DNA of 64,000 nucleotides, taken from assembly GCA_017506865.1 (NCBI GenBank), contig JAFCMP010000346.1, positions 1 through 64,000 on the forward strand, read 5' to 3'. The translations under genes were made by a program, and so were the position numbers. Source of the stretch: Tribonema minus. Taxonomy: Eukaryota; Sar; Xanthophyceae; Tribonematales; Tribonemataceae. Positions within the stretch are counted from its first letter, which is position 1. Every line of letters starts with the position of its first letter. Shown piece by piece: positions 1 to 64,000 of this stretch. The notes beneath the pieces are model-generated. The model did not search any database. It was not told the DNA's origin and saw nothing but the letters and a program-made list of their open reading frames with translations.

Positions 1-2
1 CT

Positions 3-2775
3 GCAGCAGCGGGAAATCAGACACTGCTGCCGGAGCAGCAGCAGCCGCCCTGCGGAAGAGGGTTTTCTGCGCAAGTAACGACGGTATACTTGAGTCAGTT
101 CTACCACCTGCCTATCGACGAAGCAGCAAGGCGTTGCGGCGTGTCAACGACCATCGTGAAGGTCAGTGTGTGCTGACACAAAGCTGTTGACAGTCTCAGA
201 CCCTGCTGCGAGAGGAGATGGTGCCTTGGGGTAGCAAGGCCTACCCAGTGCAGTTGGAACTCGGCAGCTGCATCCAGCACGGTGTACTAGCACACGATTA
301 CCACTGCGCCAACGCACGTCAGTTTGCATCAAGCCTGCCGTGTGGGGGTACAAGGTACTCAGCAACGGTACTGAGTCTTGAGCTCGGGTTGAACCCGTTG
401 CAGGTTTGCGTGGAGAGCAGGGGCACCGCTGTCCCCACGTTGGCATGCCCCCCTGGCCACGCACGCATTTGGTAGTGATGCTTGAAATGAGCACAGCGTC
501 GACAAAACTTGATTTATAATGCATCATTAATGACGTGTGCTACAGTACGTAAACTGCTGCGCACTGACAGCCCACGCGGCTGCTTGCAGGCAGCGGGCTC
601 AAGAGCAAGCGGCGCTGCCTCGCCGTACATAGCAGTTGCGCGCTTATGCGTCATCCACTCTGACGTAGCAACGCTCAAGCGCCCGCAGCTGAGCATCAGC
701 ACCCCACATCACCCGCAGCACATACATGCGTATATGACTGCAGCCTCCGCACTAGAGGGGCGTCACTGGCTGCAGTTTGAAGCTGCAATTGGCCTTAGTT
801 GCACCTGCATCGCTGTGCTTCGATTGAAACCGCAAATGGCAACGCTCAACACCCTTTTTGTTCCTGCGTCACGCTCGCTTTGATGCAGCGCGCGTGCCGG
901 CGGCTGGGCATCAAGAAGTGGCCATACCGGCGCGTCCACAGCGTCGACAAGCAGATTCAGGTATGTCAATGCTGCAGATTTTTTTTGTTGGTGTGTACGT
1001 GGTCAGTGCGCGCATTGAGACACTATCAGGGGTGTTTGAATCATGTAGATTCTGGTAGCTTAGGGTTAGGGTTAGGGTTAGGGTTAGGGTTACCTTGTAC
1101 GCGCCCCTGAGCAAGAATGAGTAAAAGCACCTGCTCCGCATGGCGTACTCTGGCCGTGTCATGACACACATGGCAGTACCCAGGGGGGGGGGGGAGGGGG
1201 GGGGCACATGGAGGAGGACGTAGGGGAGGATCCCGAGATGCCACCTGGCGGCGGCGGCGTGTGAGTGGTTGTCGTTGAGACACTTTCAGACTGTCACACG
1301 ACATGTAGATTCCATACAGCGAGCTTTGAGTTAGATGCCATTCATCTGGGCTTTTTCGCGCCCTGAGCGAGAATTAAATTTTCAATTAATAAAAAATACC
1401 TCTTCATGGTGTCCGCAAGAATTCCACAAGCTTGAACATGTACCGAAGTACATGAACCGGGTGAGCCTCGCCGCCATGACGTCAACTCCTTGTAGCAATC
1501 AAAGTGAGAGTTGAAGAACGCACTGCATGCCTATGCCTGCAGTGGCGCGTCACAGGGTTGAAGAAGGGCAACCGCAACACTGAAATGACAAGGGTGCGTG
1601 CCTTCATACCCTGCACGCGAGCGCCGAAGGACAACACATGTACTCAATGGGCCTGGCTGCTGGCCGCATTTCAGTGCCGCAGCTACAAACATAGCTGTGA
1701 CTCTCTCTTGAAGTCAGCAGTGATCGACTGAAACGGCCCCCAGGCCGTGGTCTCCTGCACTCAGGTTGTTCAGGGGCCTTTCATTGCTCTACCGACAGAG
1801 GGGCGCGCACGCAGCGTGCAGTCGCTGCGTGCAGTCTCTGACCCCCCCCCCCGCCCCCCCCCCCCGCCCCCTCCTTGCAACAGTCCACTAAACAGCAATC
1901 GCGCTCTTCCTCCGCCCACTGCCGCCGCCGCCGCGCCGCCGCCGCAGAACGCCGCGATCCTCCTGTGCCGCGCGCACGGCGTCGAGAAGGCCAAGCTCGA
2001 GGCCAAGCTGCGCAGACTCATCGCCGACAAGCACGCGCTCATGCAGTGCGCGCGCGACAGCAGCGGCGGCGGCGGCCGCGGCGGCCGCGGCATCCACCCG
2101 CCGTCGGACCCGCGCGCGCCGCCGCCGAGCGCCGCCGCCGCCGCCGCTGCTGCCGCCGCCGCGGCGTGCAAGGGCCTCGACCTCGAGGCGCTGCTGCCCG
2201 TGGAGCAGCCCGCCGTCGCCGCGATGGTGCGCGAGTACAATGAGCGCGGCGGCGGCGGCGGCGGCGGCGGCGGCAGCGACAGCGACAGCAGCGCGGACGA
2301 CGACGACTCGACGTCCACCGCGAGATGCGCGCCCGCGCGCGCCGCCGCCGCCGCTGCGCCGCGCTCGCTCATGGCGGAGATCCAAGGGGCGGCCCTGCCG
2401 CTGCTGCCGCACCTGGACGGCACGGGGCGGCATCAGTACGGCGGCGGCAGCGGCGGCCGCGGCGGCGGTAGCAGGGTGGCGGCGGCGACGGCGGCGACGG
2501 CGGCGACGGCGGGGTATCAGTTCCCGATCGCAGTGTCGTGGAGCCACGACGCGCCGCCGCCGCCGCACGCGTACCCGAGCCTGTTTCCGCAGCAGCAGCG
2601 GCGCGACGCCAGCTTCGCGTCCGGCGCGCAGCGCGATAACAGCGGCGTCGCCGCGCCGCCGCCGCCGCCGGCGCAGCCGCATTGGCAGCGACAGGCGTGC
2701 GGCGGCAGCAGGAGGGATGACGTGCGCCTGCGGGGCATGCAGGTTCTTAGCGATGCCGCCGTGATTGGGGAATAA
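3..2775 (+). CDS. RWP-RK domain transcription factor (5' partial)
   Basis: Three exons join in phase 0: (<3)..161, 889..960, 1948..2775, ending at the TAA around 2773. The first two encode an RWP-RK domain. Exon 1 supplies the helix FYHLPIDEAARRCGVS and exon 2 supplies CRRLGIKKWPYRRVHS, the counterpart of the RWPxRK signature. Family members are nuclear DNA-binding regulators, known in plants and algae for control of nitrogen response or gamete and egg-cell programmes; which applies here cannot be told. Exon 3 begins with a charged helix (EKAKLEAKLRRLIADKHAL), the likely coiled coil that follows this domain, then about 230 residues of Gly-, Ala-, Ser- and Pro-rich low complexity with an acidic patch (SDSDSSADDDD). 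The frame is open to the left edge, so the start lies outside. Exon 3 is extremely rich in CGG/GCC repeats, so its length may vary between strains. The acceptor at 1946-1947 sits in a GCC run and is the least certain junction. Confidence 0.8.
1016..1120 (+). repeat. Dispersed repeat family A, copy 1
   Basis: This stretch starts GAGACACTATCAG, continues through CATGTAGATTC and ends near CGCCCCTGAGCAAGAAT. The same ordered blocks recur at about 1277-1385 and 6287-6395. It is non-coding, and the ends are approximate because the copies diverge gradually. Confidence 0.6.
1060..1092 (+). repeat. Interstitial telomere-like array, five TTAGGG units
   Basis: Five perfect TTAGGG units plus a partial unit lie in the intron between exons 2 and 3 of the RWP-RK gene. 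The array interrupts one copy of a dispersed repeat; the equivalent place in the other two copies (1277-1385 and 6287-6395) has no TTAGGG. Confidence 0.9.
1277..1385 (+). repeat. Dispersed repeat family A, copy 2
   Basis: It contains GAGACACTTTCAG, CATGTAGATTC, CATCTGGGC, then TTTTCGCGCCCTGAGCGAGA, followed by an A/T-rich tail. It sits in the last intron of the RWP-RK gene, about 260 bases after copy 1. Confidence 0.6.
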
Positions 2776-4813
2776 GAGCGCTGCCACCGCGGCGCTGCCG
2801 CTGCAGCTGTTGCCGCTGCTGCTGCCGCTGCTGCTGCGCTGCTGCTGCCGCTGCTGCTGCGCTGCTGCTGCCGAATGCGGGCGCAGGGCAGCGGCGGCGG
2901 CGCGGCTGCGTGCCCCACTACTACCGGGGCGGAGACAGTAGCGCACGTGCGCTGCGCCCGGTTACACTTGTGGTAAAGTAGTTTAGCGTCTGGGCGTGAC
3001 GCCCCTGAGCAGCACTTCAAGAACGGAGGCGCCGGGAAGTCTTGCGCGACAGCGCGCAGCTCCCTCGAGCACGTTGTTCACTGAGAAATTTGGGCTGTGC
3101 GCAAGGGGCCGGTAGCAGGCACGGTGGTTGTCTGGGAGAGGAGATTGTATATACTGTGGCGGGGGAGAGGGGGGTGCAGGGGGAAGAGTAGACTACATGT
3201 ACCTTGCAGCAGGGGCATCGCACGCGCCAGTTTCATTGGCAGTAACGCGACCGCAGCAGGGCATTTGCGCGATCGCAGCAGCGGTGCCTGGCAATCACTC
3301 GGAGGGGGGGGGCTTGAGTTGTACTGCAGTGCACTGCGCAGTTGCTCCGCGCGCCTCCCCGTGCGCCGTAGTAAGGGGGGATAAGCGGCGGCTACAGTCA
3401 GGGTGGGCGGAAGGCAGTTAAGCCTGGAGAGAGATGCGCGTGCGCGCAAGTTCAGCGCGCGCGCGCGCTCTGTGTCGCGCTCGCTTTCCACAGGAACGGC
3501 GTAAATGCGTTGCGCGCACGTGAGAGAGAGCGCCGGAGAAAACCGCGCTCATTTGAGCACTGCCTTGTCTGATCGTGCCCAGCTGCTGCATGTATGACGT
3601 GTGTCGCGCCTGAGGCTTGCCTGAGGCTTCTTCCTTTGACATCTTGTGCTAGGTTGCTATGAAAGTGCTTCTTCATTTTACATCTTGTGCTAGGTTGACG
3701 GCGCAAGAGACCCCACGTGCACGGCTGGCACCGTACGCATGTATGCATGTATGTTCTATGAGTACGCCAAGGCTGGTCTGCGCTCGAGCGCAGTACCGGC
3801 AAGCACAACGGCAAAACGCCTGCACAACCTTTGCTCGCACCTCATGGTGCCATTAGCGCAGAGGGCAGAGCACACACAGAACAGGAGACGCAAGCACGCG
3901 TTCTCTGAGCAGCAAAAAAGGGCCTTGTGCTTGTAGCAAATGAAGCGGCGCGGATCCTTACGAAATGTGTGTAAATTTACAGTTGGCTTCTTTCCGCAAC
4001 TGGAAGGCAGCGATTTCAATCTTCTCGCTCCACCAGCCGCATGCTGAACCGCGTCGATGGCCGCTGCTCCCCCCTAACCACCCTCGTGAGTCGTCCGGTC
4101 ATCTGTGTTGCGACCAAGTGCAGGACAGGGGGAGGGGGGGGAGGCGTCAGCCATGGGGGGGGGGGGGGGGCTTGAGGGGGGGAGGGGCAATAATGATGCG
4201 CCCTGTGCGTCTGGTGTGCGCCGTCATTCAGGTGCGCCACAGAGTGGTGGCGTGAAGCACAAGCGTCAGTGCCGTCAGAGCGGAGCGTGTTGCCGCAGTC
4301 ACCGTGATGCGCCTCCGAGCAACGCGTTTCGAGCACGCGCGGCGCACTCGTGCTAGCATAACCTGCAGCAGCGCTCAAAGTCATTCTCACGAAAGTAGTT
4401 GCGAGGCGCCCGCGGCGCCGTCGCGGTTCTCTTGAGTGCACCGCATACTTCAACAGTCGCCCGCGACAGAGTTGAGCTTAAGGTGAAGTGCAGCAGTCAC
4501 GCTGCTGACAACTTCAAATGCAAGATGGCCGAGGGAGGGCAGTGGGGGGTACACCAAGCAGCTGTGGTGGATAAGCCGCGTGAAAGCACGAGACGCTGCT
4601 GCCGCCGCCGCCACTGCCGCTGCGACCACAGTGGCAGCAACCGCTGCTGCGCTTGGCAAGGCGCCATGCGAGGGCGCAAGCGCGTCCGACAATTGAGCGT
4701 GCCCTTGTGCATGCGGTGCAGCGATGCGTCATTTACAGGATGACGTGATTATTTACCCCTAGCCCAACCCCATCCTAACCCCAATTCCAGCCCCCCAATC
4801 CTGATCAGAAACC

Positions 4814-4857
4814 CACCTTGAGCGGCCGCCGGCTGCAGCCGGCGGCCGCTCAAGGTG
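4814..4857. repeat. Perfect 44-bp palindrome copying a splice junction
   Basis: The sequence is its own reverse complement about a centre at 4835/4836 (core GGCTGCAGCC). With one mismatch it extends to 4811-4860. Each arm reproduces the last bases of gene 2 exon 5 plus the donor (minus strand GGCCGCTCAAG|GTGCG; real junction at 5405/5406). It is therefore a head-to-head inverted copy of an exon-intron boundary and could extrude as a cruciform. Confidence 0.9.
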
Positions 4858-4960
4858 CGTTCTACTCAGGTTTTGGGGGCTGGGGTTAGGAGTAGGATGA
4901 GCATTGGTGGACATGGCGCGTCGTCCTGCGGATGAGCAACATGGGGGGGCAGGGGGGGGG
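4838..4960. repeat. Left arm of an imperfect inverted repeat (partner about 5295-5410)
   Basis: Read in reverse, 5295-5410 reproduces the order seen here: the exon-end copy, CTACTCAGGTTTTGGGGG, a diverged spacer, CGTCGTCCTGCGGATGAGCA and a G-tract. A third short copy of CCTGCGGATGAGCAAC is at about 5162-5177. The right arm runs into the real exon 5 of gene 2, which makes the left arm the inverted derivative. Confidence 0.75.
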
Positions 4961-5191
4961 GGGGGGGGGTAAAGCGAGGGGGCCTAGCGCCCGTCTCTCA
5001 TGATTGTGCGTGCACATGGGGGGCGCGTCGAGGCGCACGTCGGCTGGTGTGTGTGGCACCTGGGGTTAGGGCCAGGGGGTAGGTTCATGAGCGCGGCTGG
5101 GTGAGGGTTAGGGTTAGGGCTGGTGCAGGAGTAGAGCTGGTACATTGATATTTTGCGCCATCCTGCGGATGAGCAACTGTCGTGGTGGACA

Positions 5192-5247
5192 GGGGGGCGC
5201 GCATCGTGGCGCGCTTAAGCTTAAGCGCGCCACGATGCGCGCCCCCC
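5192..5247. repeat. Perfect 56-bp palindrome derived from gene 2 exon 5
   Basis: The centre is AAGCTT at 5217-5222, and every base pairs from 5192 to 5247. Each arm resembles exon 5 at about 5422-5450 (GCGCGCCTCGATGCGCGC), the stretch next to the one copied in the palindrome at 4814-4857. It has no coding role of its own. Confidence 0.9.
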
Positions 5248-5405
5248 CTGTGCACAACCATGAGAGTCGGACGCTAAGGTCCCTGGCCTTGGCCGACCGC
5301 CCCCCCCCCCCCCATGTTGCTCATCCGCAGGACGACGCGACACATCTACCAGCACCAATTCCAGCCCCCCAACTCCCAGCCCCCCAAAACCTGAGTAGAA
5401 CGCAC

Positions 5406-8400
5406 CTTGAGCGGCCGCCGGCTGAAGCGCGCCTCGATGCGCGCGCCCCTGTCCACGTACCCCGTGTAGCTCAGCAGCGCGCCCTCCTCGCCGCCCAGCG
5501 CGTCCCCCCCTCCCGCCGCCTGCCGCACCTCGAACCGCAGCGTGTCGAGGTGCGTCGGCCCGGGGTCGAGCCGCCACCGCAGCCCCTTCACGCGCCCGTT
5601 GTCCGGAATCTCCGCGGACCCGTCGCGCTTGAGCATCACGCGCAGCATGCCGCCCGCCGCCGCCGCGCCGCCGCCGCCGCCGCTGCTGAGCGCCGCCACC
5701 GGCGCGTAGTCCGGCAGCAGGTCCATGTCGTCGCCGACGGCCCACACGCCAACGAGGTCGAGCGGGTTCTCGTCCCAGCCCGCGGAGCGCAGCGTGCGGC
5801 GCAGCTCGCTCTCCCACGTGACGAACGACGTGAGGACGCGCGACGACGCCGGCGTGCGCCGCGCGCCGAGCTCGCGCACCAGCGCCGCGACGACGCGCGC
5901 GTACGCGTTCGCCCACGGGTTGCGCAGGCCGCGCGCGCCCGCCGTGAGGCCGTTGGACAGGAGCTGCGGCAGCGGCAGCGCGAGGCAGCGGAGCAGCGTG
6001 CAGGCGGCGCGTGAGCAAGAGCGCGCATGTGCGCAGTCTGCAGCGCGACGAGTGTGAGTGCGGCTGCGCGCGGCGGCGGCCGCGGCACGAGCGCGAGCGG
6101 CTTGCGTGTGTATGAATGTGCGTGCGCTTGAGGGTAGGGTGCGGTGTGAATGGAACGTGGCTGCAGCGGCGCGCATTGAGCTCATGGAAGCGCACATCCG
6201 CGAGCGGCGACTGCACTTGACGAGTACTTGAGAAATAGGAGTACTGTAGTACATGCAAATCAAGGCACACATCCATGCAATGCGCATTGAGACGCTTTCA
6301 AGGTGTTCACAAAGACACATGTACATTCTGGTTGCGAGTCCATGGATTTTCCACCATCTGGGCGTTTTCGCGCCCTGAGCGGGAATTCTATTCTTTTAAA
6401 ACGACATACATGGCTGAATCGCAATTTTTTCCGCGCCTTGAGCGAAAATCAATAAAAAGTACAAAGGAGTACATACATACATACATACCTCAATGAGCGC
6501 CTGGTAATAGACGTCCTCCTGGCTCCCCTCCCACTCCCCCCCCTGCGCCCCCCCCACCCACTTGGTCATGAACGCCGTGCGCTTGCTGCCCATCTCGCGC
6601 GCGAGGCACGCCAGGTCGTCGTCGTTGCCCACGCACATCGTCCGCACAACCCTGCGCGCAAAAGCGAGTTTCCAGGTGTTGAGCAGAATTTCAGCACATG
6701 AGAAGCAGCGCGTGGCCAATGGGCATGCTGAAGGGCAGTTAAGGCGTGTGCTGCAAATATATGCCACCGCGTCGCGCGACACACCTGTTACTGAGCGCGT
6801 TGAGCGCCTTGGTCTTGGTGTGCCCCTCCACGATAGCGTCCAGCACGGAGAGGCAGATGTCGGCATCGGCAGGCGCGGCGCGACCCGCGGCGCCCGGCGC
6901 TAGCGGCGCGCAGCCAAAGTCGCCCAGCACGGAGAGTACGCGGCGGTACGCCTGCATGTAGTTGGGCGCCAGGGCGTCGAGCGCTGCCGGGGAGGCGGCG
7001 GGCCCCGGCAGGCCGAGCGCGCAGACTGCGTCCTGGGGGGGTGCGTTAGGGGGGGAGGGGGGGGTGACGGGGGGTATGGTGACGGGGGGTGCATCGGTGC
7101 GCGTGCGCACACCGTCATCGGCAGGAGCACTGGCATCCGTAGGACTGCCGACCCCCGCTTGCGCGTAGATGTTCTATTGGCCCTGTGGCTCCAGCCCTGA
7201 CTCCCACCTTCAGCCTCAGCGCACGCACGTCACCTTTTGTGAACGACGCGTCGCAGCCCAGACTCCCGCTGCATTTGTGAACTCTGATCTCTGCACCCTG
7301 TCTGCCGCTGCAGCTGCAGCTGCTGCTGCTGCTGCTGAAAGCGCCCACCAGTGTACTTCAACTCTAACCCCTTCAACTGCACTTTCGATGCGTTCTCCCT
7401 TGCCCGCTGCTGCCAGGGCCTCCTCCCCAGTGTACTTCAATTTCAATCCCTGATTTTTTTTCACTATTAGAGACATTCTCACCAGATACGCGTGCGCCTC
7501 TGCAAAGCCCGGCTCCGCCGCGTACGCGTTCTCAAACTTGCTGAGCAGCCCCGTCAGCTCCCTCTTCGCAGGCAACTCTGATCGCTGCCCTACCTGCTGC
7601 TGCGAGCGCCCCCCCTGTGTACTTCAACTTCAACTTCAACCCCTCAACTGCACTATTAGACTATTCTCACCAAGTATGCGCGCGCCTCTGCGTAGCCCGG
7701 CTCGGTCGCGTACGCAGTCTCAAACTTGCCCAGCAGCCCCGTCAGCTCCCTCTCCGCGGGCCCGTGGTCCTCCGGCGAGTTCAGTATGAGAACGTTCTTT
7801 ATCAGTATGTTCGTCTTCCTGCGAGCGGCGCGCGATATGCGGGTTAGGTAGGATTGCAGGCACGACGCTTGCGAGCTGCCTGTTTTGGGTTAGAGCACGG
7901 GCGGGGGCAGGCAAGTGACGAGAAGTGCAAGTACTTGAAGTAGACGTGGCAGCGTTCAGTATGAGAACGTTCTGTATCAGTAAGTTCGTCTTCCTGCGAG
8001 CGGCGCCGCGCGATGCGGCACAGACGGAGTTGATACGGCAGGTATGGCGCTGGCGAGCTGTGTGTTTGGATGGGGGTGGAGGCAGGCGACCCCACAAGTG
8101 ACAAGAAGTGCGAGTACAACTACTTCAAGTAGGGTGGCAGCGCGTCACAGCCTGCAGAGCAGAACACATGGGACATTTGAAGCACACTCAGAGCTGCCTT
8201 TGCAATGTCGCACTCAGTGCGGCTATCTGAAGAGATGTCCGCAGTACGTGTGCGCATGTAGGCGCACTTTTGGGTGGGGCTGCCGCTTCAGTTCACGACG
8301 CATGCAGGCGTTGCCTGACGGGTGCAGCAGTCGTAAGCGCAAGGTACCATGAAAGATGCTTTCAGTCGCTGTGCAGCTGGTGTGACCATGAGCATGCAAT

Positions 8401-9363
8401 AGCTCAGGGCTGCATTGAGCGGGGGCCCCTCAACGCAACGGCGAGAAACACATGGGCAACATGCCATGTTCGCAGCGAACCGCGCGGGCGGGGCAGCGAC
8501 CGCGCTGTCATCGCCGCAGGTGCTGATGCTGCTGCTGTGCCTGCTGAGCAAACTGGCCCAGCACAGTAACAAGCTCCACACTCTTGGGGGTACTGGCCTC
8601 AATTGCAATACAGGTGCGACGCGGTTGGCAATGATTGGCAGCTGAGGGACGTGAGGTTTGGGTGGACTTCAACTTGCCTATTAAGGGCCTTGGTCATGGA
8701 AGGCCCAGACAGCGCGGAGTCCATGCTGCAAGACAACAAGCGAAAGAGAGAACCGTAAGAAGCTGCAGCCAGTCCGCTTGTATGCATGCAGTGGTGCATG
8801 CATGCATGTGTAACAGCAGCGCTCAGCGCAGTACAGCTCACGCAGTACAGCTCACAAACATGCTACACTGGCCGCTGCACCAGTACTACAGGCTGTCGCA
8901 TCATGCGCTAGTGGACGTGATGCTACAGAAGCACAATGACGTATGCGCCAGCCAACTTCATTTGGCCATGCCCGTCAAGTGCGTGTCACTATGCGAGAAA
9001 AGGTGTCATGTTTCGAGCTGGAGATGCAAAAATCTCGAGAACCAAGGGGTACTGACAACCAGTCCTTACGCACCTGTCCAGGCAGAAATCAAACTCATCA
9101 AAATACTGTGCCACAGCTTCTGTCGACGCCGTCTGCATGGATACCCTGCCTCTTCTAGCAGGGCTCCAGTTGTCGCCGCCGCGGCTAGCGCTGAGGCTCT
9201 GCAGCGCTGCTCTGTGCGAAGCCGCCAAGCGAGCTGCATGAGATCTGCAACCAACGCAGTAACCCCCGCTGCGAGGAATGGGTGCAGTAAAGCACCATGC
9301 ACCTTGCATTCCTGCTCCTAATGCAGAGGTCAAGACCGCCACCTTGGGCCATCGCCAGATCAT
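5406..9363 (-). CDS. Plastid-targeted conserved protein, PAP/fibrillin-like C-terminal region (3' incomplete)
   Basis: Exons on the minus strand: 9363..9074, 7818..7671, 7032..6785, 6651..6489, 5963..5406. All phases agree and give 469 codons. The chosen ATG opens a heterokont bipartite leader: hydrophobic MIWRWPKVAVLTSALGAG, then AWC|FTAP with Phe after the predicted cleavage, then an Arg/Ser/Ala-rich transit segment. The product should therefore cross the plastid envelopes. The middle part is helical and unrecognised (KTNILIKNVLILNSPEDHG, TKALNALSNRVVRTM). The C-terminal part (LVGVWAVGDD, GRVKGLRWRLDPGPTH, SYTGYVDRGARIEARFSRR) resembles the beta-rich core of plastid lipid-associated (PAP/fibrillin) proteins; that assignment is tentative. 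After RRPLK the frame meets a good donor (GTGCGT) copied in the nearby palindrome, so at least one more exon is expected. Introns carry partial copies of exon 2. Confidence 0.65.
6287..6395 (+). repeat. Dispersed repeat family A, copy 3
   Basis: It contains GAGACGCTTTCAAGG, CATGTACATTC, CATCTGGGCG, then TTTTCGCGCCCTGAGCGGGA and an A/T-rich tail. It lies in an intron of gene 2. A shorter fragment of the tail (GCGCCTTGAGCGAAAATC) follows at about 6433-6451. Confidence 0.6.
7483..7575 (-). repeat. Intronic copy of gene 2 exon 2, 3' end with donor
   Basis: On the minus strand this reads KRELTGLLSKFENAYAAEPG and onward to AHAYL before GTGAGA. It closely matches the real exon 2 end at 7671 (ERELTGLLGKFETAYATEPG). 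The flanking TTCAAC-rich stretches are duplicated too. It lies downstream of exon 2, inside the intron. Confidence 0.8.
7953..8010 (-). repeat. Intronic copy of gene 2 exon 2, 5' end with acceptor
   Basis: On the minus strand CTCGCAG is followed by a copy of KTNILIKNVLILN (here KTNLLIQNVLILN), after which similarity stops. It lies upstream of the real exon 2 acceptor at 7819. Confidence 0.75.
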
Positions 9364-12300
9364 TGCTGAATTACTCAGTTGTCACAGCGCCGCCCGCGCG
9401 TCCGTCGCCTTCTGCGTACCGCGTCTTGTTGATCTCGCTGATGCTGCGCCGGCAACTGTGTCGCAGAGCGTGCAAGGCGCGTGGTTCCTCAACTTCCGGA
9501 GTTGAAGTGCCATTGTTCGCGACAGTGCTGGTTCCCCGACAAGTGCTGATTCCGCGCCTGCTCCCGTCTCAGAACCTCAGACAGGAGCCAGCAGTACATG
9601 CACGAGTTGTGCAGCAAGCAATCGTCGCTGACTGCAGCGCATGCGCTTCACACTTGCAGCTTTTTCCACGGCAAGAGCAGATGAGCCGGGGCAAGGTGGC
9701 GCTAAGGAAACGAAAGGTGACGACAGCAAGGCTAGTGTAGTGGCGAGCATCTTTTCGTTGATGCAAGACGTATTGTAGCACCGTGACTGTGAATGAGGAC
9801 AGGAAGGTCGAGATCCTCAGAGAGCCCCCTGCCACTCCGTATCAGCAAAATGAGTCTCGCCGCATCGCGATTGTCTCCATTGTCCTCTTTGGTCTCCTGC
9901 ACCATCGAGCTCCTTGCTGCGACCCCACAAGTACCACAGCGGCGCTGAGGAGACCAACGGAGAGCTGGGAGGGGTGGTGGCAATTGCTGGCGACGAGTAC
10001 GAGTCTCGTTTCGCCAGCAGCAGGTCGTGCTTGTCCTGGTCCTTCGCGGAATGGGCAAGTTTTTCACCTAAAACCCACAGGGATGGAGGCTGCTGCAGTT
10101 GCCTCGCCGAGAAGCGAGCTACCTACAGGCTAAAATGCGTGGGCTGCATGCAGAGCTGCTGGATGGTATGGGCGACGCAGCAACATCGTCAGCTGCTGAC
10201 TGCTTGTCCAGCTCGGTCAGGACACAACGCCCGGTCTGCAATGAGCATGCGGCGTTGCTGGCGCACACGGGCAAGTACCTGCCATACGCCTTCCGCGGGC
10301 TGGTAGCACTCGCCGCCGGCCAATCTGGTGCACTGCAACAGCAACCACTGCTTTGGTGTGTGTGATCGGCCTGCAACGGCTGGGCAGCACTGCTCAACCA
10401 TGGCACTCGGAGCTCGCAGCGATGTGCCCACACCAGTGGTGACATGGAGGCTGCTGCAGCAGTGCCTGGGGCCACTCGCATGGGGGCGTCATTCGCAAGT
10501 GTTCAGAGCACTGGCACCAAGGCTGCGGTGGCACGTCAAGCAGTGTAGCCTGGTTGATGGCATTGGCGCCGGCATTCACGCCTGACTAGATGGTGCATTC
10601 AGGCATTGTTTGAGGCCATTGTGATTGAGCAATGGACCTGACAAGTGATAGCAAGCTGGCGACGGAGACAACTGCCACTATGCCATACAATTCAACATGC
10701 GTGGTGTTTGCTACACCTGCACGAAGCATTGCCAGCAGAGAGTTGCTGAAGGCTTGGCGATCGAGCACATTTGCATGTTGATGTGTGCAAGAGACGGTAA
10801 AGTACCCTTCAAACACGCCATTCGTGGTACAACAGCAGATCTAGGTTCTGTTGGGTGTAATGGTACGTAATGCGATACCAACTCGCGCCAAGGAGCTGCA
10901 ACCACGTACCGTAGTAAGCGCTGCCTATACACACGAATGAACCTGGGCATTGGTGATGAAAAAATTGGCTTCAACAGTAATTGACTCCTGTAACACGCAC
11001 CAGTATATGTGCATATATACATGCTACGTAATAATGTGTGCGCTCACACATACTCACATCATGCCACCATTACCCCCCCCCCCCCCCCCCCCTTCCCTCG
11101 GGTAATCTTCGCGGACAGAATGATTCAATTCTGCCAACATCACAGGGATCACTGGCGGTCTCGGAACGTCGACTGATCCTACGCGCGCGTATACGGCTGT
11201 CGCTAGGCCAGCAGGACGAGGAGGGGTTGGACAGCACTACCAGCGCAGCAGCGGGAAGTGAGGCTTTGGCGCATCTGAGCCAGCACAACCATGGTGTCCG
11301 CGGAGAGGTGCCTGACGGCAGCATCAGCAGTGGCTTTGCTGTGTGGCGTCCTCGGCAGTCCCGAGCAACACGCGAGGCAGCTGAGGATGTCTATCCCTGG
11401 CATACCGACCATCCAGGTGGGCCAGCTACGTGCTGAGCTTGCAGCGTGTGATTGCTGGTGGATCCAAGTTGAACACCAAGCAGCAATTCTCAATGTTTAC
11501 CACTAGCGACCCACACACACCACACACCTTTGCTGCTGCTGCTTCACTGTCGTTTGCTTGAGCAGACCCAGACTACAGGGAACCATGGCAACGCCGGGAT
11601 TGGACCTAAAAATCAGCACTGCGTCTTGGACCCGTAAGTGCCGTGCCCCAGCAGCTTTCTGCAATCCAACCATGTGTACTGACGTATCGACAGTCGGCAT
11701 CGTCACCATCTGGTAGTTACGCATCACAAGCAACAGAGAGTCTCTGAGACTGTTGCCCTGGCAGGAAGCGTAGTGATGTAGGCCCACTTTCTAAAAGACT
11801 TCGACAGTCACTTCGCCCTCGGCAATTCGGTGGTGTGAGTGGCTACGTCATTCGCGCATCCCAGCCACCGGTTGCTGATGTGATTGCTGTGAGAGCTCAC
11901 ATCATTGTGCCTGCAAGACGACTATGCCAGCTTTGCTATAATAAAGGGTCAAGATGCTGCAGTTGCAGTTGCTGTGATGTTGGGACCATCCATTTGTACG
12001 AATTTCACTGTTGTGGTAACTTCATTCATCGTCATCACCAACCTTGCACGTATTTGCAGATTTGTGGAACTTATCATGTCAGCAATTGCAATGTTTCGTG
12101 TTTGCAAAAAACTCTCAAGTTTTGCGCTGAATTTATTGAGAGCGGCGCTCGGCTGTTAAATTACCTGAAATTACCTCATACTTGCCGCTCAGTATATACG
12201 GTGTTAATATTATCAAGGCAGCCACTGGCACAAGCAGAACCCGGTACCTGGGCTGTTGCTGTCATGTGATCGCGTCTGATCACACCGAGCTAAAGCAAAC

Positions 12301-12804
12301 TTGCTGCAATTCTCCATATATCCAACTTGAACGTCCCTGCCGCATTTCCCCCAACCTGCTCACATAATACGGGAGGTGCAGCATTCAGGTCGAGGTTATG
12401 GCGTCTACGCAGGTGTGCTGCAGAAAACCTTGCCCTTGTGCACTTCCTAGGTCCTGCAACTTCAGTCGAGTTCACTTTTCGTTGTCCCCCTGCCTCATGC
12501 GCAATCCCCTCCCTACCCTCTGAACTGCGGCAAGTTGACACTGGAGACGCTGCAGTGCGTTCTTGCCATCAGCTTCTGGTGTCGCACTTCTGACGTGTCG
12601 TGCAATGTCAGCTGCTGCTGATTTTGTCACGCATCCTCCCCCCGCCCATTACTGGCCTTGTTCGTAACCAATGCGCGCAGGCTGGAGATTCATTTCTCAG
12701 TCGGTTGATGATGCTGATCAGTGGTTTCTCGCTGCAGCCCCCCCCCCCTTCAATGTCGGCCGATGCTGAATCATTGTGTCCCCCCCCCCTTCTTTCATTC
12801 GCAG
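9364..12804. other. Region between divergent genes 2 and 3; promoters and the missing first glucanase exon(s)
   Basis: The promoter of gene 2 should lie just above 9363. The 5' exon(s) of the glucanase should lie further right, because the first recognised exon starts mid-codon. One candidate is an ATG at 11291 in good context (ACCATGG) with a signal-peptide-like start (ERCLTAASAVALLCGVLG), but its best donor (about 11417) has the wrong phase for direct joining. A protein-like open stretch at 10099-10365 (+) has no recognised family. A poly-C run is at about 11072-11091. A diverged copy of the glucanase exon 1 acceptor side is at about 12524-12562. Confidence 0.4.
11291..11416 (+). other. Possible signal-peptide exon of the glucanase (weak)
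   Basis: The ATG has a strong context and encodes a short basic/polar start, a hydrophobic stretch (CLTAASAVALLCGVLG) and a plausible cleavage region. A donor-like CAG|GTGGGC follows. The phase does not match the next recognised exon at 12805, so one more small exon would be needed. Position and hydrophobicity are the only support. Confidence 0.22.
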
Positions 12805-15800
12805 TAAGCTGACGCCGGAGACGCTGCCGTTCTTCATACCGGACATTCGCCAGGCGTGGGGCTCGCTGTGCGGCAGAAATAGGGGCGTGTTTGTAACGGA
12901 TCCGCCCGATGGCCACACGTACTCGTGCAACGACCTGCCCGAGGTGCGTACTTCAATGTATGACTTCAAGTGGTGACTTCAGTGCTGACTTCAAGTGGTG
13001 ACTTCGTGCTGTGTTTGTAACGGATCCGCCCGACAGCCACACACGCACTCGTGCAACAACCTGCCCGAGATGTGTACTTGAAGTTCGGGCTTTAAATTGC
13101 TGTGCTTGGGGCCCGCCCAAACAGCCACACATACACGTGCAACTTTTTTTCAATTGCTGACTTGAAGTGTGGGCAAGTGCTGTTGATGGTGAAATGTGCG
13201 GCAAACAAGTTATTGCGCTTTCTGTCATCTCGCTTGGGCACGAAAAGTCTGGATGATGAATGTCAAGCTTTCAGAATAAACATTTGCCCATGTAGGGACA
13301 GTATCAATCCTGGTTTTGCTTTGATGAACAATTGACAATCACTTTATGTGCAACAGCCTCTTTGAGGCATGGCCATGAAGCGCCGTGCTCGCAGTTATTG
13401 AGTCAATTGTAAGTTGAATTAAATTTATTCGTACATTTGTGAGTATTTCACATTAGTTGTGTATACACATTTTTAAACACATTCTTCATCAGAAACCATG
13501 GGCAGATTAAGATATTCGTTGTCAGGGAAATTATCAATTGATTCCTTGAGGTCAAAGTACAGAAGGGGCAAAGCTGAGCATGTTGAAGAAACACATGTGC
13601 GCATGCATGAGTTCTTGTGCATACAATTCTTGGACAGATTTGTGAATGTAAGCTGCAAAAACTCAACAGTGACCCCGCATTTGTCATCTAAAGGCATGGG
13701 AAAACGGCCGCAGCGCTCAACAGCTGAGCACTGCTTGACGTCTGCATTTCAGGAGCCTTGGTCTTGCGCCAAATATTTCACTTAAAAGCATGAAGCATAG
13801 GCATTTTTGCTCCGACATGCTACCATGTATGCAACATGCTCTGGTTCGGGACTGGTGCTGTACGTCAAGACATCGCTATTGTGCTGAGAGCGCTGCTTTT
13901 TTTAAACAAGATGATTCATTTTTGTTGAATGAATGCACATACCTGTACATTTCAGAAAGGCGCATGGGAACTATTCACATCTTTCTATGTAATTTTCAAG
14001 TGAAACGTACTTGGACTACTGTGAATATCAGATGCGCTCTAGACAAACATACTTCAAAGTGCTCTCAACATGAGACACAAGCATGAGGTTTGACTATGGG
14101 AAGACATTATTTGCTGAACGACTTAATTCTCAGGGTGAGTTAGTGCAGTCAATGAGGCATTCCCGTACAAGCGCGCGTGTCTACAACTGTTGCACTCTAG
14201 CGTGATGGTGCAAGCGCGATGAGCTATGCCAAAAAAAACACGACGCGTTGTAGCAGGATGAATGAGGCTATCGCTGCTGGCATGGGGTATACAAAAAAAA
14301 AAAAGGGACTGATCGGGGTGGCGCACTTAATACCAGCCTGTTCGCATAATCACAGAACAATAGCTGAAATTCTAAAGGGCTTGTGTAGGGAAGCACCGTG
14401 TGACATATTCATGACGTACTTGACTTGGTGAAAAATGATGCCAATGTCGAGGAGAGTTCACGCTAGTGGTTGACAACTTTTTCACTGAGACGATTTGCCT
14501 CAGCTCACTGGTCACTGTTGCTGGCAACGCGCCGCCCGCTGGCTGACTCGCGAGAGCCATCGTTTGCTGTGACAGATGCCGATCTCATCACCTACCATGT
14601 ACGGGTCCAACAGTCGTCAACCTTCAAAAATCTGTACTTGCCCAACTTCATTACCATGTACAAATGTGCTCCAACAATAATCAAATTGTTTCAAATGCAG
14701 TGCTCCCTCCAACAATCAATCATCATACTATGCAAATTGCTCGTACAGCTCGATCATACATGTAGCGATCCGTTGAGTATGGTCAACATCTTAACAGCAT
14801 GCCCAGGGTGACATCTTTGAGGGTCACGCCCTTTCGCGCATGCAGATTCCTCGAAGCATATGCTGCAAACTTGTTTACCTATAAATGAATAGCTTATATA
14901 ACAACATATACAATGTCTTTGCTCCGGTGCAGAGGTGGGGTCCCGCGGCGAATGTCAATGAGGTCCTCAACCAGACGCTGGTGCCTGCCAACGTGGTGAG
15001 TCTGCTAACTTGGTCTCATAGTAGTTTAGGGTTAGGGGGAGGGTGTTTGTTTACAGCTGGTTCCTGCCAAGGTAATGACTCTGTTAGTACTGTACTTGGT
15101 CCTGTTCACGGTATGCACGTGTGGGGGCACATGTATGCGCAAGTACATGTGTACTGGTTGTGTTCTCTGAGTATGATGCGTGCACGGGTACATGTGTGAG
15201 CATAATGCGTGCGCGGGTACGTGTGCGTGCCGTATGCACATGGCAGCTGCGCGCGTGCGAGGCGGATGCGGCCGGAGTCTGCTGGTAATGGGTCTGTCCG
15301 TAAGTTAGAGTTGGGGGTACCTAGAGTTAGGGTCTTAGTGTACGCTCGCAGCAGGGGCGTGAGTACACGACACGCGTGTTCGCGGCTGTTGGCGCGCATG
15401 GGCACGCAGGTAGGGGGATGCGTTGTACACATTGCAAAATGGCATGATGTGCCTGCGCACGCATGCGCGTCGCGGCGAGCGTGCGCATCACGTCACGGGT
15501 GTGTGTATCGCATAGTGAAGTACTTGGCTTATCGGCGATAGGGTTCATGTATTCTCAAGTCTGTATGTGTCGTGTATATACTGAAGTATGGCATGCGCAG
15601 GGGGCTGGGGGGGTGCGCGTGGCCGATGCGGTGAGAGCGCGCGCGCGCGCGTCTGCGTTGTGGTGCACACGCCCCTTTGCGGGGCCCTGCGTGTCATGCA
15701 TCGCACAGCACTCGCCTCAAAGCGACGAGAGCGTTGTTGATTCCCCTGGCGCAAAGGTTCTCGAGTGCTGCTCATTCATGCTCGCTGCACGTGTGCATCA

Positions 15801-18800
15801 CCGGCTGGCGCGAAAAGCGCTGCTGACATCCTTGCGAGTGCCATCGCGGTCAAAGCGCAATTGTGTGTGGGTAGCATTGCTCACCCAAAATCGCTCTCCC
15901 CGCGCGCGCTCCCCTGCAGGCCGTGGAGACCATTGAGAACATTGTCAAGTCCGTCTACTTCACCAACCCCACCAAGGTGAGAGGCAGCGCTCAGCTAAAC
16001 ACGCGCTCCGCGTGTGAGAGGCAGTGCTCAGCTCGGCGCAAGAGAGGCAGAGCTCAGCTCAGCATGAGAGAGGCAGCGCTTGGCTCGCTGAGAGGGCGCA
16101 TTGCTTCGCACGCCGCTTCCCGTTCTGTTACGCAGGCCGCGCTAGTGCATGCGGCGCCCCGCATGCGAATCGCTTTGCGCAGAACTCTGTGACGCGCAGC
16201 AGCGCTCCGCTGCAGCTGCACCACATCCTGTGCTATTCAGGCTCGTAAATCGTGTTGTCTGCCCGTTGGCGTCAGTTGGAGTACATCCGCCACTGTGCCT
16301 TCTCTGATGCGGCACGCCGGGCGAAGGTGCATTGAGCTGAAACGTCTGGCGCCGCAGCGCTCAGCGGTTTCATCTGGCGCAGCAGGCGCATGCATGGCTT
16401 TTGCTTGTGCAACCTATACCATACTGTACCTCTGCAGTGTCTGCAGTTACAAACCACATGTGCATGTATGTAATGCTCAGCGCCGGACCTCACAAAAGCG
16501 CGAGACGCTCCCCCCCACACGGCGCCACCTCATACGACTGCTGCTTGCTGCTTGCTGCTCTGTGTGTGTTTGCCGCTGCACTGTAGACCACGATACCCAC
16601 TTTGAGTTTGAAGTTTATGTGATGACGCCCCCCGTCCCCCCAGGACGCCGCCTCGTGCGACTTTGAGGGCATCAGCACGCTGCTTTGTGATGTGTACATG
16701 CGCCGTAGACACGCTAGTCACTTCAACTGTGAAGTTCAACAACAAGCCTGTGTGACGCCCCCCCCCCACAGGACGCCGCCTCGTGCGACTTTGAGGGCAT
16801 CAGCACGCTGCTGTGCCTTGTGTGCATGCTGCTGCGCCGTAGACCACGATACTCACTTGAAGTGCAAAGTTTCAAGCCTGTGACACTCCCCTCCCCCCCC
16901 AGGACGCCGCCTCGTGCGACTTTGAGGGCATCAGCACGCTGCTGTGCGGGCGCGAAGACCCGTGGAAGCGCGCGCCCTGGTATGACACCCTCAAGGCGCC
17001 CATCCGCGCAGTTAACATCGGCGGACTGTGAGTGAACGCAAACTTCAATTCTGAATCATTATATGTCGCCGGTGAAAGGGTTAGCGAATCGTTTAATGGA
17101 GCCGTGGTATGACACTCTCAAGGCGCCCATACGCGCCGTCAACATTGGCGGACTGTGAGTGAAAGCAAACGTGAACTACTGATTCATGCTAACTTCAATG
17201 CTGATGCATCGCTGGGTCCGCCTAGGTATCAATAGGGTTAGGGCTAGTGAGCTGCGTGTAGTGAGCTGTGTGTGGAGACGTTGTGGTGAAACATCCTTAC
17301 GGCGCCCATTCGCGCCGTCGGCGGACGGTGAGTGAACATAAACTTGAGCACTGACAATTGCGATCTTCAATTACTGGCGTATCGCTGATGAGCCTAGGCA
17401 AGGGTAGTGGTGCCGGGGTATGCAGTGCTCAAAGCGCCCGTCCGCACCGTAAACTTGGCGGACTGTGAGTGAACGTTAACTTGAACTGATCACTACGGTT
17501 TCTGTAGGGTTGATAATGGTTAGGGTTAGGGTTAAAGTTAGGGTTAGGGTTACTGTGAGTGGGCCGGCCATCATGTTGCGGCAGGGCCAACGATCCGTGA
17601 AAGGTCGTTGCCGAACTCGTGCCAACTCACAAGCCGCTATTGCTTTCAACTTCAACATTCTCACGTCGACTTCAACCAAAACATACCGCTTCTGTATCCC
17701 AGGTTTGTTCTGGAGAGGTGGATCCTGCCGGCATTCGTTGACTGGGGCGAGCCCACAGGCATCATCGACCAGCACAGCTTCAGCGTTAAGTGCGGCGACC
17801 TCGGCATCTGCGAGGACATCAAGGCGCACTGGAAGAACTTCTACACGGCGCAGGTGAGATTATTCACTCAATGACTCACTCGATGACTCGCTCAATGACT
17901 CATTCGATGTTGCCTCGGCATCTGCGTGGACTTCAAGTCGCAGTGGAAGAACTTCTACACGGCGCAGGTTAGATGACTCAACTCAGTGACTAACTTAATG
18001 ACTCGCTCAATGATGCCATGGCATCTGCGAGGACATGGAAGGTGCACTGGAAATGACTCACTCGATGACGCCATCGACAGTGGGTCGTGGAGAGGTGAGG
18101 GGCGGCAGGGGTAAGCGTGCGGGTTAGGGATCAGGGTCAGGGTCAGGGTCAGGGCAAGGGCTACGGTTAGGGTTAGAGCGGCTGGCGCCTCAGCTCAGCG
18201 GTACGAGCACTGGGAGATGCGGCCAGCGTTGACCTTGATGACGCGCTCGGCAGCAGCGCTCACCCGCTGCTGATGCGTTTCCTCTGCATCGTCACGGTGC
18301 GAGGTTTGTCGAAAGTGTGGGACACTGCATGCTGTGTGCCCTGCCCTGACTGACAATGCGGTCCGAATGCACATACGTACGCTTGCTCTTCTCGCGGGCA
18401 GAGGCAGGGCTGCCGCCGCGCGCCGCCACACAAGAATCGCGCGGCGTGCGCGGCTTGCACGTGCGCTTGCGCAGACACACATCCATTATGCGGCGACCAC
18501 GGTTATTGGCGGAAGCCATTCAATTCGACGATTAACGTAGCCACACCTTGTCACCTCGTGCACTACAATCTTTTGATTCGTTTCCATGCACGGTCTGGCC
18601 GCTGTTCCGCCGCCGCTCTGCGCACTGTTTCGCCAGACGGCGCATGTGTCACCGCCCATTCGCTTGCCCCTCCGTGCTCTCTCCGCGCTGCGTCGCACTG
18701 CGCTAGAGGCACTGCTGGCACAGTCACCATGTTCTCTGGTGTGGAGCGCTGACGTCGCTGTGCCCCGCACTCTGCCCCCGCCCCCTTCAGGACTTCCACG

Positions 18801-21800
18801 ACATGAAGTCCATGGGCCTCAACTCGATCCGCCTGCCCGTCGGCTGGTGGTACTTTGCCAAGTACGCCAACATCAACTCCGCGCCATACATCATTCCAGA
18901 CGAGGACCTGTACAGCCTCGATCACCCTATCACGCGCGTGCTCAAGTGGGCGCACGACGCTGGGCTTCAGGTGACCGTGATGACTGTGATTGTTCTCTCT
19001 GGATCTGTAGGGTTAGGTTAGGCGTTCAGGTAAGGATTGAGTTGACCCTTAGGAGACGATGATGACTGTACTTTGCCAAGTACGCCAACATCAACTCCGC
19101 GCCGTACATCATCCCGGACGAGGACCTGTACAGCCTCGACCACCCCATCACGCGCGTGCTCAAGTCGGCGCACGACGCTCGCCTTCACGTGATATAGTAA
19201 ATGAGGACGCAAAGCATTCAATCTGACGGCTACCCACACCTTGTCACCTAGAGCTCTACAATCTTCTGGCTCGTTTCCATTCAGCATTGGTACTAGGGTT
19301 AACGCCGTCATCATCCCATATTCAGCCTCGACCACCCCATTACGCGCGGGCTCAAGTGGGCCCACCCCATTACGCGCGTGCTCAAGTGGGCGCACGATGC
19401 TGGCCTCCAGGTGACGATAACGGCTGTGATTGTTCATTCTGGATCTGTAGAGTTAGGTTAGGCGTTCAGGTAAGGATTGAGTTGACCCTTAGGAGACGAT
19501 GACGACTGTACTTTGCCAAGTACGCCAACATCAACTCCGCGCCGTACATCATCCCGGACGAGGCTCTGTACAGCCTCGACCACCCCATCACGCGCGTGCT
19601 CAAGTGGGCGCACGACGCCGGCCTTCAGGTGATCAAGTCAATGAGGACGCAAAGCATTCAATTTGACGGCTACCCACACCTTGTCACCTAGAGCTCTACA
19701 ATCTTTTGGCTCGTTTCCATTCGGCATTGGTACTAGGGTTAACGCCGTCATCATCCCATATTCAGCCTCGTCCACCCATTACGCGCGTGCTCAAGTGGGC
19801 CCACCCCATTACGCGCGTGCTCAAGTGGGCGCACGATGCTGGCCTCCAGGTGACGATAACGGCTGTGCGTCAGTCTTTTCTTTGTTCTGCACATCTAGGG
19901 TGAGGGTCAGGGTTGGGGTCAGGTCTAGGTTAGGGTTGAAGTTGGCACTGTGCATCGTCTCGGACTAAGACCCCTGTGCAGCATCAAACACCCCATCACG
20001 TGCGTGCTCAAGTGGGCGCGCGACGCTGGGCTTCAGGCGACGATGATGACTGTGATCGTTGCTTCAGGATCTGTAGGGGTAGGGGTAGGGGTAGGGGTTT
20101 TACGTAAGAATCGAGACAACGTCCAGTGATGATGATGACTGGTGCATCAATCTTCCTGCATCTTTAGGGCTAGGTAATGGTTCCAGTAAGGATTGGGTCA
20201 AGCGCTAGCGCCATGCACCATTCTGCATGAGACCCCTGTACAGCCTTGACGCGGGTTGCAGAAGCGTGGGCACGATGCCGGCCTCCAGGTGGCAATGATA
20301 CTTACTGCCATCTGTTCTGCATCTGTAGGGCCAGCATTAAGGCGAGTCGATCGTCCTGAATTGAGGGCTTGTACGGCCGCGCAGTGCTGCTGATCCGTGG
20401 TCGCTCGTGCCCCGAAGTGCATGTGATGCTGGTGCGGGGGCGCTGCGCGGAGCACTGTTGCGAGCTGAACCCCCCCGACCGCGCATGCCCCCAGTGTATC
20501 TTGTGATACACGACAGTGCTGGAAAGCAGTGTTGTTGCATGGAAGGGATGCCTGCCTACTGCGGCGCCAGCCATTGCGCTGAGGAATCATCGACGAGTCA
20601 AACTCTGAGTCATCGTGCTGCTTGCCGCATGTGTCATGTACGCCACAGGTGATCCTGGACCTGCACGGCGCCCCCGGCGGCCAGAATGGCCTTGACAACA
20701 GCGGCCTCACGTCACCGGACCCGAATAACCTCGTGTGGGGAGAGGTGAGTGGGGGGGGGGTAGCTAGGGGCAGGGCTCACAACTAGGGTTAAGATTGCCT
20801 TGTTTGTTCATGTCGCCGGACCCCAAACAACCTCGTGTGGGGAGAGGTGAGGGGGTAGTGAACTACAGTATCTACGGGGGTTTAAGGCTAGGGCCAGGGG
20901 TCACAATCAGGGTTAAGGTTGCCTTGCCCATTGCCCTAAACACGTGCACGCTTAGTTGGGAAGCGAGGGGTTAGCAAACAGACTACGTGGGGATAGTGCT
21001 AGGGCCAGGGTCCACCACTAGGGGTAAGGTTGCCTTGCCCTTTGCCTCAAACATGTGCACATTAGTTGGCAGTAGGATTGGGAGCAGCCAGGACCAGCGG
21101 TGGGATTGTCTGGCTGGCTCGCTCACCATCCGATGTGCACTTGAAAGTTGACTCAACAGCATCTTGTGTACTCGAATGTTCATAGAGAGATGGCAGGTGC
21201 TATATACATGTAGAAGCGTCGACACTATGTGGGCCGTTTTGACGTGTTCCGGTACATGTGATGTGTACTTGACGGTCAATCAAGTGCATACTCAAATGGC
21301 ATCTTGTTTACTGAAAGTTTTACACGAGACTGGCAGGTGCATTTAGTTTATAGAAGAGTGGCAGGTGTATGTACATGTAGAACCGCAAGTCACTACTGTA
21401 AGCTGTTCTGATGTGCCCCGACTGCGCTTCCTTCCGCGCGCACAGGCGTGGCTGTACTCGCCCAACCACATGGGCAACACGGTCAAGACGCTCGCCGCCA
21501 TCTCGCAGTACATCAACCACATCGACGACAACCACAACCTGGACAACATCATGGTGCGTTCGTGCAGTTTGTGGTGCTGGTGCGCTCTCTGAGCATCATT
21601 GACGTATGCGACAGCGTCGTGTGGTATGCATTCATGCCATCTCGCAGTACATCAACCACATGATGTTGTCTAGGTGGCATCATGGTGCGTTAGTGCTGTC
21701 AGGTTCTTCGAAGTACTGAATGGTGCAGGTGCGCTCTCTGGCATCATCTGTGCGTGTGACAGAGCGGTCAGTGGTGTCCTTGCGGCACATTCTCGTGTGC

Positions 21801-24800
21801 GCCTGAGCACACACATGTATCGATGCTGCGGCACTGCCAGTGCAGTCCCTTCGGGTTAGGGTGAGGGTTAGGGTTAAAATTAGGGTTAGGATTAGGATTA
21901 GGGTTAGGGTTAGGGTCAACCTAAGCCTAACCCTAACTCTCAACCCCAACGTGCGGGCTTCACTTCACCATATTACTAACCGTAGTTCATTGGCAGATGT
22001 CATCTTCAAGTATCCTTGCCTGCACGCGCGGCGATGCTGGAGCCCGTCATTGACCTGCGGACGTTCCCATGTAGTCGCAGCCCCCCGCTCACTGAACTTC
22101 GCCCAGTGACTTGCCACTTGTCCCCATACTCAACTTGCCACAACTCGTGCCGCCGCCGCTGCAGGCACTGGAGCTGCTGAACGAGCCCTGGGCATTCCTG
22201 GACATTGCGCGCGTGCGCGACTTCTACGTTAGCGCCATTGAGGCCGTGCGCCTTGTGCGCCCGCACCTCCCCGTCTTCATCCACGACTCGTTCCGCGGCA
22301 ATGCGTGGCCGACACTGCTCAAGGACTTGTGAGTGCCGCAAGTCATGAGTCAAGAGTTTCAAATCTTAATTTTTTGTACATACACGTGCTGCGCTGTGTG
22401 ACTTGCATATCATCAATACTAGTTGAAGCGGCGTTGCTCGTGCGCCCGCACCTGCTCGTCCTTAACGCACGACTTGGTCCGCAGCAACGCGTGGCCAACA
22501 TTGCTCAAGGACTCGTGAGTGCACAGATCGTGAGTCATGAGTCTTGACTCTCAGTTCTGTGCGCACACACACACACGCTGTTGATCATCGGCTATGCAAT
22601 TGCTCTGTGCGCACCCTGAAGCATGTGTGCAAACGCATCGCTGCAATCAGTGCGTCTGTGCGTGACAACTTGACAGCTTCCGATCGCCCGTGTGCGTTCC
22701 TTTGCGCGCAACGGCCAGCTGTTTCGCACATGTAGGGTCAGGGTTAGGGGTAGGGCCCATGTCTACCACACTCCCTTTCAAGTCTGCATGCGTGCATCCT
22801 TGCCACCCTGCTTGCGTGCGCTCTGCTCTGACCAGCCACATGCCTGTCTGTTTGTCCTGTGAAATTGCAGCCCCTACCCGGATGTCTTCATGGACAGCCA
22901 TCTCTACGTAAGTGCCCCACGCCATGTACTGCATGTTGGATTGTCAAATTGCTCTTTGACTTCCTTCCAGCTTTGCTTTGTATAAATAATGTACTCGAGG
23001 CAATGTAGAGAGCTGTTGCTCACTGCCCTGTTGCTCCACACCGGCAGAGGCAGACATGAAGGTGGCTGATGCAACAGAAGACAGACGCCAGTTGCGTGCT
23101 GCCAGAAGTGGATGCATTGTAGTCGGTGTAACTGCCACAACCGTCAAGCGCCCAAACGGCAGTGAGCATGTAACTGCCATCAGCTCTTTCCCATGGAGCT
23201 GCATATGAACGTTGTGACGGGCATGTAAACACTGCGACAGGCAATGAGCATGTAACTGCCATATGCTTCAGCAGTTCTCAGCGCCGTTCATGAGCTGTTG
23301 CCAGCACTTCCGCAGAGCTCTGCGCGCACACGCGCGCGAGGTACGGCATGCTCTTGCCGCACAGTCACTGCTGCTGCGTCAGCGCTCAGCAACTGTCGTG
23401 GACAGCCCCGTCTCTACGCAAGTCTCCCGTGCCCCCGTGAAACGTATGTGCTCGGCGCTGTCCAAGAGCTGTTGCCAGTGTGCAACGGGGATCTCTAGAC
23501 ACGGCGCGCTTCTGTGCTCGACAAGACATCATTTGTGCTGCATCACCGCTCAGCAAACTGCTGCTGGCCCTGCGCCTCCTCAATCCCGCCCTCTGCAAAA
23601 ACAAATTATTTCCTCTCCCTGTCAACAGGAGCCATGAAGTGCTGTTACCCCTGAGGCTCGTCGATTGACCTGACGCAATTCTGGTGTCCTCGCTGCCGTC
23701 TCCTTCCCCTTCTCCCTCTGCAGCACGGCTTCAACCCGAGCGACGCCGCCAGTGACACTCCCAGCATGGACAGGCAGAAGATGTGAGTGTTGCTGAGCAC
23801 TGCTGCAAAGTTGCACCGCTGCTGGGGGCGGTCATTTCGGACTATTAACAGTGTGTTTTGATAGTGTCAACTTTGGATCATCGCGCAGGCCCACTGTAAT
23901 TCAACGCTAGCTGGCTAGCACTTTCTTCTTTTGCACCACATTGATGTCCATAACCTTGATGTGAGGAATTAGTGCAGCACCAGCAGAATCCTGACTCCGC
24001 CATTGTTGTGTGGCTCACGCGTAGGGCGCTAAGGCAGATGATGTGAGTATTGTCTGCCGATACGTCAAGTTGGTGAGGCTGACTTTGTCAGTTGGAATGG
24101 CTGCCCAAAATCAAGTTTGTTCAGATTGACATCGCCAGCTGACTACCAACATTAAGTAAGCCGCGAGTTGCATTGCCAGCTGGCTACCATTGTTAACTCT
24201 GTTGAAAGTGACATTGCCAGCTGGGATGGCTGCTATGCAACAATGCGGAAGCAGCGCTCAGCACGAGTTGCTCGCAGATAGCGGAGCAGCTTGCTGTGGC
24301 ACCGCGGCTGATGCTGATAAATCCGCAGGGGGATTGCGCGTGCTTGCATTACCTGCCTCACAACCATGTTGTACTTCAGAAGTAGCATTGTGACTTTGTG
24401 TGCCTTGTCAGTGAGTGGCTGAGACAAAGCGCACACATTATCCCTCGGTTTTTGCTGCTGCTCACGCCCCCTTCGCCCCGCGCATGTACTTGTACTGGCA
24501 CTCCATCCAAGTCGCAGAAATGTGTACTTCAGAAGTGAAACCATCACTTCATTTGCCTTGTCAGTGAGCAGTTGAGGCAATGCGCGCGCATTCTCCCTCA
24601 TTGCCGCGGTCGCTTACCCCCCCCCCCCCCCCGTGTGCGTCGTGCCGCCGCCGCAGGTACACGCACGAGCGGATGAGCTGCGGCTACGGCTCCATGCTGC
24701 GGTACCAGACGTGCTCGACGGTCCCCGTGGCAGTGCTCGAGTGGAGGTGAGACTTTGAGTGCTAACGTAGTGCTCGGCTCCTCAAGCAGCAGGCGCTATA

Positions 24801-27800
24801 TGCTCGTTGTTGTTGAAGTTGAAGGTGTAAACTGAAGCTGAAGTTGTGTGCTGCCCTACCAGATGTGCTCCACTGTCCCCGCGCCAAGCGCTTGAGTGGA
24901 GGTGCAACGCTTCTCTGCCGTGGTGCATGATGTATCATGCACAGTTATGGATGATATCGCAAGCGAAAATTCATGCATGCATGCATGCTGTGTTCCACTG
25001 CTCACAGATGAGGCGTTGGTACTGTTTTCCTCTCAACGCACTTCAGCACATCGTAGTGCGTGCGCTGTGCAGCAGTACCTCTGTCCCTATGGCTGCATGC
25101 TTGAGGGTTATTGAGATAGTTGCACTGTACGGTCGCATCGCGTCGGTACGCACCATAGCCATACGCACTTTCAGTGTCATTTCAGGAAAAATGACTTGAA
25201 GTACTTCGCGAAGTATGTGTTTCGCCTACTACAGGTGGTGCCTACCGGACAGGCTTCACTGCTTGCCTTCTCGATGTGCATGATGTCTTGGAGATTACAC
25301 CCCGACGATGCGGATCATGCACAAAGAGCGGTCCATTGACATGTTTGTTCAAGTCTTGAATTAACCCCTTACACCTGACACAGTGCCCGCTGTGTTCACG
25401 CTCGTTGCCCTGTACGCTTGCATCACCGATGCGCGCCACACGTGCTTTCAGTGCAGTTTCAAGAACAAATTAAGTGTCTCATCGGCAAAAGTGCTGCCGT
25501 ACCAGACGCTCCCCACTGGTTACCCCATTGGTCTGGATTCTGTAACTGGAGGTTACAACAGCTGATGCGGATCGTGATCTCAAAACGGTCCATTGATGTA
25601 TTTGTTCAAGTCTTGAGTTAACCCATTGCGGCAGATTACCTGACACAGCGCCCTCTGTCTTCACGTTCGTTACTGCATCTCTCGTCCCTGTCCCCTGCTA
25701 CCAGTCTGGCCATCGACAACTGCATGCCCTACTTAGGTGAGTACCCAGTGCTCAGCGCAAAACCCATCGCCATTCCGTGTACACAGTAGGCCTGCAGTCT
25801 GCAGCGGGGGCTGTCGACCCTGCAGTTGAGTCGGTCGGCCACGGTTTTCAGGATATCCAGACTTGAGATTGAGATGAGATTATGGGGCTTACACAGGTTC
25901 AATACGCCCAGTGCTCGGCTCACGATGCATGGTGAACATGGTCAATTCTTCGCACAACATCTGCTGTGCACCCTCAGCACTCAAAGCTCATCGAGCGCGG
26001 TAGGGTTAGGGTTAGTGATGAAAATCAGCGGCAGGGTCAGGGGATGGCAGTCTGTGTATGGTGGCTTGCGCATGGCGGTACAGTCTGTTGTCTCGGTGTC
26101 ACGCATACAATGGTGTTACGCGCTGGCAGCTGTTGAAGTCGCAGGCACTGTGGTGAATGCCTCGGTGCTCAACAGGCACCGCAGAGTCTCAATGGCCCAG
26201 CAGCCCCCCCCCCCCTAACAAACACAATTAATGCCTCTAACTGAGTGAACGTGCTAAGTCCAACAGGCGCCCTTACAATGTGTCCACGCTTTTATCAAGC
26301 ACAACACCCCTTACAAGCAAGTGGCCACATTGTGATTGTGCATGCTGCATGTGCTATGTGTACGTTGCTTGCGTCTGCAAACGAGAGCGGCAAAGCCAGC
26401 CCCTCCTCCCCCCCCCTCTCCCCTTGTCCCGCCCCAAAGTCAATAGCAGCAAACTGTCACATGCATGCGCATGTATGTCTGCACGCACCCGCCCTCATGC
26501 TGCTATAAGCGCTGCAACTCAACCCCCCCCCCACCTTCCACCCCCCTCCGCAGACCCCAAGACTACGGCCAGCGCAGTCGCATTTATACAATTTCGCTGT
26601 TACCTACAGTGTCACCCATCACCACACATCCACGCGCGCAACTCAACGCTCAGCTGAAGATGAGCGCTGCAACTCAGCCCCCCCCCCCCCCCCTGCTCCC
26701 CTACCACCCCCCTCTGCAGACCCCAAGAAGCAGGACTACGGCCAGTGCAACCATGTCGCGGAGCGCCTCACAGACTCGTGGTGGACCTCGCACATCCGCT
26801 CCTTCGCATCGCGCCAAATTGCCGTCTTTGAGAAAGAGATGGGCTGGTCCTTCTGGTGCTGGAAGCTCGACGAGCAGGCCATGAAGAGCGACCCTAGCGC
26901 GGCGTTCTGGTCGTTCAAGCTCGCGGTGCACAAGGGGTACATTGACACGCGGTACCCGTCGGACGCGTGCATGCACCCGCCCGCGGAGGACTGGGCCGTC
27001 CCCCAGGTATGTTCACTGATGCGACATGGTCCTGTGTACATGAGTATACATCATGTGCACAGCATATAGGGAGATATGTAGTACTCAAAGCAGTGTTTGG
27101 TCGTTCAAGCTCGCGGTGCACAAGGGGTACGTTAACACGCGGTACCCGTCGGACGCGTGCATGCACCCGCCCGCGGAGGACTGGGCCGTCCCCCAGGTAT
27201 GTACACGTAATGCGGCGCGGTTCGGCGTACATGAGCCAGTATTGTATGCACATACACGAGCAAGTGTTGTATGCACACATGCAGATAGTTCGTGTATGTA
27301 TGTGTATGTGCACGAACATTCATCAAACTTCGAAGTGCGATGTGGCGCTGTACACAGAAGTGCGTACATACATGAAGAATGTGGTGTAGATGTATGTATG
27401 CCCCTTATACGCACACACGCTCACCCAGGAAGACTGGATCATTCTCCGGGTACAGCGGTGCGACGGGGTCCTCTGCACGCGAGTCTATGTATGCACTTGA
27501 AAGGAAGTGTATAGTTAAAGACTGTATATACATCTGTGTATGCGGTGCTTAGGACATGTATACCCCTCAGACGCATGCATGCACCCCCCCCCTGTGTGAA
27601 GGATTGGGCCGTCCCCCAGGTATTTGCGACAGCGTGATGGTGTTGAAACGTCGATGTACTACGTGCGTGCTCTGTAGATACATTACTTGCATGCGGTGCA
27701 ATAGGGCTGCCCCAGACGTTGTCTTGACGGTGGCACAGTCAGCAAGCGCGCCTGCTGAGGGTTAACAGCCCGTCAACTTCAACCGGTGACATGCCATTCG

Positions 27801-29029
27801 CGGTTAGTGCCGAACACTTTGCTGCTGCCTCAACATCTGCAGCTGCTGATTGGGACTATATGCTTGGCCCTGCCAAGCCCTGAGCTGGAGGGCGAAAGTT
27901 CAAGTGTATATGTTGCAGCTGCTAACTTCAAGCTGTGACGCTCACATGCGCCATGCAGGTGGCGCTCCCGGAACCCGAGGAGCAGCCAGAGGAAGTGCCG
28001 ACGGTGGAAGATGACAAAGCCGAGCCCATTGACATGCCTGACGACCACATCGAAGCGTGAGTCTTGACTCATGAGTCTCAAGTGCTTCATGAAAACGAAT
28101 CAAAAGATTGTAGAGCTCTAGGTGACAATGATGTCGCGGCGGCGCGCCTGCAGTTCGCGTGAAGCTCTTCCAACTTCTAAACTCATGGTGGAACTTCCGC
28201 ACGCCTGCAGCAGGCTTAGCAGCGCTTCCGTCCGTTGCGCGATGCGGAAATGTGGGTCCGCTCAGCGCCACCCGAAGACGCCTGTTTGAGTTACCTGTAG
28301 GCTGCTGTGTGCTCTGTCGGCATCGCTGTGGCGGTGCACCCCCGCACAGTGGTACTTTGGCTGGCCACTTCCCAATGCTCGAGGTATGAGCCACGTGAAG
28401 CGGGGTATAGTTGCCCCCCCCCCCCCAAACTGGCATGCCCATTTATTGGGGGTTTGCCAGGGTACTTGCGGTATTGGTCAGCAACAATTGATCCGCTGAT
28501 TACCATGCACGTACAGAATGTCTCACACCAACTTCTGGCGACCTCTCTCGGTGATTAACGCAGAATCAGCATCAGCAGCAGCATGTCTTGTTCACAACTG
28601 TGTTCCGCCAACAGATGGCATTAACATTTCATACACGGCTGATGCCGTGACCCCCCCCCTCTGCCCCTCCCCACTCACTTTCCGGCGCCCTCTCACCCCC
28701 TGCCGCGCAAATGCAGCACCAGCAGCGGCAGCGAAACGCAGGAAGAGCTCGAGCAGCCAGAGGGCAACGGCGACGACGACGACACCGAGGAGCAGCTTGT
28801 GGGACTGCCCCCCTCTGAGGACGCCTCTGAAGATCACGTCCCCCGCGCCGCCACCGCCGGCAGCAGCGCGCTGCTCGTGGCGGTGGCAGCGCTCATCCTG
28901 GCGGCGGCGGCGCTCGTGTACCGCAAGCAGCGCGGCGGCGGCAGCGGCGGCCTCGCGCACTTCGCGCCCATCGCGGACGAAAGGTCAGCGCTCAACCGCG
29001 GCGGCAGCGCGGCTCAGGAGGTCGCCTGA
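12805..29029 (+). CDS. GH5 exo-beta-1,3-glucanase with C-terminal membrane anchor (5' incomplete)
   Basis: Sixteen exons agree in phase: 12805..12943, 14933..14995, 15920..15976, 16903..17027, 17703..17853, 18791..18970, 20649..20744, 21446..21553, 22165..22328, 22871..22907, 23724..23782, 24657..24746, 25705..25736, 26720..27006, 27959..28056, 28717..29029. They give 665 residues before TGA. Glucan 1,3-beta-glucosidase landmarks appear in order: NIGGLFVLERWILP, GLNSIRLPVGWWYFA, VILDLHGAPGGQNGLDNSG, ELLNEPW (acid/base Glu), DVFMDSHLY, VAVLEWSLAIDNC (nucleophile Glu) and GWSFWCWK. The enzyme would hydrolyse beta-1,3-glucan such as laminarin from the non-reducing end. An acidic linker (exon 15 and early exon 16) leads to one membrane segment (SSALLVAVAALILAAAALVY) and a basic stop (RKQRG), so the catalytic domain should face outside the cell or a vesicle lumen. 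About 90 residues before the GH5 domain are unrecognised. Introns hold many copies of the exon ends. Confidence 0.9.
12995..13150 (+). repeat. Two intronic copies of glucanase exon 1, 3' end
   Basis: About 13006-13070 repeats GTTTGTAACGGATCCGCCCG and the following Cys/Asn/Asp/Leu/Pro coding block through the donor region. About 13108-13145 is a shorter, more decayed copy (ACAGCCACACATACACGTGC). Both are downstream of the real donor at 12944. Confidence 0.75.
13170..14880. other. Lower-GC block in glucanase intron 1
   Basis: Base composition is visibly more A/T-rich than nearby introns (A/T runs around 13420-13470, 13900-13960 and 14290-14305). G- and C-tracts and exon-junction copies, common elsewhere in this gene, are missing. 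No coding frame of recognisable family was found. It may be an old insertion; ends were not identified. Confidence 0.4.
16641..16902 (+). repeat. Two copies of glucanase exon 4, 5' end with acceptors
   Basis: C-tract + CAG + GACGCCGCCTCGTGCGACTT recurs at about 16641, 16769 and 16901 (the last is real). Each copy runs through TTTGAGGGCATCAGCACGCT before diverging. A reporter intron sequence with GTAGAC(C)ACGATA and TTCAA lies in each unit, giving a period of about 130 bases. Confidence 0.92.
17028..17485 (+). repeat. Three copies of glucanase exon 4, 3' end with donors
   Basis: After the real end at 17027, the coding end (AAGGCGCCCAT..GGCGGACT) and donor GTGAGTGAA return at about 17100-17165, 17285-17335 and 17420-17475. 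Decay increases in the exon part, while GTGAGTGAA stays intact in all three. The ITS-like TTAGGG stretch at 17519-17551 follows directly. Confidence 0.92.
17519..17551 (+). repeat. Interstitial telomere-like array
   Basis: GGTTAGGGTTAGGGTTAAAG and further TTAGGG units, in glucanase intron 4 just after the donor copies. Confidence 0.85.
17905..18055 (+). repeat. Two copies of glucanase exon 5, 3' end
   Basis: About 17912-17970 repeats CTCGGCATCTGCG..TGGAAGAACTTCTACACGGC and the donor region. About 18014-18050 is a shorter copy (GGCATCTGCGAGGACATGGA). Both are followed by ATGACTCA-type simple sequence also present after the real exon. Confidence 0.85.
18537..18590 (+). repeat. Dispersed repeat family B, copy 1
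   Basis: CCACACCTTGTCACC..CTACAATCTTTTG..TCGTTTCCAT. Other copies: 19236-19290 and 19672-19727 (within the 440-bp units) and, inverted, about 28089-28130. Non-coding. Confidence 0.65.
19003..20290 (+). repeat. Expanded tandem copies of glucanase exon 6, 3' end (period about 440)
   Basis: GGATCTGTAG(A/G)GTTAGGTT begins near-identical units at about 19001 and 19441. Each contains a long copy of exon 6 (from TACTTTGCCAAGTACGCCAA to the end), a non-coding block with CACACCTTGTCACC, then two short repeats of ATTACGCGCGTGCTCAAGTG and a donor copy. Further decayed copies of the exon end lie at about 19985-20040 and 20225-20290. None keeps an open reading frame joined to exon 7. Confidence 0.92.
21853..21922 (+). 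repeat. Interstitial telomere-like array, degenerate
   Basis: TTAGGG, TGAGGG and TTAGGA variants in tandem, then an inverted CCCTAA-type stretch at about 21920-21942, in glucanase intron 8. The inversion could form a hairpin. Confidence 0.8.
22430..22523 (+). repeat. Copy of glucanase exon 9, 3' end with donor
   Basis: It repeats GTGCGCCCGCACCTGCTCGT through AACGCGTGGCCAACATTGCT, AAGGACT and GTGAGTGC, matching the real end at 22328. A few indels break the frame. Confidence 0.9.
27100..27200 (+). repeat. Near-perfect copy of glucanase exon 14, 3' end
   Basis: From TGGTCGTTCAAGCTCGCGGT to CCCCCAGGTATGT this matches 26908-27012 almost base for base. One visible difference changes an Ile-Asp (GTACATTGACACG) to Val-Asn (GTACGTTAACACG). 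A third, diverged copy is at about 27560-27625. Confidence 0.95.
28089..28130 (-). repeat. Dispersed repeat family B, inverted copy
   Basis: Just after exon 15 of the glucanase, AAACGAATCAAAAGATTGTA and GAGCTCTAGGTGACAA are the reverse complement of the family B sequence in intron 6, about 9 kb upstream in the same gene. Confidence 0.7.
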
Positions 29030-31195
29030 GGGGTGCGCGCGCGTAGAGCGAACTATTTAGGGACACTCCCCCACTGTACCATTGTGCATGAACGCGAGGA
29101 GCCCCTTCCCTCGCCCCCCCCCCCCCCCCCCCCCCAGTGCCCCCTGCGCGGCGCCCGTTCGAGCGGGGTTTTTCACGCAGCGGCGGCGGCGCGCAGAGTC
29201 GCTAGCCAGAGGGGGGGCGGGGGGGGGGGGGGGTGCAGAGAGGAGTACGTACTCAGTCCGTGCGCGCACACACATGTCAAGACTAGCGCGCGCGTGGTAG
29301 CACAGAGGTGATTTCATTTTTTGAGGGGCCCCCTGGGAGGGCATTTTGGGGGTGACAGCCCCCTTTGGTTGGGGGGGGGCGGGGGGGTATTTCACGGGTC
29401 CCCTGCCGCATCGCGCACTTGTTGCCATTGGTCGGGCTGGTGTTCTGTTGGCAGATTTGATATGTGCGCACTGAAGGGCCTTCACGGTCGATTACACCAC
29501 AGGCCCGGGTGTAGGTGTGGTGGAGCTTTCTTCTCTCTCCTCTCTCTTTTTCTCTGAATTGGTCTGTCGGTGATGAGGTGTTAGTGCGGGGGAACGCAAA
29601 GGGGGTGCGCCGCCGCTGAACTTCAACGAGGCTTTCTTGTGCCCTACTTCAAGTTACTGGCACCCCGCGTCACTCACCAACACAGCTCTTCACACATTGG
29701 CAAATGTCCTGATCGTGGTGTGCTTTTTCGTCTGTGCTTTCTGGTCTACATGGCTTGTTTGTTCATGCGCGAGTGATCCATTGCACTGGCGATGTATACT
29801 GAGATGTCTTTGCTCTGTATGGGTGCATCCATGTATTTCTGTGCTGGCTGCATGACAGCATGTTTGCAGCAGATAGGAACTATGTCCAAGTGCTGCACTT
29901 GTAGGTGCTCACATACATGTAGCTCACCAGCTACATGTACGACGCCGCCAAGATGCCATCCATCACCACTCACTTTGTGAGCAGTTTGGGGTGGCCATTT
30001 GCCAATGTATGAGTGGCTGTCGTAAGGATTCCCACGTTTATTGGAAGTGTTGACTTATTCAAATCAGCTCTGATCAGCAATGAGCCTTGACAACTCAAAG
30101 AGGTGTTGACTGCGTCGCCTCTGGCCATTGATGAAAGAGCTCCTGAATGGAGCATTTGAGCGGGGCCGCACGCCACGGATATAATGATTTCCTGGATGGG
30201 GCATTAAGTGGGCATGCATTTGACGTGAAGGTGGCATGCACAGTACACCATACGGTCAAGGCAAGTCCGAGGGTGTGCAATATTGATGCGCTGCCTGCAA
30301 ACACGCCAAGGACTGGCCAACCACAGCAGAAAGAGGTACGTCCACCAGAACAGCAGGACACAAAAAGGGACTGATAAGGGGGGGCTTACCCCATGACAGC
30401 ACAGCATACAAGGGGGGGGGGGGGAAGGGGGCACAACACCTTCAGCAAAACAGCAGGATAAGACATGACAAAGGGTCGTGGGCAGGAAGCCTTGGGTACC
30501 TCTCTAGCATGGGAGCTCAAGGTTGAAGGTACCCCTCCAGAGAAGATTAATGATAGCGCCATGGCGCGAAATATATTGATAAACGGTCATGTACTCCACC
30601 ACGCAGCACCAAGTGAACATCAAGTCTACAACGAGCGCGAGCCGTAGCTCCAAGCCGCGGGTTTGTTAGCGCCATTCGCGCCACTGCACTATCTGCCGTG
30701 TGTCATCCTGCGCTGCTGGCTGGCCCTACTACACCCATACATGACAACGGTAAGGTGAACTCACATAAGGCCTCGCGAAGGCCGCGACGAGTGGCTGCTG
30801 CGCCTAGTAGCACGCTCTGCAGCGTTGCACCAGCAGCAATGGCAGCGGCCAATGTACAGCGCCGATGACTGCTGCTGCGGCTGCAGCTGCAGCGGTGACT
30901 TTCAGGCACGTGCCACTGGCGCTGCCGTCGACTGCTGAGCTGCTGCTGCGGAGGCACAAAACGCGAGTCATGGCTGCACAGCGCAGTCAGCGCGTGCAGC
31001 GCTGCCAGTGCTTGTCTCGCGCCAATGGCACTGTCCACACTTGTGCGCGCTACAGACTTGCCACCAGCGTTGTCGCGCCGCCACCGCTGCCGCCGCCTGT
31101 GCCGCGACCGCCACGGACCGCCGCCGCCACCGCCGCTGCCGCTGCCGCTGCTGCCGCTGCCGCCGCCGCCGCCGCCGCTGCCGCGGACCGCCATA
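29030..31195. other. Region between convergent glucanase and TFIIE alpha genes
   Basis: Both 3' ends face this 2.2-kb stretch. It has long C- and G-tracts (about 29116-29136, 29212-29233, 30412-30424) and a dense CCG/CTG block (about 31070-31190) directly after the TFIIE alpha stop. Open frames are short or low complexity, and no gene is recognised. Confidence 0.5.
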
Positions 31196-31444
31196 TCATC
31201 GCTGCGCCGCTGCCGTCAGCGCGTAGTACCGCCGGTACTGGTCCGCGCCCATGGCGCCGATGTGCTCCGCCGTGAGCCACTCCAGCGGCACGTGCGCGCC
31301 GTCCACTTCAAAGGTGACGCCCGAGCGTGGCGGCGGCAACTTCACGTCGCCCGCGCCGCTGCCCGTCGCCGCCGTATCGCCGTCTGCCGCCGCCTCCCAA
31401 TCGATATCCTCCTCCGTGTCCGTGGTGCCCTCGGCGATCGCTGC

Positions 31445-31476
<32 letters not shown>

Positions 31477-34400
31477 GCTGCACGCCGCCGCCGCTGCCGC
31501 CGTTCTCCGCGCCGAGCCTCGCCTGCTGCCGTACGAGCTCCGCGTGGTACAGTGCGCGCCGCTGCTCCTCGTCATCCGCCGGCGCCGCCGCCGCGGCCGC
31601 CGCCGCAGCCTCTGTGGCGCTCGCCGCATCGGCGCCGCCGCCGCCGTCGCCGCCGCCATCCGCCGCGCTGATGCGGCTGCCCTTGAGGAACGTCGGCAGC
31701 GCCGCCTTCTTGGCGTTGCGCGCGGCGGCGGCGGCGGCATCGGCCTTGCGCTTGGCGGCGCGGCGGCTCGAGAGGCCTGCGGCGGCGGCGGCGCCGTCGT
31801 CGTCGGCGTCGCTGTCGCTCTCAATCTCCACGACCACCTCGTAGCCCGCGGCGTTGCGCGCGTAGAGGAGGTCGACGGCGCGGTTGCTGCCGTGCGCGCC
31901 GTCGCCGCCCTTGGTGCCTGCGCCGCAGAACAAAGGGCGAGGGTTGCTTGTTGGATGACGAGAGCTTCCACTCCCGCGTGCCTTCATTTTGTCCATCACG
32001 CCCTTAGCATCGGGGCGGGAGGAACGTGCCGTTGACGGGAAACTGAATCTTACCCCTCGTGACGCCGCGGTCGTGCATATTGTGTGCATACATGTATACA
32101 TACATATTGCACACGCTGTAATGCAGCTATGGTCCGCTGCGCCCCCCTGCAGGGTGTGTGTGGTTGCGCAAACTCCCGGCAACAGCTCGCACACCGCGTA
32201 GTGTGGCGGGGCGCAAGAAGCACTCAAGCGCGGCCGCAGCGTGCAAGCTGCGCATGTCGCTGCCGCTGCCGCCGCCGCCGCTAAGCGCCACACACACACA
32301 CTCCTGGTGCCATACCCCTACGCCAGAGGCGCCCGATGAAGCAGGCACTACAGCTTGGGGCACTGCATAGTTAACATGCCAAGTACCGGCAGCTGGCTCA
32401 AAGGCATGCATTCATGTGTGTGTCACACACACACCCCACGCGGGAGCAATGGTTCTGGTGACGCGCACTGAATAGCTTAGGCATGTGCGCGTTTCGAGTG
32501 CCGCCGTGCCTGCCGCGTACCGGCAGCATATCCGGCGGCCAGCGAGCAGCGGTCAACCGCGGCAAGCACCACGGCTGATGCCACTGCACGATGACGACCA
32601 CCAGCGCTGGCGGTGCCGACAACACTGCTAGCAGTAAGCGTGCTGTACGCAACTCACCGGCAGCGTAGCCTGCGTGCAACGAGAAGCAGCAACACGCGCT
32701 CTACAATACCGTCACCCTCTGCCGCGAGCGCATAAGATTACAGCAGCACCATCGATAGCAGTGCTGATGATAAAGCTCACTGGTACCAGGCGTGTGCCAC
32801 TCATCATGGGTTTGGTTCGAATCCTTACACTCCAGTTGCCAAAGTGGTGAAATCGGTAGACAGCCTGGTGCTGGTGGGTGTTAGGTTCCGGTTCATATGA
32901 GTAGGGGCTCAAGTCCCTTCTTTGGTAAACTTTTTCAGATTGTGACTGCATGATGTCTTTGCATATTGTGCGCATTTATCACTCACCGGCGGCATAGCCG
33001 GCGTGCAGCGAGAAGCGGCCGTCGCGAAAGCGCGCAAGCATGGACGCGCCGTGCGAGGTCATATGAGTATGGGTTCAAGTCCCTTCTGTGGCAACGTTTT
33101 CAAAACAATGATCGCATAATTTTGTTATTGTCTGGTCTTTGCCTATCACATCACAATAATTTATGTGCAATCATCACTCACCGGCGGCATAGCCGGCGTG
33201 CAGCGAGAAGCGGTCATCGCGGAAGCGCGCGAGCTTGGACGCTCCGTGCGACCCACGCGCGCCGCCGCCGACACCACGTGCGCGCAGCTCGCTCGGCAGG
33301 TTGCTGGGCACAGGCTTGTCGTGTAACTGCCGTTGCAGGGGGGGGGGGGGGGGGCGGGGGAGGGGGGCGGAGGGGGGGAATGTATGGTGAGCGCCCGTGG
33401 GTGACAATTTTGCGGGATGTGTGCGCTGACCAAGGTGGTGCTAGCGAGCATTGGCGCTGCAAGGTTGCTGGGCACAGGCTTGTCGTGTAACAGGGCAGGG
33501 GGGAGGGGGGGGGCACGCACATGAGCGCCCGTGCTTACGCATTCAAAGCGACCTGTGCTGGCTGAGGAAGTTCGAGCGAGCACTGGCGCTGCAGCGTCAT
33601 GAGGGGGACGTTGCTGCGGTCACAAATAGGCGAAGGTTGAAGAGCAGAGGCGGTGGAGCGCGTTGCGATGTCTTGTGGGTGCTGCAAGAGAGGGGTGCTG
33701 AACACAGCGCGTGTAGGTTTACTGCAGGTCTCTGCGTCGCAGAGCTCGCGCGACATCAGCGCTGCCAGCGCGTGTGATCGCGGACGGTAGCCCTAACCCT
33801 ATCCCTGATGTACGCACCTGCTTGACGAGGTCGTACACACCCGCGCGTGCGCGCACCGCCTGCTCTACTGTACCGCACTACCGTATACTTTTGAAGTAAT
33901 CCTTACGCGCTGCCAGGTTACTACTGCCCGTATACTACCCACACGCTGCCACAATCTGCTTCAAATCGCGCGTGCATACGGTACGCACCCCCTTGACACG
34001 GTCGTGCACGCCCGGGCGTGCGTACTCCCTATTGCACTGCACCACCGTATACTGCCAGGATACTACTTCCAACTGCTGCACAGCGGCGCGCGCATGCATA
34101 CATACGCACCTCCTTGACGAGGTCATACCCGCGCGCACGGCTACTGCCAGGATACTACTTCAAGCACGGCAGCGCGTGCATACATACACACCTCCTTGAC
34201 GAGGTCGTACACGCAGCCCTTGCTCTGCTGTACTGCACTACCGTATATGTCTTGAACACTTACATGCTGCCACAATACTGCTGCAGGTACTGCAGCGCCG
34301 CGCACGTGCATGTGTACGCACCTCCTTGACGAGGTCGTACACGCCACCCCCTACTATGCCGCACTACTGTATACTGCCAGGATACTACTTCAAGCACCTG

Positions 34401-37400
34401 CAGCACGCGTATACATACATACCTCCTTGACGAGGTCGTACACGCCCGCGCGCGCGCACCCCCTGCTCTACTGCATCGCACTACCATATACTTTCTGAAG
34501 CAGTTCTCACACACTACTGCCGGTATACTATTCACGCGCAGCAACGACACTGCTTCACACACCGCAGCGGCGCGCATGCGCATACATACATACCTCCTTG
34601 ACGAGGTCGTACACGCCCGCGCGCGCGCACCCCGGCGCGGCGCTCGCGCTCAGCTGCTCCTTGAGCTCGCGCAGCGCGCGCATGACAGTACTTACTACTA
34701 CCGTACCACATCATACTACTTGCACGCTGCAACGATGCTGCTTCAGTACTGAAGCGGCGCGCGCGCATACATACGCACCTCCTTGACGAGGTCGTACACG
34801 CTTAGGGTGAGGGTTTCGGGTTAGGATTTAGGGTTAGGCGCAGCCCTTACCTACTGTACCGCGCGCAGCCGTACACGTGTTGGGGTTGTACTCACACGCT
34901 GTCACAATTGCTACTACTGCGACGACGGCAGCGGTGCATACGCATACGCGTACTCACCTCCTTGACGAGGTCGTACACGCCCGCGCGCGCGCACCCCGGC
35001 GCGGCGCTCGCGCTGAGCTGCTCCTTGAGCTCGCGCAGCGCGCGCGTGACCGTCGCGAGGCGCTCGCGGTTGTCGAAGTCGCGCAGCGAGTGCGGGCCGC
35101 GCGCGCACGTCTCGTGCGTGTCCATCTCGCAGCAGTGCGAGCAGCAGAAGCCGCGCGCGCCGTTGACGAGCTTCTGGATCTCGAGCACGCCGAAGGTCGC
35201 GCCGCACTGCGGGCACGCGTACGTCTGGCGCGCGAGCTCCGCGCGCTCCGCCTCCTTCAGGCGCCGCTGCATGAGGTACGTGCGCAGGCGGATGACGTTG
35301 ACGGCGTGGCGGTAGTCGACGTACCAGTAGTTGGCCTTGCGCCCGCCCGAGAACTCGTCGAGCATCTCCTCCTGGCGCGCGAGGCCCTCGCGCTCGAGGC
35401 GCGCGAGCACCGCTCGCACCTGCGAGGGGAGAAAAGGGGGGGGGGTAGGTGAGAACAGAGGCGGGAAAGTCAGGGGGGTTCGGAGCCGTGTGCTCTGTGT
35501 CAAAAGGGGGGAGAGGGGGGGGGGGGGGGGGGGGTATGTGAGAACAGAAAGGGACAGCAGGGGGGTTGAGGCGCACAAGCACTGCGTGCACCTGGGAGAG
35601 GAGTAAGGGGGGGGGAGGGGGCTGTATGTGAGAGAAGAAGAGAAGAAGGCAGGGGAGGGGGGTTCAAGAACCACGCGCACCTGAGAGAGGACAGGGGGAG
35701 GGGGGGGGGGTGGGGGCTGAGGGGGATGTGAGAACAGAAAGGGGAATGACGGGGTTTGGAGATGCTCCTGAGCCGTGGTTGAGGGGGGGGGGGGGGCAGA
35801 AGGGGCACATGGGGCAAGAGAACAGATGGCGAAACACGGGCCGTGGCGCGCCGCGGCAAGTGCGCACTGTCATGGGTACTGGCGCGTGTACTTCCGCGTG
35901 TGCGTTGTACTGGCGTATTGCGCGCCGTGTGCGCGCTGATCGGAGTGCCCCTCTGATTTCTCGCACTGAGCGCTGCCCATTATTCTTTCATCGGATAGTG
36001 TGACATGCTGCACTGGCGGGCCATGGGATGCATACACCGGTTGCACGGCCTGTCGGTCATGTCGAGGTCTGGTCATGTGTGTCATTGTCACGTTGACTGC
36101 GGAATGCGCGCGCAGCCGAAAAGAGGGCGCGCGGCGGCGGCGGCGATAGAAGGCGAGGCGCAGGTCTCTCCAGTAGAAATGCCCCCAGGCTCGATTTGTC
36201 TATGGACACAATGTTTTTTCAGGTACATGCACTGCCTGGGTAGCGTCTTCATCGAGTCGTACAACGAGTTGTGTGCAGAAACAGGGCCTGTTGAGCTCTG
36301 ATGGTGCTAAGTCGCTGCTCAATATGACGCAGAGGATGGCCTAGTGAGTCCATCTCTGCACACCGCGCGCTAATGTAAATCTGAACTGCAAGTTGCAAGC
36401 GCGCTCCTCCTGGTGCAGCAAAGGCACGCAAAGAGGAGACCTCAGAAACAGCAGCAGCAGCGCTGCGTACTTCGCTACAGTATGGTTTCCAGCGCCGTAT
36501 GCTTTCCAGCATCTGATTGAGTGCGCTGGTGTCCTGTTGAGCACGGCGCTGCTGCAGCAGCGCCCAGCGCCAAGTGGTACAGCGCACGTCAGGTGCTGCC
36601 GCTGCAGCCACCTCAGTGTCCTCAGAGCAGCCATTTTTCATGTTGTGGAGCAGCTGTTGCACCGCAACTGACGAAACACCCCATGGCGCATTAGATACAG
36701 TGCAAACAATCAAGCTGGCGCTCATCGATGCAGAGCGTGTTGCCCACCCCCGACCGCCATGGTCACGCACTGGGGAGCTGCTGCTCACAATCATTCTAGA
36801 ACAGTACCAGCAAGCCTCAATGCGCCGCGCCGCAGCGCAGCTGCACTAGAGCAACCTTCCATTGATCCGACCATCAAGCGCAAGTGTGTGTTGCGTGTCT
36901 GAGGCTTTCAGGGGGGGCGCCCGTTTCCTTCCCCTGACCATAATGACTTTGATCGCGGGACAGACCAATTTGTATACGGCAAAGTGGGGGAAGCAAGGCT
37001 TTCTTGATGCTTGTGCCCGCAAACTCTTGAGTGCGGATTACTGTTTTGAAAGCATGTGCAAGTCTTGAGTGTGTTGTAATGAAGACACTGTATTCAACTA
37101 TATAGGAAAAGCTGGCAGGAGCCGTTGGTGTGGTGTTGCCTATTGGTACCCAACATCTTGAAGCAATCGAGTTTAAACCACATAGTGCGCAATCGGGGTA
37201 ATCGGTGTAGGGTAGAAGGTTGCTAATGTAGCAATCTGAAGCTGTCAAAGCACAGATGCTGAGAAATGGCAAAACACATAATGCCGACCATCATGTGTGC
37301 TGCGTTCAGTGCCCACCTGCTTTGGCTGCAGCCCCAGCCTCGCCCCCAGATCGTCATCCTTGTCCTTCAAGTACTTCTCCCTGATCAGAGTGTCAATCAC

Positions 37401-37526
37401 CAGCACCGCGTCGTCATCGAAGAAAGCCCTCACCACCGTGCTCACAAGCTTCTCCGCTTGCTGCAGGATGTGTATTTGATCAATGTCTTGTTGAGTGCTC
37501 ATCCTGCTGAATTTTGACTGATTCAC
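31196..37526 (-). CDS. Transcription initiation factor IIE subunit alpha
   Basis: Minus-strand exons 37526..37317, 35419..34958, 33326..33182 and 31917..31196 join in phase and give 512 residues. Exon 1 has the first half of the winged-helix domain (EKLVSTVVRAFFDDDAVLVI). Exon 2 completes it (VRAVLARLEREGLARQEEML, then YWYVDYRHAVNVIRLR) and carries the zinc ribbon: CPQC, about 20 residues, then CSHC. Exon 3 contains LHDKPVPSNLPS and a Gly/Arg-rich stretch. Exon 4 has acidic segments (EIESDSDADDDG, TDTEEDIDWE) like those that contact TFIIH in known TFIIE alpha, plus long Ala/Gly runs, and ends FEVDGAHVPLEWL..YYALTAAAQR. The protein would recruit and stimulate TFIIH in the RNA polymerase II preinitiation complex. 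The start could also be the Met eight codons downstream (37502). It is divergent from the polymerase gene. Introns 2 and 3 carry extensive junction copies. Confidence 0.9.
32655..33055 (-). repeat. Copies of TFIIE alpha exon 3, 3' end with donor
   Basis: On the minus strand FSLHAGYAAG followed by GTGAGTGAT lies at the real junction (33182). It returns at about 32986-33055 with about 70 bases of exon, and at about 32655-32690 as a shorter decayed copy. Confidence 0.9.
32838..32927 (+). pseudogene. tRNA-Leu-like fragment, probably of organellar origin
   Basis: GCCAAAG at the start pairs with CTTTGGT at the end as an acceptor stem. The D-arm region GTGAAATCGGTAGAC is typical of bacterial or organellar leucine tRNAs, and a T arm (GGGGCTCAAGTCCC) precedes the 3' strand. 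At about 90 bases it has class II length. The anticodon arm does not pair well, so no anticodon is assigned and it is probably dead. It lies in TFIIE alpha intron 3. A copy of just its 3' part (GGGTTCAAGTCCCTTC) is at about 33058-33095, fused to a copy of exon 3. Confidence 0.5.
33463..33505 (-). repeat. Copy of TFIIE alpha exon 3, 5' end with acceptor
   Basis: Minus-strand TTACACGACAAGCCTGTGCC after a C-rich tract, matching the real exon start at 33326. It lies upstream of that exon in the direction of transcription. Confidence 0.85.
33815..34957 (-). repeat. Array of eight copies of TFIIE alpha exon 2, 3' end with donor
   Basis: ACCTCCTTGACGAGGTCGTA (minus strand: TACGACCTCGTCAAGGAG|GT) marks the real exon end near 34957. 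It recurs, sometimes with a few changes, at about 33818, 33988, 34107, 34189, 34319, 34420, 34589 and 34779. The copy at 34589 includes about 95 bases of exon; others keep 25-45. Spacers share ACTACCGTATAC-type sequence and GCATACATAC runs, so exon end and intron start were duplicated together. Confidence 0.93.
35420..35720 (-). repeat. Copies of TFIIE alpha exon 2, 5' end with polypyrimidine tract
   Basis: Plus-strand GCGCACCTG(G/A)GAGAGGA-type segments at about 35585 and 35675 repeat the real acceptor boundary at 35419/35420. Between them lie G-tracts (pyrimidine tracts on the coding strand) and TATGTGAGAACAGAAAGGG-type spacers. Confidence 0.75.
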
Positions 37527-37817
37527 TCAGCAACGGCGGCCACTGTGGCAAGAGGAGCGCCACGTTTTGCCGACCACAGCAGGCGATGGCGCACGCTATC
37601 CTTGTCAGCACTCGCGAGTTCAACCTCGTAAACTTCAAACCCTGCCAAACCCTACCTAGGTTATTTGACGAGGTCTAGGGACCAGTGGAGCCAAGCGTTG
37701 GTCGAGCCTACAGTAGTTCCTGGCATTCGCCTATGTACCCCTGCTGCTGTTGGAGTCAACCAGCAAGCACTGACTGACAGGCCTCTCAGGTGCGGCGGAA
37801 CAGGAGCAATCACAAAT
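37527..37817. promoter_or_regulatory. Divergent promoter region, TFIIE alpha / organellar RNA polymerase
   Basis: Only 291 bases separate the two start codons, which face away from each other. Both promoters and 5' leaders must fit here unless there are upstream non-coding exons. No convincing TATA box was seen. Co-regulation of a nuclear and an organellar transcription component is possible but is inference. Confidence 0.6.
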
Positions 37818-40800
37818 ATGATACGAAGCCAGACTGTGTCAAGCTGCGCCAGCGCCGCAGCACTGCATCGGGTCGTCAATCTTGGCAGCCACGCTGCAGG
37901 AAGGTCTCTCCTACCATGCGGGTGCGGCGCAGCACGCTCTGCGGCACAAAGATCTGCAGCAGCGTCAAGCCGGCGGCGCTTCTACCACCAGCTGGCACCC
38001 AGTGGTCGCAGCCTGCGCCAGCAGAGTTCTGGCAGCGCAGCCTGCTACTCAGTCGTGGCTGCGAGGTCGGAACTGCTACGTTCGATTGTTGCAAAACTGC
38101 AGACACGGCAGGCGGAGACCTTGGACTTCACCAGCATCGGAGCGACGCGGGAGTCGAGCAACGCAGCAGCTGTGGCGTATCAAGACGAGTGGGTATCCAC
38201 CACTGGCCACCCCGATGTGTCGTATCTGAGCTCCTTGTCCTACCGGGATACGCCCGATGCCGGCAGCATTCCCTACATCCATGGCGACGGCAGCACACGG
38301 TTGAATGGCGCTGCACCCGCGCGCAACAGCAGCAGCCTCGCCGCCGCAGCCTTAGAGCCTGAGTATTGGGAAGAGCCAGCCGATAACACGGCGCCGCAGC
38401 CACCAGCCGCACCAACAGCGCCGGAGCCAGAAGCGCCAGCCGCCGCCGCCGTCATGAAGCCGGCGGAGGCCAAGCGCGCGCTGCTGCTGGAGCAGATGCG
38501 CCTGGAGGAGCAGACGACGGCGGAGGCCGGCGCGCGCTACCGCGAACTCGCGGAAGGCATGGTCGCGGGCGGGCGCGCGGGCGCGCTGCGGCCGCTGCAG
38601 CGCGAGCTGCTCAAGTGGTTCATCCCGCTGCGCGCGGCGATTGAGGAGGAGCAGGGGCGCGTGTGGGCGAACGAGCGCGGCGCGGGCATGGGCGCGCACG
38701 GGCCGCTGCTCGTGCTGCTGCAGCCGGAGAAGCTCGCCGTCATGGTCATGCACGAGACGCTGAATCTGACGCTGCAGGGCGGGAACGCCGGCGTGCCGGC
38801 GGCGGGGCTGTGCCTGCGCCTCGCGGAGGCCGCGCAGGCGGAGGTGAACCTGCTCAAGATGCAGCGCAAACTCGGGAGCAAGGCGCAGGTCGCGCTGCGC
38901 GGCAGCGCGCGGCGGCACGTGCGCGAGGTGAGCGGTGCTGCATACCAAACCGGTCTTCAAGAACCTTGCTGTGTTTTTTCCGTTGCGGCGCGCAGTTGCA
39001 GTAAGCATGGTGGAGCCGCGAGCCGGCTGTGGAGCCGGCAGGGGCGCTGAGCGTTGCTGAACATGCACTTGATCATCGCTGCGCGAACAGTACAGCGCTG
39101 GTCGCATGCGCTCAATACTGGTGTGCTCGCTGTGGGAGAGCGCGGTTAGGCACACAGGGCTGCGGCACTCCAGCGTGTCCCCTAGGTTTGGGGTTAGGTC
39201 ATTGGATGCGGCTGGCCTCGCTGCAGCTGCACTCATGTGTCGCGAGGATGCTGCTACGGATGGCTATGGGGCAGCGATAGCCGTCCGTCCTCAGGGCGTA
39301 TACGCATATCAAAAAGGTTGTGCCACTAAATCGCCGTTTGCTACTCAGCGCAGTGCTCAAGTGTGTGGTTGCGTGAAGTTATGTTTACACATGATGCGCG
39401 AATGTTTTGGGGTGACGGCTGTTGTGCACATTGTGTCAGCAGATCTTTGGGCCCTTCCGGAACGGCCCATTGCTGATTTCAAATCAGTGCCTTTGCCCTG
39501 TAAGCCGCATTCATTGGCGATGCCAGAGTTGAAGTTGCAGTTGAGGTAGCCCTTGCAGCAGAAGGCAGTTACTCAGCATGGCTCGTGACAGCAGACGGTA
39601 CGCACGACAACGCGCCTGGTCTGGTCACCTTCGCCCGCTGTCGTATTGCTCTTGGCATGGAGGGCAGGGGGGGGGGGGGCAGGGTCAGACCGTGCCGGCT
39701 CCGCTCGTAGCCGCCGCGTGTCAGGTCCAGGGGTATGTATGTATACCCAGGGGAGTGTGTCATGTTCTCTCACGGGGGCTTTCAGCCAATGCCTTTTTTT
39801 CATTTTTCAGGGCCCCGCGATTTGCCCGCCGCCCTGCCGCCACCACCCCCCCAAGTCAGCGTCAACTTGTTCTTGCGACCGCGACACGCCACCTTGCGTT
39901 GCTCCCCCCCCCCCCCCGCCCCTCAGGTCAACATTCGCGCGAAGCGCGCGCTGGACATGCTGGAGGTGACGGACTGGCCGGACGCACTCAAGGTGCAGCT
40001 GGGGGCGGTGCTGGTCAAGCTGCTGTGCGACACGGCAAAGGTGGGTAATTCTGGTGACTCTCCCCTGCGCAGCGCGGCGCTGGGCGTCTGCGCATGCGCT
40101 ACGTGTCCGTCATCGTCCGCTGCTGCTGCGGAAGCGCGATGGTAGAGCTGCGGCGCCGCGGCGCATGCGGCCGGGGGCGGTGCTGGTGAAGGTAGCTGCG
40201 TGACACGGCCAGGGTGGTTGCCTCTCCCCCCCTGCGCCCCTCTTCTGTGTCTCGCTTGCGTTTATGCGCGGGCAGCACAGCGCTCAACGTCTGCACCCGG
40301 GCGTCGACGGCTGCTGCTGCGAAAGCGGTGTCTCGCTTGCGCTTATGCGCGGGCAGCACAGCGCTCAACGTCTGCACCCGGGCGTCGACGGCCGCTGCTG
40401 CGGAAGCGTGGCGGTAGAGTGACGGCGCCGCAGTGCACTCTGTGCACGCTTGGAGCCGCTTCCTGCTGTAGCTAGGGTTGCATCAGCGCCGCGCGGCACA
40501 CGGCTGCCGGTGCCGCTGACTGCCTGCGAGGACGCAGATCTAGGGTTAGGGTTCAGGGCCAGGGGTTTATGTTAGGGTTAGGGTTTGGCAGCATGCGAGG
40601 ACGCAGCGTTGAGCGCGGCGCAGCTGAGCGCCGTGCAGGTGGGCATGGTGTGGTACGATGCGGTAACGCTTTCAGTAAAGTCGGCCACGAGGCAGCACCG
40701 TCCCGCTCATGCTTCTTTGCGCACCCGGCGGGCCACTCTCTGGCGACAAGTCTGGAGCGCGCTGCGTCCAGTGCTTACCTACCTACCCTTGCCCCGTGCC

Positions 40801-43800
40801 CGCAGGTGCCGCTGGAGGCGACGCCGCAGCAGCCAAAGTACCTACATGCCTACATTGCGCCCTGCAGGCGGCGCCGGAGCCGCCAAAAGCTATTTACGTA
40901 CATTCCTTGCCCCCTGCGCTGCGCCCAATGCTTACATAGCTACCTTGCCCCCATGCCTGCAGGCGACGCCGGAGGCGACGCTGGAGCAACCGAAAAGTAC
41001 TCATTTGAAGTACATACCTGCGTTTTGCCCCCTGCGTGACGCCGGAGGCGGCGCCAGAGCAGCGGAAAAGCACTCACATACCTACCTACCTTGCCCCCAT
41101 GCCTGCAGGTGACACCGGAGGCGACGCGGGGGCAGCCGGAGCCCACGCCGGAAGCCGCCTTTCGGCATGAGATCCGCCAGCTGCGCGCCAACAAGAAGCT
41201 GGTGAGAGACAAGGCCGCGGGATGATGCATACTGGTGTTAGAGTTGAACTTGAGATTGAAGTTTTGGTGGCACCGGCACAAAACCCGCCACCTGCGCACC
41301 AACAAGAAGCTGGTGAGAGACAAAGACTCGTGCGCGGGGGGGGGAGGGGGGGGGCGCCTGAGCTGTGTGTGTGTGTGTTGTGTGCCAAAGTTGAAGTTTG
41401 ATGACGGCTTGAGCTGGTGAGAGGCAAGGCCGCGGGGGCTGGTGCTGAGTTGCTGTAGTGGTGTTAAAGTTGAAGTTTAAACGGCTCGAGGTCCAGCTGC
41501 GCATCAAGAGCAGCTGGTCAGCATGCCCGCGGCTGCGCAGGGCATGCTCTTGCTGACGTGTCATCCATTTGTCAGCTACGACCGCCTTTCAGGGCAGCTG
41601 AAGTCAACTTCAACCATCCTAAAGTAACTTCAACCCCCGACCCATGTGCACGCTGCTGCGCAGCGCATGCTCTGCCTGGCATGTCATCAAACCAGGACGG
41701 CTTTTCAGGGCCAGGCTGAGGTTGCCTTCAACTCTCAGCTTTCTGAAGTTCAATGTTCACCTCGTGTGCTGCGCAGGGCATGCTCTTCCTGACACCCGCC
41801 GCCTACAAGCGCGTCCAGGACTGGAACCTGGCGGGGCTCATGCAGCCGCGATACCTGCCCATGCTTGTGAAGCCGAAGCCGTGGCAGCGGCATGACAGGT
41901 GCGTCCGCTTGTACTTCAAGCTGCACATGGAGTTCTTCAGTAGATATACGCCTGCTGGCTCGCGTTTCTCAGCTTCCAGCCGCGTTACCTGCCCATGCTT
42001 GTGCCGCCGAAGCCGTGGCAGCGGCACGACAGGGGCGTCCGGATTTACTTCAAGTTGCGCCCGGTTTCAGTTCAAGTTGTGCATGAAGTTCATGGCAGAT
42101 GTGCGCACGCTTGGCGCGCGTTTCTCAGCTTTCGGCCGCGGTACCTGCCATGCTGGTGCCGCCCAAGCCGTGGCAACGTCACGACAGGTGCGTCCGGCTG
42201 GTTGTACTTCAAGTTGTGCATGAAGTTCATGGACGATGTACACATGTGTTGCTTGAGTTTCTCAGCTTTCAGGCGCGGCCGCTGCCCATGCTCGTGCCGC
42301 CAACGCGGTGCCAGCGGTGCGACAGGTGCGTTACGTCGCGCGCGGCCCCTGTCCGAGACCACATTTGATTTGTGCTTCAAGCTGCGAATTGCATCCTTCG
42401 GTACATGCACGCAGGCGCCATCCGAGTTGGTCTGCTTTTTAGCTGCCGCAGCTGCTGACGCGCGTGCCGCGCAAGCAGCGGCAGCGGCGCGACCGGTGCG
42501 GCTGCGTCGCGCGCCGAGGCGCCCGCGGCATCTGCTGCCGCTGCCGCAGCAGACCCGCGACGCACCATGCGTTGGCCACGCGTGCAGGCGGTTGCTTACT
42601 TAACCCTAACCCTAACCCGGCCCGGGCTTGCGCTGCGGAAGCTGCAGCAGCGGCATGTGTGCAAGTCAAGCATGGCCAGACACCATGCAGCGCGCGCCGC
42701 ATGCACCACGCTCTGATGGAAACGGAGACCAGCTGCTTCAGCGCTTGACCGTTGCGTTGGAAGGGCGGCGAGAACTGACTTCTGCCGCCTTTCTGCCACT
42801 TGCGCGCCGCTCGGGTATCGCCAGGGGTGGCTACATCATGCTCAAGGCGCGAATCATGAGGACGCGCGGGTGCCGCAGCCAGGTATGTGTGTATGTTGCA
42901 CTGCTCTAATTGAAATTTAAAAGTGCCGCCAGGTCTGCACTTCAAGTTTACGCATGCTCTCGGCGGTGCTCTGTTAGAGCCAATAATGCAAGTAAGCTTG
43001 ATGGGCCCCCCAGTTTGTATGGAGCTGCGACTCCACGTCAAACGCATGAATAAGCTGCCGCTGCTTGCATCGGTGTTTGTTCAAGTCATGCGGGCGCAGG
43101 GTTTGCTCGCTGCGTGTTTAGTTGCAGGTGCCTGTGCTTCACATGACGCCGTGTGCGATCGGGTTAGGGTTAGGGTTAGGGTTAGGTTAACTGCTCGATG
43201 ACTGGATTTAGCACTTGCCTGGAGTGGCAGATGCCGCCGCCGCTGCCCACTGGTGCCGCTGCTGCCGCTGCAACATGCAGCACTCATCCAATCACTCCGA
43301 TGCTAGCCTGAGGGCTGGGGTCAGATTTAGATGTTCGCACGACAAGACGAAGAGGAGCAGCGCGGGCGCGTGATGCAATGTGTAAATGCGCGATGAGGCC
43401 CTGTCACTAAAGCGCCGGCGCTCTGCTGGCGAGCGCGTGTACGTGGCCGAACGCCAAGCCTCCGCCTGCGGTCGCGCACGCCCGTTCATGGCTGCCGCCG
43501 CGCGCGTGCAGGTTCTCGACTACTCCCGCTACTGTGCCAGCAGCGCATGATCCAAGCCAGTGCTGATCGCCCATTCGCGGCGACCGACGCGCGGAGCACT
43601 GCTTACAGCGCACGTGTAATACGCGCGGCAAGCACTCATAGACTACCTGCGTTGCATTTGTCGAGATCAGCGGCGCGAGCGCAGATGCTGCCCGTCTCTT
43701 CAAAAACGAAAACAGAAAAAAGTTATGTGCCTGAGCACTGACGCTGCCCGTTGCGCGCTGCCGCCGCCGTGCTGCGCGTCACAGGTCGGGCGTGCTGCAC

Positions 43801-46800
43801 GCCCGCTCACTGCTGCCGCCGCCACCAAAGTTTTCGCATTCATCCCAAGCGCGTTCTGGTGATCTGCTCATGGTAAATACTCATGAATTGTACTTGCAAA
43901 TCACGACTTTACAAATCAAGACTTTTTCAGAGCAACTCCGCGCCTGCTGCGCACCCCAGGTCGACGCGCTGCGCGTGGCGAAGCTCGACAAGGTCTACCA
44001 CGGCCTCAACTGCCTGGGCAGCGTGCCGTGGCGCGTCAACGACGAGGTGTACGCCATAGCCAAGGAGGTGCGTCAGCGCGTGAAGTTGGTGTTGGAGTAT
44101 ACTGCAGTCGACGTATGATGTACCGCCGTGGCACTCTCTGGTTGCCTCAAGTTGTCTTGAAACTCTCTGGTTGCCTCAAGTTTGTCTTGAAGTAGCCATT
44201 GAAGTTGATGGGATGATGTGACGCCAGCACCCTGGTGCCCTGTTGGCATCATTGGTAAAGGCCGCACAGAGCAGAGCTCACTGTGCTGCTTTGTTGGCAT
44301 TGCCCCGTGGGCTTTTGAACTCCAATTCCAACTCACATCACCGCCTCTTCGGCTGCCGATAACTCAAGACTGGTGTTGGTGTTCTCTGCACACAAATGCC
44401 CACCAAGCGACTTCTTGGCATGCTGCCTCAGCATCGAAACTCTACTTCAAATCACATGTAACGCCCCCTCCTGGTGCCCTCTACTCTTGCGCCATGCAGG
44501 CATGGGATCGAAAACTGACAATAGGGGAGCTGCCCCCCCAGGAGGACCTCCCTGTCCCCCCCATGCCAAAGACGAAGATGTACAAGAAGGGGTCATCACG
44601 GAAGGGGAAGGGCGGCGCAGAGGTGGACAACACGGTGAGTCTCCTTGTCCATCAGTTCTGAGGTACCAGTTGAAGTACCAGTTGAAGTATGCACGTCACG
44701 GAAAGCTGCACCATGTCAGGCTGGCGCGACCGCAGGCGCGCCAAGCAATGTATCGCATAGTTGAAGTACCAGTTGAAGTATACATTCACGGGAGGCAGCG
44801 CAAGCTAGGGGGCGCACGACGGCAGGCGCGCCATGCAGTGCATCCCGCGCGCTCCATGCGCAGCGGCGTTTATGGTGGAGGCGCGATGCGCGGCACAGTC
44901 TCTTCTACCAACACACCCAAACACGCGTACACACACACACTCCCCCCCCCCCCCCCCCCCCCCATTCATGCACAGCCCCTCACCCCCGCGGAGCATGCCA
45001 GGTGGCGCGAGAATGAAATCGCGCGCCTCGCGCACGCACTTCAACTTCAAACTGCTCAGCCCATTCTCTTCTGCAAACACACACACACACGCACAGTCTC
45101 CGCGGCTGTGTTGGCTCACCCCCCCCCCCCCCCCCCCCGTTTGCAGCCCCCTACCCCCGCAGAGCACGCCAAGTGGCGCCAGAACAAGATCGCGCGCCTC
45201 GCGCACGCACTTAAACTGCTCAGCGCATTCTCTTCTGCAAACACTCCCTGGCTGCATTGACTCACACACCCCCCTGCCTCCTAAATGCGCGCGCAGCCCC
45301 CCACCCCCGTGGAGCACGCCAGGTGGCGCGAGAACGAGATCGCGCGCCTCGCGCACGCACTTTAACCTCAAACTGCTCAGCCCATTCTCTTCTGCAAACA
45401 CACACACACAAACACACTCCCTCGCTGCGTTGGCTCACAGCGCCCCCTCCCCCCCCCTTTGCAGCCCCCCACGCCCGCGGAGCACGCCAGGTGGTGCGAG
45501 AACGAGATCGCGCGCCTCGCGGACGCGCTTAAACTGCTCACCTGTTCTGTTCTGGGAACATACACACACACACACTCCACAGCTGCGCTGGCTCACAACC
45601 CCCCTCCCCCCTCCATTCATGCGCAGCCCCCCACCCCCGCGGAGCACGCCAGGTGGCGCGACAACGAGATTGCGCGCCTCGCGCACATGCCCCAACTCCA
45701 CATAGCTCCCACTATCTTCTTCTGCAAAACACACACACACAAACCACCGCGACTGCGTTGGCTCACAACTCCCCCCCCCCCCGTACATTTGCAGCCCCCC
45801 ACCCCCGAAGAGCACGCCAGGTGGCGCGAGAACGAGATCGCGCGCCTCGCGCATGCACGCGCCCTCCAGCTCAACCTGGACCGCCACTCGCTGCGCAGCG
45901 ACCTGCGCATCAAGATGCGCATCGCGGAGCGCTTTGCGGGGCGCGACATGTACTTCCCGTACAACCTCGACTTCCGCGGCCGCGCGTACCCCGTGCCCCC
46001 CAATCTCAACCACATGGGCAACGACTTCTGCCGCGGCGTGCTCACGTTCGCGCGCACGCGCCCGCTCGGCGCGCGCGGCCTCTACTGGCTCAAGGTCCAG
46101 GTGCGATCCGCGCCTAGCAACTTGAACTTGAGAAACCTTAACCACACGAGCCGATTTTTCTATGTTGCGGCGTGCTCACATTTTACGCATGCGCACGCGC
46201 GGCCCGTACTGGCTCAAGGTCAAGGTGCGATCTGCGGTTCTGCTTGCCGTTGATAACTTGAACATGAGAAACGCATTGGCCAAATCCTGTGTTGCGGCGT
46301 GCTCACCCGCTCGGCGCACGCGGCCTGTACTGGCTCAAGGTCCAGGTGCGGTGACAGTTGAAGAACTCTAGAAAGCTCAACTGCATGAGCCAGATTCTGT
46401 ACTGTCGGCGTGCTCACGTCATTGCGCGCACCGCGGTTCGGGGCATGCAGCCTGCACTGGTCCACATCTCACGTACGCGCCGCGTGCGGCTACTCGAGGC
46501 GTGCATTCAACTTGAACTTTAGGAAGCTCAAACCATATGAGCACTGTCTTTCGCTGCACGTGCTGAGGATCATGTGCGCAGGCCCGCTCGGGCTCTGACG
46601 CGTGCTGCTTGTGCGGCTCTCAATTGCGTGCACATGCATGTGCATGGACCTGAACCTTACAAACTTACTGCGCGCGCCGTACCCTAACCCGAACCCTAGT
46701 TGCGCTCATGCTGACCGCTCTGACCCTGGTCTCCATAGGCCACGAGCCTCTTTGACGAGGACAGGCTGAGCTTCGATGAGCGCGCCGCATATGCGGACAT

Positions 46801-49800
46801 AGACACCATCTGACGCACCGCAGACCGTCCAACGCCAGCCAAATCTCATCCAATATCACTGCCAGCTCTAACCCTATCATGAACATACCCTAACCCTAAT
46901 CGCGACCATCTGACTCTGGACTCCGCAGGCTGCGAGCCTCTTTGGCGAAGACAAGCTGAGCTTCGACGTGCGCGCTGCCTATGCGGACGCGCGCACATGG
47001 ACGCCATCCGTTGCACTGCAGATATACGCGCGACGCCAGCCGCGTTGCATCTGATTATTATAAATGCCAACTTCAACCCTATCATCAACATACCTCAACT
47101 GCTATCGTGCCGCGCTGACCCTGGTCTCCGCAGGCCGCGAGCCTCTTTGGCGAGGACAAGCTGAGCTTCGACGAACGCGCCGCGTATGCGGACGCGCACA
47201 TGGACGCCATCAGGCGCTCCGCGGAGGACCCCCTGGGCGACGGCAACGACTGGTGGATCCGCGCCGACTCGCCGTGGCAGTGCCTCGCCACGTGCAAGGA
47301 GCTGATCGCTGCCATCGACAGGTGCTATCTCTAACCCTAGATGGGCTTGTGATGCGTTTGCAAGCGGTCTGCGGCAGGTGCTGACCCTTACCCTGAAAGC
47401 GCACGTTATGTGCATTTGTAAGTGGTTTGCCGCGTGCAAGGAGCTGATCGCTGCCACCGACAGGTGCGCCGGCACATGGACGTGTAGCTGGCACAGCTTT
47501 CGATGCCTGTGTACATGATTTTCGGAAGGGCGCGTGATGCGTTTGCGCATGGCCAGCCGCGTGCGAAGAGCAACGACTTGTGGATCCGCGCCGACTCGCC
47601 GTGGCAGTGCCTCGCCACGTGCAAGGAGCTCATCGCAGGCATCGGCAGGTGCAGCCACTTAGGTGGCACAGCTTCTGGTGCCTGTGCACATTGTTGCTAA
47701 ATCGGCGCGTGATGCGTCTGCAAGTGGACTGCCATGCGCAAGGAACTCGCTGCCATCGACAGGTGCTATCGTGATGCATTTGCCAGTGGGCAAGGAGCTG
47801 ATCGCTGCCACCGACAGGTGCGAACGCTAACCCTAGAAGGGCACGTCATGCATTTGCATGTGGTCTGCTGCCGCGTGCAAGGAGCTGATCGCTGCCACCG
47901 ACAGGTGCAAACGCTAACCCTAGAAGGGCACGTCATGCATTTGCAAGTGGTCTGCCGCGTGCGCGGAGCTGATCGCTGCCACCGACAGGTGCGGCGCGGC
48001 GCACGGCCACGCGCAGCTGGCACAGCTTCCGATGCCTGTGCACATGCTTGAAAGCGCCAATGGTGCTCCTGCAGCTGACCTGCCACGTGCAAGGATTGCT
48101 GCCGTCTGAGACTGTGCCTCTGGCACTGCATATCGCGGAGGCTTCAGTGGCAGTGCTCCGCTTGGGCGGTACGGTGTACCACGAGCGTTGTCACGCATGG
48201 CGGTTTTCCCAGCAACACGCCCGCGGCTTGGGTCGCACTCCCTGCCTTCCCTCTCCTCAATCAAATCGAAGCAATCTATCTAACTTTGATCTCCTGTCCA
48301 ACGAAAGCAATTCTATTTGTCTTTGATCTCCCCCCCCCTCGCCCCCCCTCCTGCCCCCTGCCCCCATGGCTGTCCTTGCCGCCCCCATGCAGCGGCGACC
48401 CGAAGACCTTTGAGTCACGCCTGCCCGTGCACCAAGACGGCACGTGCAACGGGCTGCAGCACTACGCGGCGCTCGGGCGCGACGCCGCAGGCGGCGAGCA
48501 GGCAAGGCAGTGCTCAGAGTAACTTCATGTTCAACTTCAACTCTCACATCTCATCAGTTACAGAGGCCTGCCGGCTAGCGCTTCGCTGCAGCAGTGGGGT
48601 CCGTCTTGCTGCTCTGAATCAAATGAGTGGAGATGCACGCGGCGGCTGCTCTACGCCAAGGGTTGGTGTTAGGGCTGGGATCAGGTTTGCAAGACATGCG
48701 CGCGCTCTTCGGGCCTGTTCTCCATTTCTCCACTGGATCCATGCAGCTAGCGTGCCCCGCCATCTGTGCGCGTTCACTGCCGGACAGATGGCAATGATTG
48801 GCGGGGTTGCCCGCACACCCGCGGCAGTGCTCTGATGGTGGTGATGCTCCACAGGTCTGTGTGCGACGGAGGTCCCTCTCACCGCTTCATCAACAAGTCA
48901 CTTGCATTTTCCTTTCATGTTGCACTTCGACTGTCAAGTTGAACACACGTGAGCGACATCGATCACCAAGTGCCCGCCCACACGTGCACCAATGGCCCAC
49001 AGTTCGTTGCGTAATCACTCTGATGACGGCCCTCTCGTTTCGATGCTGCAACCTCACCACCGAGCGACCCGATAACCGCAATGAACGTACCTTCTTACCG
49101 TTGCAGGTTAAGCTCCTGCTCGGCGCACGTCTCCTCGGGCAGTGTACGGCAGTAGCCAGGCTATGACGTGCAATTGCACTGTCGACGAATCCCCGTGGAC
49201 TGCTGCAGCGGCCTCACCTGCAGCGTCGTCCTACTCGACAACCATGGTCAACGTAAACTCGCTACTGTTTGAGCGTCGTACTGATTGAAATATACAATCA
49301 ACGTAAAATCATACCAGTGCAGGTCAACCTCCTGCTCTTATCCTGACTGATCATCGCAATCATTATCGCAATCGACGTAAGCCTCCTGCCCGGCGACCGC
49401 CCGCATGACGTTTGTTCGGGCGTGTGCGCCAGACCAAAACGCAATCATAGCCCCACCTACAGCGTCGTCCTAATCGACAATCCTTATTGACGGTTACAAT
49501 TCATGTAAACTTCACCTGTTTCAGGTGAACCTCCTGCCCGGCGACCGCCCGCGCGACGTCTACTCGGGCGTGTGCAAGCTCGTCGCTGCGGAGGTGCAGC
49601 GCGCCGCAGACTGCGAGCTGCCCGCAGACGCCACCACGGAGGAGCAGCTCGCCCACGAGTACGCGCGCATGCTGGTCGGCATTGTCGACCGCAAGGTGAA
49701 GTTTGGTTGGCAGCAAGTTGAAGTTTTGGGACGTGGCGTCAGCGAAGATATTTTGAAGTGTGGCACTGTGGACCTGAAGATGATTGGCTCGCAGCGCGAT

Positions 49801-51311
49801 GACGGCATGCGCATGCTGGTCGGCATCGTGGACCGCAAGGTGAAGTTGCGAAGTTTCTAGTTCAAGTTCTGAACATGGCTTCTCTTGTCGGCGAGGAAGT
49901 TTGAAGCTCGGCATTGGTGGACCGTGAGGTGAAGTTTGGCTGGCGGCAAGACGAAGTTATGCGCATCATGTTTCGGTTCGACACTGAGCGCGTGTGACTT
50001 GGACTTGAGCTGTCTACCGCAAGACGAATGATTGCAGGCAGCAAATGATTGCTGGCAGCAGGGCGAGGGCCTGCCAGTGTCATATTGTATTGCTGCGGTC
50101 GGGGCTAGCAGGTGCTCTCGCGCTCGTGCCGTTGGCGCAATGCACGTGGCGCCGCTGCACAGCCCCCCGTGGCGCTGCTATCCGCACGCGACAGAGCGTT
50201 GACTTAGTACATAAAACAGGGGGTGTATGTGCCCATGTGGCTGGAGCCGATGCACCCAATGCCGTCTTCCTGCGTCGCGCCCCAACTTACCTGCATGCGG
50301 CGCGCAAAACGCCGTGCAGTGCGCCGTCTGTTCGCGCTTGCATGGGTGTCTGTAGCCGTGGCTTCAAATGCCGCAACAGCTATCTGCAAATTCATAGCGC
50401 CACGACCTTTGTCCCCGAACGCGCACGCACATGCACCGGCGAGAGTGCACTGCGCGGGAAGCACTTCCAACGCGGCAGCCGCCCCCTCAACCCCGTGACG
50501 CTCCATCCATCGCCCCCCCCCCCCCCCCCCTCCTGCCTCTGAGCACTGCCCCCCCCCCCCCCCCCCCTTCTTTCCCCTCTCCCAGGTCGTGAAGCAGACG
50601 GTCATGACGAGCGTGTACGGCGTGACGTTCATCGGCGCGCGCAGCCAGATCCAGGCGCGCCTCGAGGAGCGCCTCGCGCTCGACACGTGCGCGGACGCCG
50701 CCGCCGTCGAGGCGCGCGCCGCCGCAATCCGCGGCTGCGCCAACTACCTGGCGTCGCTCACCATGGGCGCGCTGTCGGGGCTGTTCTCGGAGGCGCGCGC
50801 GATCATGGACTGGCTCGCGACGCTCGCGCGCATTGTCGCGCAGCAGGGGCAGCCCATGGCGTGGGTGACGCCGCTGGGGCTCCCCGTCGTGCAGCCGTAC
50901 CGCCGCGGCGGCGACTTCACCATCAAGACGCTGCTGCAGTCGGTGACGCTCAGCGGCGCGGGCGACGACGCCGCGCTGCCCGTGGAGGCGGCGCGGCAGC
51001 GCTCGGCGTTCCCGCCGAACTTCGTCCACTCGCTCGACTCGACGCACATGCTCATGACGGCGGCGGCGATGGACGCGCGCGGCATCCCCTTCGCCGCCGT
51101 CCACGACTCGTACTGGTGCCACGCGGGGCACGTCGACGTCATGAACGCCGCGCTGCGCGACACCTTCGTTGAGCTGTACTCGCGCCCGATCCTCGAGGAC
51201 CTGCACGCGTCGCTCACGGCGCGCTTCCCGGACGTGAAGTTCCCGCGCGTGCCGCCGCGCGGCGCGCTCGACGTCGGCGCCGTGCGCGACAGCGCGTACT
51301 TCTTCAACTAG
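37818..51311 (+). CDS. Organellar single-subunit (T7-like) DNA-directed RNA polymerase, probably mitochondrial
   Basis: Thirteen exons: 37818..38927, 39927..40044, 40592..40638, 41109..41201, 41777..41898, 42825..42882, 43960..44067, 44500..44634, 45795..46100, 47134..47321, 48393..48501, 49525..49695, 50586..51311. They give 1096 residues. The N-terminus is Arg/Ser/Ala-rich without acids and ends near RRRFYHQL, a typical mitochondrial presequence. The catalytic part has [63 protein letters not shown] (first catalytic Asp), [12 protein letters not shown] (motif B Lys and Tyr) and AVHDSYW (second catalytic Asp), and it ends in FFN as this family usually does. It would transcribe the mitochondrial genome. 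The least certain joint is exons 2-3 (47-bp exon, donor GTAATT). Intron 11 begins with GC rather than GT. Many introns carry junction copies, and exon 5 has a rival copy. Confidence 0.93.
40168..40215 (+). repeat. Copy of polymerase exon 2, 3' end
   Basis: GGGGGCGGTGCTGGT followed by GACACGGCCAGGGTGGTT-like sequence matches the real exon end and donor at about 40003-40046, with a deletion. Confidence 0.75.
40251..40410 (+). repeat. Tandem duplication of about 80 bp
   Basis: TCTCGCTTGCG(T/C)TTATGCGC through GCGTCGACGG and GCTGCTGCG occurs twice back to back with only a few differences. It derives from intron 2 sequence resembling about 40088-40140 and is non-coding. Confidence 0.9.
40798..41108 (+). 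repeat. Copies of polymerase exon 4, 5' end with acceptors
   Basis: CTGCAGGTGACACCGGAGGC is the real boundary (41108/41109). Versions recur at about 40801 (GCAGGTGCCGCTGGAGGCGA), 40862, 40959 (GCAGGCGACGCCGGAGGCGA) and 41035. Spacers share CTACCTTGCCCCC and TACATAC motifs. Confidence 0.9.
41202..41525 (+). repeat. Copies of polymerase exon 4, 3' end with donors
   Basis: AACAAGAAGCTGGTGAGAGA at the real junction recurs at about 41299-41320. Decayed forms are at about 41408 (GAGCTGGTGAGAGGCAAG) and 41508 (GAGCAGCTGGTCAG). Each is followed by a TTGAAGTT-rich spacer. Confidence 0.88.
41975..42500 (+). repeat. Four copies of polymerase exon 5, 3' end with donors
   Basis: Copies at about 41978-42033, 42133-42193, 42268-42328 and 42450-42500 each repeat the [18 protein letters not shown] block and GTGCGTCCGG or a similar donor. 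The first copy encodes [14 protein letters not shown], with the Pro-Pro usual for the family, whereas the exon used in the model has Lys-Pro. Later copies have frameshifts or substitutions. Confidence 0.9.
43161..43188 (+). repeat. Interstitial telomere-like array
   Basis: Four TTAGGG units in polymerase intron 6. An opposite-strand array (CCCTAA units) lies about 560 bases upstream at 42601-42618, in intron 5. Confidence 0.88.
44965..45794 (+). repeat. Five upstream copies of polymerase exon 9, 5' end with acceptors
   Basis: CCCCCCACCCC(C)GCGGAGCACGCC and then AGGTGGCGCGAGAACGAGAT, preceded by a C-tract and a GCAG acceptor, recur at about 44977, 45148, 45294, 45464 and 45626 before the real exon at 45795. 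Each copy encodes a version of [16 protein letters not shown] and then switches to the same intron tail (CTGCTCA, TTCTCTTCTGCAAACACACA). The period is about 160-170 bases. Confidence 0.95.
46180..46355 (+). repeat. Two copies of polymerase exon 9, 3' end with donors
   Basis: TACTGGCTCAAGGTC(C/A)AGGT and GCGA or GCGG recur at about 46207-46232 and 46327-46352, after the real end at 46100. Each is followed by a TTGAACTTGAGAAAC-like spacer. Confidence 0.9.
46735..47133 (+). repeat. Two copies of polymerase exon 10, 5' end with acceptors
   Basis: About 46737-46812 ([20 protein letters not shown]) and about 46928-47000 ([20 protein letters not shown]) precede the real exon at 47134. Each sits behind CTGGTCTCC(A/G)(T/C)AGG-type acceptors and a CCCTAA-type stretch. 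Confidence 0.93.
47430..48105 (+). repeat. Serial copies of polymerase exon 10, 3' end with donors
   Basis: TGCAAGGAGCTGATCGCTGC and CACCGACAGGTGCG-type ends recur at about 47437, 47565-47650 (long copy with [17 protein letters not shown]), 47738, 47789, 47876 and 47957, with a trace at 48085. Spacers contain CTAACCCTAGA and GGGCACGTCATGCATTTGCA, and the units near 47820-47990 are almost identical. Confidence 0.93.
49105..49435 (+). repeat. Copies of polymerase exon 12, 5' end with acceptors
   Basis: GCAGGTTAAGCTCCTGCTCG (about 49105), GCAGGTCAACCTCCTGCTC (about 49319) and GTAAGCCTCCTGCCCGGCGA (about 49377, running on through the next 35 bases) precede the real exon at 49525. Confidence 0.85.
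49800..49940 (+). repeat. Copies of polymerase exon 12, 3' end with donors
   Basis: ATGCTGGTCGGCATCGTGGA, CCGCAAG and GTGAAGTTG recur at about 49812-49848, and a decayed copy (GTGGACCGTGAGGTGAAGTT) at about 49917. The real junction is 49695/49696. Confidence 0.9.
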
Positions 51312-52816
51312 CTAGTTCAATGGAGAAAAACAAAGGTGCACGGGGTGACACACCGCATGCGCGCGTGCGGCGGCAGCGCCCCGCTTCCCCTCTATGAATG
51401 GAATCTGTGCTCTGCGAGTGTGCTAGCTGGTGTGTTTTTCATGTTTTCTGCCCATGCTGCCCCCCGGCGCCGTGCCCGACAGCCCATACTTCTTCAACTA
51501 GCTAGCGAATTTGAACAAGGGGGTGCGAGAGGGGGTGGCGCACTGCATGCGCACGCGGCGGCAGCGCCCCGCTGCCCGCCTGTGTGAATGAAGTCTATGC
51601 GCTCTGTGACTGTGTTGGTTTTTCCTGCCCATGTTGTCCCCCCCCCCCCCCCCGCCACGCATTTTAGCCTGGCGCCTGATGGGAGCTCTGTTGTTGGTGG
51701 CGTTCTCCATGAATGTTCATTACTTGCAGTTGAAATTTGCAGCCCTCGTGTGTTTGAGCGGTGGCCTCTGGTGCCCCCCATCCCCTTGAGGGCAGGCGGA
51801 AGGCCCAGCTGATGTTGTGCTGCCGCTGCTCACACGGCACACACGGAGCGATACATGCCCCGAAGGTGACAAGCTTCGTCGCTCGCATGGCATGTCTTGC
51901 ACGAGCGGTCACCATTGTGATGGACTTGACAGTATGATGAGATTTGTTCTGGCTCTGGCGCTTGATGCTCGTGTTTTGCACCATGTGCTTGTCAAGTGCT
52001 GTGCGCGCACTGTTGACAGCGATATACATGTGACAGGTACCTTCCCATTCCTACTGTTGTGTGGCTACATCAAAACGGACAAGGTACTGGTGGACCTGCA
52101 AACGCCTCCAGAATGATCATTGTTCCGAACACATGCTGGACGCCAGCGGCAGCGATTGCACACAAATGGCGTATGAGCAATGAACACGCGCGCGAGCTCG
52201 CAAACCAATCGCGACTCACACCAACAAGAGGTGAAGCGCGAGTCACGGTGCAGGTTAACCAGACGCACATGGTCTCAGTCTTGAAACAAAGGTGCGCCGG
52301 TGCTCGCTTTGCAACGACAAGCGATCTCTGCAGCAAGGACGTCAAGGCATGCCTGCAGCAAACGAGACCAATATCCCAGGATAGGCAGGCTGCCATCAAA
52401 TTTGTCTCATTGTGCGCAAAGATTCACAAAGCACATGGTGACGTGCGGCTGAAGGGGACACACGCGCCGTCTGTCTATGGTACTACCTAAAGCGCTCTCG
52501 CTCGCGCACGGGCGCGGGGGGGCGCGCCGTAATATCGCGCGCGCGTGCAACGCTCTGCATAACGACTCCAAGGGATCGCTGTCGCCGCGCACTGAATGGG
52601 GTGTGTGTAGTAGGGTACAGCTGCTGCGGCACACACATCCGACGGGCCTAAAGTGCCCTGCGGCATATCGAATCTCCGCTCTGCGGTGGCGCGCGGCGCC
52701 GCCGTCTCCATAACGCTGCTGCCGCGGGCAGCGCTGGCTCCCTCTCTCTGTCAGGTATCAAAATCCCTAATGTGTCCTCACTGTACGCACACGACACTCG
52801 TCTCTAGACCAATCTG
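51312..52816. other. Region between convergent polymerase and RBR ligase genes
   Basis: It contains the duplicated polymerase 3' end and a C-tract (about 51641-51653). The rest shows only short, unrecognised open frames. Confidence 0.5.
51465..51612 (+). repeat. Duplicate of the polymerase gene 3' end
   Basis: CCCGACAGC.CATACTTCTTCAACTAGCTAG, including the stop codon, returns here about 180 bases after the real one (51290-51430). Downstream sequence with CGGCGGCAGCGCCCCGCT and GAATG..TCTGTG is repeated too. The copy lacks the rest of the gene. Confidence 0.9.
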
Positions 52817-55800
52817 CTACGCGGCGCCCTGGCCCAACTCCACGTCGACCGTGCCATCAGCGAGAACGACATCCCCCACCGCCGCAGCGGCGCCCTTGGA
52901 GGCGGCGCCGACGTGGCGGCTGCCGCTGCCGCCGCTGCCGCTGCTGCTGCCGCCGCCGCCGCCGCCGCTGCCGCCGCCGCCGCCCCCACCGCCGCCGCCG
53001 CCGCCGCTGCTGCTGCGCGGCCTGGGCGTCTTTGGTGTCTTCGCCCCGAAGCCGCCATTGGCGGTGGCAGCGCTCACGCCCTTGCCGCCGCCCTGCGCCT
53101 TGGGCGTCTTGTCCGCAAAGCTCCTGCTTGACAGCGTGCGCGGCTTGTCGCTGCTGAGCGCTGCTGCTGCCGCTGCGCGCGCGTCCGGCGTCGCCGCCTC
53201 CGCCGCCTCTGCAATGTCGGTGGCGTCGTCGCTGATGCTGTCGAGGTCGCCGCCAGCGGCGGCGGCGGCGGCGGCGGCGGCGCGGCGGCACTTGGCGGCG
53301 CACTTGGCGGCGAAGCTCGCTGCGCAGGAGATGGCCATGCAGAGGCCTAGGATGAGGAGGATGGGCACGCCGATGGCGATGACGAAGGGCAGGAGGAGGA
53401 GCGCCATGACGACGTAGCCCCAGCCCGACATGCATCCGGAGAACACCTGTGGAACAGAGGGGGGAGGGGGGCGGGGGGGTACATGGAGGGGGGGGGGGGG
53501 GGGGGGGCTGAGCACAGGCACGCAAGACCTCCGGAATCACAGCCGGGGTTCTTCTGTGGAATATGAGTTTCTTTCACAGCCGGAGTCTCTATGTACTGTA
53601 GATGCACTCTTTGTTTCATTTCATACAGTACTTCAGCTAGGGTTGCCAAAACGGTATTATTGAAAAAATACGGTCAACGGTATTTGTAGCGTACACCATG
53701 CTGATCTTGACCACAGCTTTGGGTGCCCGGGCTTACTGTGCCAGACGCAAAAATGGTATCGAAGTTATCCAAAACCTCAATAGGCAGGAGTTTACGGTCA
53801 AATTACGGTACGATTTACGGAGTATATTTGCAAAAAAGGTACGGTTTTGGCAACCCTAACTTCAGCACAACCACTCCAATTCTGATGGCTTCACTTCCAA
53901 CGGCTGTCCAGTGCTAGTCGTATACCTGTGACCTTGTTCAACGATGACGGTGCCAATCACGACACTAATGGCAAAGGAAATGTGACGCCTATTACAAAAC
54001 TGCGCGCAAACTCATACGTGTCAAGGCATATAGATGCATGAACTCCATATTGTACACGAAGGCGGCGGAATTCTATCCAGACTTCTGGCCAGCGGTGCTG
54101 GCGACGCCGGCGGCGACAACAGCCATTAGCCAAAGGCCGGTGCATCAACACGCAGCCGCTAAGCAGCCGAATGAGCCCCGTTCCCCAAGGCCGGCGCGGC
54201 GGCGCGCAGCAGCAGCGCGCCGCAGCCGCCTCTGCAGCCAAACGGCAAACCCTAACCCTACCACTGTTCCCGACACTGCCGTGCTCAAGCGCGGCAGCAG
54301 CGCGCCGCAGCAGCCACTGTTGTGAATGCATGAGTGTACGTAAGTAATGAAAGAGTAGGGGGCGAATGGTTCATTGTCACCAGCAATGCACACCAAAATG
54401 GTGCCGGATGCATGTCTGGCAAATGTGGCTCCAAGGACTGCGTAGCAGAGTGTCCCTTGCGTGATGGTCAAACGGCAACGCGCACGTGGGGCACAACGCG
54501 CAGACGGAAGCGCACGACAACCACCAGCAGAAGGCCGGTGCGATGTTACGCAGCCGCTAAGCAGCTGAAGGCGAGACACTGTTGTCGAGGTCGACGCGGC
54601 GGCGCACAGCAGCAGCGCGCCGCGGCCGCCGCTGCAGCCAAACGGCAAACCCTAACCCTAGAACCCTAACCCGACACTGTTCTAGATGCCCGTGTGCCCA
54701 AGCGCGGCAGCAGCGCGCCGCGGCAACCAAACGGCAACGCACACAATGCGCACTAGTCGAAAGCGCACCTCCACGGGGCCCTGGCCGAACAGCGGCAGGC
54801 AGCAGCAGCACGCGACGCTCGCCACGAGCGTCAGCAGCAGCGCCGGGGGGCCTATGATGACGACCTGGATCAGGCTCAGCACGCGCAGGCACACGCGCGA
54901 GCGCCGCCCCGGCTGCGCGTCCTCCTGCATCTGCTGGTTCGGGCAGCCGGTGACGTTCCACCTGGCACGAAGGGGGGGGGGGGGGGCTTCAACTAGTCAG
55001 GCAGGGGTCATGCAAAGTCAATCTGACATTGTGAGGTCGAGTGTGAGAGGGTGTAGTCGGTGTGAGCCCCTCCTGCGACTGCTAGTTCGGGCAGCCGGCG
55101 ACGTTCCGCGTGGCGGGCGGGACGCGCGTGAGTAGAAACTTCAACATGTGACGTGCATACTTCAGGCACACTTCCTAACAAGAGAACGTGCGGGAGGCTG
55201 CCCTCGGCATGAGGCATGGCTGTGCCTCACGACTGTGCTCGTTCCTTCATCTGCTGGTTCGAGCACGCAGGGACGTGCCACCTGGCGCATAAACGACAAC
55301 GCCGCGGCGTTGTCCGGACGCGCCGCGGCCAGCGCGCATACGGTATGCACCGCTGGATAATGAACTGCGCCTGCCATGACTGCCGAGCACTTCAACGTTA
55401 TCAAGGATTGGTGATTGAACAGGTCAAGTACACAGAATCTGTCGCCACAGGCTCGTCAGTGTCACTTCAACGGCGCGCTCAGACCGCACATGCGCAAGTG
55501 TCTCACAACTTCAAGGGGGTGACTCACCACTCAAAGTGCCGCGGCAGCGCGCCCCCGTCCACCTTCCTCAAGCAGAGCCAGCAGAAGTGGGTGCCGCAGT
55601 TGTAGCACCTGCGGGAGGGACACATGACGCGCTGAGCACTGTGGCCTACTTCAATTTGGAATTATGCACATGCGTACTCGTTCATGTACCTTATACTTCT
55701 GTGTCAACACCTGGGATACGCAGCGGAATTCAACACATGCATATGAGCAGGTGCATACATGAGAGTCTATGGCATACAAAGAATGCCACCCGCCCCCACA

Positions 55801-58800
55801 GGCTTGCACCCGCCAGCCCCATCTCTGCGGGGCCCGCCCACCCCTAGAAGGCAGGTCAAGTCAGCGCGCCCCATGCCGTGCATGCTGCCTCTCACGCAAC
55901 AGCATGCATGCACGCGCGCGCGCAACTCACTTCACCTGGCTGCACCCGCCAGCTTTGTTCCCTCCCATGCAACAGTTTATACGTGCTCACGCACGCATTG
56001 CTATCACTCACTTCATTTGGTTGCACCCGCCGGCCTGCTCTATCGCGCTCGCGTGCTGCCTTTCGTGCGAGATCGTACATGCAGGCGCGCGCGTTACTAC
56101 TACTCACTTCATCTGGTTGCACCCGCCGGCCCTGTTGCCTCTCATGCAGCAGCATACGCACACACGCGCGCAATTCTGTCACTCACTTCATCTGGTTGCA
56201 CCCGCCGCCCCTCTCTATCACGCTCGCGCGTTGCCTCTCATGCAACAACAGTATATAAGCGCACACGCGCGCATTGCTGTCAACTCACTTCATCTGGTTG
56301 CACCCGCCGGCCTTCTCTATCGCGCTCGCGCAGCCGGGGCACGGACGCGTGGTCTCGCTCAGCAGCGCGCGGTTCTTCTTGGACTCCTCCGCCATGGACA
56401 GCTCGTACGCGGCGCACGTCGTTGCGGGGCCGTGCGCGTCGCCGTGCTCTGAGCATCACCACGCAGGGGGTCTAGGTATATCAACATATGTACTTCAAAG
56501 TATGAATGTATATATATAGGGTATAGTATAGAATACTTCGAAGTAGGTATATTGACGGGCCGTGCGCGTCGCCGTGCTCTGAGCATCATCATCACGCAGA
56601 GGGTATGTATATCCATCACCATCGCGCATACGCAGCAGCAAGTAGGTACATTATAGGCGAGGGACCCTTTGGGGCGCGAGCCTTCTTAAGTCATGGCGCG
56701 CACAAGCCTCCGCACTACTGATGCATCTGGGCGTGCTGATTTTTGCGAGCCGGGTATGCGTACGTGCGTACCGCTACAACCGTTCACCAATCAGCGCGCT
56801 GGGGTGCTGTTGCCGCTCCCAGCGGCAACACCCTCCGGCAACATCCAGGAAGCTGCCAGCTGATTCCGGCGCTGGCTCTCCAGCTCGCAAGGTGTTGCTG
56901 CACAGGCGGCGCTAACCGCATGCAGCGTTTTGGCACTTGGCGTGTATCGCATTGCAGTCTCAAGCCTGCGGCCACGCTTCGCGGCCTGCAGACCTCTCGA
57001 GGGCTCACGAAACTCTACTTTTCAAATTCGCGCCTCCCTCTACTTCAAAGCCGTTACGCGCAACTTCACTTCTGAGGCACTTAACCCTAACTTAGGATGG
57101 GGGGCTACTTAGGGTTAGGGCCAGAAAACCTGGCGCTGGAGGTGGTGTTGATGTGCTAAACGTGGCAGGACGGCTTAATGGCAATGCAGATGTAATTCCG
57201 CACCATGCGCATAACATGATCTCAATGCAACAGAAACATGAGGTGATGCACATGTTTCACATTCAAGCAAATGTTGAGGTGATGACCTGCTTTTAGTGCA
57301 ACTTACACAAGAGGCTGTCTGTTTCCGGGTCACTCGCCCCCCATTCCTTCAGGAGGGGGGTGCTTTCTTGTCCATATATAATCGGGTAGGGAGGGCGGAC
57401 AACGCGGCGCACGTCGTCGCCGGGCCGTGCGCGTCGCGTACACCAATTGATTATATAGAATAAGCATGCTTCTATCACGTATGCGGCGCACCTTTGAGCA
57501 TCACCATCGCGCACACGCAACACAGAGTGTAGGTAAACAATCAACATTCACGGGGTACTGCATAGGGTAGGTATGTTGACAGGCCGTGCGCGTCGCCGTG
57601 CTCTGAGCATCACCATCGCATGCACAGAGGGTTATCAACAACATGAGATAACCATATCAAAGGCTCGTACGCGACCCACATCACTGGGCAGTGCTCAGCA
57701 ACAGTTCACCAATTGCAACTGCCCCGGGGAACCGTAGAATCACACCAACCAGAGCTCGTCCCTGCAATGCAGAGCGGCGGTTGAAGTTTGTGAGGCGTGT
57801 GGGATGCTGAAATGCTTGTGTCGTAACTCACCAAAGCAGTAGCGGTGCCCGCAGCGTGGACAGGTCATGGAGGGGTTCTGTGGATCGCCGAATGCTGCTT
57901 CCGAGCACTTGGAGCAGCTCCGAGCGTTGCTGCAGGAGACCAGCAGATATTGGTGATGTCAGTTACAGCCTCATCGCGCACGTGCGATTGTGCGTGATCC
58001 CGACGCAAACTGCTGTCTTTGAGTAGGGCAGGCAGGGGCGCAATTTCGTCTACGGCTGCTGCCTTTGAATAGGGGTGACCGTTGACGGTTTGACTTAGAG
58101 AGCTGCTGCCGGAGCGTGTTTGAGCACTAATGGTGGTCAGACATCTAGCAGTCATGACAGTTACTCGGAGCTCGCACAAAGCAACGAAATCACCGTGTGA
58201 CCATGGCTCTAAGGGAGGACCAAAGTGTCCGTGCAGAGCAGCATAATCAGTCGCCCGCAATGGGCCGGCGCATTCTAACGAACCATGAATACACACAGGG
58301 CACTGGTCCTCTCGTGACTCACGACCAGATGGTGCAGTAGCGCATCGACTGCGCACGTACTCGCAGGTGTTAGCTCACGGCACACAAGACGTTGGGTGTA
58401 CCCACACGACGGACTGGTGCTGCATTGGCCCACAGGCATGGCGTCTGGAGCTTCACGTCGAGTGACTTGTCGATTGCTCGCAATCTCCAGTTCACCAATT
58501 TTCAATTAGAGATTGTAGACCTCGCCTGCCGCGGTACGACAGAGACTACGTGCAAGTGCAATTGGCGCTGGCTTGTCTGGGTGCTGAGCATCGCCACCCT
58601 TAACACTGCGTGATGATGACACAGTCCACATTTGGTGGCATTGTGCTCAACAGCGGGCATCCGGGCAGTCAGCCCAATGCACCACCGACGGCGGCTTGCT
58701 GCTGAACGCCGTGCTGCCTGAGTTGCCTGTCAAGACAGCACTACCTGTGCTGCTGCAAAGCGGAAGGTCGTCACAGTGCGCACCTGTTCTCCTTGGAAAG

Positions 58801-59445
58801 TTTGAACCACTGGTACTTTGCCAGCGTCACCGGCTCCGTCGAGAGCAGCTCATAGATGTCCGCCTCCGCAATGCTCTGTCCGCAGGCGCTCTCGCCACTG
58901 GCAGCTCCAGCAGCGGCGCCGCCGCCACCGTCACCGCCCCCTGCGCCCGCGCCGCCTCGGCCGCCTTGCGCTGGGCCATCGCTAGAGGTGACGAGAAAGC
59001 AGATTGGGTAGGTTTGGCCATCGACGACCTTCTTGCTGATGTACTCCCTCACGCAGGCGTGGCAGAAGGTGTGGCCGCAGGCGGACAGGGTGAAGGCAGC
59101 GTCGCCGCGCCGCGCGTACTCGAAGCAGATCTGGCAGTAGTACAGGTCGCTGCCGCCTGGGGTGAGGGCGCCGCCATTGGAGAAGCTGGTGATGGTGCCG
59201 TTTGACAGGGTACAGATCGCGGTGCTGAGGCCATTGGAAATCTGCCTGCTCAAGCCTGCCCCAACGCTCACTCCCCCTCCCGTTGCCGCTGTGGCAGTGG
59301 ACTGCTGAGCGGGAGTCTGTGGCGTCGCGGTCCTTTGCCTGCTGAACTGAATATCTGGATCGTTGACAGCGACAGCGCTCGCCATCCTGCTGGCAGGGGA
59401 GCCCGCCTTGCTGCAGGGCCTGTTGTGTCGCAAAACAGGCTCCAA
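52817..59445 (-). CDS. RBR (RING-IBR-RING) E3 ubiquitin ligase, RNF19/dorfin-like, membrane-bound
   Basis: Minus-strand exons 59445..58784, 57929..57832, 56448..56289, 55608..55528, 54961..54769, 53446..52817 join in phase to give 607 residues. RING1 is in exon 1 (CQICFEYARR..CGHTFCHACVREYI). The IBR spans exons 1-3 (CSKC, CPRCGHRYC, GPATTC). RING2 is CPGCARAIEKAGGCNQMK plus CYNCGTHFCWLCLRK, and the Cys of GGCNQM matches the catalytic cysteine of Parkin/HHARI-type ligases. Two membrane segments follow (VLSLIQVVIIGPPALLLTLV and VVMALLLLPFVIAIGVPILL), as in RNF19 proteins, then a low-complexity Gly/Ser/Ala tail. It would pass ubiquitin from E2 through the RING2 cysteine at an internal membrane. 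A second in-frame Met (59385) is an alternative start. After RING1 a Gly-rich insert (about 35 residues) interrupts the usual spacing. The exon with the catalytic Cys is copied serially in the next intron. Confidence 0.9.
53638..53858. mobile_element. hAT-type MITE, complete, with 8-bp target duplication
   Basis: Terminal inverted repeats begin TAGGGTTGCCAAAAC and match for about 19 bases with one mismatch. The element is 221 bp, A/T-rich and non-coding (repeated TACGGT motifs inside). It is flanked on both sides by ACTTCAGC (53630-53637 and 53859-53866). An 8-bp duplication and this TIR type are characteristic of the hAT superfamily. It sits in intron 5 of the RBR ligase, and no transposase is present in the window. 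Confidence 0.9.
54935..55295 (-). repeat. Copies of RBR ligase exon 5, 5' end
   Basis: Plus-strand CTGGTTCGGGCAGCCGGTGA, CGTTCCAC at the real exon (54935-54961) recurs at about 55083-55115 and, more decayed, at about 55252-55290. Both lie upstream in the direction of transcription. Confidence 0.85.
55925..56288 (-). repeat. Four copies of RBR ligase exon 3, 3' end (catalytic-Cys segment) with donors
   Basis: ACTCACTTCATCTGGTTGCA and CCCGCCGGCC (minus strand: GGCNQMK end + GTGAGT) marks the real exon end at 56289. It recurs at about 56180, 56102, 56009 and 55927, with a trace at about 55803. Units include CGCACACGCGCGCATTGCT-like spacer. The copies keep the codon for the catalytic cysteine. 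Confidence 0.93.
56540..57620 (-). repeat. Copies of RBR ligase exon 3, 5' end with acceptors
   Basis: GGGCCGTGCGCGTCGCCGTG, CTCTGAGCATCA recurs at about 56556-56600 and 57577-57612, and a longer exon fragment without the acceptor is at about 57400-57440 (GCGGCGCACGTCGTCGCCGG). The real boundary is 56448/56449. Confidence 0.88.
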
Positions 59446-62049
59446 GAATGGTGATCAAACTGCTTTCATCCCACTAGCGTGCTTCTAATGCCACGATCCT
59501 GGCTTGTAGCTAATGCGATGAAGACCCCACTGGCTGCAGACCCCTCCAGGACCGGATCTCACAGTGGAGATGGGCAGGCGCGGTGGTGTGCCCGTGTGCA
59601 AAGTCACAAAGTTCCAAGCAGGATCGCGCCACTCTTTGGTGCTCACCAGCAGCGACGGAGACGAGAATCCGCGCTATTGCCAGAGAAACCTTCCAGCTGG
59701 GGTCTCGAATTTTTTTGAAGTTCGTGCACACTTCAACTTTTCTTGCTAAAAAAGCTTAACAAGCTTATGCAAGTGTCGGTCCTGCCCCCATTGCGCACTT
59801 CGGTAATACGTGCTGCCGACGCACAACGTGTGCACGCAGATGCATAGCATGATATGGCTGCCATGTGTGCACCCAAATCACAACGTCGCACGAGGTCCAT
59901 GGCCCCCCCACATGCCAGTGCAGAACAGGTGACATTTTGGCACGCCGTCCAGCAAAATCTCTCAAATCATATGTATACATCGCAAAACAGGAGCCGCATG
60001 ATGCGCCCACATCACAAAATTGACATCAGTGATGCCCCAGCCATTCCACCGGGAGGCCCAAGCTCAACATCAAGTGCTGGTCCAATACTGTATCCACTGA
60101 TGTACATGCAAGGGTAATGCAAGAGTTAGCCATGTAAATGATCTCGGATTGATCTCGAACAGATCTCCAACAAGTTTGTGCGAAATGCACAACTTCAAGT
60201 GCAGCCTCACTGCGAACAAGGCAGTGCTCATCCAATGTGTTCAGCAACGCATGACACCCCCCTACCTAAGCAAGGCACCATCCACATCCCAGACGCAACA
60301 CCAACTGCAGGCCTCGCACAGACCACTCACACGCCATCTCACAACACCATCAACACATGACACTAGTGTCCTCCACAGAGAACACATCACCCAGGACGGC
60401 AAGCAAGTCGTCAAGGCTGTGGCGCGCTGGCCATGGTGGAGGCCAAGATCGTCCACATTGGGGACAACCTGAAGAACGCCCGGCGGCGCGAAGCTGATTT
60501 GCAGCACCATTACCACCACCTCTCCCCCTTCACCCAGCACCTCTGGCAGAACTTCTGCGGACGCAACTCCACCACCGCCGCAACAGCGACGGCTCTATCG
60601 CGCAAACATTCATCCTGGTCGGCATCGCCTCACTGATGGCGGACCACGGACTGAAGCCTAGGCTTCAGCCTACTGCCAACCCCAGGAGCGTGCGCGGCAT
60701 GCAGTACTCCGTGCGGCGTCGGCAGGCAGCACAGCAGCCCCTACTGCGGACTAGGCTCTGCAGGCCTGCCGCCGCACGGACGCCGACGCCGCCACTGCCG
60801 CTGACGCTGACTTGGGAGCAGAAGTACGTCATGGACGCCGTCATGTCCCAACATGCGCAGGACGACGGCGAGGACAGCCGATTTGACAGTGATGCTCATT
60901 TATAAAAACACTGCATCGAGGTTAACGTCAACGACAACAGCCGTCGAGGTCAAGGTCAGGGATGCCGGCTGCGCCTGCATCTCTGATGGCTGCAACGTCA
61001 TCCTTGACGTCCCTGAGCGCCTTTGCCAGATTGCGCAGCGACTTAACCACTCATGGACGACATCGCAGACGGTGTCGTAGCCGGTGACAGCTGCGACGTC
61101 TCTGAGCTCCTCCGCAGCCTTGACGTCCTTGAGCGCCTCTGCCAGGTCGCGCAGCAACTTCACCACCATGGACGCTGTCGCAACCGTCAAAGACGACCTC
61201 AGAAAAGTTCTGACAGCGCCGCCGTGCTTACGACCGAGATGCTTAACGGTCAGGCTGCACGGCAGGACTCCCTGGCGCGCATCTTCAAAGCCGGCGGCGA
61301 GCTTTGAGCAACTGCGTATCCTCGCAACCTCATCCGGCTCATGGTGCCTGGCAACGAACAGCGGCGACGCTTTCAGGAATCTTCTTGAGGTCGTCCTTGA
61401 CGGCTGCAACGCCGTCCATGGTGGTGAAGTCGCTGCGCGACCTGTGAATAAGCTCAAGAGGACACCAAGGCTGCGCGACCTGTTGAAGGATCCCCAAGAC
61501 GTCGCAGCCGTCACCGACGCAGACGCATCCTTTGACCTCGGCGGCTCCTCATTCATGCTGCCTATATTGAGAAGCGCGCTCGCTATAGCTGCCTGGTTCG
61601 CCCCATCAGGGGTAGTTGCGCAAGTTGTTCTACGCCCAGCGACTACGTCCTAGGCTTTTCAGATCTCCTTGTGAATAACTGTATGCGATACCACACAGCT
61701 TTGCCGACTTTGACCTGTGAGCCGAATAGTCTGATCTGGTTCGGATCCTTGTGCAGATGTGGCACGTACGCGCCCTCCAAAAGCTGACGCTACCTCTAAC
61801 CACAATGCCCATCGCTCTACGGCTACTCCACACTGTATTGGATCATTTTTCATTTCAACTTCAGTGCGCCGTTGAAGTTCGTGTTGAAGTTTGGGTGTAC
61901 TGTAAGATCACGCTGTGTCTGGTGCTGGTCTTGCTGTGGAATTGGTGTGATTTGCTGTGCAACTTGCTAAACATAGGCAAGGGGACGCTACGCAGGACTG
62001 GCGGCTCACACGGCAACTTTGCAGAATCACTGTAATCTACAGCTCCGCC
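59446..62049. other. Region between divergent RBR ligase and AP-3 mu genes
   Basis: Promoters of both genes must lie near its ends. The middle holds two protein-like stretches without a recognised family: 60433-60905 (+) in two frames, and a repetitive segment at 60930-61640. No intact gene is supported. Confidence 0.4.
60930..61640 (-). pseudogene. Decayed repetitive coding-like segment
   Basis: On the minus strand, heptad-like blocks recur in different frames: LLRDLAEALKDVKAAEELRD, SLRNLAKALRDVKDDVAAI and DFTTMDGVAAVKDDLKKI. A copy of the last (NFTTMDAVATVKDDLRKV) is on the opposite strand at about 61155-61213, so part is inverted. Frames are broken between blocks. This looks like the remains of a repeat-containing coiled-coil gene; family unknown. 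Confidence 0.3.
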
Positions 62050-63351
62050 ATGATCCAGTCTCTCTTCATCATGAGCAACGCAGGGGAGGTGGTAAGTGCA
62101 CTGCCCTATACCGTGAATGAGATGGATTCGTTTTTTGGTGCTATGCCGCCCTCCTGTGTAGCAGACGCCAACTTTCAGCACCTGTGCTACCTCTTCTACA
62201 CATGCCGATTCAAAGAACCGATACGATATGAAACGTAGCTTTGCTGCTGGTGCCGCAACTTCCATAGAATGCATGGCCTGCAATGTTGCCATCGTCAGTC
62301 TGTGACACAGCTTGTTGAAGCAGGGAAGCAACCTTTTTGCCCATTGCTTACCATCAGGCAAGACGCAGCACAGCACGGCCCAGGCCGTGCACACCCTGCT
62401 CGCTTGAACGAAAAAAACCTTGCTCTGGTGCTCGCCACCTAGCTCACTCACCCAATTCTGCCGCCCTGCGCCATTCTCATGTCCCAGCTTATCGAGAAGC
62501 ACTGGCGGGAGGTGACGCCCCGCAGCGTGTGCGACTACTTCTGGGATGAAGTGTGCAAGCTGGAGGACAGAGAGGAGATACCCCCCATCATGGCTGTCAA
62601 CAAGGGCTTCATCATCAGCGTCTACCGCTACGACATGTTCCTGATAGCCAAGGTGCAGCAGGAGACGCCGCCGCTGCTGGTGAGTCACTCACTTACTCGC
62701 CTACTCACTTGCCTACTTGCCCGCTTGCAACGTGTGCGACTGAGTGCTTGCAGGCAACAGGCCGACCTAGGCCGCGCCGTGCTTGACCCTTGCGACATGC
62801 AAGTCCCGCAGTTTGTCATCATCAGGCACTGTTGTGCACAGTTCATGACACGGTTATGAAGCCTCTCATCAGGCTTCACTCATGCATCCTTCACCCCCCC
62901 CCCCCGGACCTCCTCTCCCGGTGCATGGAGTTCTCGTACCGTATGCTGGACATACTCGCGGACTACCTCGGCGCGGTGTCGATGAGACCTCCATCAAGGA
63001 GCTCTGGTGTACACGACTCAGTTCTGATACTCTTTCAGTTGTCAACTTGTCAGACTCTACCCCCCTCCTCACCCGCCCATTCCCCCCCTCACACTCCCCC
63101 CCAGTGCATTGAATTCCTGCACCGCGTGCTGGACATCCTCGCGGACTACCTCGGCGCGGTCGACGAGACCTCCATCAAGGAGTCGTTCTCGCTGGTGTAC
63201 CAGCTCCTGGAGGAGATGATGGACAACGGCCACCCCATGACGACAGAGCCCAACGCGCTCAAGGCGATGATCAAGCCGCCCACGGTCATGGGGCGCGTCG
63301 TCGCGGCGGCGACGGGGCGCAGCGACGCCATCAGCGAGGCGCTGCCAGACG
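62050..63351 (+). CDS. AP-3 complex subunit mu (3' partial)
   Basis: Three exons are seen: 62050..62091, 62488..62679, 63105..63351 (ends in phase 1 at GTGAGC). The protein starts MIQSLFIMSNAGEV, then LIEKHWREVTPRSVCDYFWD, PPIMAVNKGFIISVYRYDMF and FLIAKVQQETPPLL. It continues CIEFLHRVLDILADYLGAVD, LLEEMMDNGHPMTTEPNALK and MIKPPTVMGRVV. This is the N-terminal longin-type domain of adaptor medium chains. The IEKHWR, PPLL..EFLHRV and TE.N.LK..IKPPT pattern fits AP-3 mu better than AP-1 or AP-2. The product would be part of the AP-3 coat sorting cargo from endosomes or Golgi to lysosome- or vacuole-like compartments. The cargo-binding C-terminal domain lies beyond the right edge. Copies of exon 3 occur on both sides of it. 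Confidence 0.92.
62911..62998 (+). repeat. Copy of AP-3 mu exon 3, 5' end with acceptor
   Basis: A C-tract is followed by TGCATGGAGTTCTCGTACCG and about 65 more bases matching exon 3 (MLDILADYLGAV), with a one-base loss in GTCGACGAGACC that breaks the frame. It lies 190 bases before the real exon. Confidence 0.93.
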
Positions 63352-63424
63352 GTGAGCGCGTCACAGACTCCCAGTTGAACTTGAGACTCCCAGTTAAAGT
63401 TGGCCCAATGCTGCATCGCGCGCA

Positions 63425-63790
63425 GTCACGCACAGCGCTCAGGCGGCGACGGGGCGCAGCGACGCCATCAGCGAGGCGCTGCCGGACGGTGAGAGCGTCA
63501 CACTTTGCGGTTGAAGTTTATGCTCTGAAGTCATTATGCAGCATGGCTTCATGACAAGCTTCGTGACACGGTGGGGCAGCTGCTGCGCAGGCAACAACGG
63601 GGCGCAGCGACGCCATCAGCGAGGCGCTGTCGGACGGTGAGAGCGTCACAGACTCCCAGTTGAACTTAAGACTCCCAGTTGAAGTTGGCCCGATACTGCA
63701 TTGTGCACAGTCACGCACAACGCTCAGGCGGCGACGGGTCGCAGCGACGCCATCAGCGAGGCGCTGCCGGACGGTGAGAGCGTCACACTT
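63425..63790 (+). repeat. Three copies of AP-3 mu exon 3, 3' end with donors
   Basis: GGGCGCAGCGACGCCATCAG, CGAGGCGCTG and GACGGTGAGAGCGTCAC recur at about 63440-63505, 63598-63650 and 63735-63785, after the real end at 63351. Spacers share CTCCCAGTTGAACTT and GTCACGCACA. The period is about 145 bases. Confidence 0.95.
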
Positions 63791-64000
63791 TGCAGTGGAA
63801 GCTGCTGTTTTTTTTGCGGCGTGGCGTCATGACAAGGGTGCACACTGCCCAGGGACGCAGTGGTACAGGTGCTCGGGGCAGTGGTACAGCTGCCTGAGCT
63901 CAGTGCCTTCCCAAAAACAGTGCTCAGGCGATGGCCATGCGCGTGCGCAAGATGTGCACTCAAACCGAGGGCAGCCGTTGGAGGTGACTCCCTGTCTTGA

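Follow-up and report, generated by a model that had tools for sequence, protein, structure and literature searches.

Introns in the nuclear genome of the xanthophyte alga Tribonema minus harbour serial, partial copies of the ends of the exons that they adjoin, and these copies are probably what is left of short tandem duplications, typically of 80–220 bp, that straddled an exon edge and recurred there under the shelter of the conserved exon. All copies are local and in direct orientation, and each kind keeps to one side of its exon; they end on the exon boundary and mostly retain the splice dinucleotide; similarity to the exon declines from near to far copies; and the same arrangement recurs at other loci.

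Exon-end copies in the genes of the window

The window analysed is a stretch of 64,000 nucleotides, part of a 998,920-bp contig of the 158.2-Mb nuclear genome. Exon boundaries were set by spliced alignment to two proteins, P0001 for a GH5 glucanase (18 exons, 11291–28957, forward strand) and P0121 for an organellar-type RNA polymerase (12 exons, 37989–51308, forward strand), and the junctions of both modelled genes are GT–AG except for one GC donor. P0121 is an annotated T. minus protein; nine of its 12 main segments are 97–100% identical to the window, and in the other three the mismatches are confined to places at which the alignment runs past the edge of an exon. P0001 is a transcript-derived protein of a relative, 97% identical to the window glucanase and labelled Partr_v1, the label of an aphelid parasite that was cultured on Tribonema, which makes the host alga, perhaps another species, the probable source of P0001. 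P0001 aligns across all 17 junctions modelled in the GH5 gene and includes no additional segment; the exon chain of the gene matches this spliced relative with no added coding segment, and no new intron was found in it, though the weight of this gap-free match is limited because the relative that supplied P0001 may itself have no such copies in its genome.

For each exon, the 60 nt at either end were compared with the flanking introns, a Smith-Waterman score of at least 22 being counted as a copy; a single query was affected by an offset, that of RNA polymerase exon 11, whose end was set at 49701, 6 nt past the donor (49695), in all copy counts. The two modelled genes, with 30 exons and 28 introns, hold 42 exon-end copies in adjoining introns. 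Exon 3' ends account for 32 of them, all downstream and at 15 of 28 junctions, and 5' ends for ten, all upstream and at 4 of 28 junctions. Neither 3' ends upstream (0/28) nor 5' ends downstream (0/28) gave a copy in these 56 wrong-side tests. The same exon ends scored no copy against unrelated introns (0/325, maximum score 16), shuffled introns (0/112, maximum 16) or reverse complements (0/112, maximum 18). Self-comparison of the window by BLAST (E ≤ 1e-4) yielded 75 direct and nine inverted matches, the direct ones mostly less than 1.2 kb apart.

Two further exons add 12 copies, with no wrong-side copy in four tests, while two other exons of the window gave weak matches only (two and one; scores 22–27). 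The preliminary description had reported at least 50 copies in six of seven genes, with 5'-end copies always upstream and 3'-end copies always downstream. Its total agrees with the 54 copies counted here and its sides hold without exception; the pattern is firm in four genes, fewer than the six described. As an observation it was accurate in kind and number.

The glucanase copies all lie on the forward strand. Exon 3 (12805..12943, placed by spliced alignment and the copy test) has one 3'-end copy at 13011–13069. Exon 6 (16903..17027) is preceded by two 5'-end copies (16644–16687 and 16772–16816; identity 0.98 and 1.00), both with a C-rich tract and AG in front, and followed by 3'-end copies at 17101–17154 and 17412–17464. 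Exon 7 (17703..17853) has 3'-end copies at 17913–17967 and 18020–18052. A longer series follows exon 8 (18791..18970, by spliced alignment), where seven 3'-end copies occupy 19068..20036, with starts at 19129, 19323, 19363, 19569, 19763, 19802 and 19979, and where the series itself holds a second-order tandem duplication of 440 bp. Single 3'-end copies follow exon 9 (20649..20744; copy 20808–20846), exon 10 (21446..21553; partial copy 21636–21661), exon 11 (22165..22328; copy 22457–22513) and exon 14 (24657..24746; copy 24849–24901), and two follow exon 16 (26720..27006), at 27137–27196, where 60 of 60 bases are identical, and at 27561–27619. Intron 12 contains an intron-only repeat pair (23274–23392 and 23448–23556), clear of both junctions.

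The RNA polymerase gene lies on the same strand. Exon 2 (39927..40040) has a 3'-end copy at 40166–40209, and intron 2 also carries an 81-bp tandem duplication (40247..40408; 96% identical, aligned length equal to the period) that overlaps older junction-derived repeat sequence. Copies of 3' ends follow exon 3 (41109..41201; copy 41274–41312) and exon 4 (41777..41898; copies 41977–42032, 42135–42187 and 42270–42325). Exon 8 (45795..46100) is preceded by five serial 5'-end copies within 44976..45685, starting at 44976, 45147, 45297, 45465 and 45627 and all with AG, and is followed by 3'-end copies at 46193–46224 and 46291–46345. Exon 9 (47134..47321) has two 5'-end copies (46739–46798 and 46929–46988) and six 3'-end copies within 47421–47988. 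Exon 11 (49525..49695) has a 5'-end copy at 49377..49427 and a 3'-end copy at 49787–49845; its true donor, after 49695, and that of the copy are identical over nine bases (AAG|GTGAAG), and in the public model P0121 the coding sequence continues from the exon into this 3'-end copy. At the end of the gene, a tandem duplication of about 190 bp (51275..51654) spans the stop codon, a coding edge with no splice site.

The two further exons belong to other genes. The TFIIE-alpha exon, on the reverse strand (core 34943–35419), has eight 3'-end copies at 33810..34801. The adaptor-subunit-like exon, whose Pfam match is just under the cut-off (core 63111..63359, forward strand), has one copy upstream, of its 5' end (62928..62989), and three downstream, of its 3' end (63442–63496, 63586–63644 and 63727–63781).

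Other loci, anatomy and decay of the copies

In order to extend the survey beyond the window, 20 further stretches of 9.9 kb were taken at kinesin and TCP-1 exons located by family searches of the genome: all ten listed TCP-1 clusters and ten kinesin clusters, which makes a non-random sample of conserved multi-exon genes. Six of the 80 listed matches were excluded, being taken to be copies, and 74 exon cores were used; exons located with PF00069, PF00005 and PF00270 were left out of the copy test. Exon 3' ends gave 45 copies downstream (at 21 of 74 exon cores) and 5' ends 32 copies upstream (at 14 of 74), whereas none was found on the wrong side (0/74 and 0/74, or 0 of 148 tests) and the chance level of the scan was 2/688 and 0/296. 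Copies occur at ten of the 20 loci (at seven of the TCP-1 and three of the kinesin loci, out of ten each), so that the proposed genome-wide habit is borne out in this sample. The score of 22 was reached against unrelated introns and flanks in 0 of 325 comparisons in the window and 2 of 688 at the loci, which does not indicate a dispersed family of introners or transposable elements. BLAST comparison of the contig pairs C90/C179 and C144/C223 returned stretches 5.6–7.5% diverged, figures that are silent on the gain or loss of exon copies.

Local repeats in the 20 loci are direct in 147 cases and inverted in one, and the spacing of nearest neighbours has a median of 151 bp (135 pairs). Direct, close copies in both the window and the sampled loci thus support the view that local tandem duplication has occurred repeatedly at junctions. 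The anatomy of the copies was determined for 56 of 63 junction pairs (28 of the window and 35 of the loci), the rest lying on copies or having a poor boundary fit. The alignment ends exactly on the last base of the exon in 38 of 54 donor-side copies and begins exactly on its first base in 20 of 22 acceptor-side copies (58 of 76 on both sides). The splice dinucleotide is retained in 53 of 67 scorable cases (36 of 46 for GT, 17 of 21 for AG), where a simple neutral expectation would be 69% for GT and 73% for AG. The exon stretch taken into the copied unit measures 35–138 nt in a set of copy series, and among the 30 exons of both modelled genes, lengths below 70 nt occur in none of the 15 with copies and in seven of the 15 without (P=0.006), as expected if the unit must include a good stretch of exon.

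The copies had been described as forming decay series, and a nearer copy is indeed usually more exon-like than a farther one (62 versus 21 comparisons on the donor side and 23 versus 2 on the acceptor side, counts that overstate significance because pairs inside one series are not independent), a gradient that repeated edge duplication would be expected to produce. Differences between exon and copy at codon positions 1, 2 and 3 are 0.127, 0.118 and 0.189 on the donor side and 0.116, 0.090 and 0.194 on the acceptor side; positions 1 and 2 therefore differ at about 0.5–0.7 of the position-3 rate, which gives no sign of protein constraint on the copies, and this pattern, with positions 1 and 2 free to change in the copy and extra synonymous change in the exon, is as expected for unconstrained copies. 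The spacers were also said to be duplicated with the exon ends. This is plain in some series where whole units are visible, e.g. at locus L006, where serial copies of one exon tail each come with about 45 nt of intron, but overall only 28 of 147 pairs of 40-nt spacers exceed the 95% point of unrelated spacers. For most pairs the spacer score is lower than simple neutral decay would predict, and scores are similarly low in a simulation of uniform, neutral duplication with variable unit ends. Gene conversion from the exon to the copies was considered, as exon parts looked far better kept than spacers, and was set aside, since the same uniform simulation gave a similar mismatch.

Proposed origin of the copies and a probable preference for exon edges

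When a duplicated unit crosses an exon edge, the product would contain one intact exon, kept by selection, and one surplus copy turned into intron. A duplication at the 3' edge would give the order exon, intron start, exon tail and intron start, of which the first donor would be used while the second tail became intron; a duplication at the 5' edge would be the mirror image, leaving an AG and an exon head upstream. The copies, probably without function, would then decay unconstrained, and new duplications would insert fresh copies beside the exon and shift the older ones inward, so that nearer copies should be the younger ones and introns would grow partly from their ends. The source of the duplications might be the repair of staggered nicks or breaks with fill-in, or replication slippage, and the residual similarity of older copies to an unchanging exon might re-seed later events. 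The orientation by side, presented in the preliminary description as a special feature, needs no special mechanism: any junction-spanning tandem duplication that leaves the exon intact gives the same sides by geometry.

Tandem duplication could also run uniformly along genes. Edges would then only appear favoured, because the sides follow from geometry and a copied stretch of conserved exon can be recognised for longer than a copied stretch of intron. Such a uniform process is unlikely, and the evidence for and against it varies with the test (repeats with periods below 30 bp being left out of all repeat tests). Intron-only families do exist: 76 introns yielded 30 donor-side, 20 acceptor-side and 13 intron-only families, a ratio of junction to intron-only families of 50:13 under a classifier that treats homology cores less than 2.5 kb apart as neighbouring exons. 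When uniform duplication with neutral decay was simulated and scored by the same classifier, the ratios were 16:38, 28:57 and 39:72, with roughly twice as many intron-only as edge families. A variant applied to exon-trimmed introns gave 33 families touching exon ends and 16 not touching them, with some families judged to be junction families counted as intron-only (those of intron 15 in GH5 and of intron 2 in the RNA polymerase gene, for instance).

A stringent test uses spacer-only families, obtained by masking exon-derived sequence. Of 32 such repeat families, 29 adjoin either a junction or a copied exon end, where permutations give 18.3 ± 1.95; for 22 of them a true junction is no more than 60 nt away, where 8.3 ± 2.2 are expected and none of 1000 permutations is as high. 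The resulting ratio of 29:3 contrasts with 76:65 (P=9e-5) and 96:40 (P=0.02) in uniform simulations and 40:54 in one at a lower rate, and may be set beside 56:37 and 87:13 under simulated edge biases of fourfold and eightfold. All simulations, those of the classifier ratios and of the spacer scores included, used guessed rates of deletion, indels and unit length. Affected junctions also carry more copies in reality (76 at 33 junctions and 101 at 40) than in the uniform simulation (142 at 116), and this higher number per junction calls for re-seeding or for real hot spots. Looser window tests speak more for uniformity. One shows no excess near donors (6/38) or acceptors (9/43) relative to the interior (30/195), although it drops junctions whose nearest copy falls inside the test window and is biased against an excess; the second is marginal (12/45 and 15/45 versus 38/202 in the interior; odds ratio 1.85, P=0.047), perhaps because matches between simple sequences inside introns dilute the signal. 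The decay mismatch between exon parts and spacers, largely reproduced by simulation, is likewise consistent with a uniform process. Taken together, a preference of the duplications for exon edges is likely, its size is uncertain and its apparent strength depends on the test. Support for reading intron growth as junction-driven is mixed: the stringent permutation speaks for it, while looser tests that show little or no effect and the one duplication at a stop codon speak against it. The inference drawn in the preliminary description is, as a whole, half supported.

A more specific possibility is that splicing- or transcription-coupled DNA damage produces duplications centred on splice sites, and it is improbable. 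The concentration of spacer-only families close to true junctions (60 nt or less) would fit it, as would the larger share of affected donors (36/102) than acceptors (18/102; P=0.007), but the donor excess would also be expected from selection, because an acceptor copy placed upstream is a rival of the genuine acceptor, which a donor copy placed downstream need not be for the genuine donor. Short exons carry splice sites, and yet no window exon below 70 nt has copies. The duplications are also not restricted to splice junctions: the one across the RNA polymerase stop codon has like size and layout, so that splicing is not required for the process, although it may contribute. Eight of nine coding ends tested have no duplication (two of these eight with possible donors before the stop), and the resulting comparison of 1/9 coding ends with 36/102 exon 3' ends points towards junctions in numbers too small to separate the two.

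The copies could also be functional, serving as alternative exon ends or as decoy splice sites, or providing redundancy. Most of them retain GT or AG, but little more often than a simple neutral model predicts, and the codon-position pattern lacks protein constraint. The entry of P0121 into the exon 11 copy would fit this possibility, and more than 15 residues of the segment so added align in 20 of 64 alignable homologues; the segment is mostly absent in the other 44, and a functional role is very unlikely. That the copies arose in assembly is extremely unlikely, given that copies within one intron differ from the exon by 0–35% and that the pattern occurs at ten loci on ten contigs of 0.38–1.97 Mb.

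Intron growth and comparison with known systems

Transposons and simple repeats are commonly held responsible for the lengthening of introns. In Tribonema, 18,225 of 62,298 bases (about 29%) of the 76 sampled introns belong to repeat families that reach the adjacent exon as well, and since the similarity of the copies grades with distance, they offer a record of intron growth. A bolder extension of the tandem-duplication reading can be put forward tentatively: exon edges may be a true duplication hot spot of this lineage, re-seeded by unchanging exons, such that introns grow from both ends and much of their interior consists of fossil exon ends decayed past recognition. There is also a practical consequence, in that downstream donor copies are close decoys, and one appears to have been carried into the public protein model P0121. 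As regards related lineages, a study of Ectocarpus gives long introns, with a median of 524 bp on autosomes, and tandem repeats spread fairly evenly over the genome (PMC12477816). This even spread suggests that exon-edge copying may not extend to Ectocarpus. Other xanthophytes, and brown algae with their long introns, could be scanned for exon-edge copies at once.

Two familiar classes of event bear a general resemblance to the copies. Introner elements and intronic transposons drive the gain or growth of introns by sequence of their own, and form a dispersed family, whereas the Tribonema copies are in each case the gene's own local exon edge. Tandem duplication of whole exons yields local copies of coding sequence; the Tribonema copies, in contrast, are exon ends with one splice site, with no sign of exon use in P0001.

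Closer parallels are found in models of intron gain. In potato, one tandem duplication across an intron-exon boundary made a new intron, the unit crossing the boundary and bringing with it the branch site, the polypyrimidine tract and the 3' splice site (PMC4974935). That was a single event giving a new intron, while in Tribonema the events are serial and at many junctions, and existing introns are enlarged with the exon unchanged. The AGGT model of Rogers and Hellsten, as outlined in the same report (PMC4974935), explains intron gain by exonic tandem duplication, and shares with the present case the conversion of exon into intron sequence by short tandem duplications; it differs in that Tribonema uses the splice sites of an existing junction, with no AGGT duplication inside the exon and no new intron in the two modelled genes. 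CST-Pol alpha gives rise to short tandem duplications where staggered breaks are filled in and their ends joined, and would be a plausible source of short head-to-tail direct duplications, although the available text describes insertions of less than 100 bp and mentions no exon-edge preference, against a spacing of about 151 bp in Tribonema (PMC8355091). The titles and opening lines of abstracts searched, among which a T. minus genome announcement is not included, hold no description of serial junction copies. The Tribonema case is probably a boundary-crossing tandem duplication of known type that occurs serially, at many junctions, and lengthens introns.

Short intronic repeats and hexamer arrays

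Intronic tandem repeats with units in the range of 26–29 bp occur at three sites of the window (15168–15225, 16016–16087 and 44133–44191), and such units fall under the 30 bp cut-off of the repeat tests; two of the three repeats start 40–66 nt past a donor. Short internal arrays of TTAGGG-like hexamers are found at 1060–1092, 17518–17552, 21853–21916 and 43161–43186, and all except one of these four lie in introns of the modelled genes, which encode a GH5 glucanase and an organellar-type RNA polymerase. Around exon 8 of the glucanase, a repeat of about 50–80 bp is present in three copies (18510–18590, 19208–19283 and 19648–19720), and a fourth copy, in inverted orientation, is located about 9 kb off (28074–28137).

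Two proteins, P0121 and P0001, matching the modelled genes

In P0121, the public RNA polymerase protein of Tribonema minus, about 46 residues arise because the model of exon 11 continues beyond the first donor and into the intronic copy of the exon's end (49525–49845). These extra residues are probably an annotation error. The best relative of the glucanase, the transcript-derived protein P0001, groups with xanthophyte-like and brown algal proteins, but it carries a label that we take to be that of an aphelid parasite transcriptome; host contamination is therefore its probable origin.

Kinase-like matches on other contigs

Kinase-like matches whose scores are the same or almost the same are spread over several contigs of the genome (C144, C223 and C278; C90 and C179). 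When compared by BLAST, the matching stretches of two contig pairs, C90/C179 and C144/C223, diverge by 5.6–7.5%; one pair is nearly gap-free, and in the other one member contains an additional short tandem unit.
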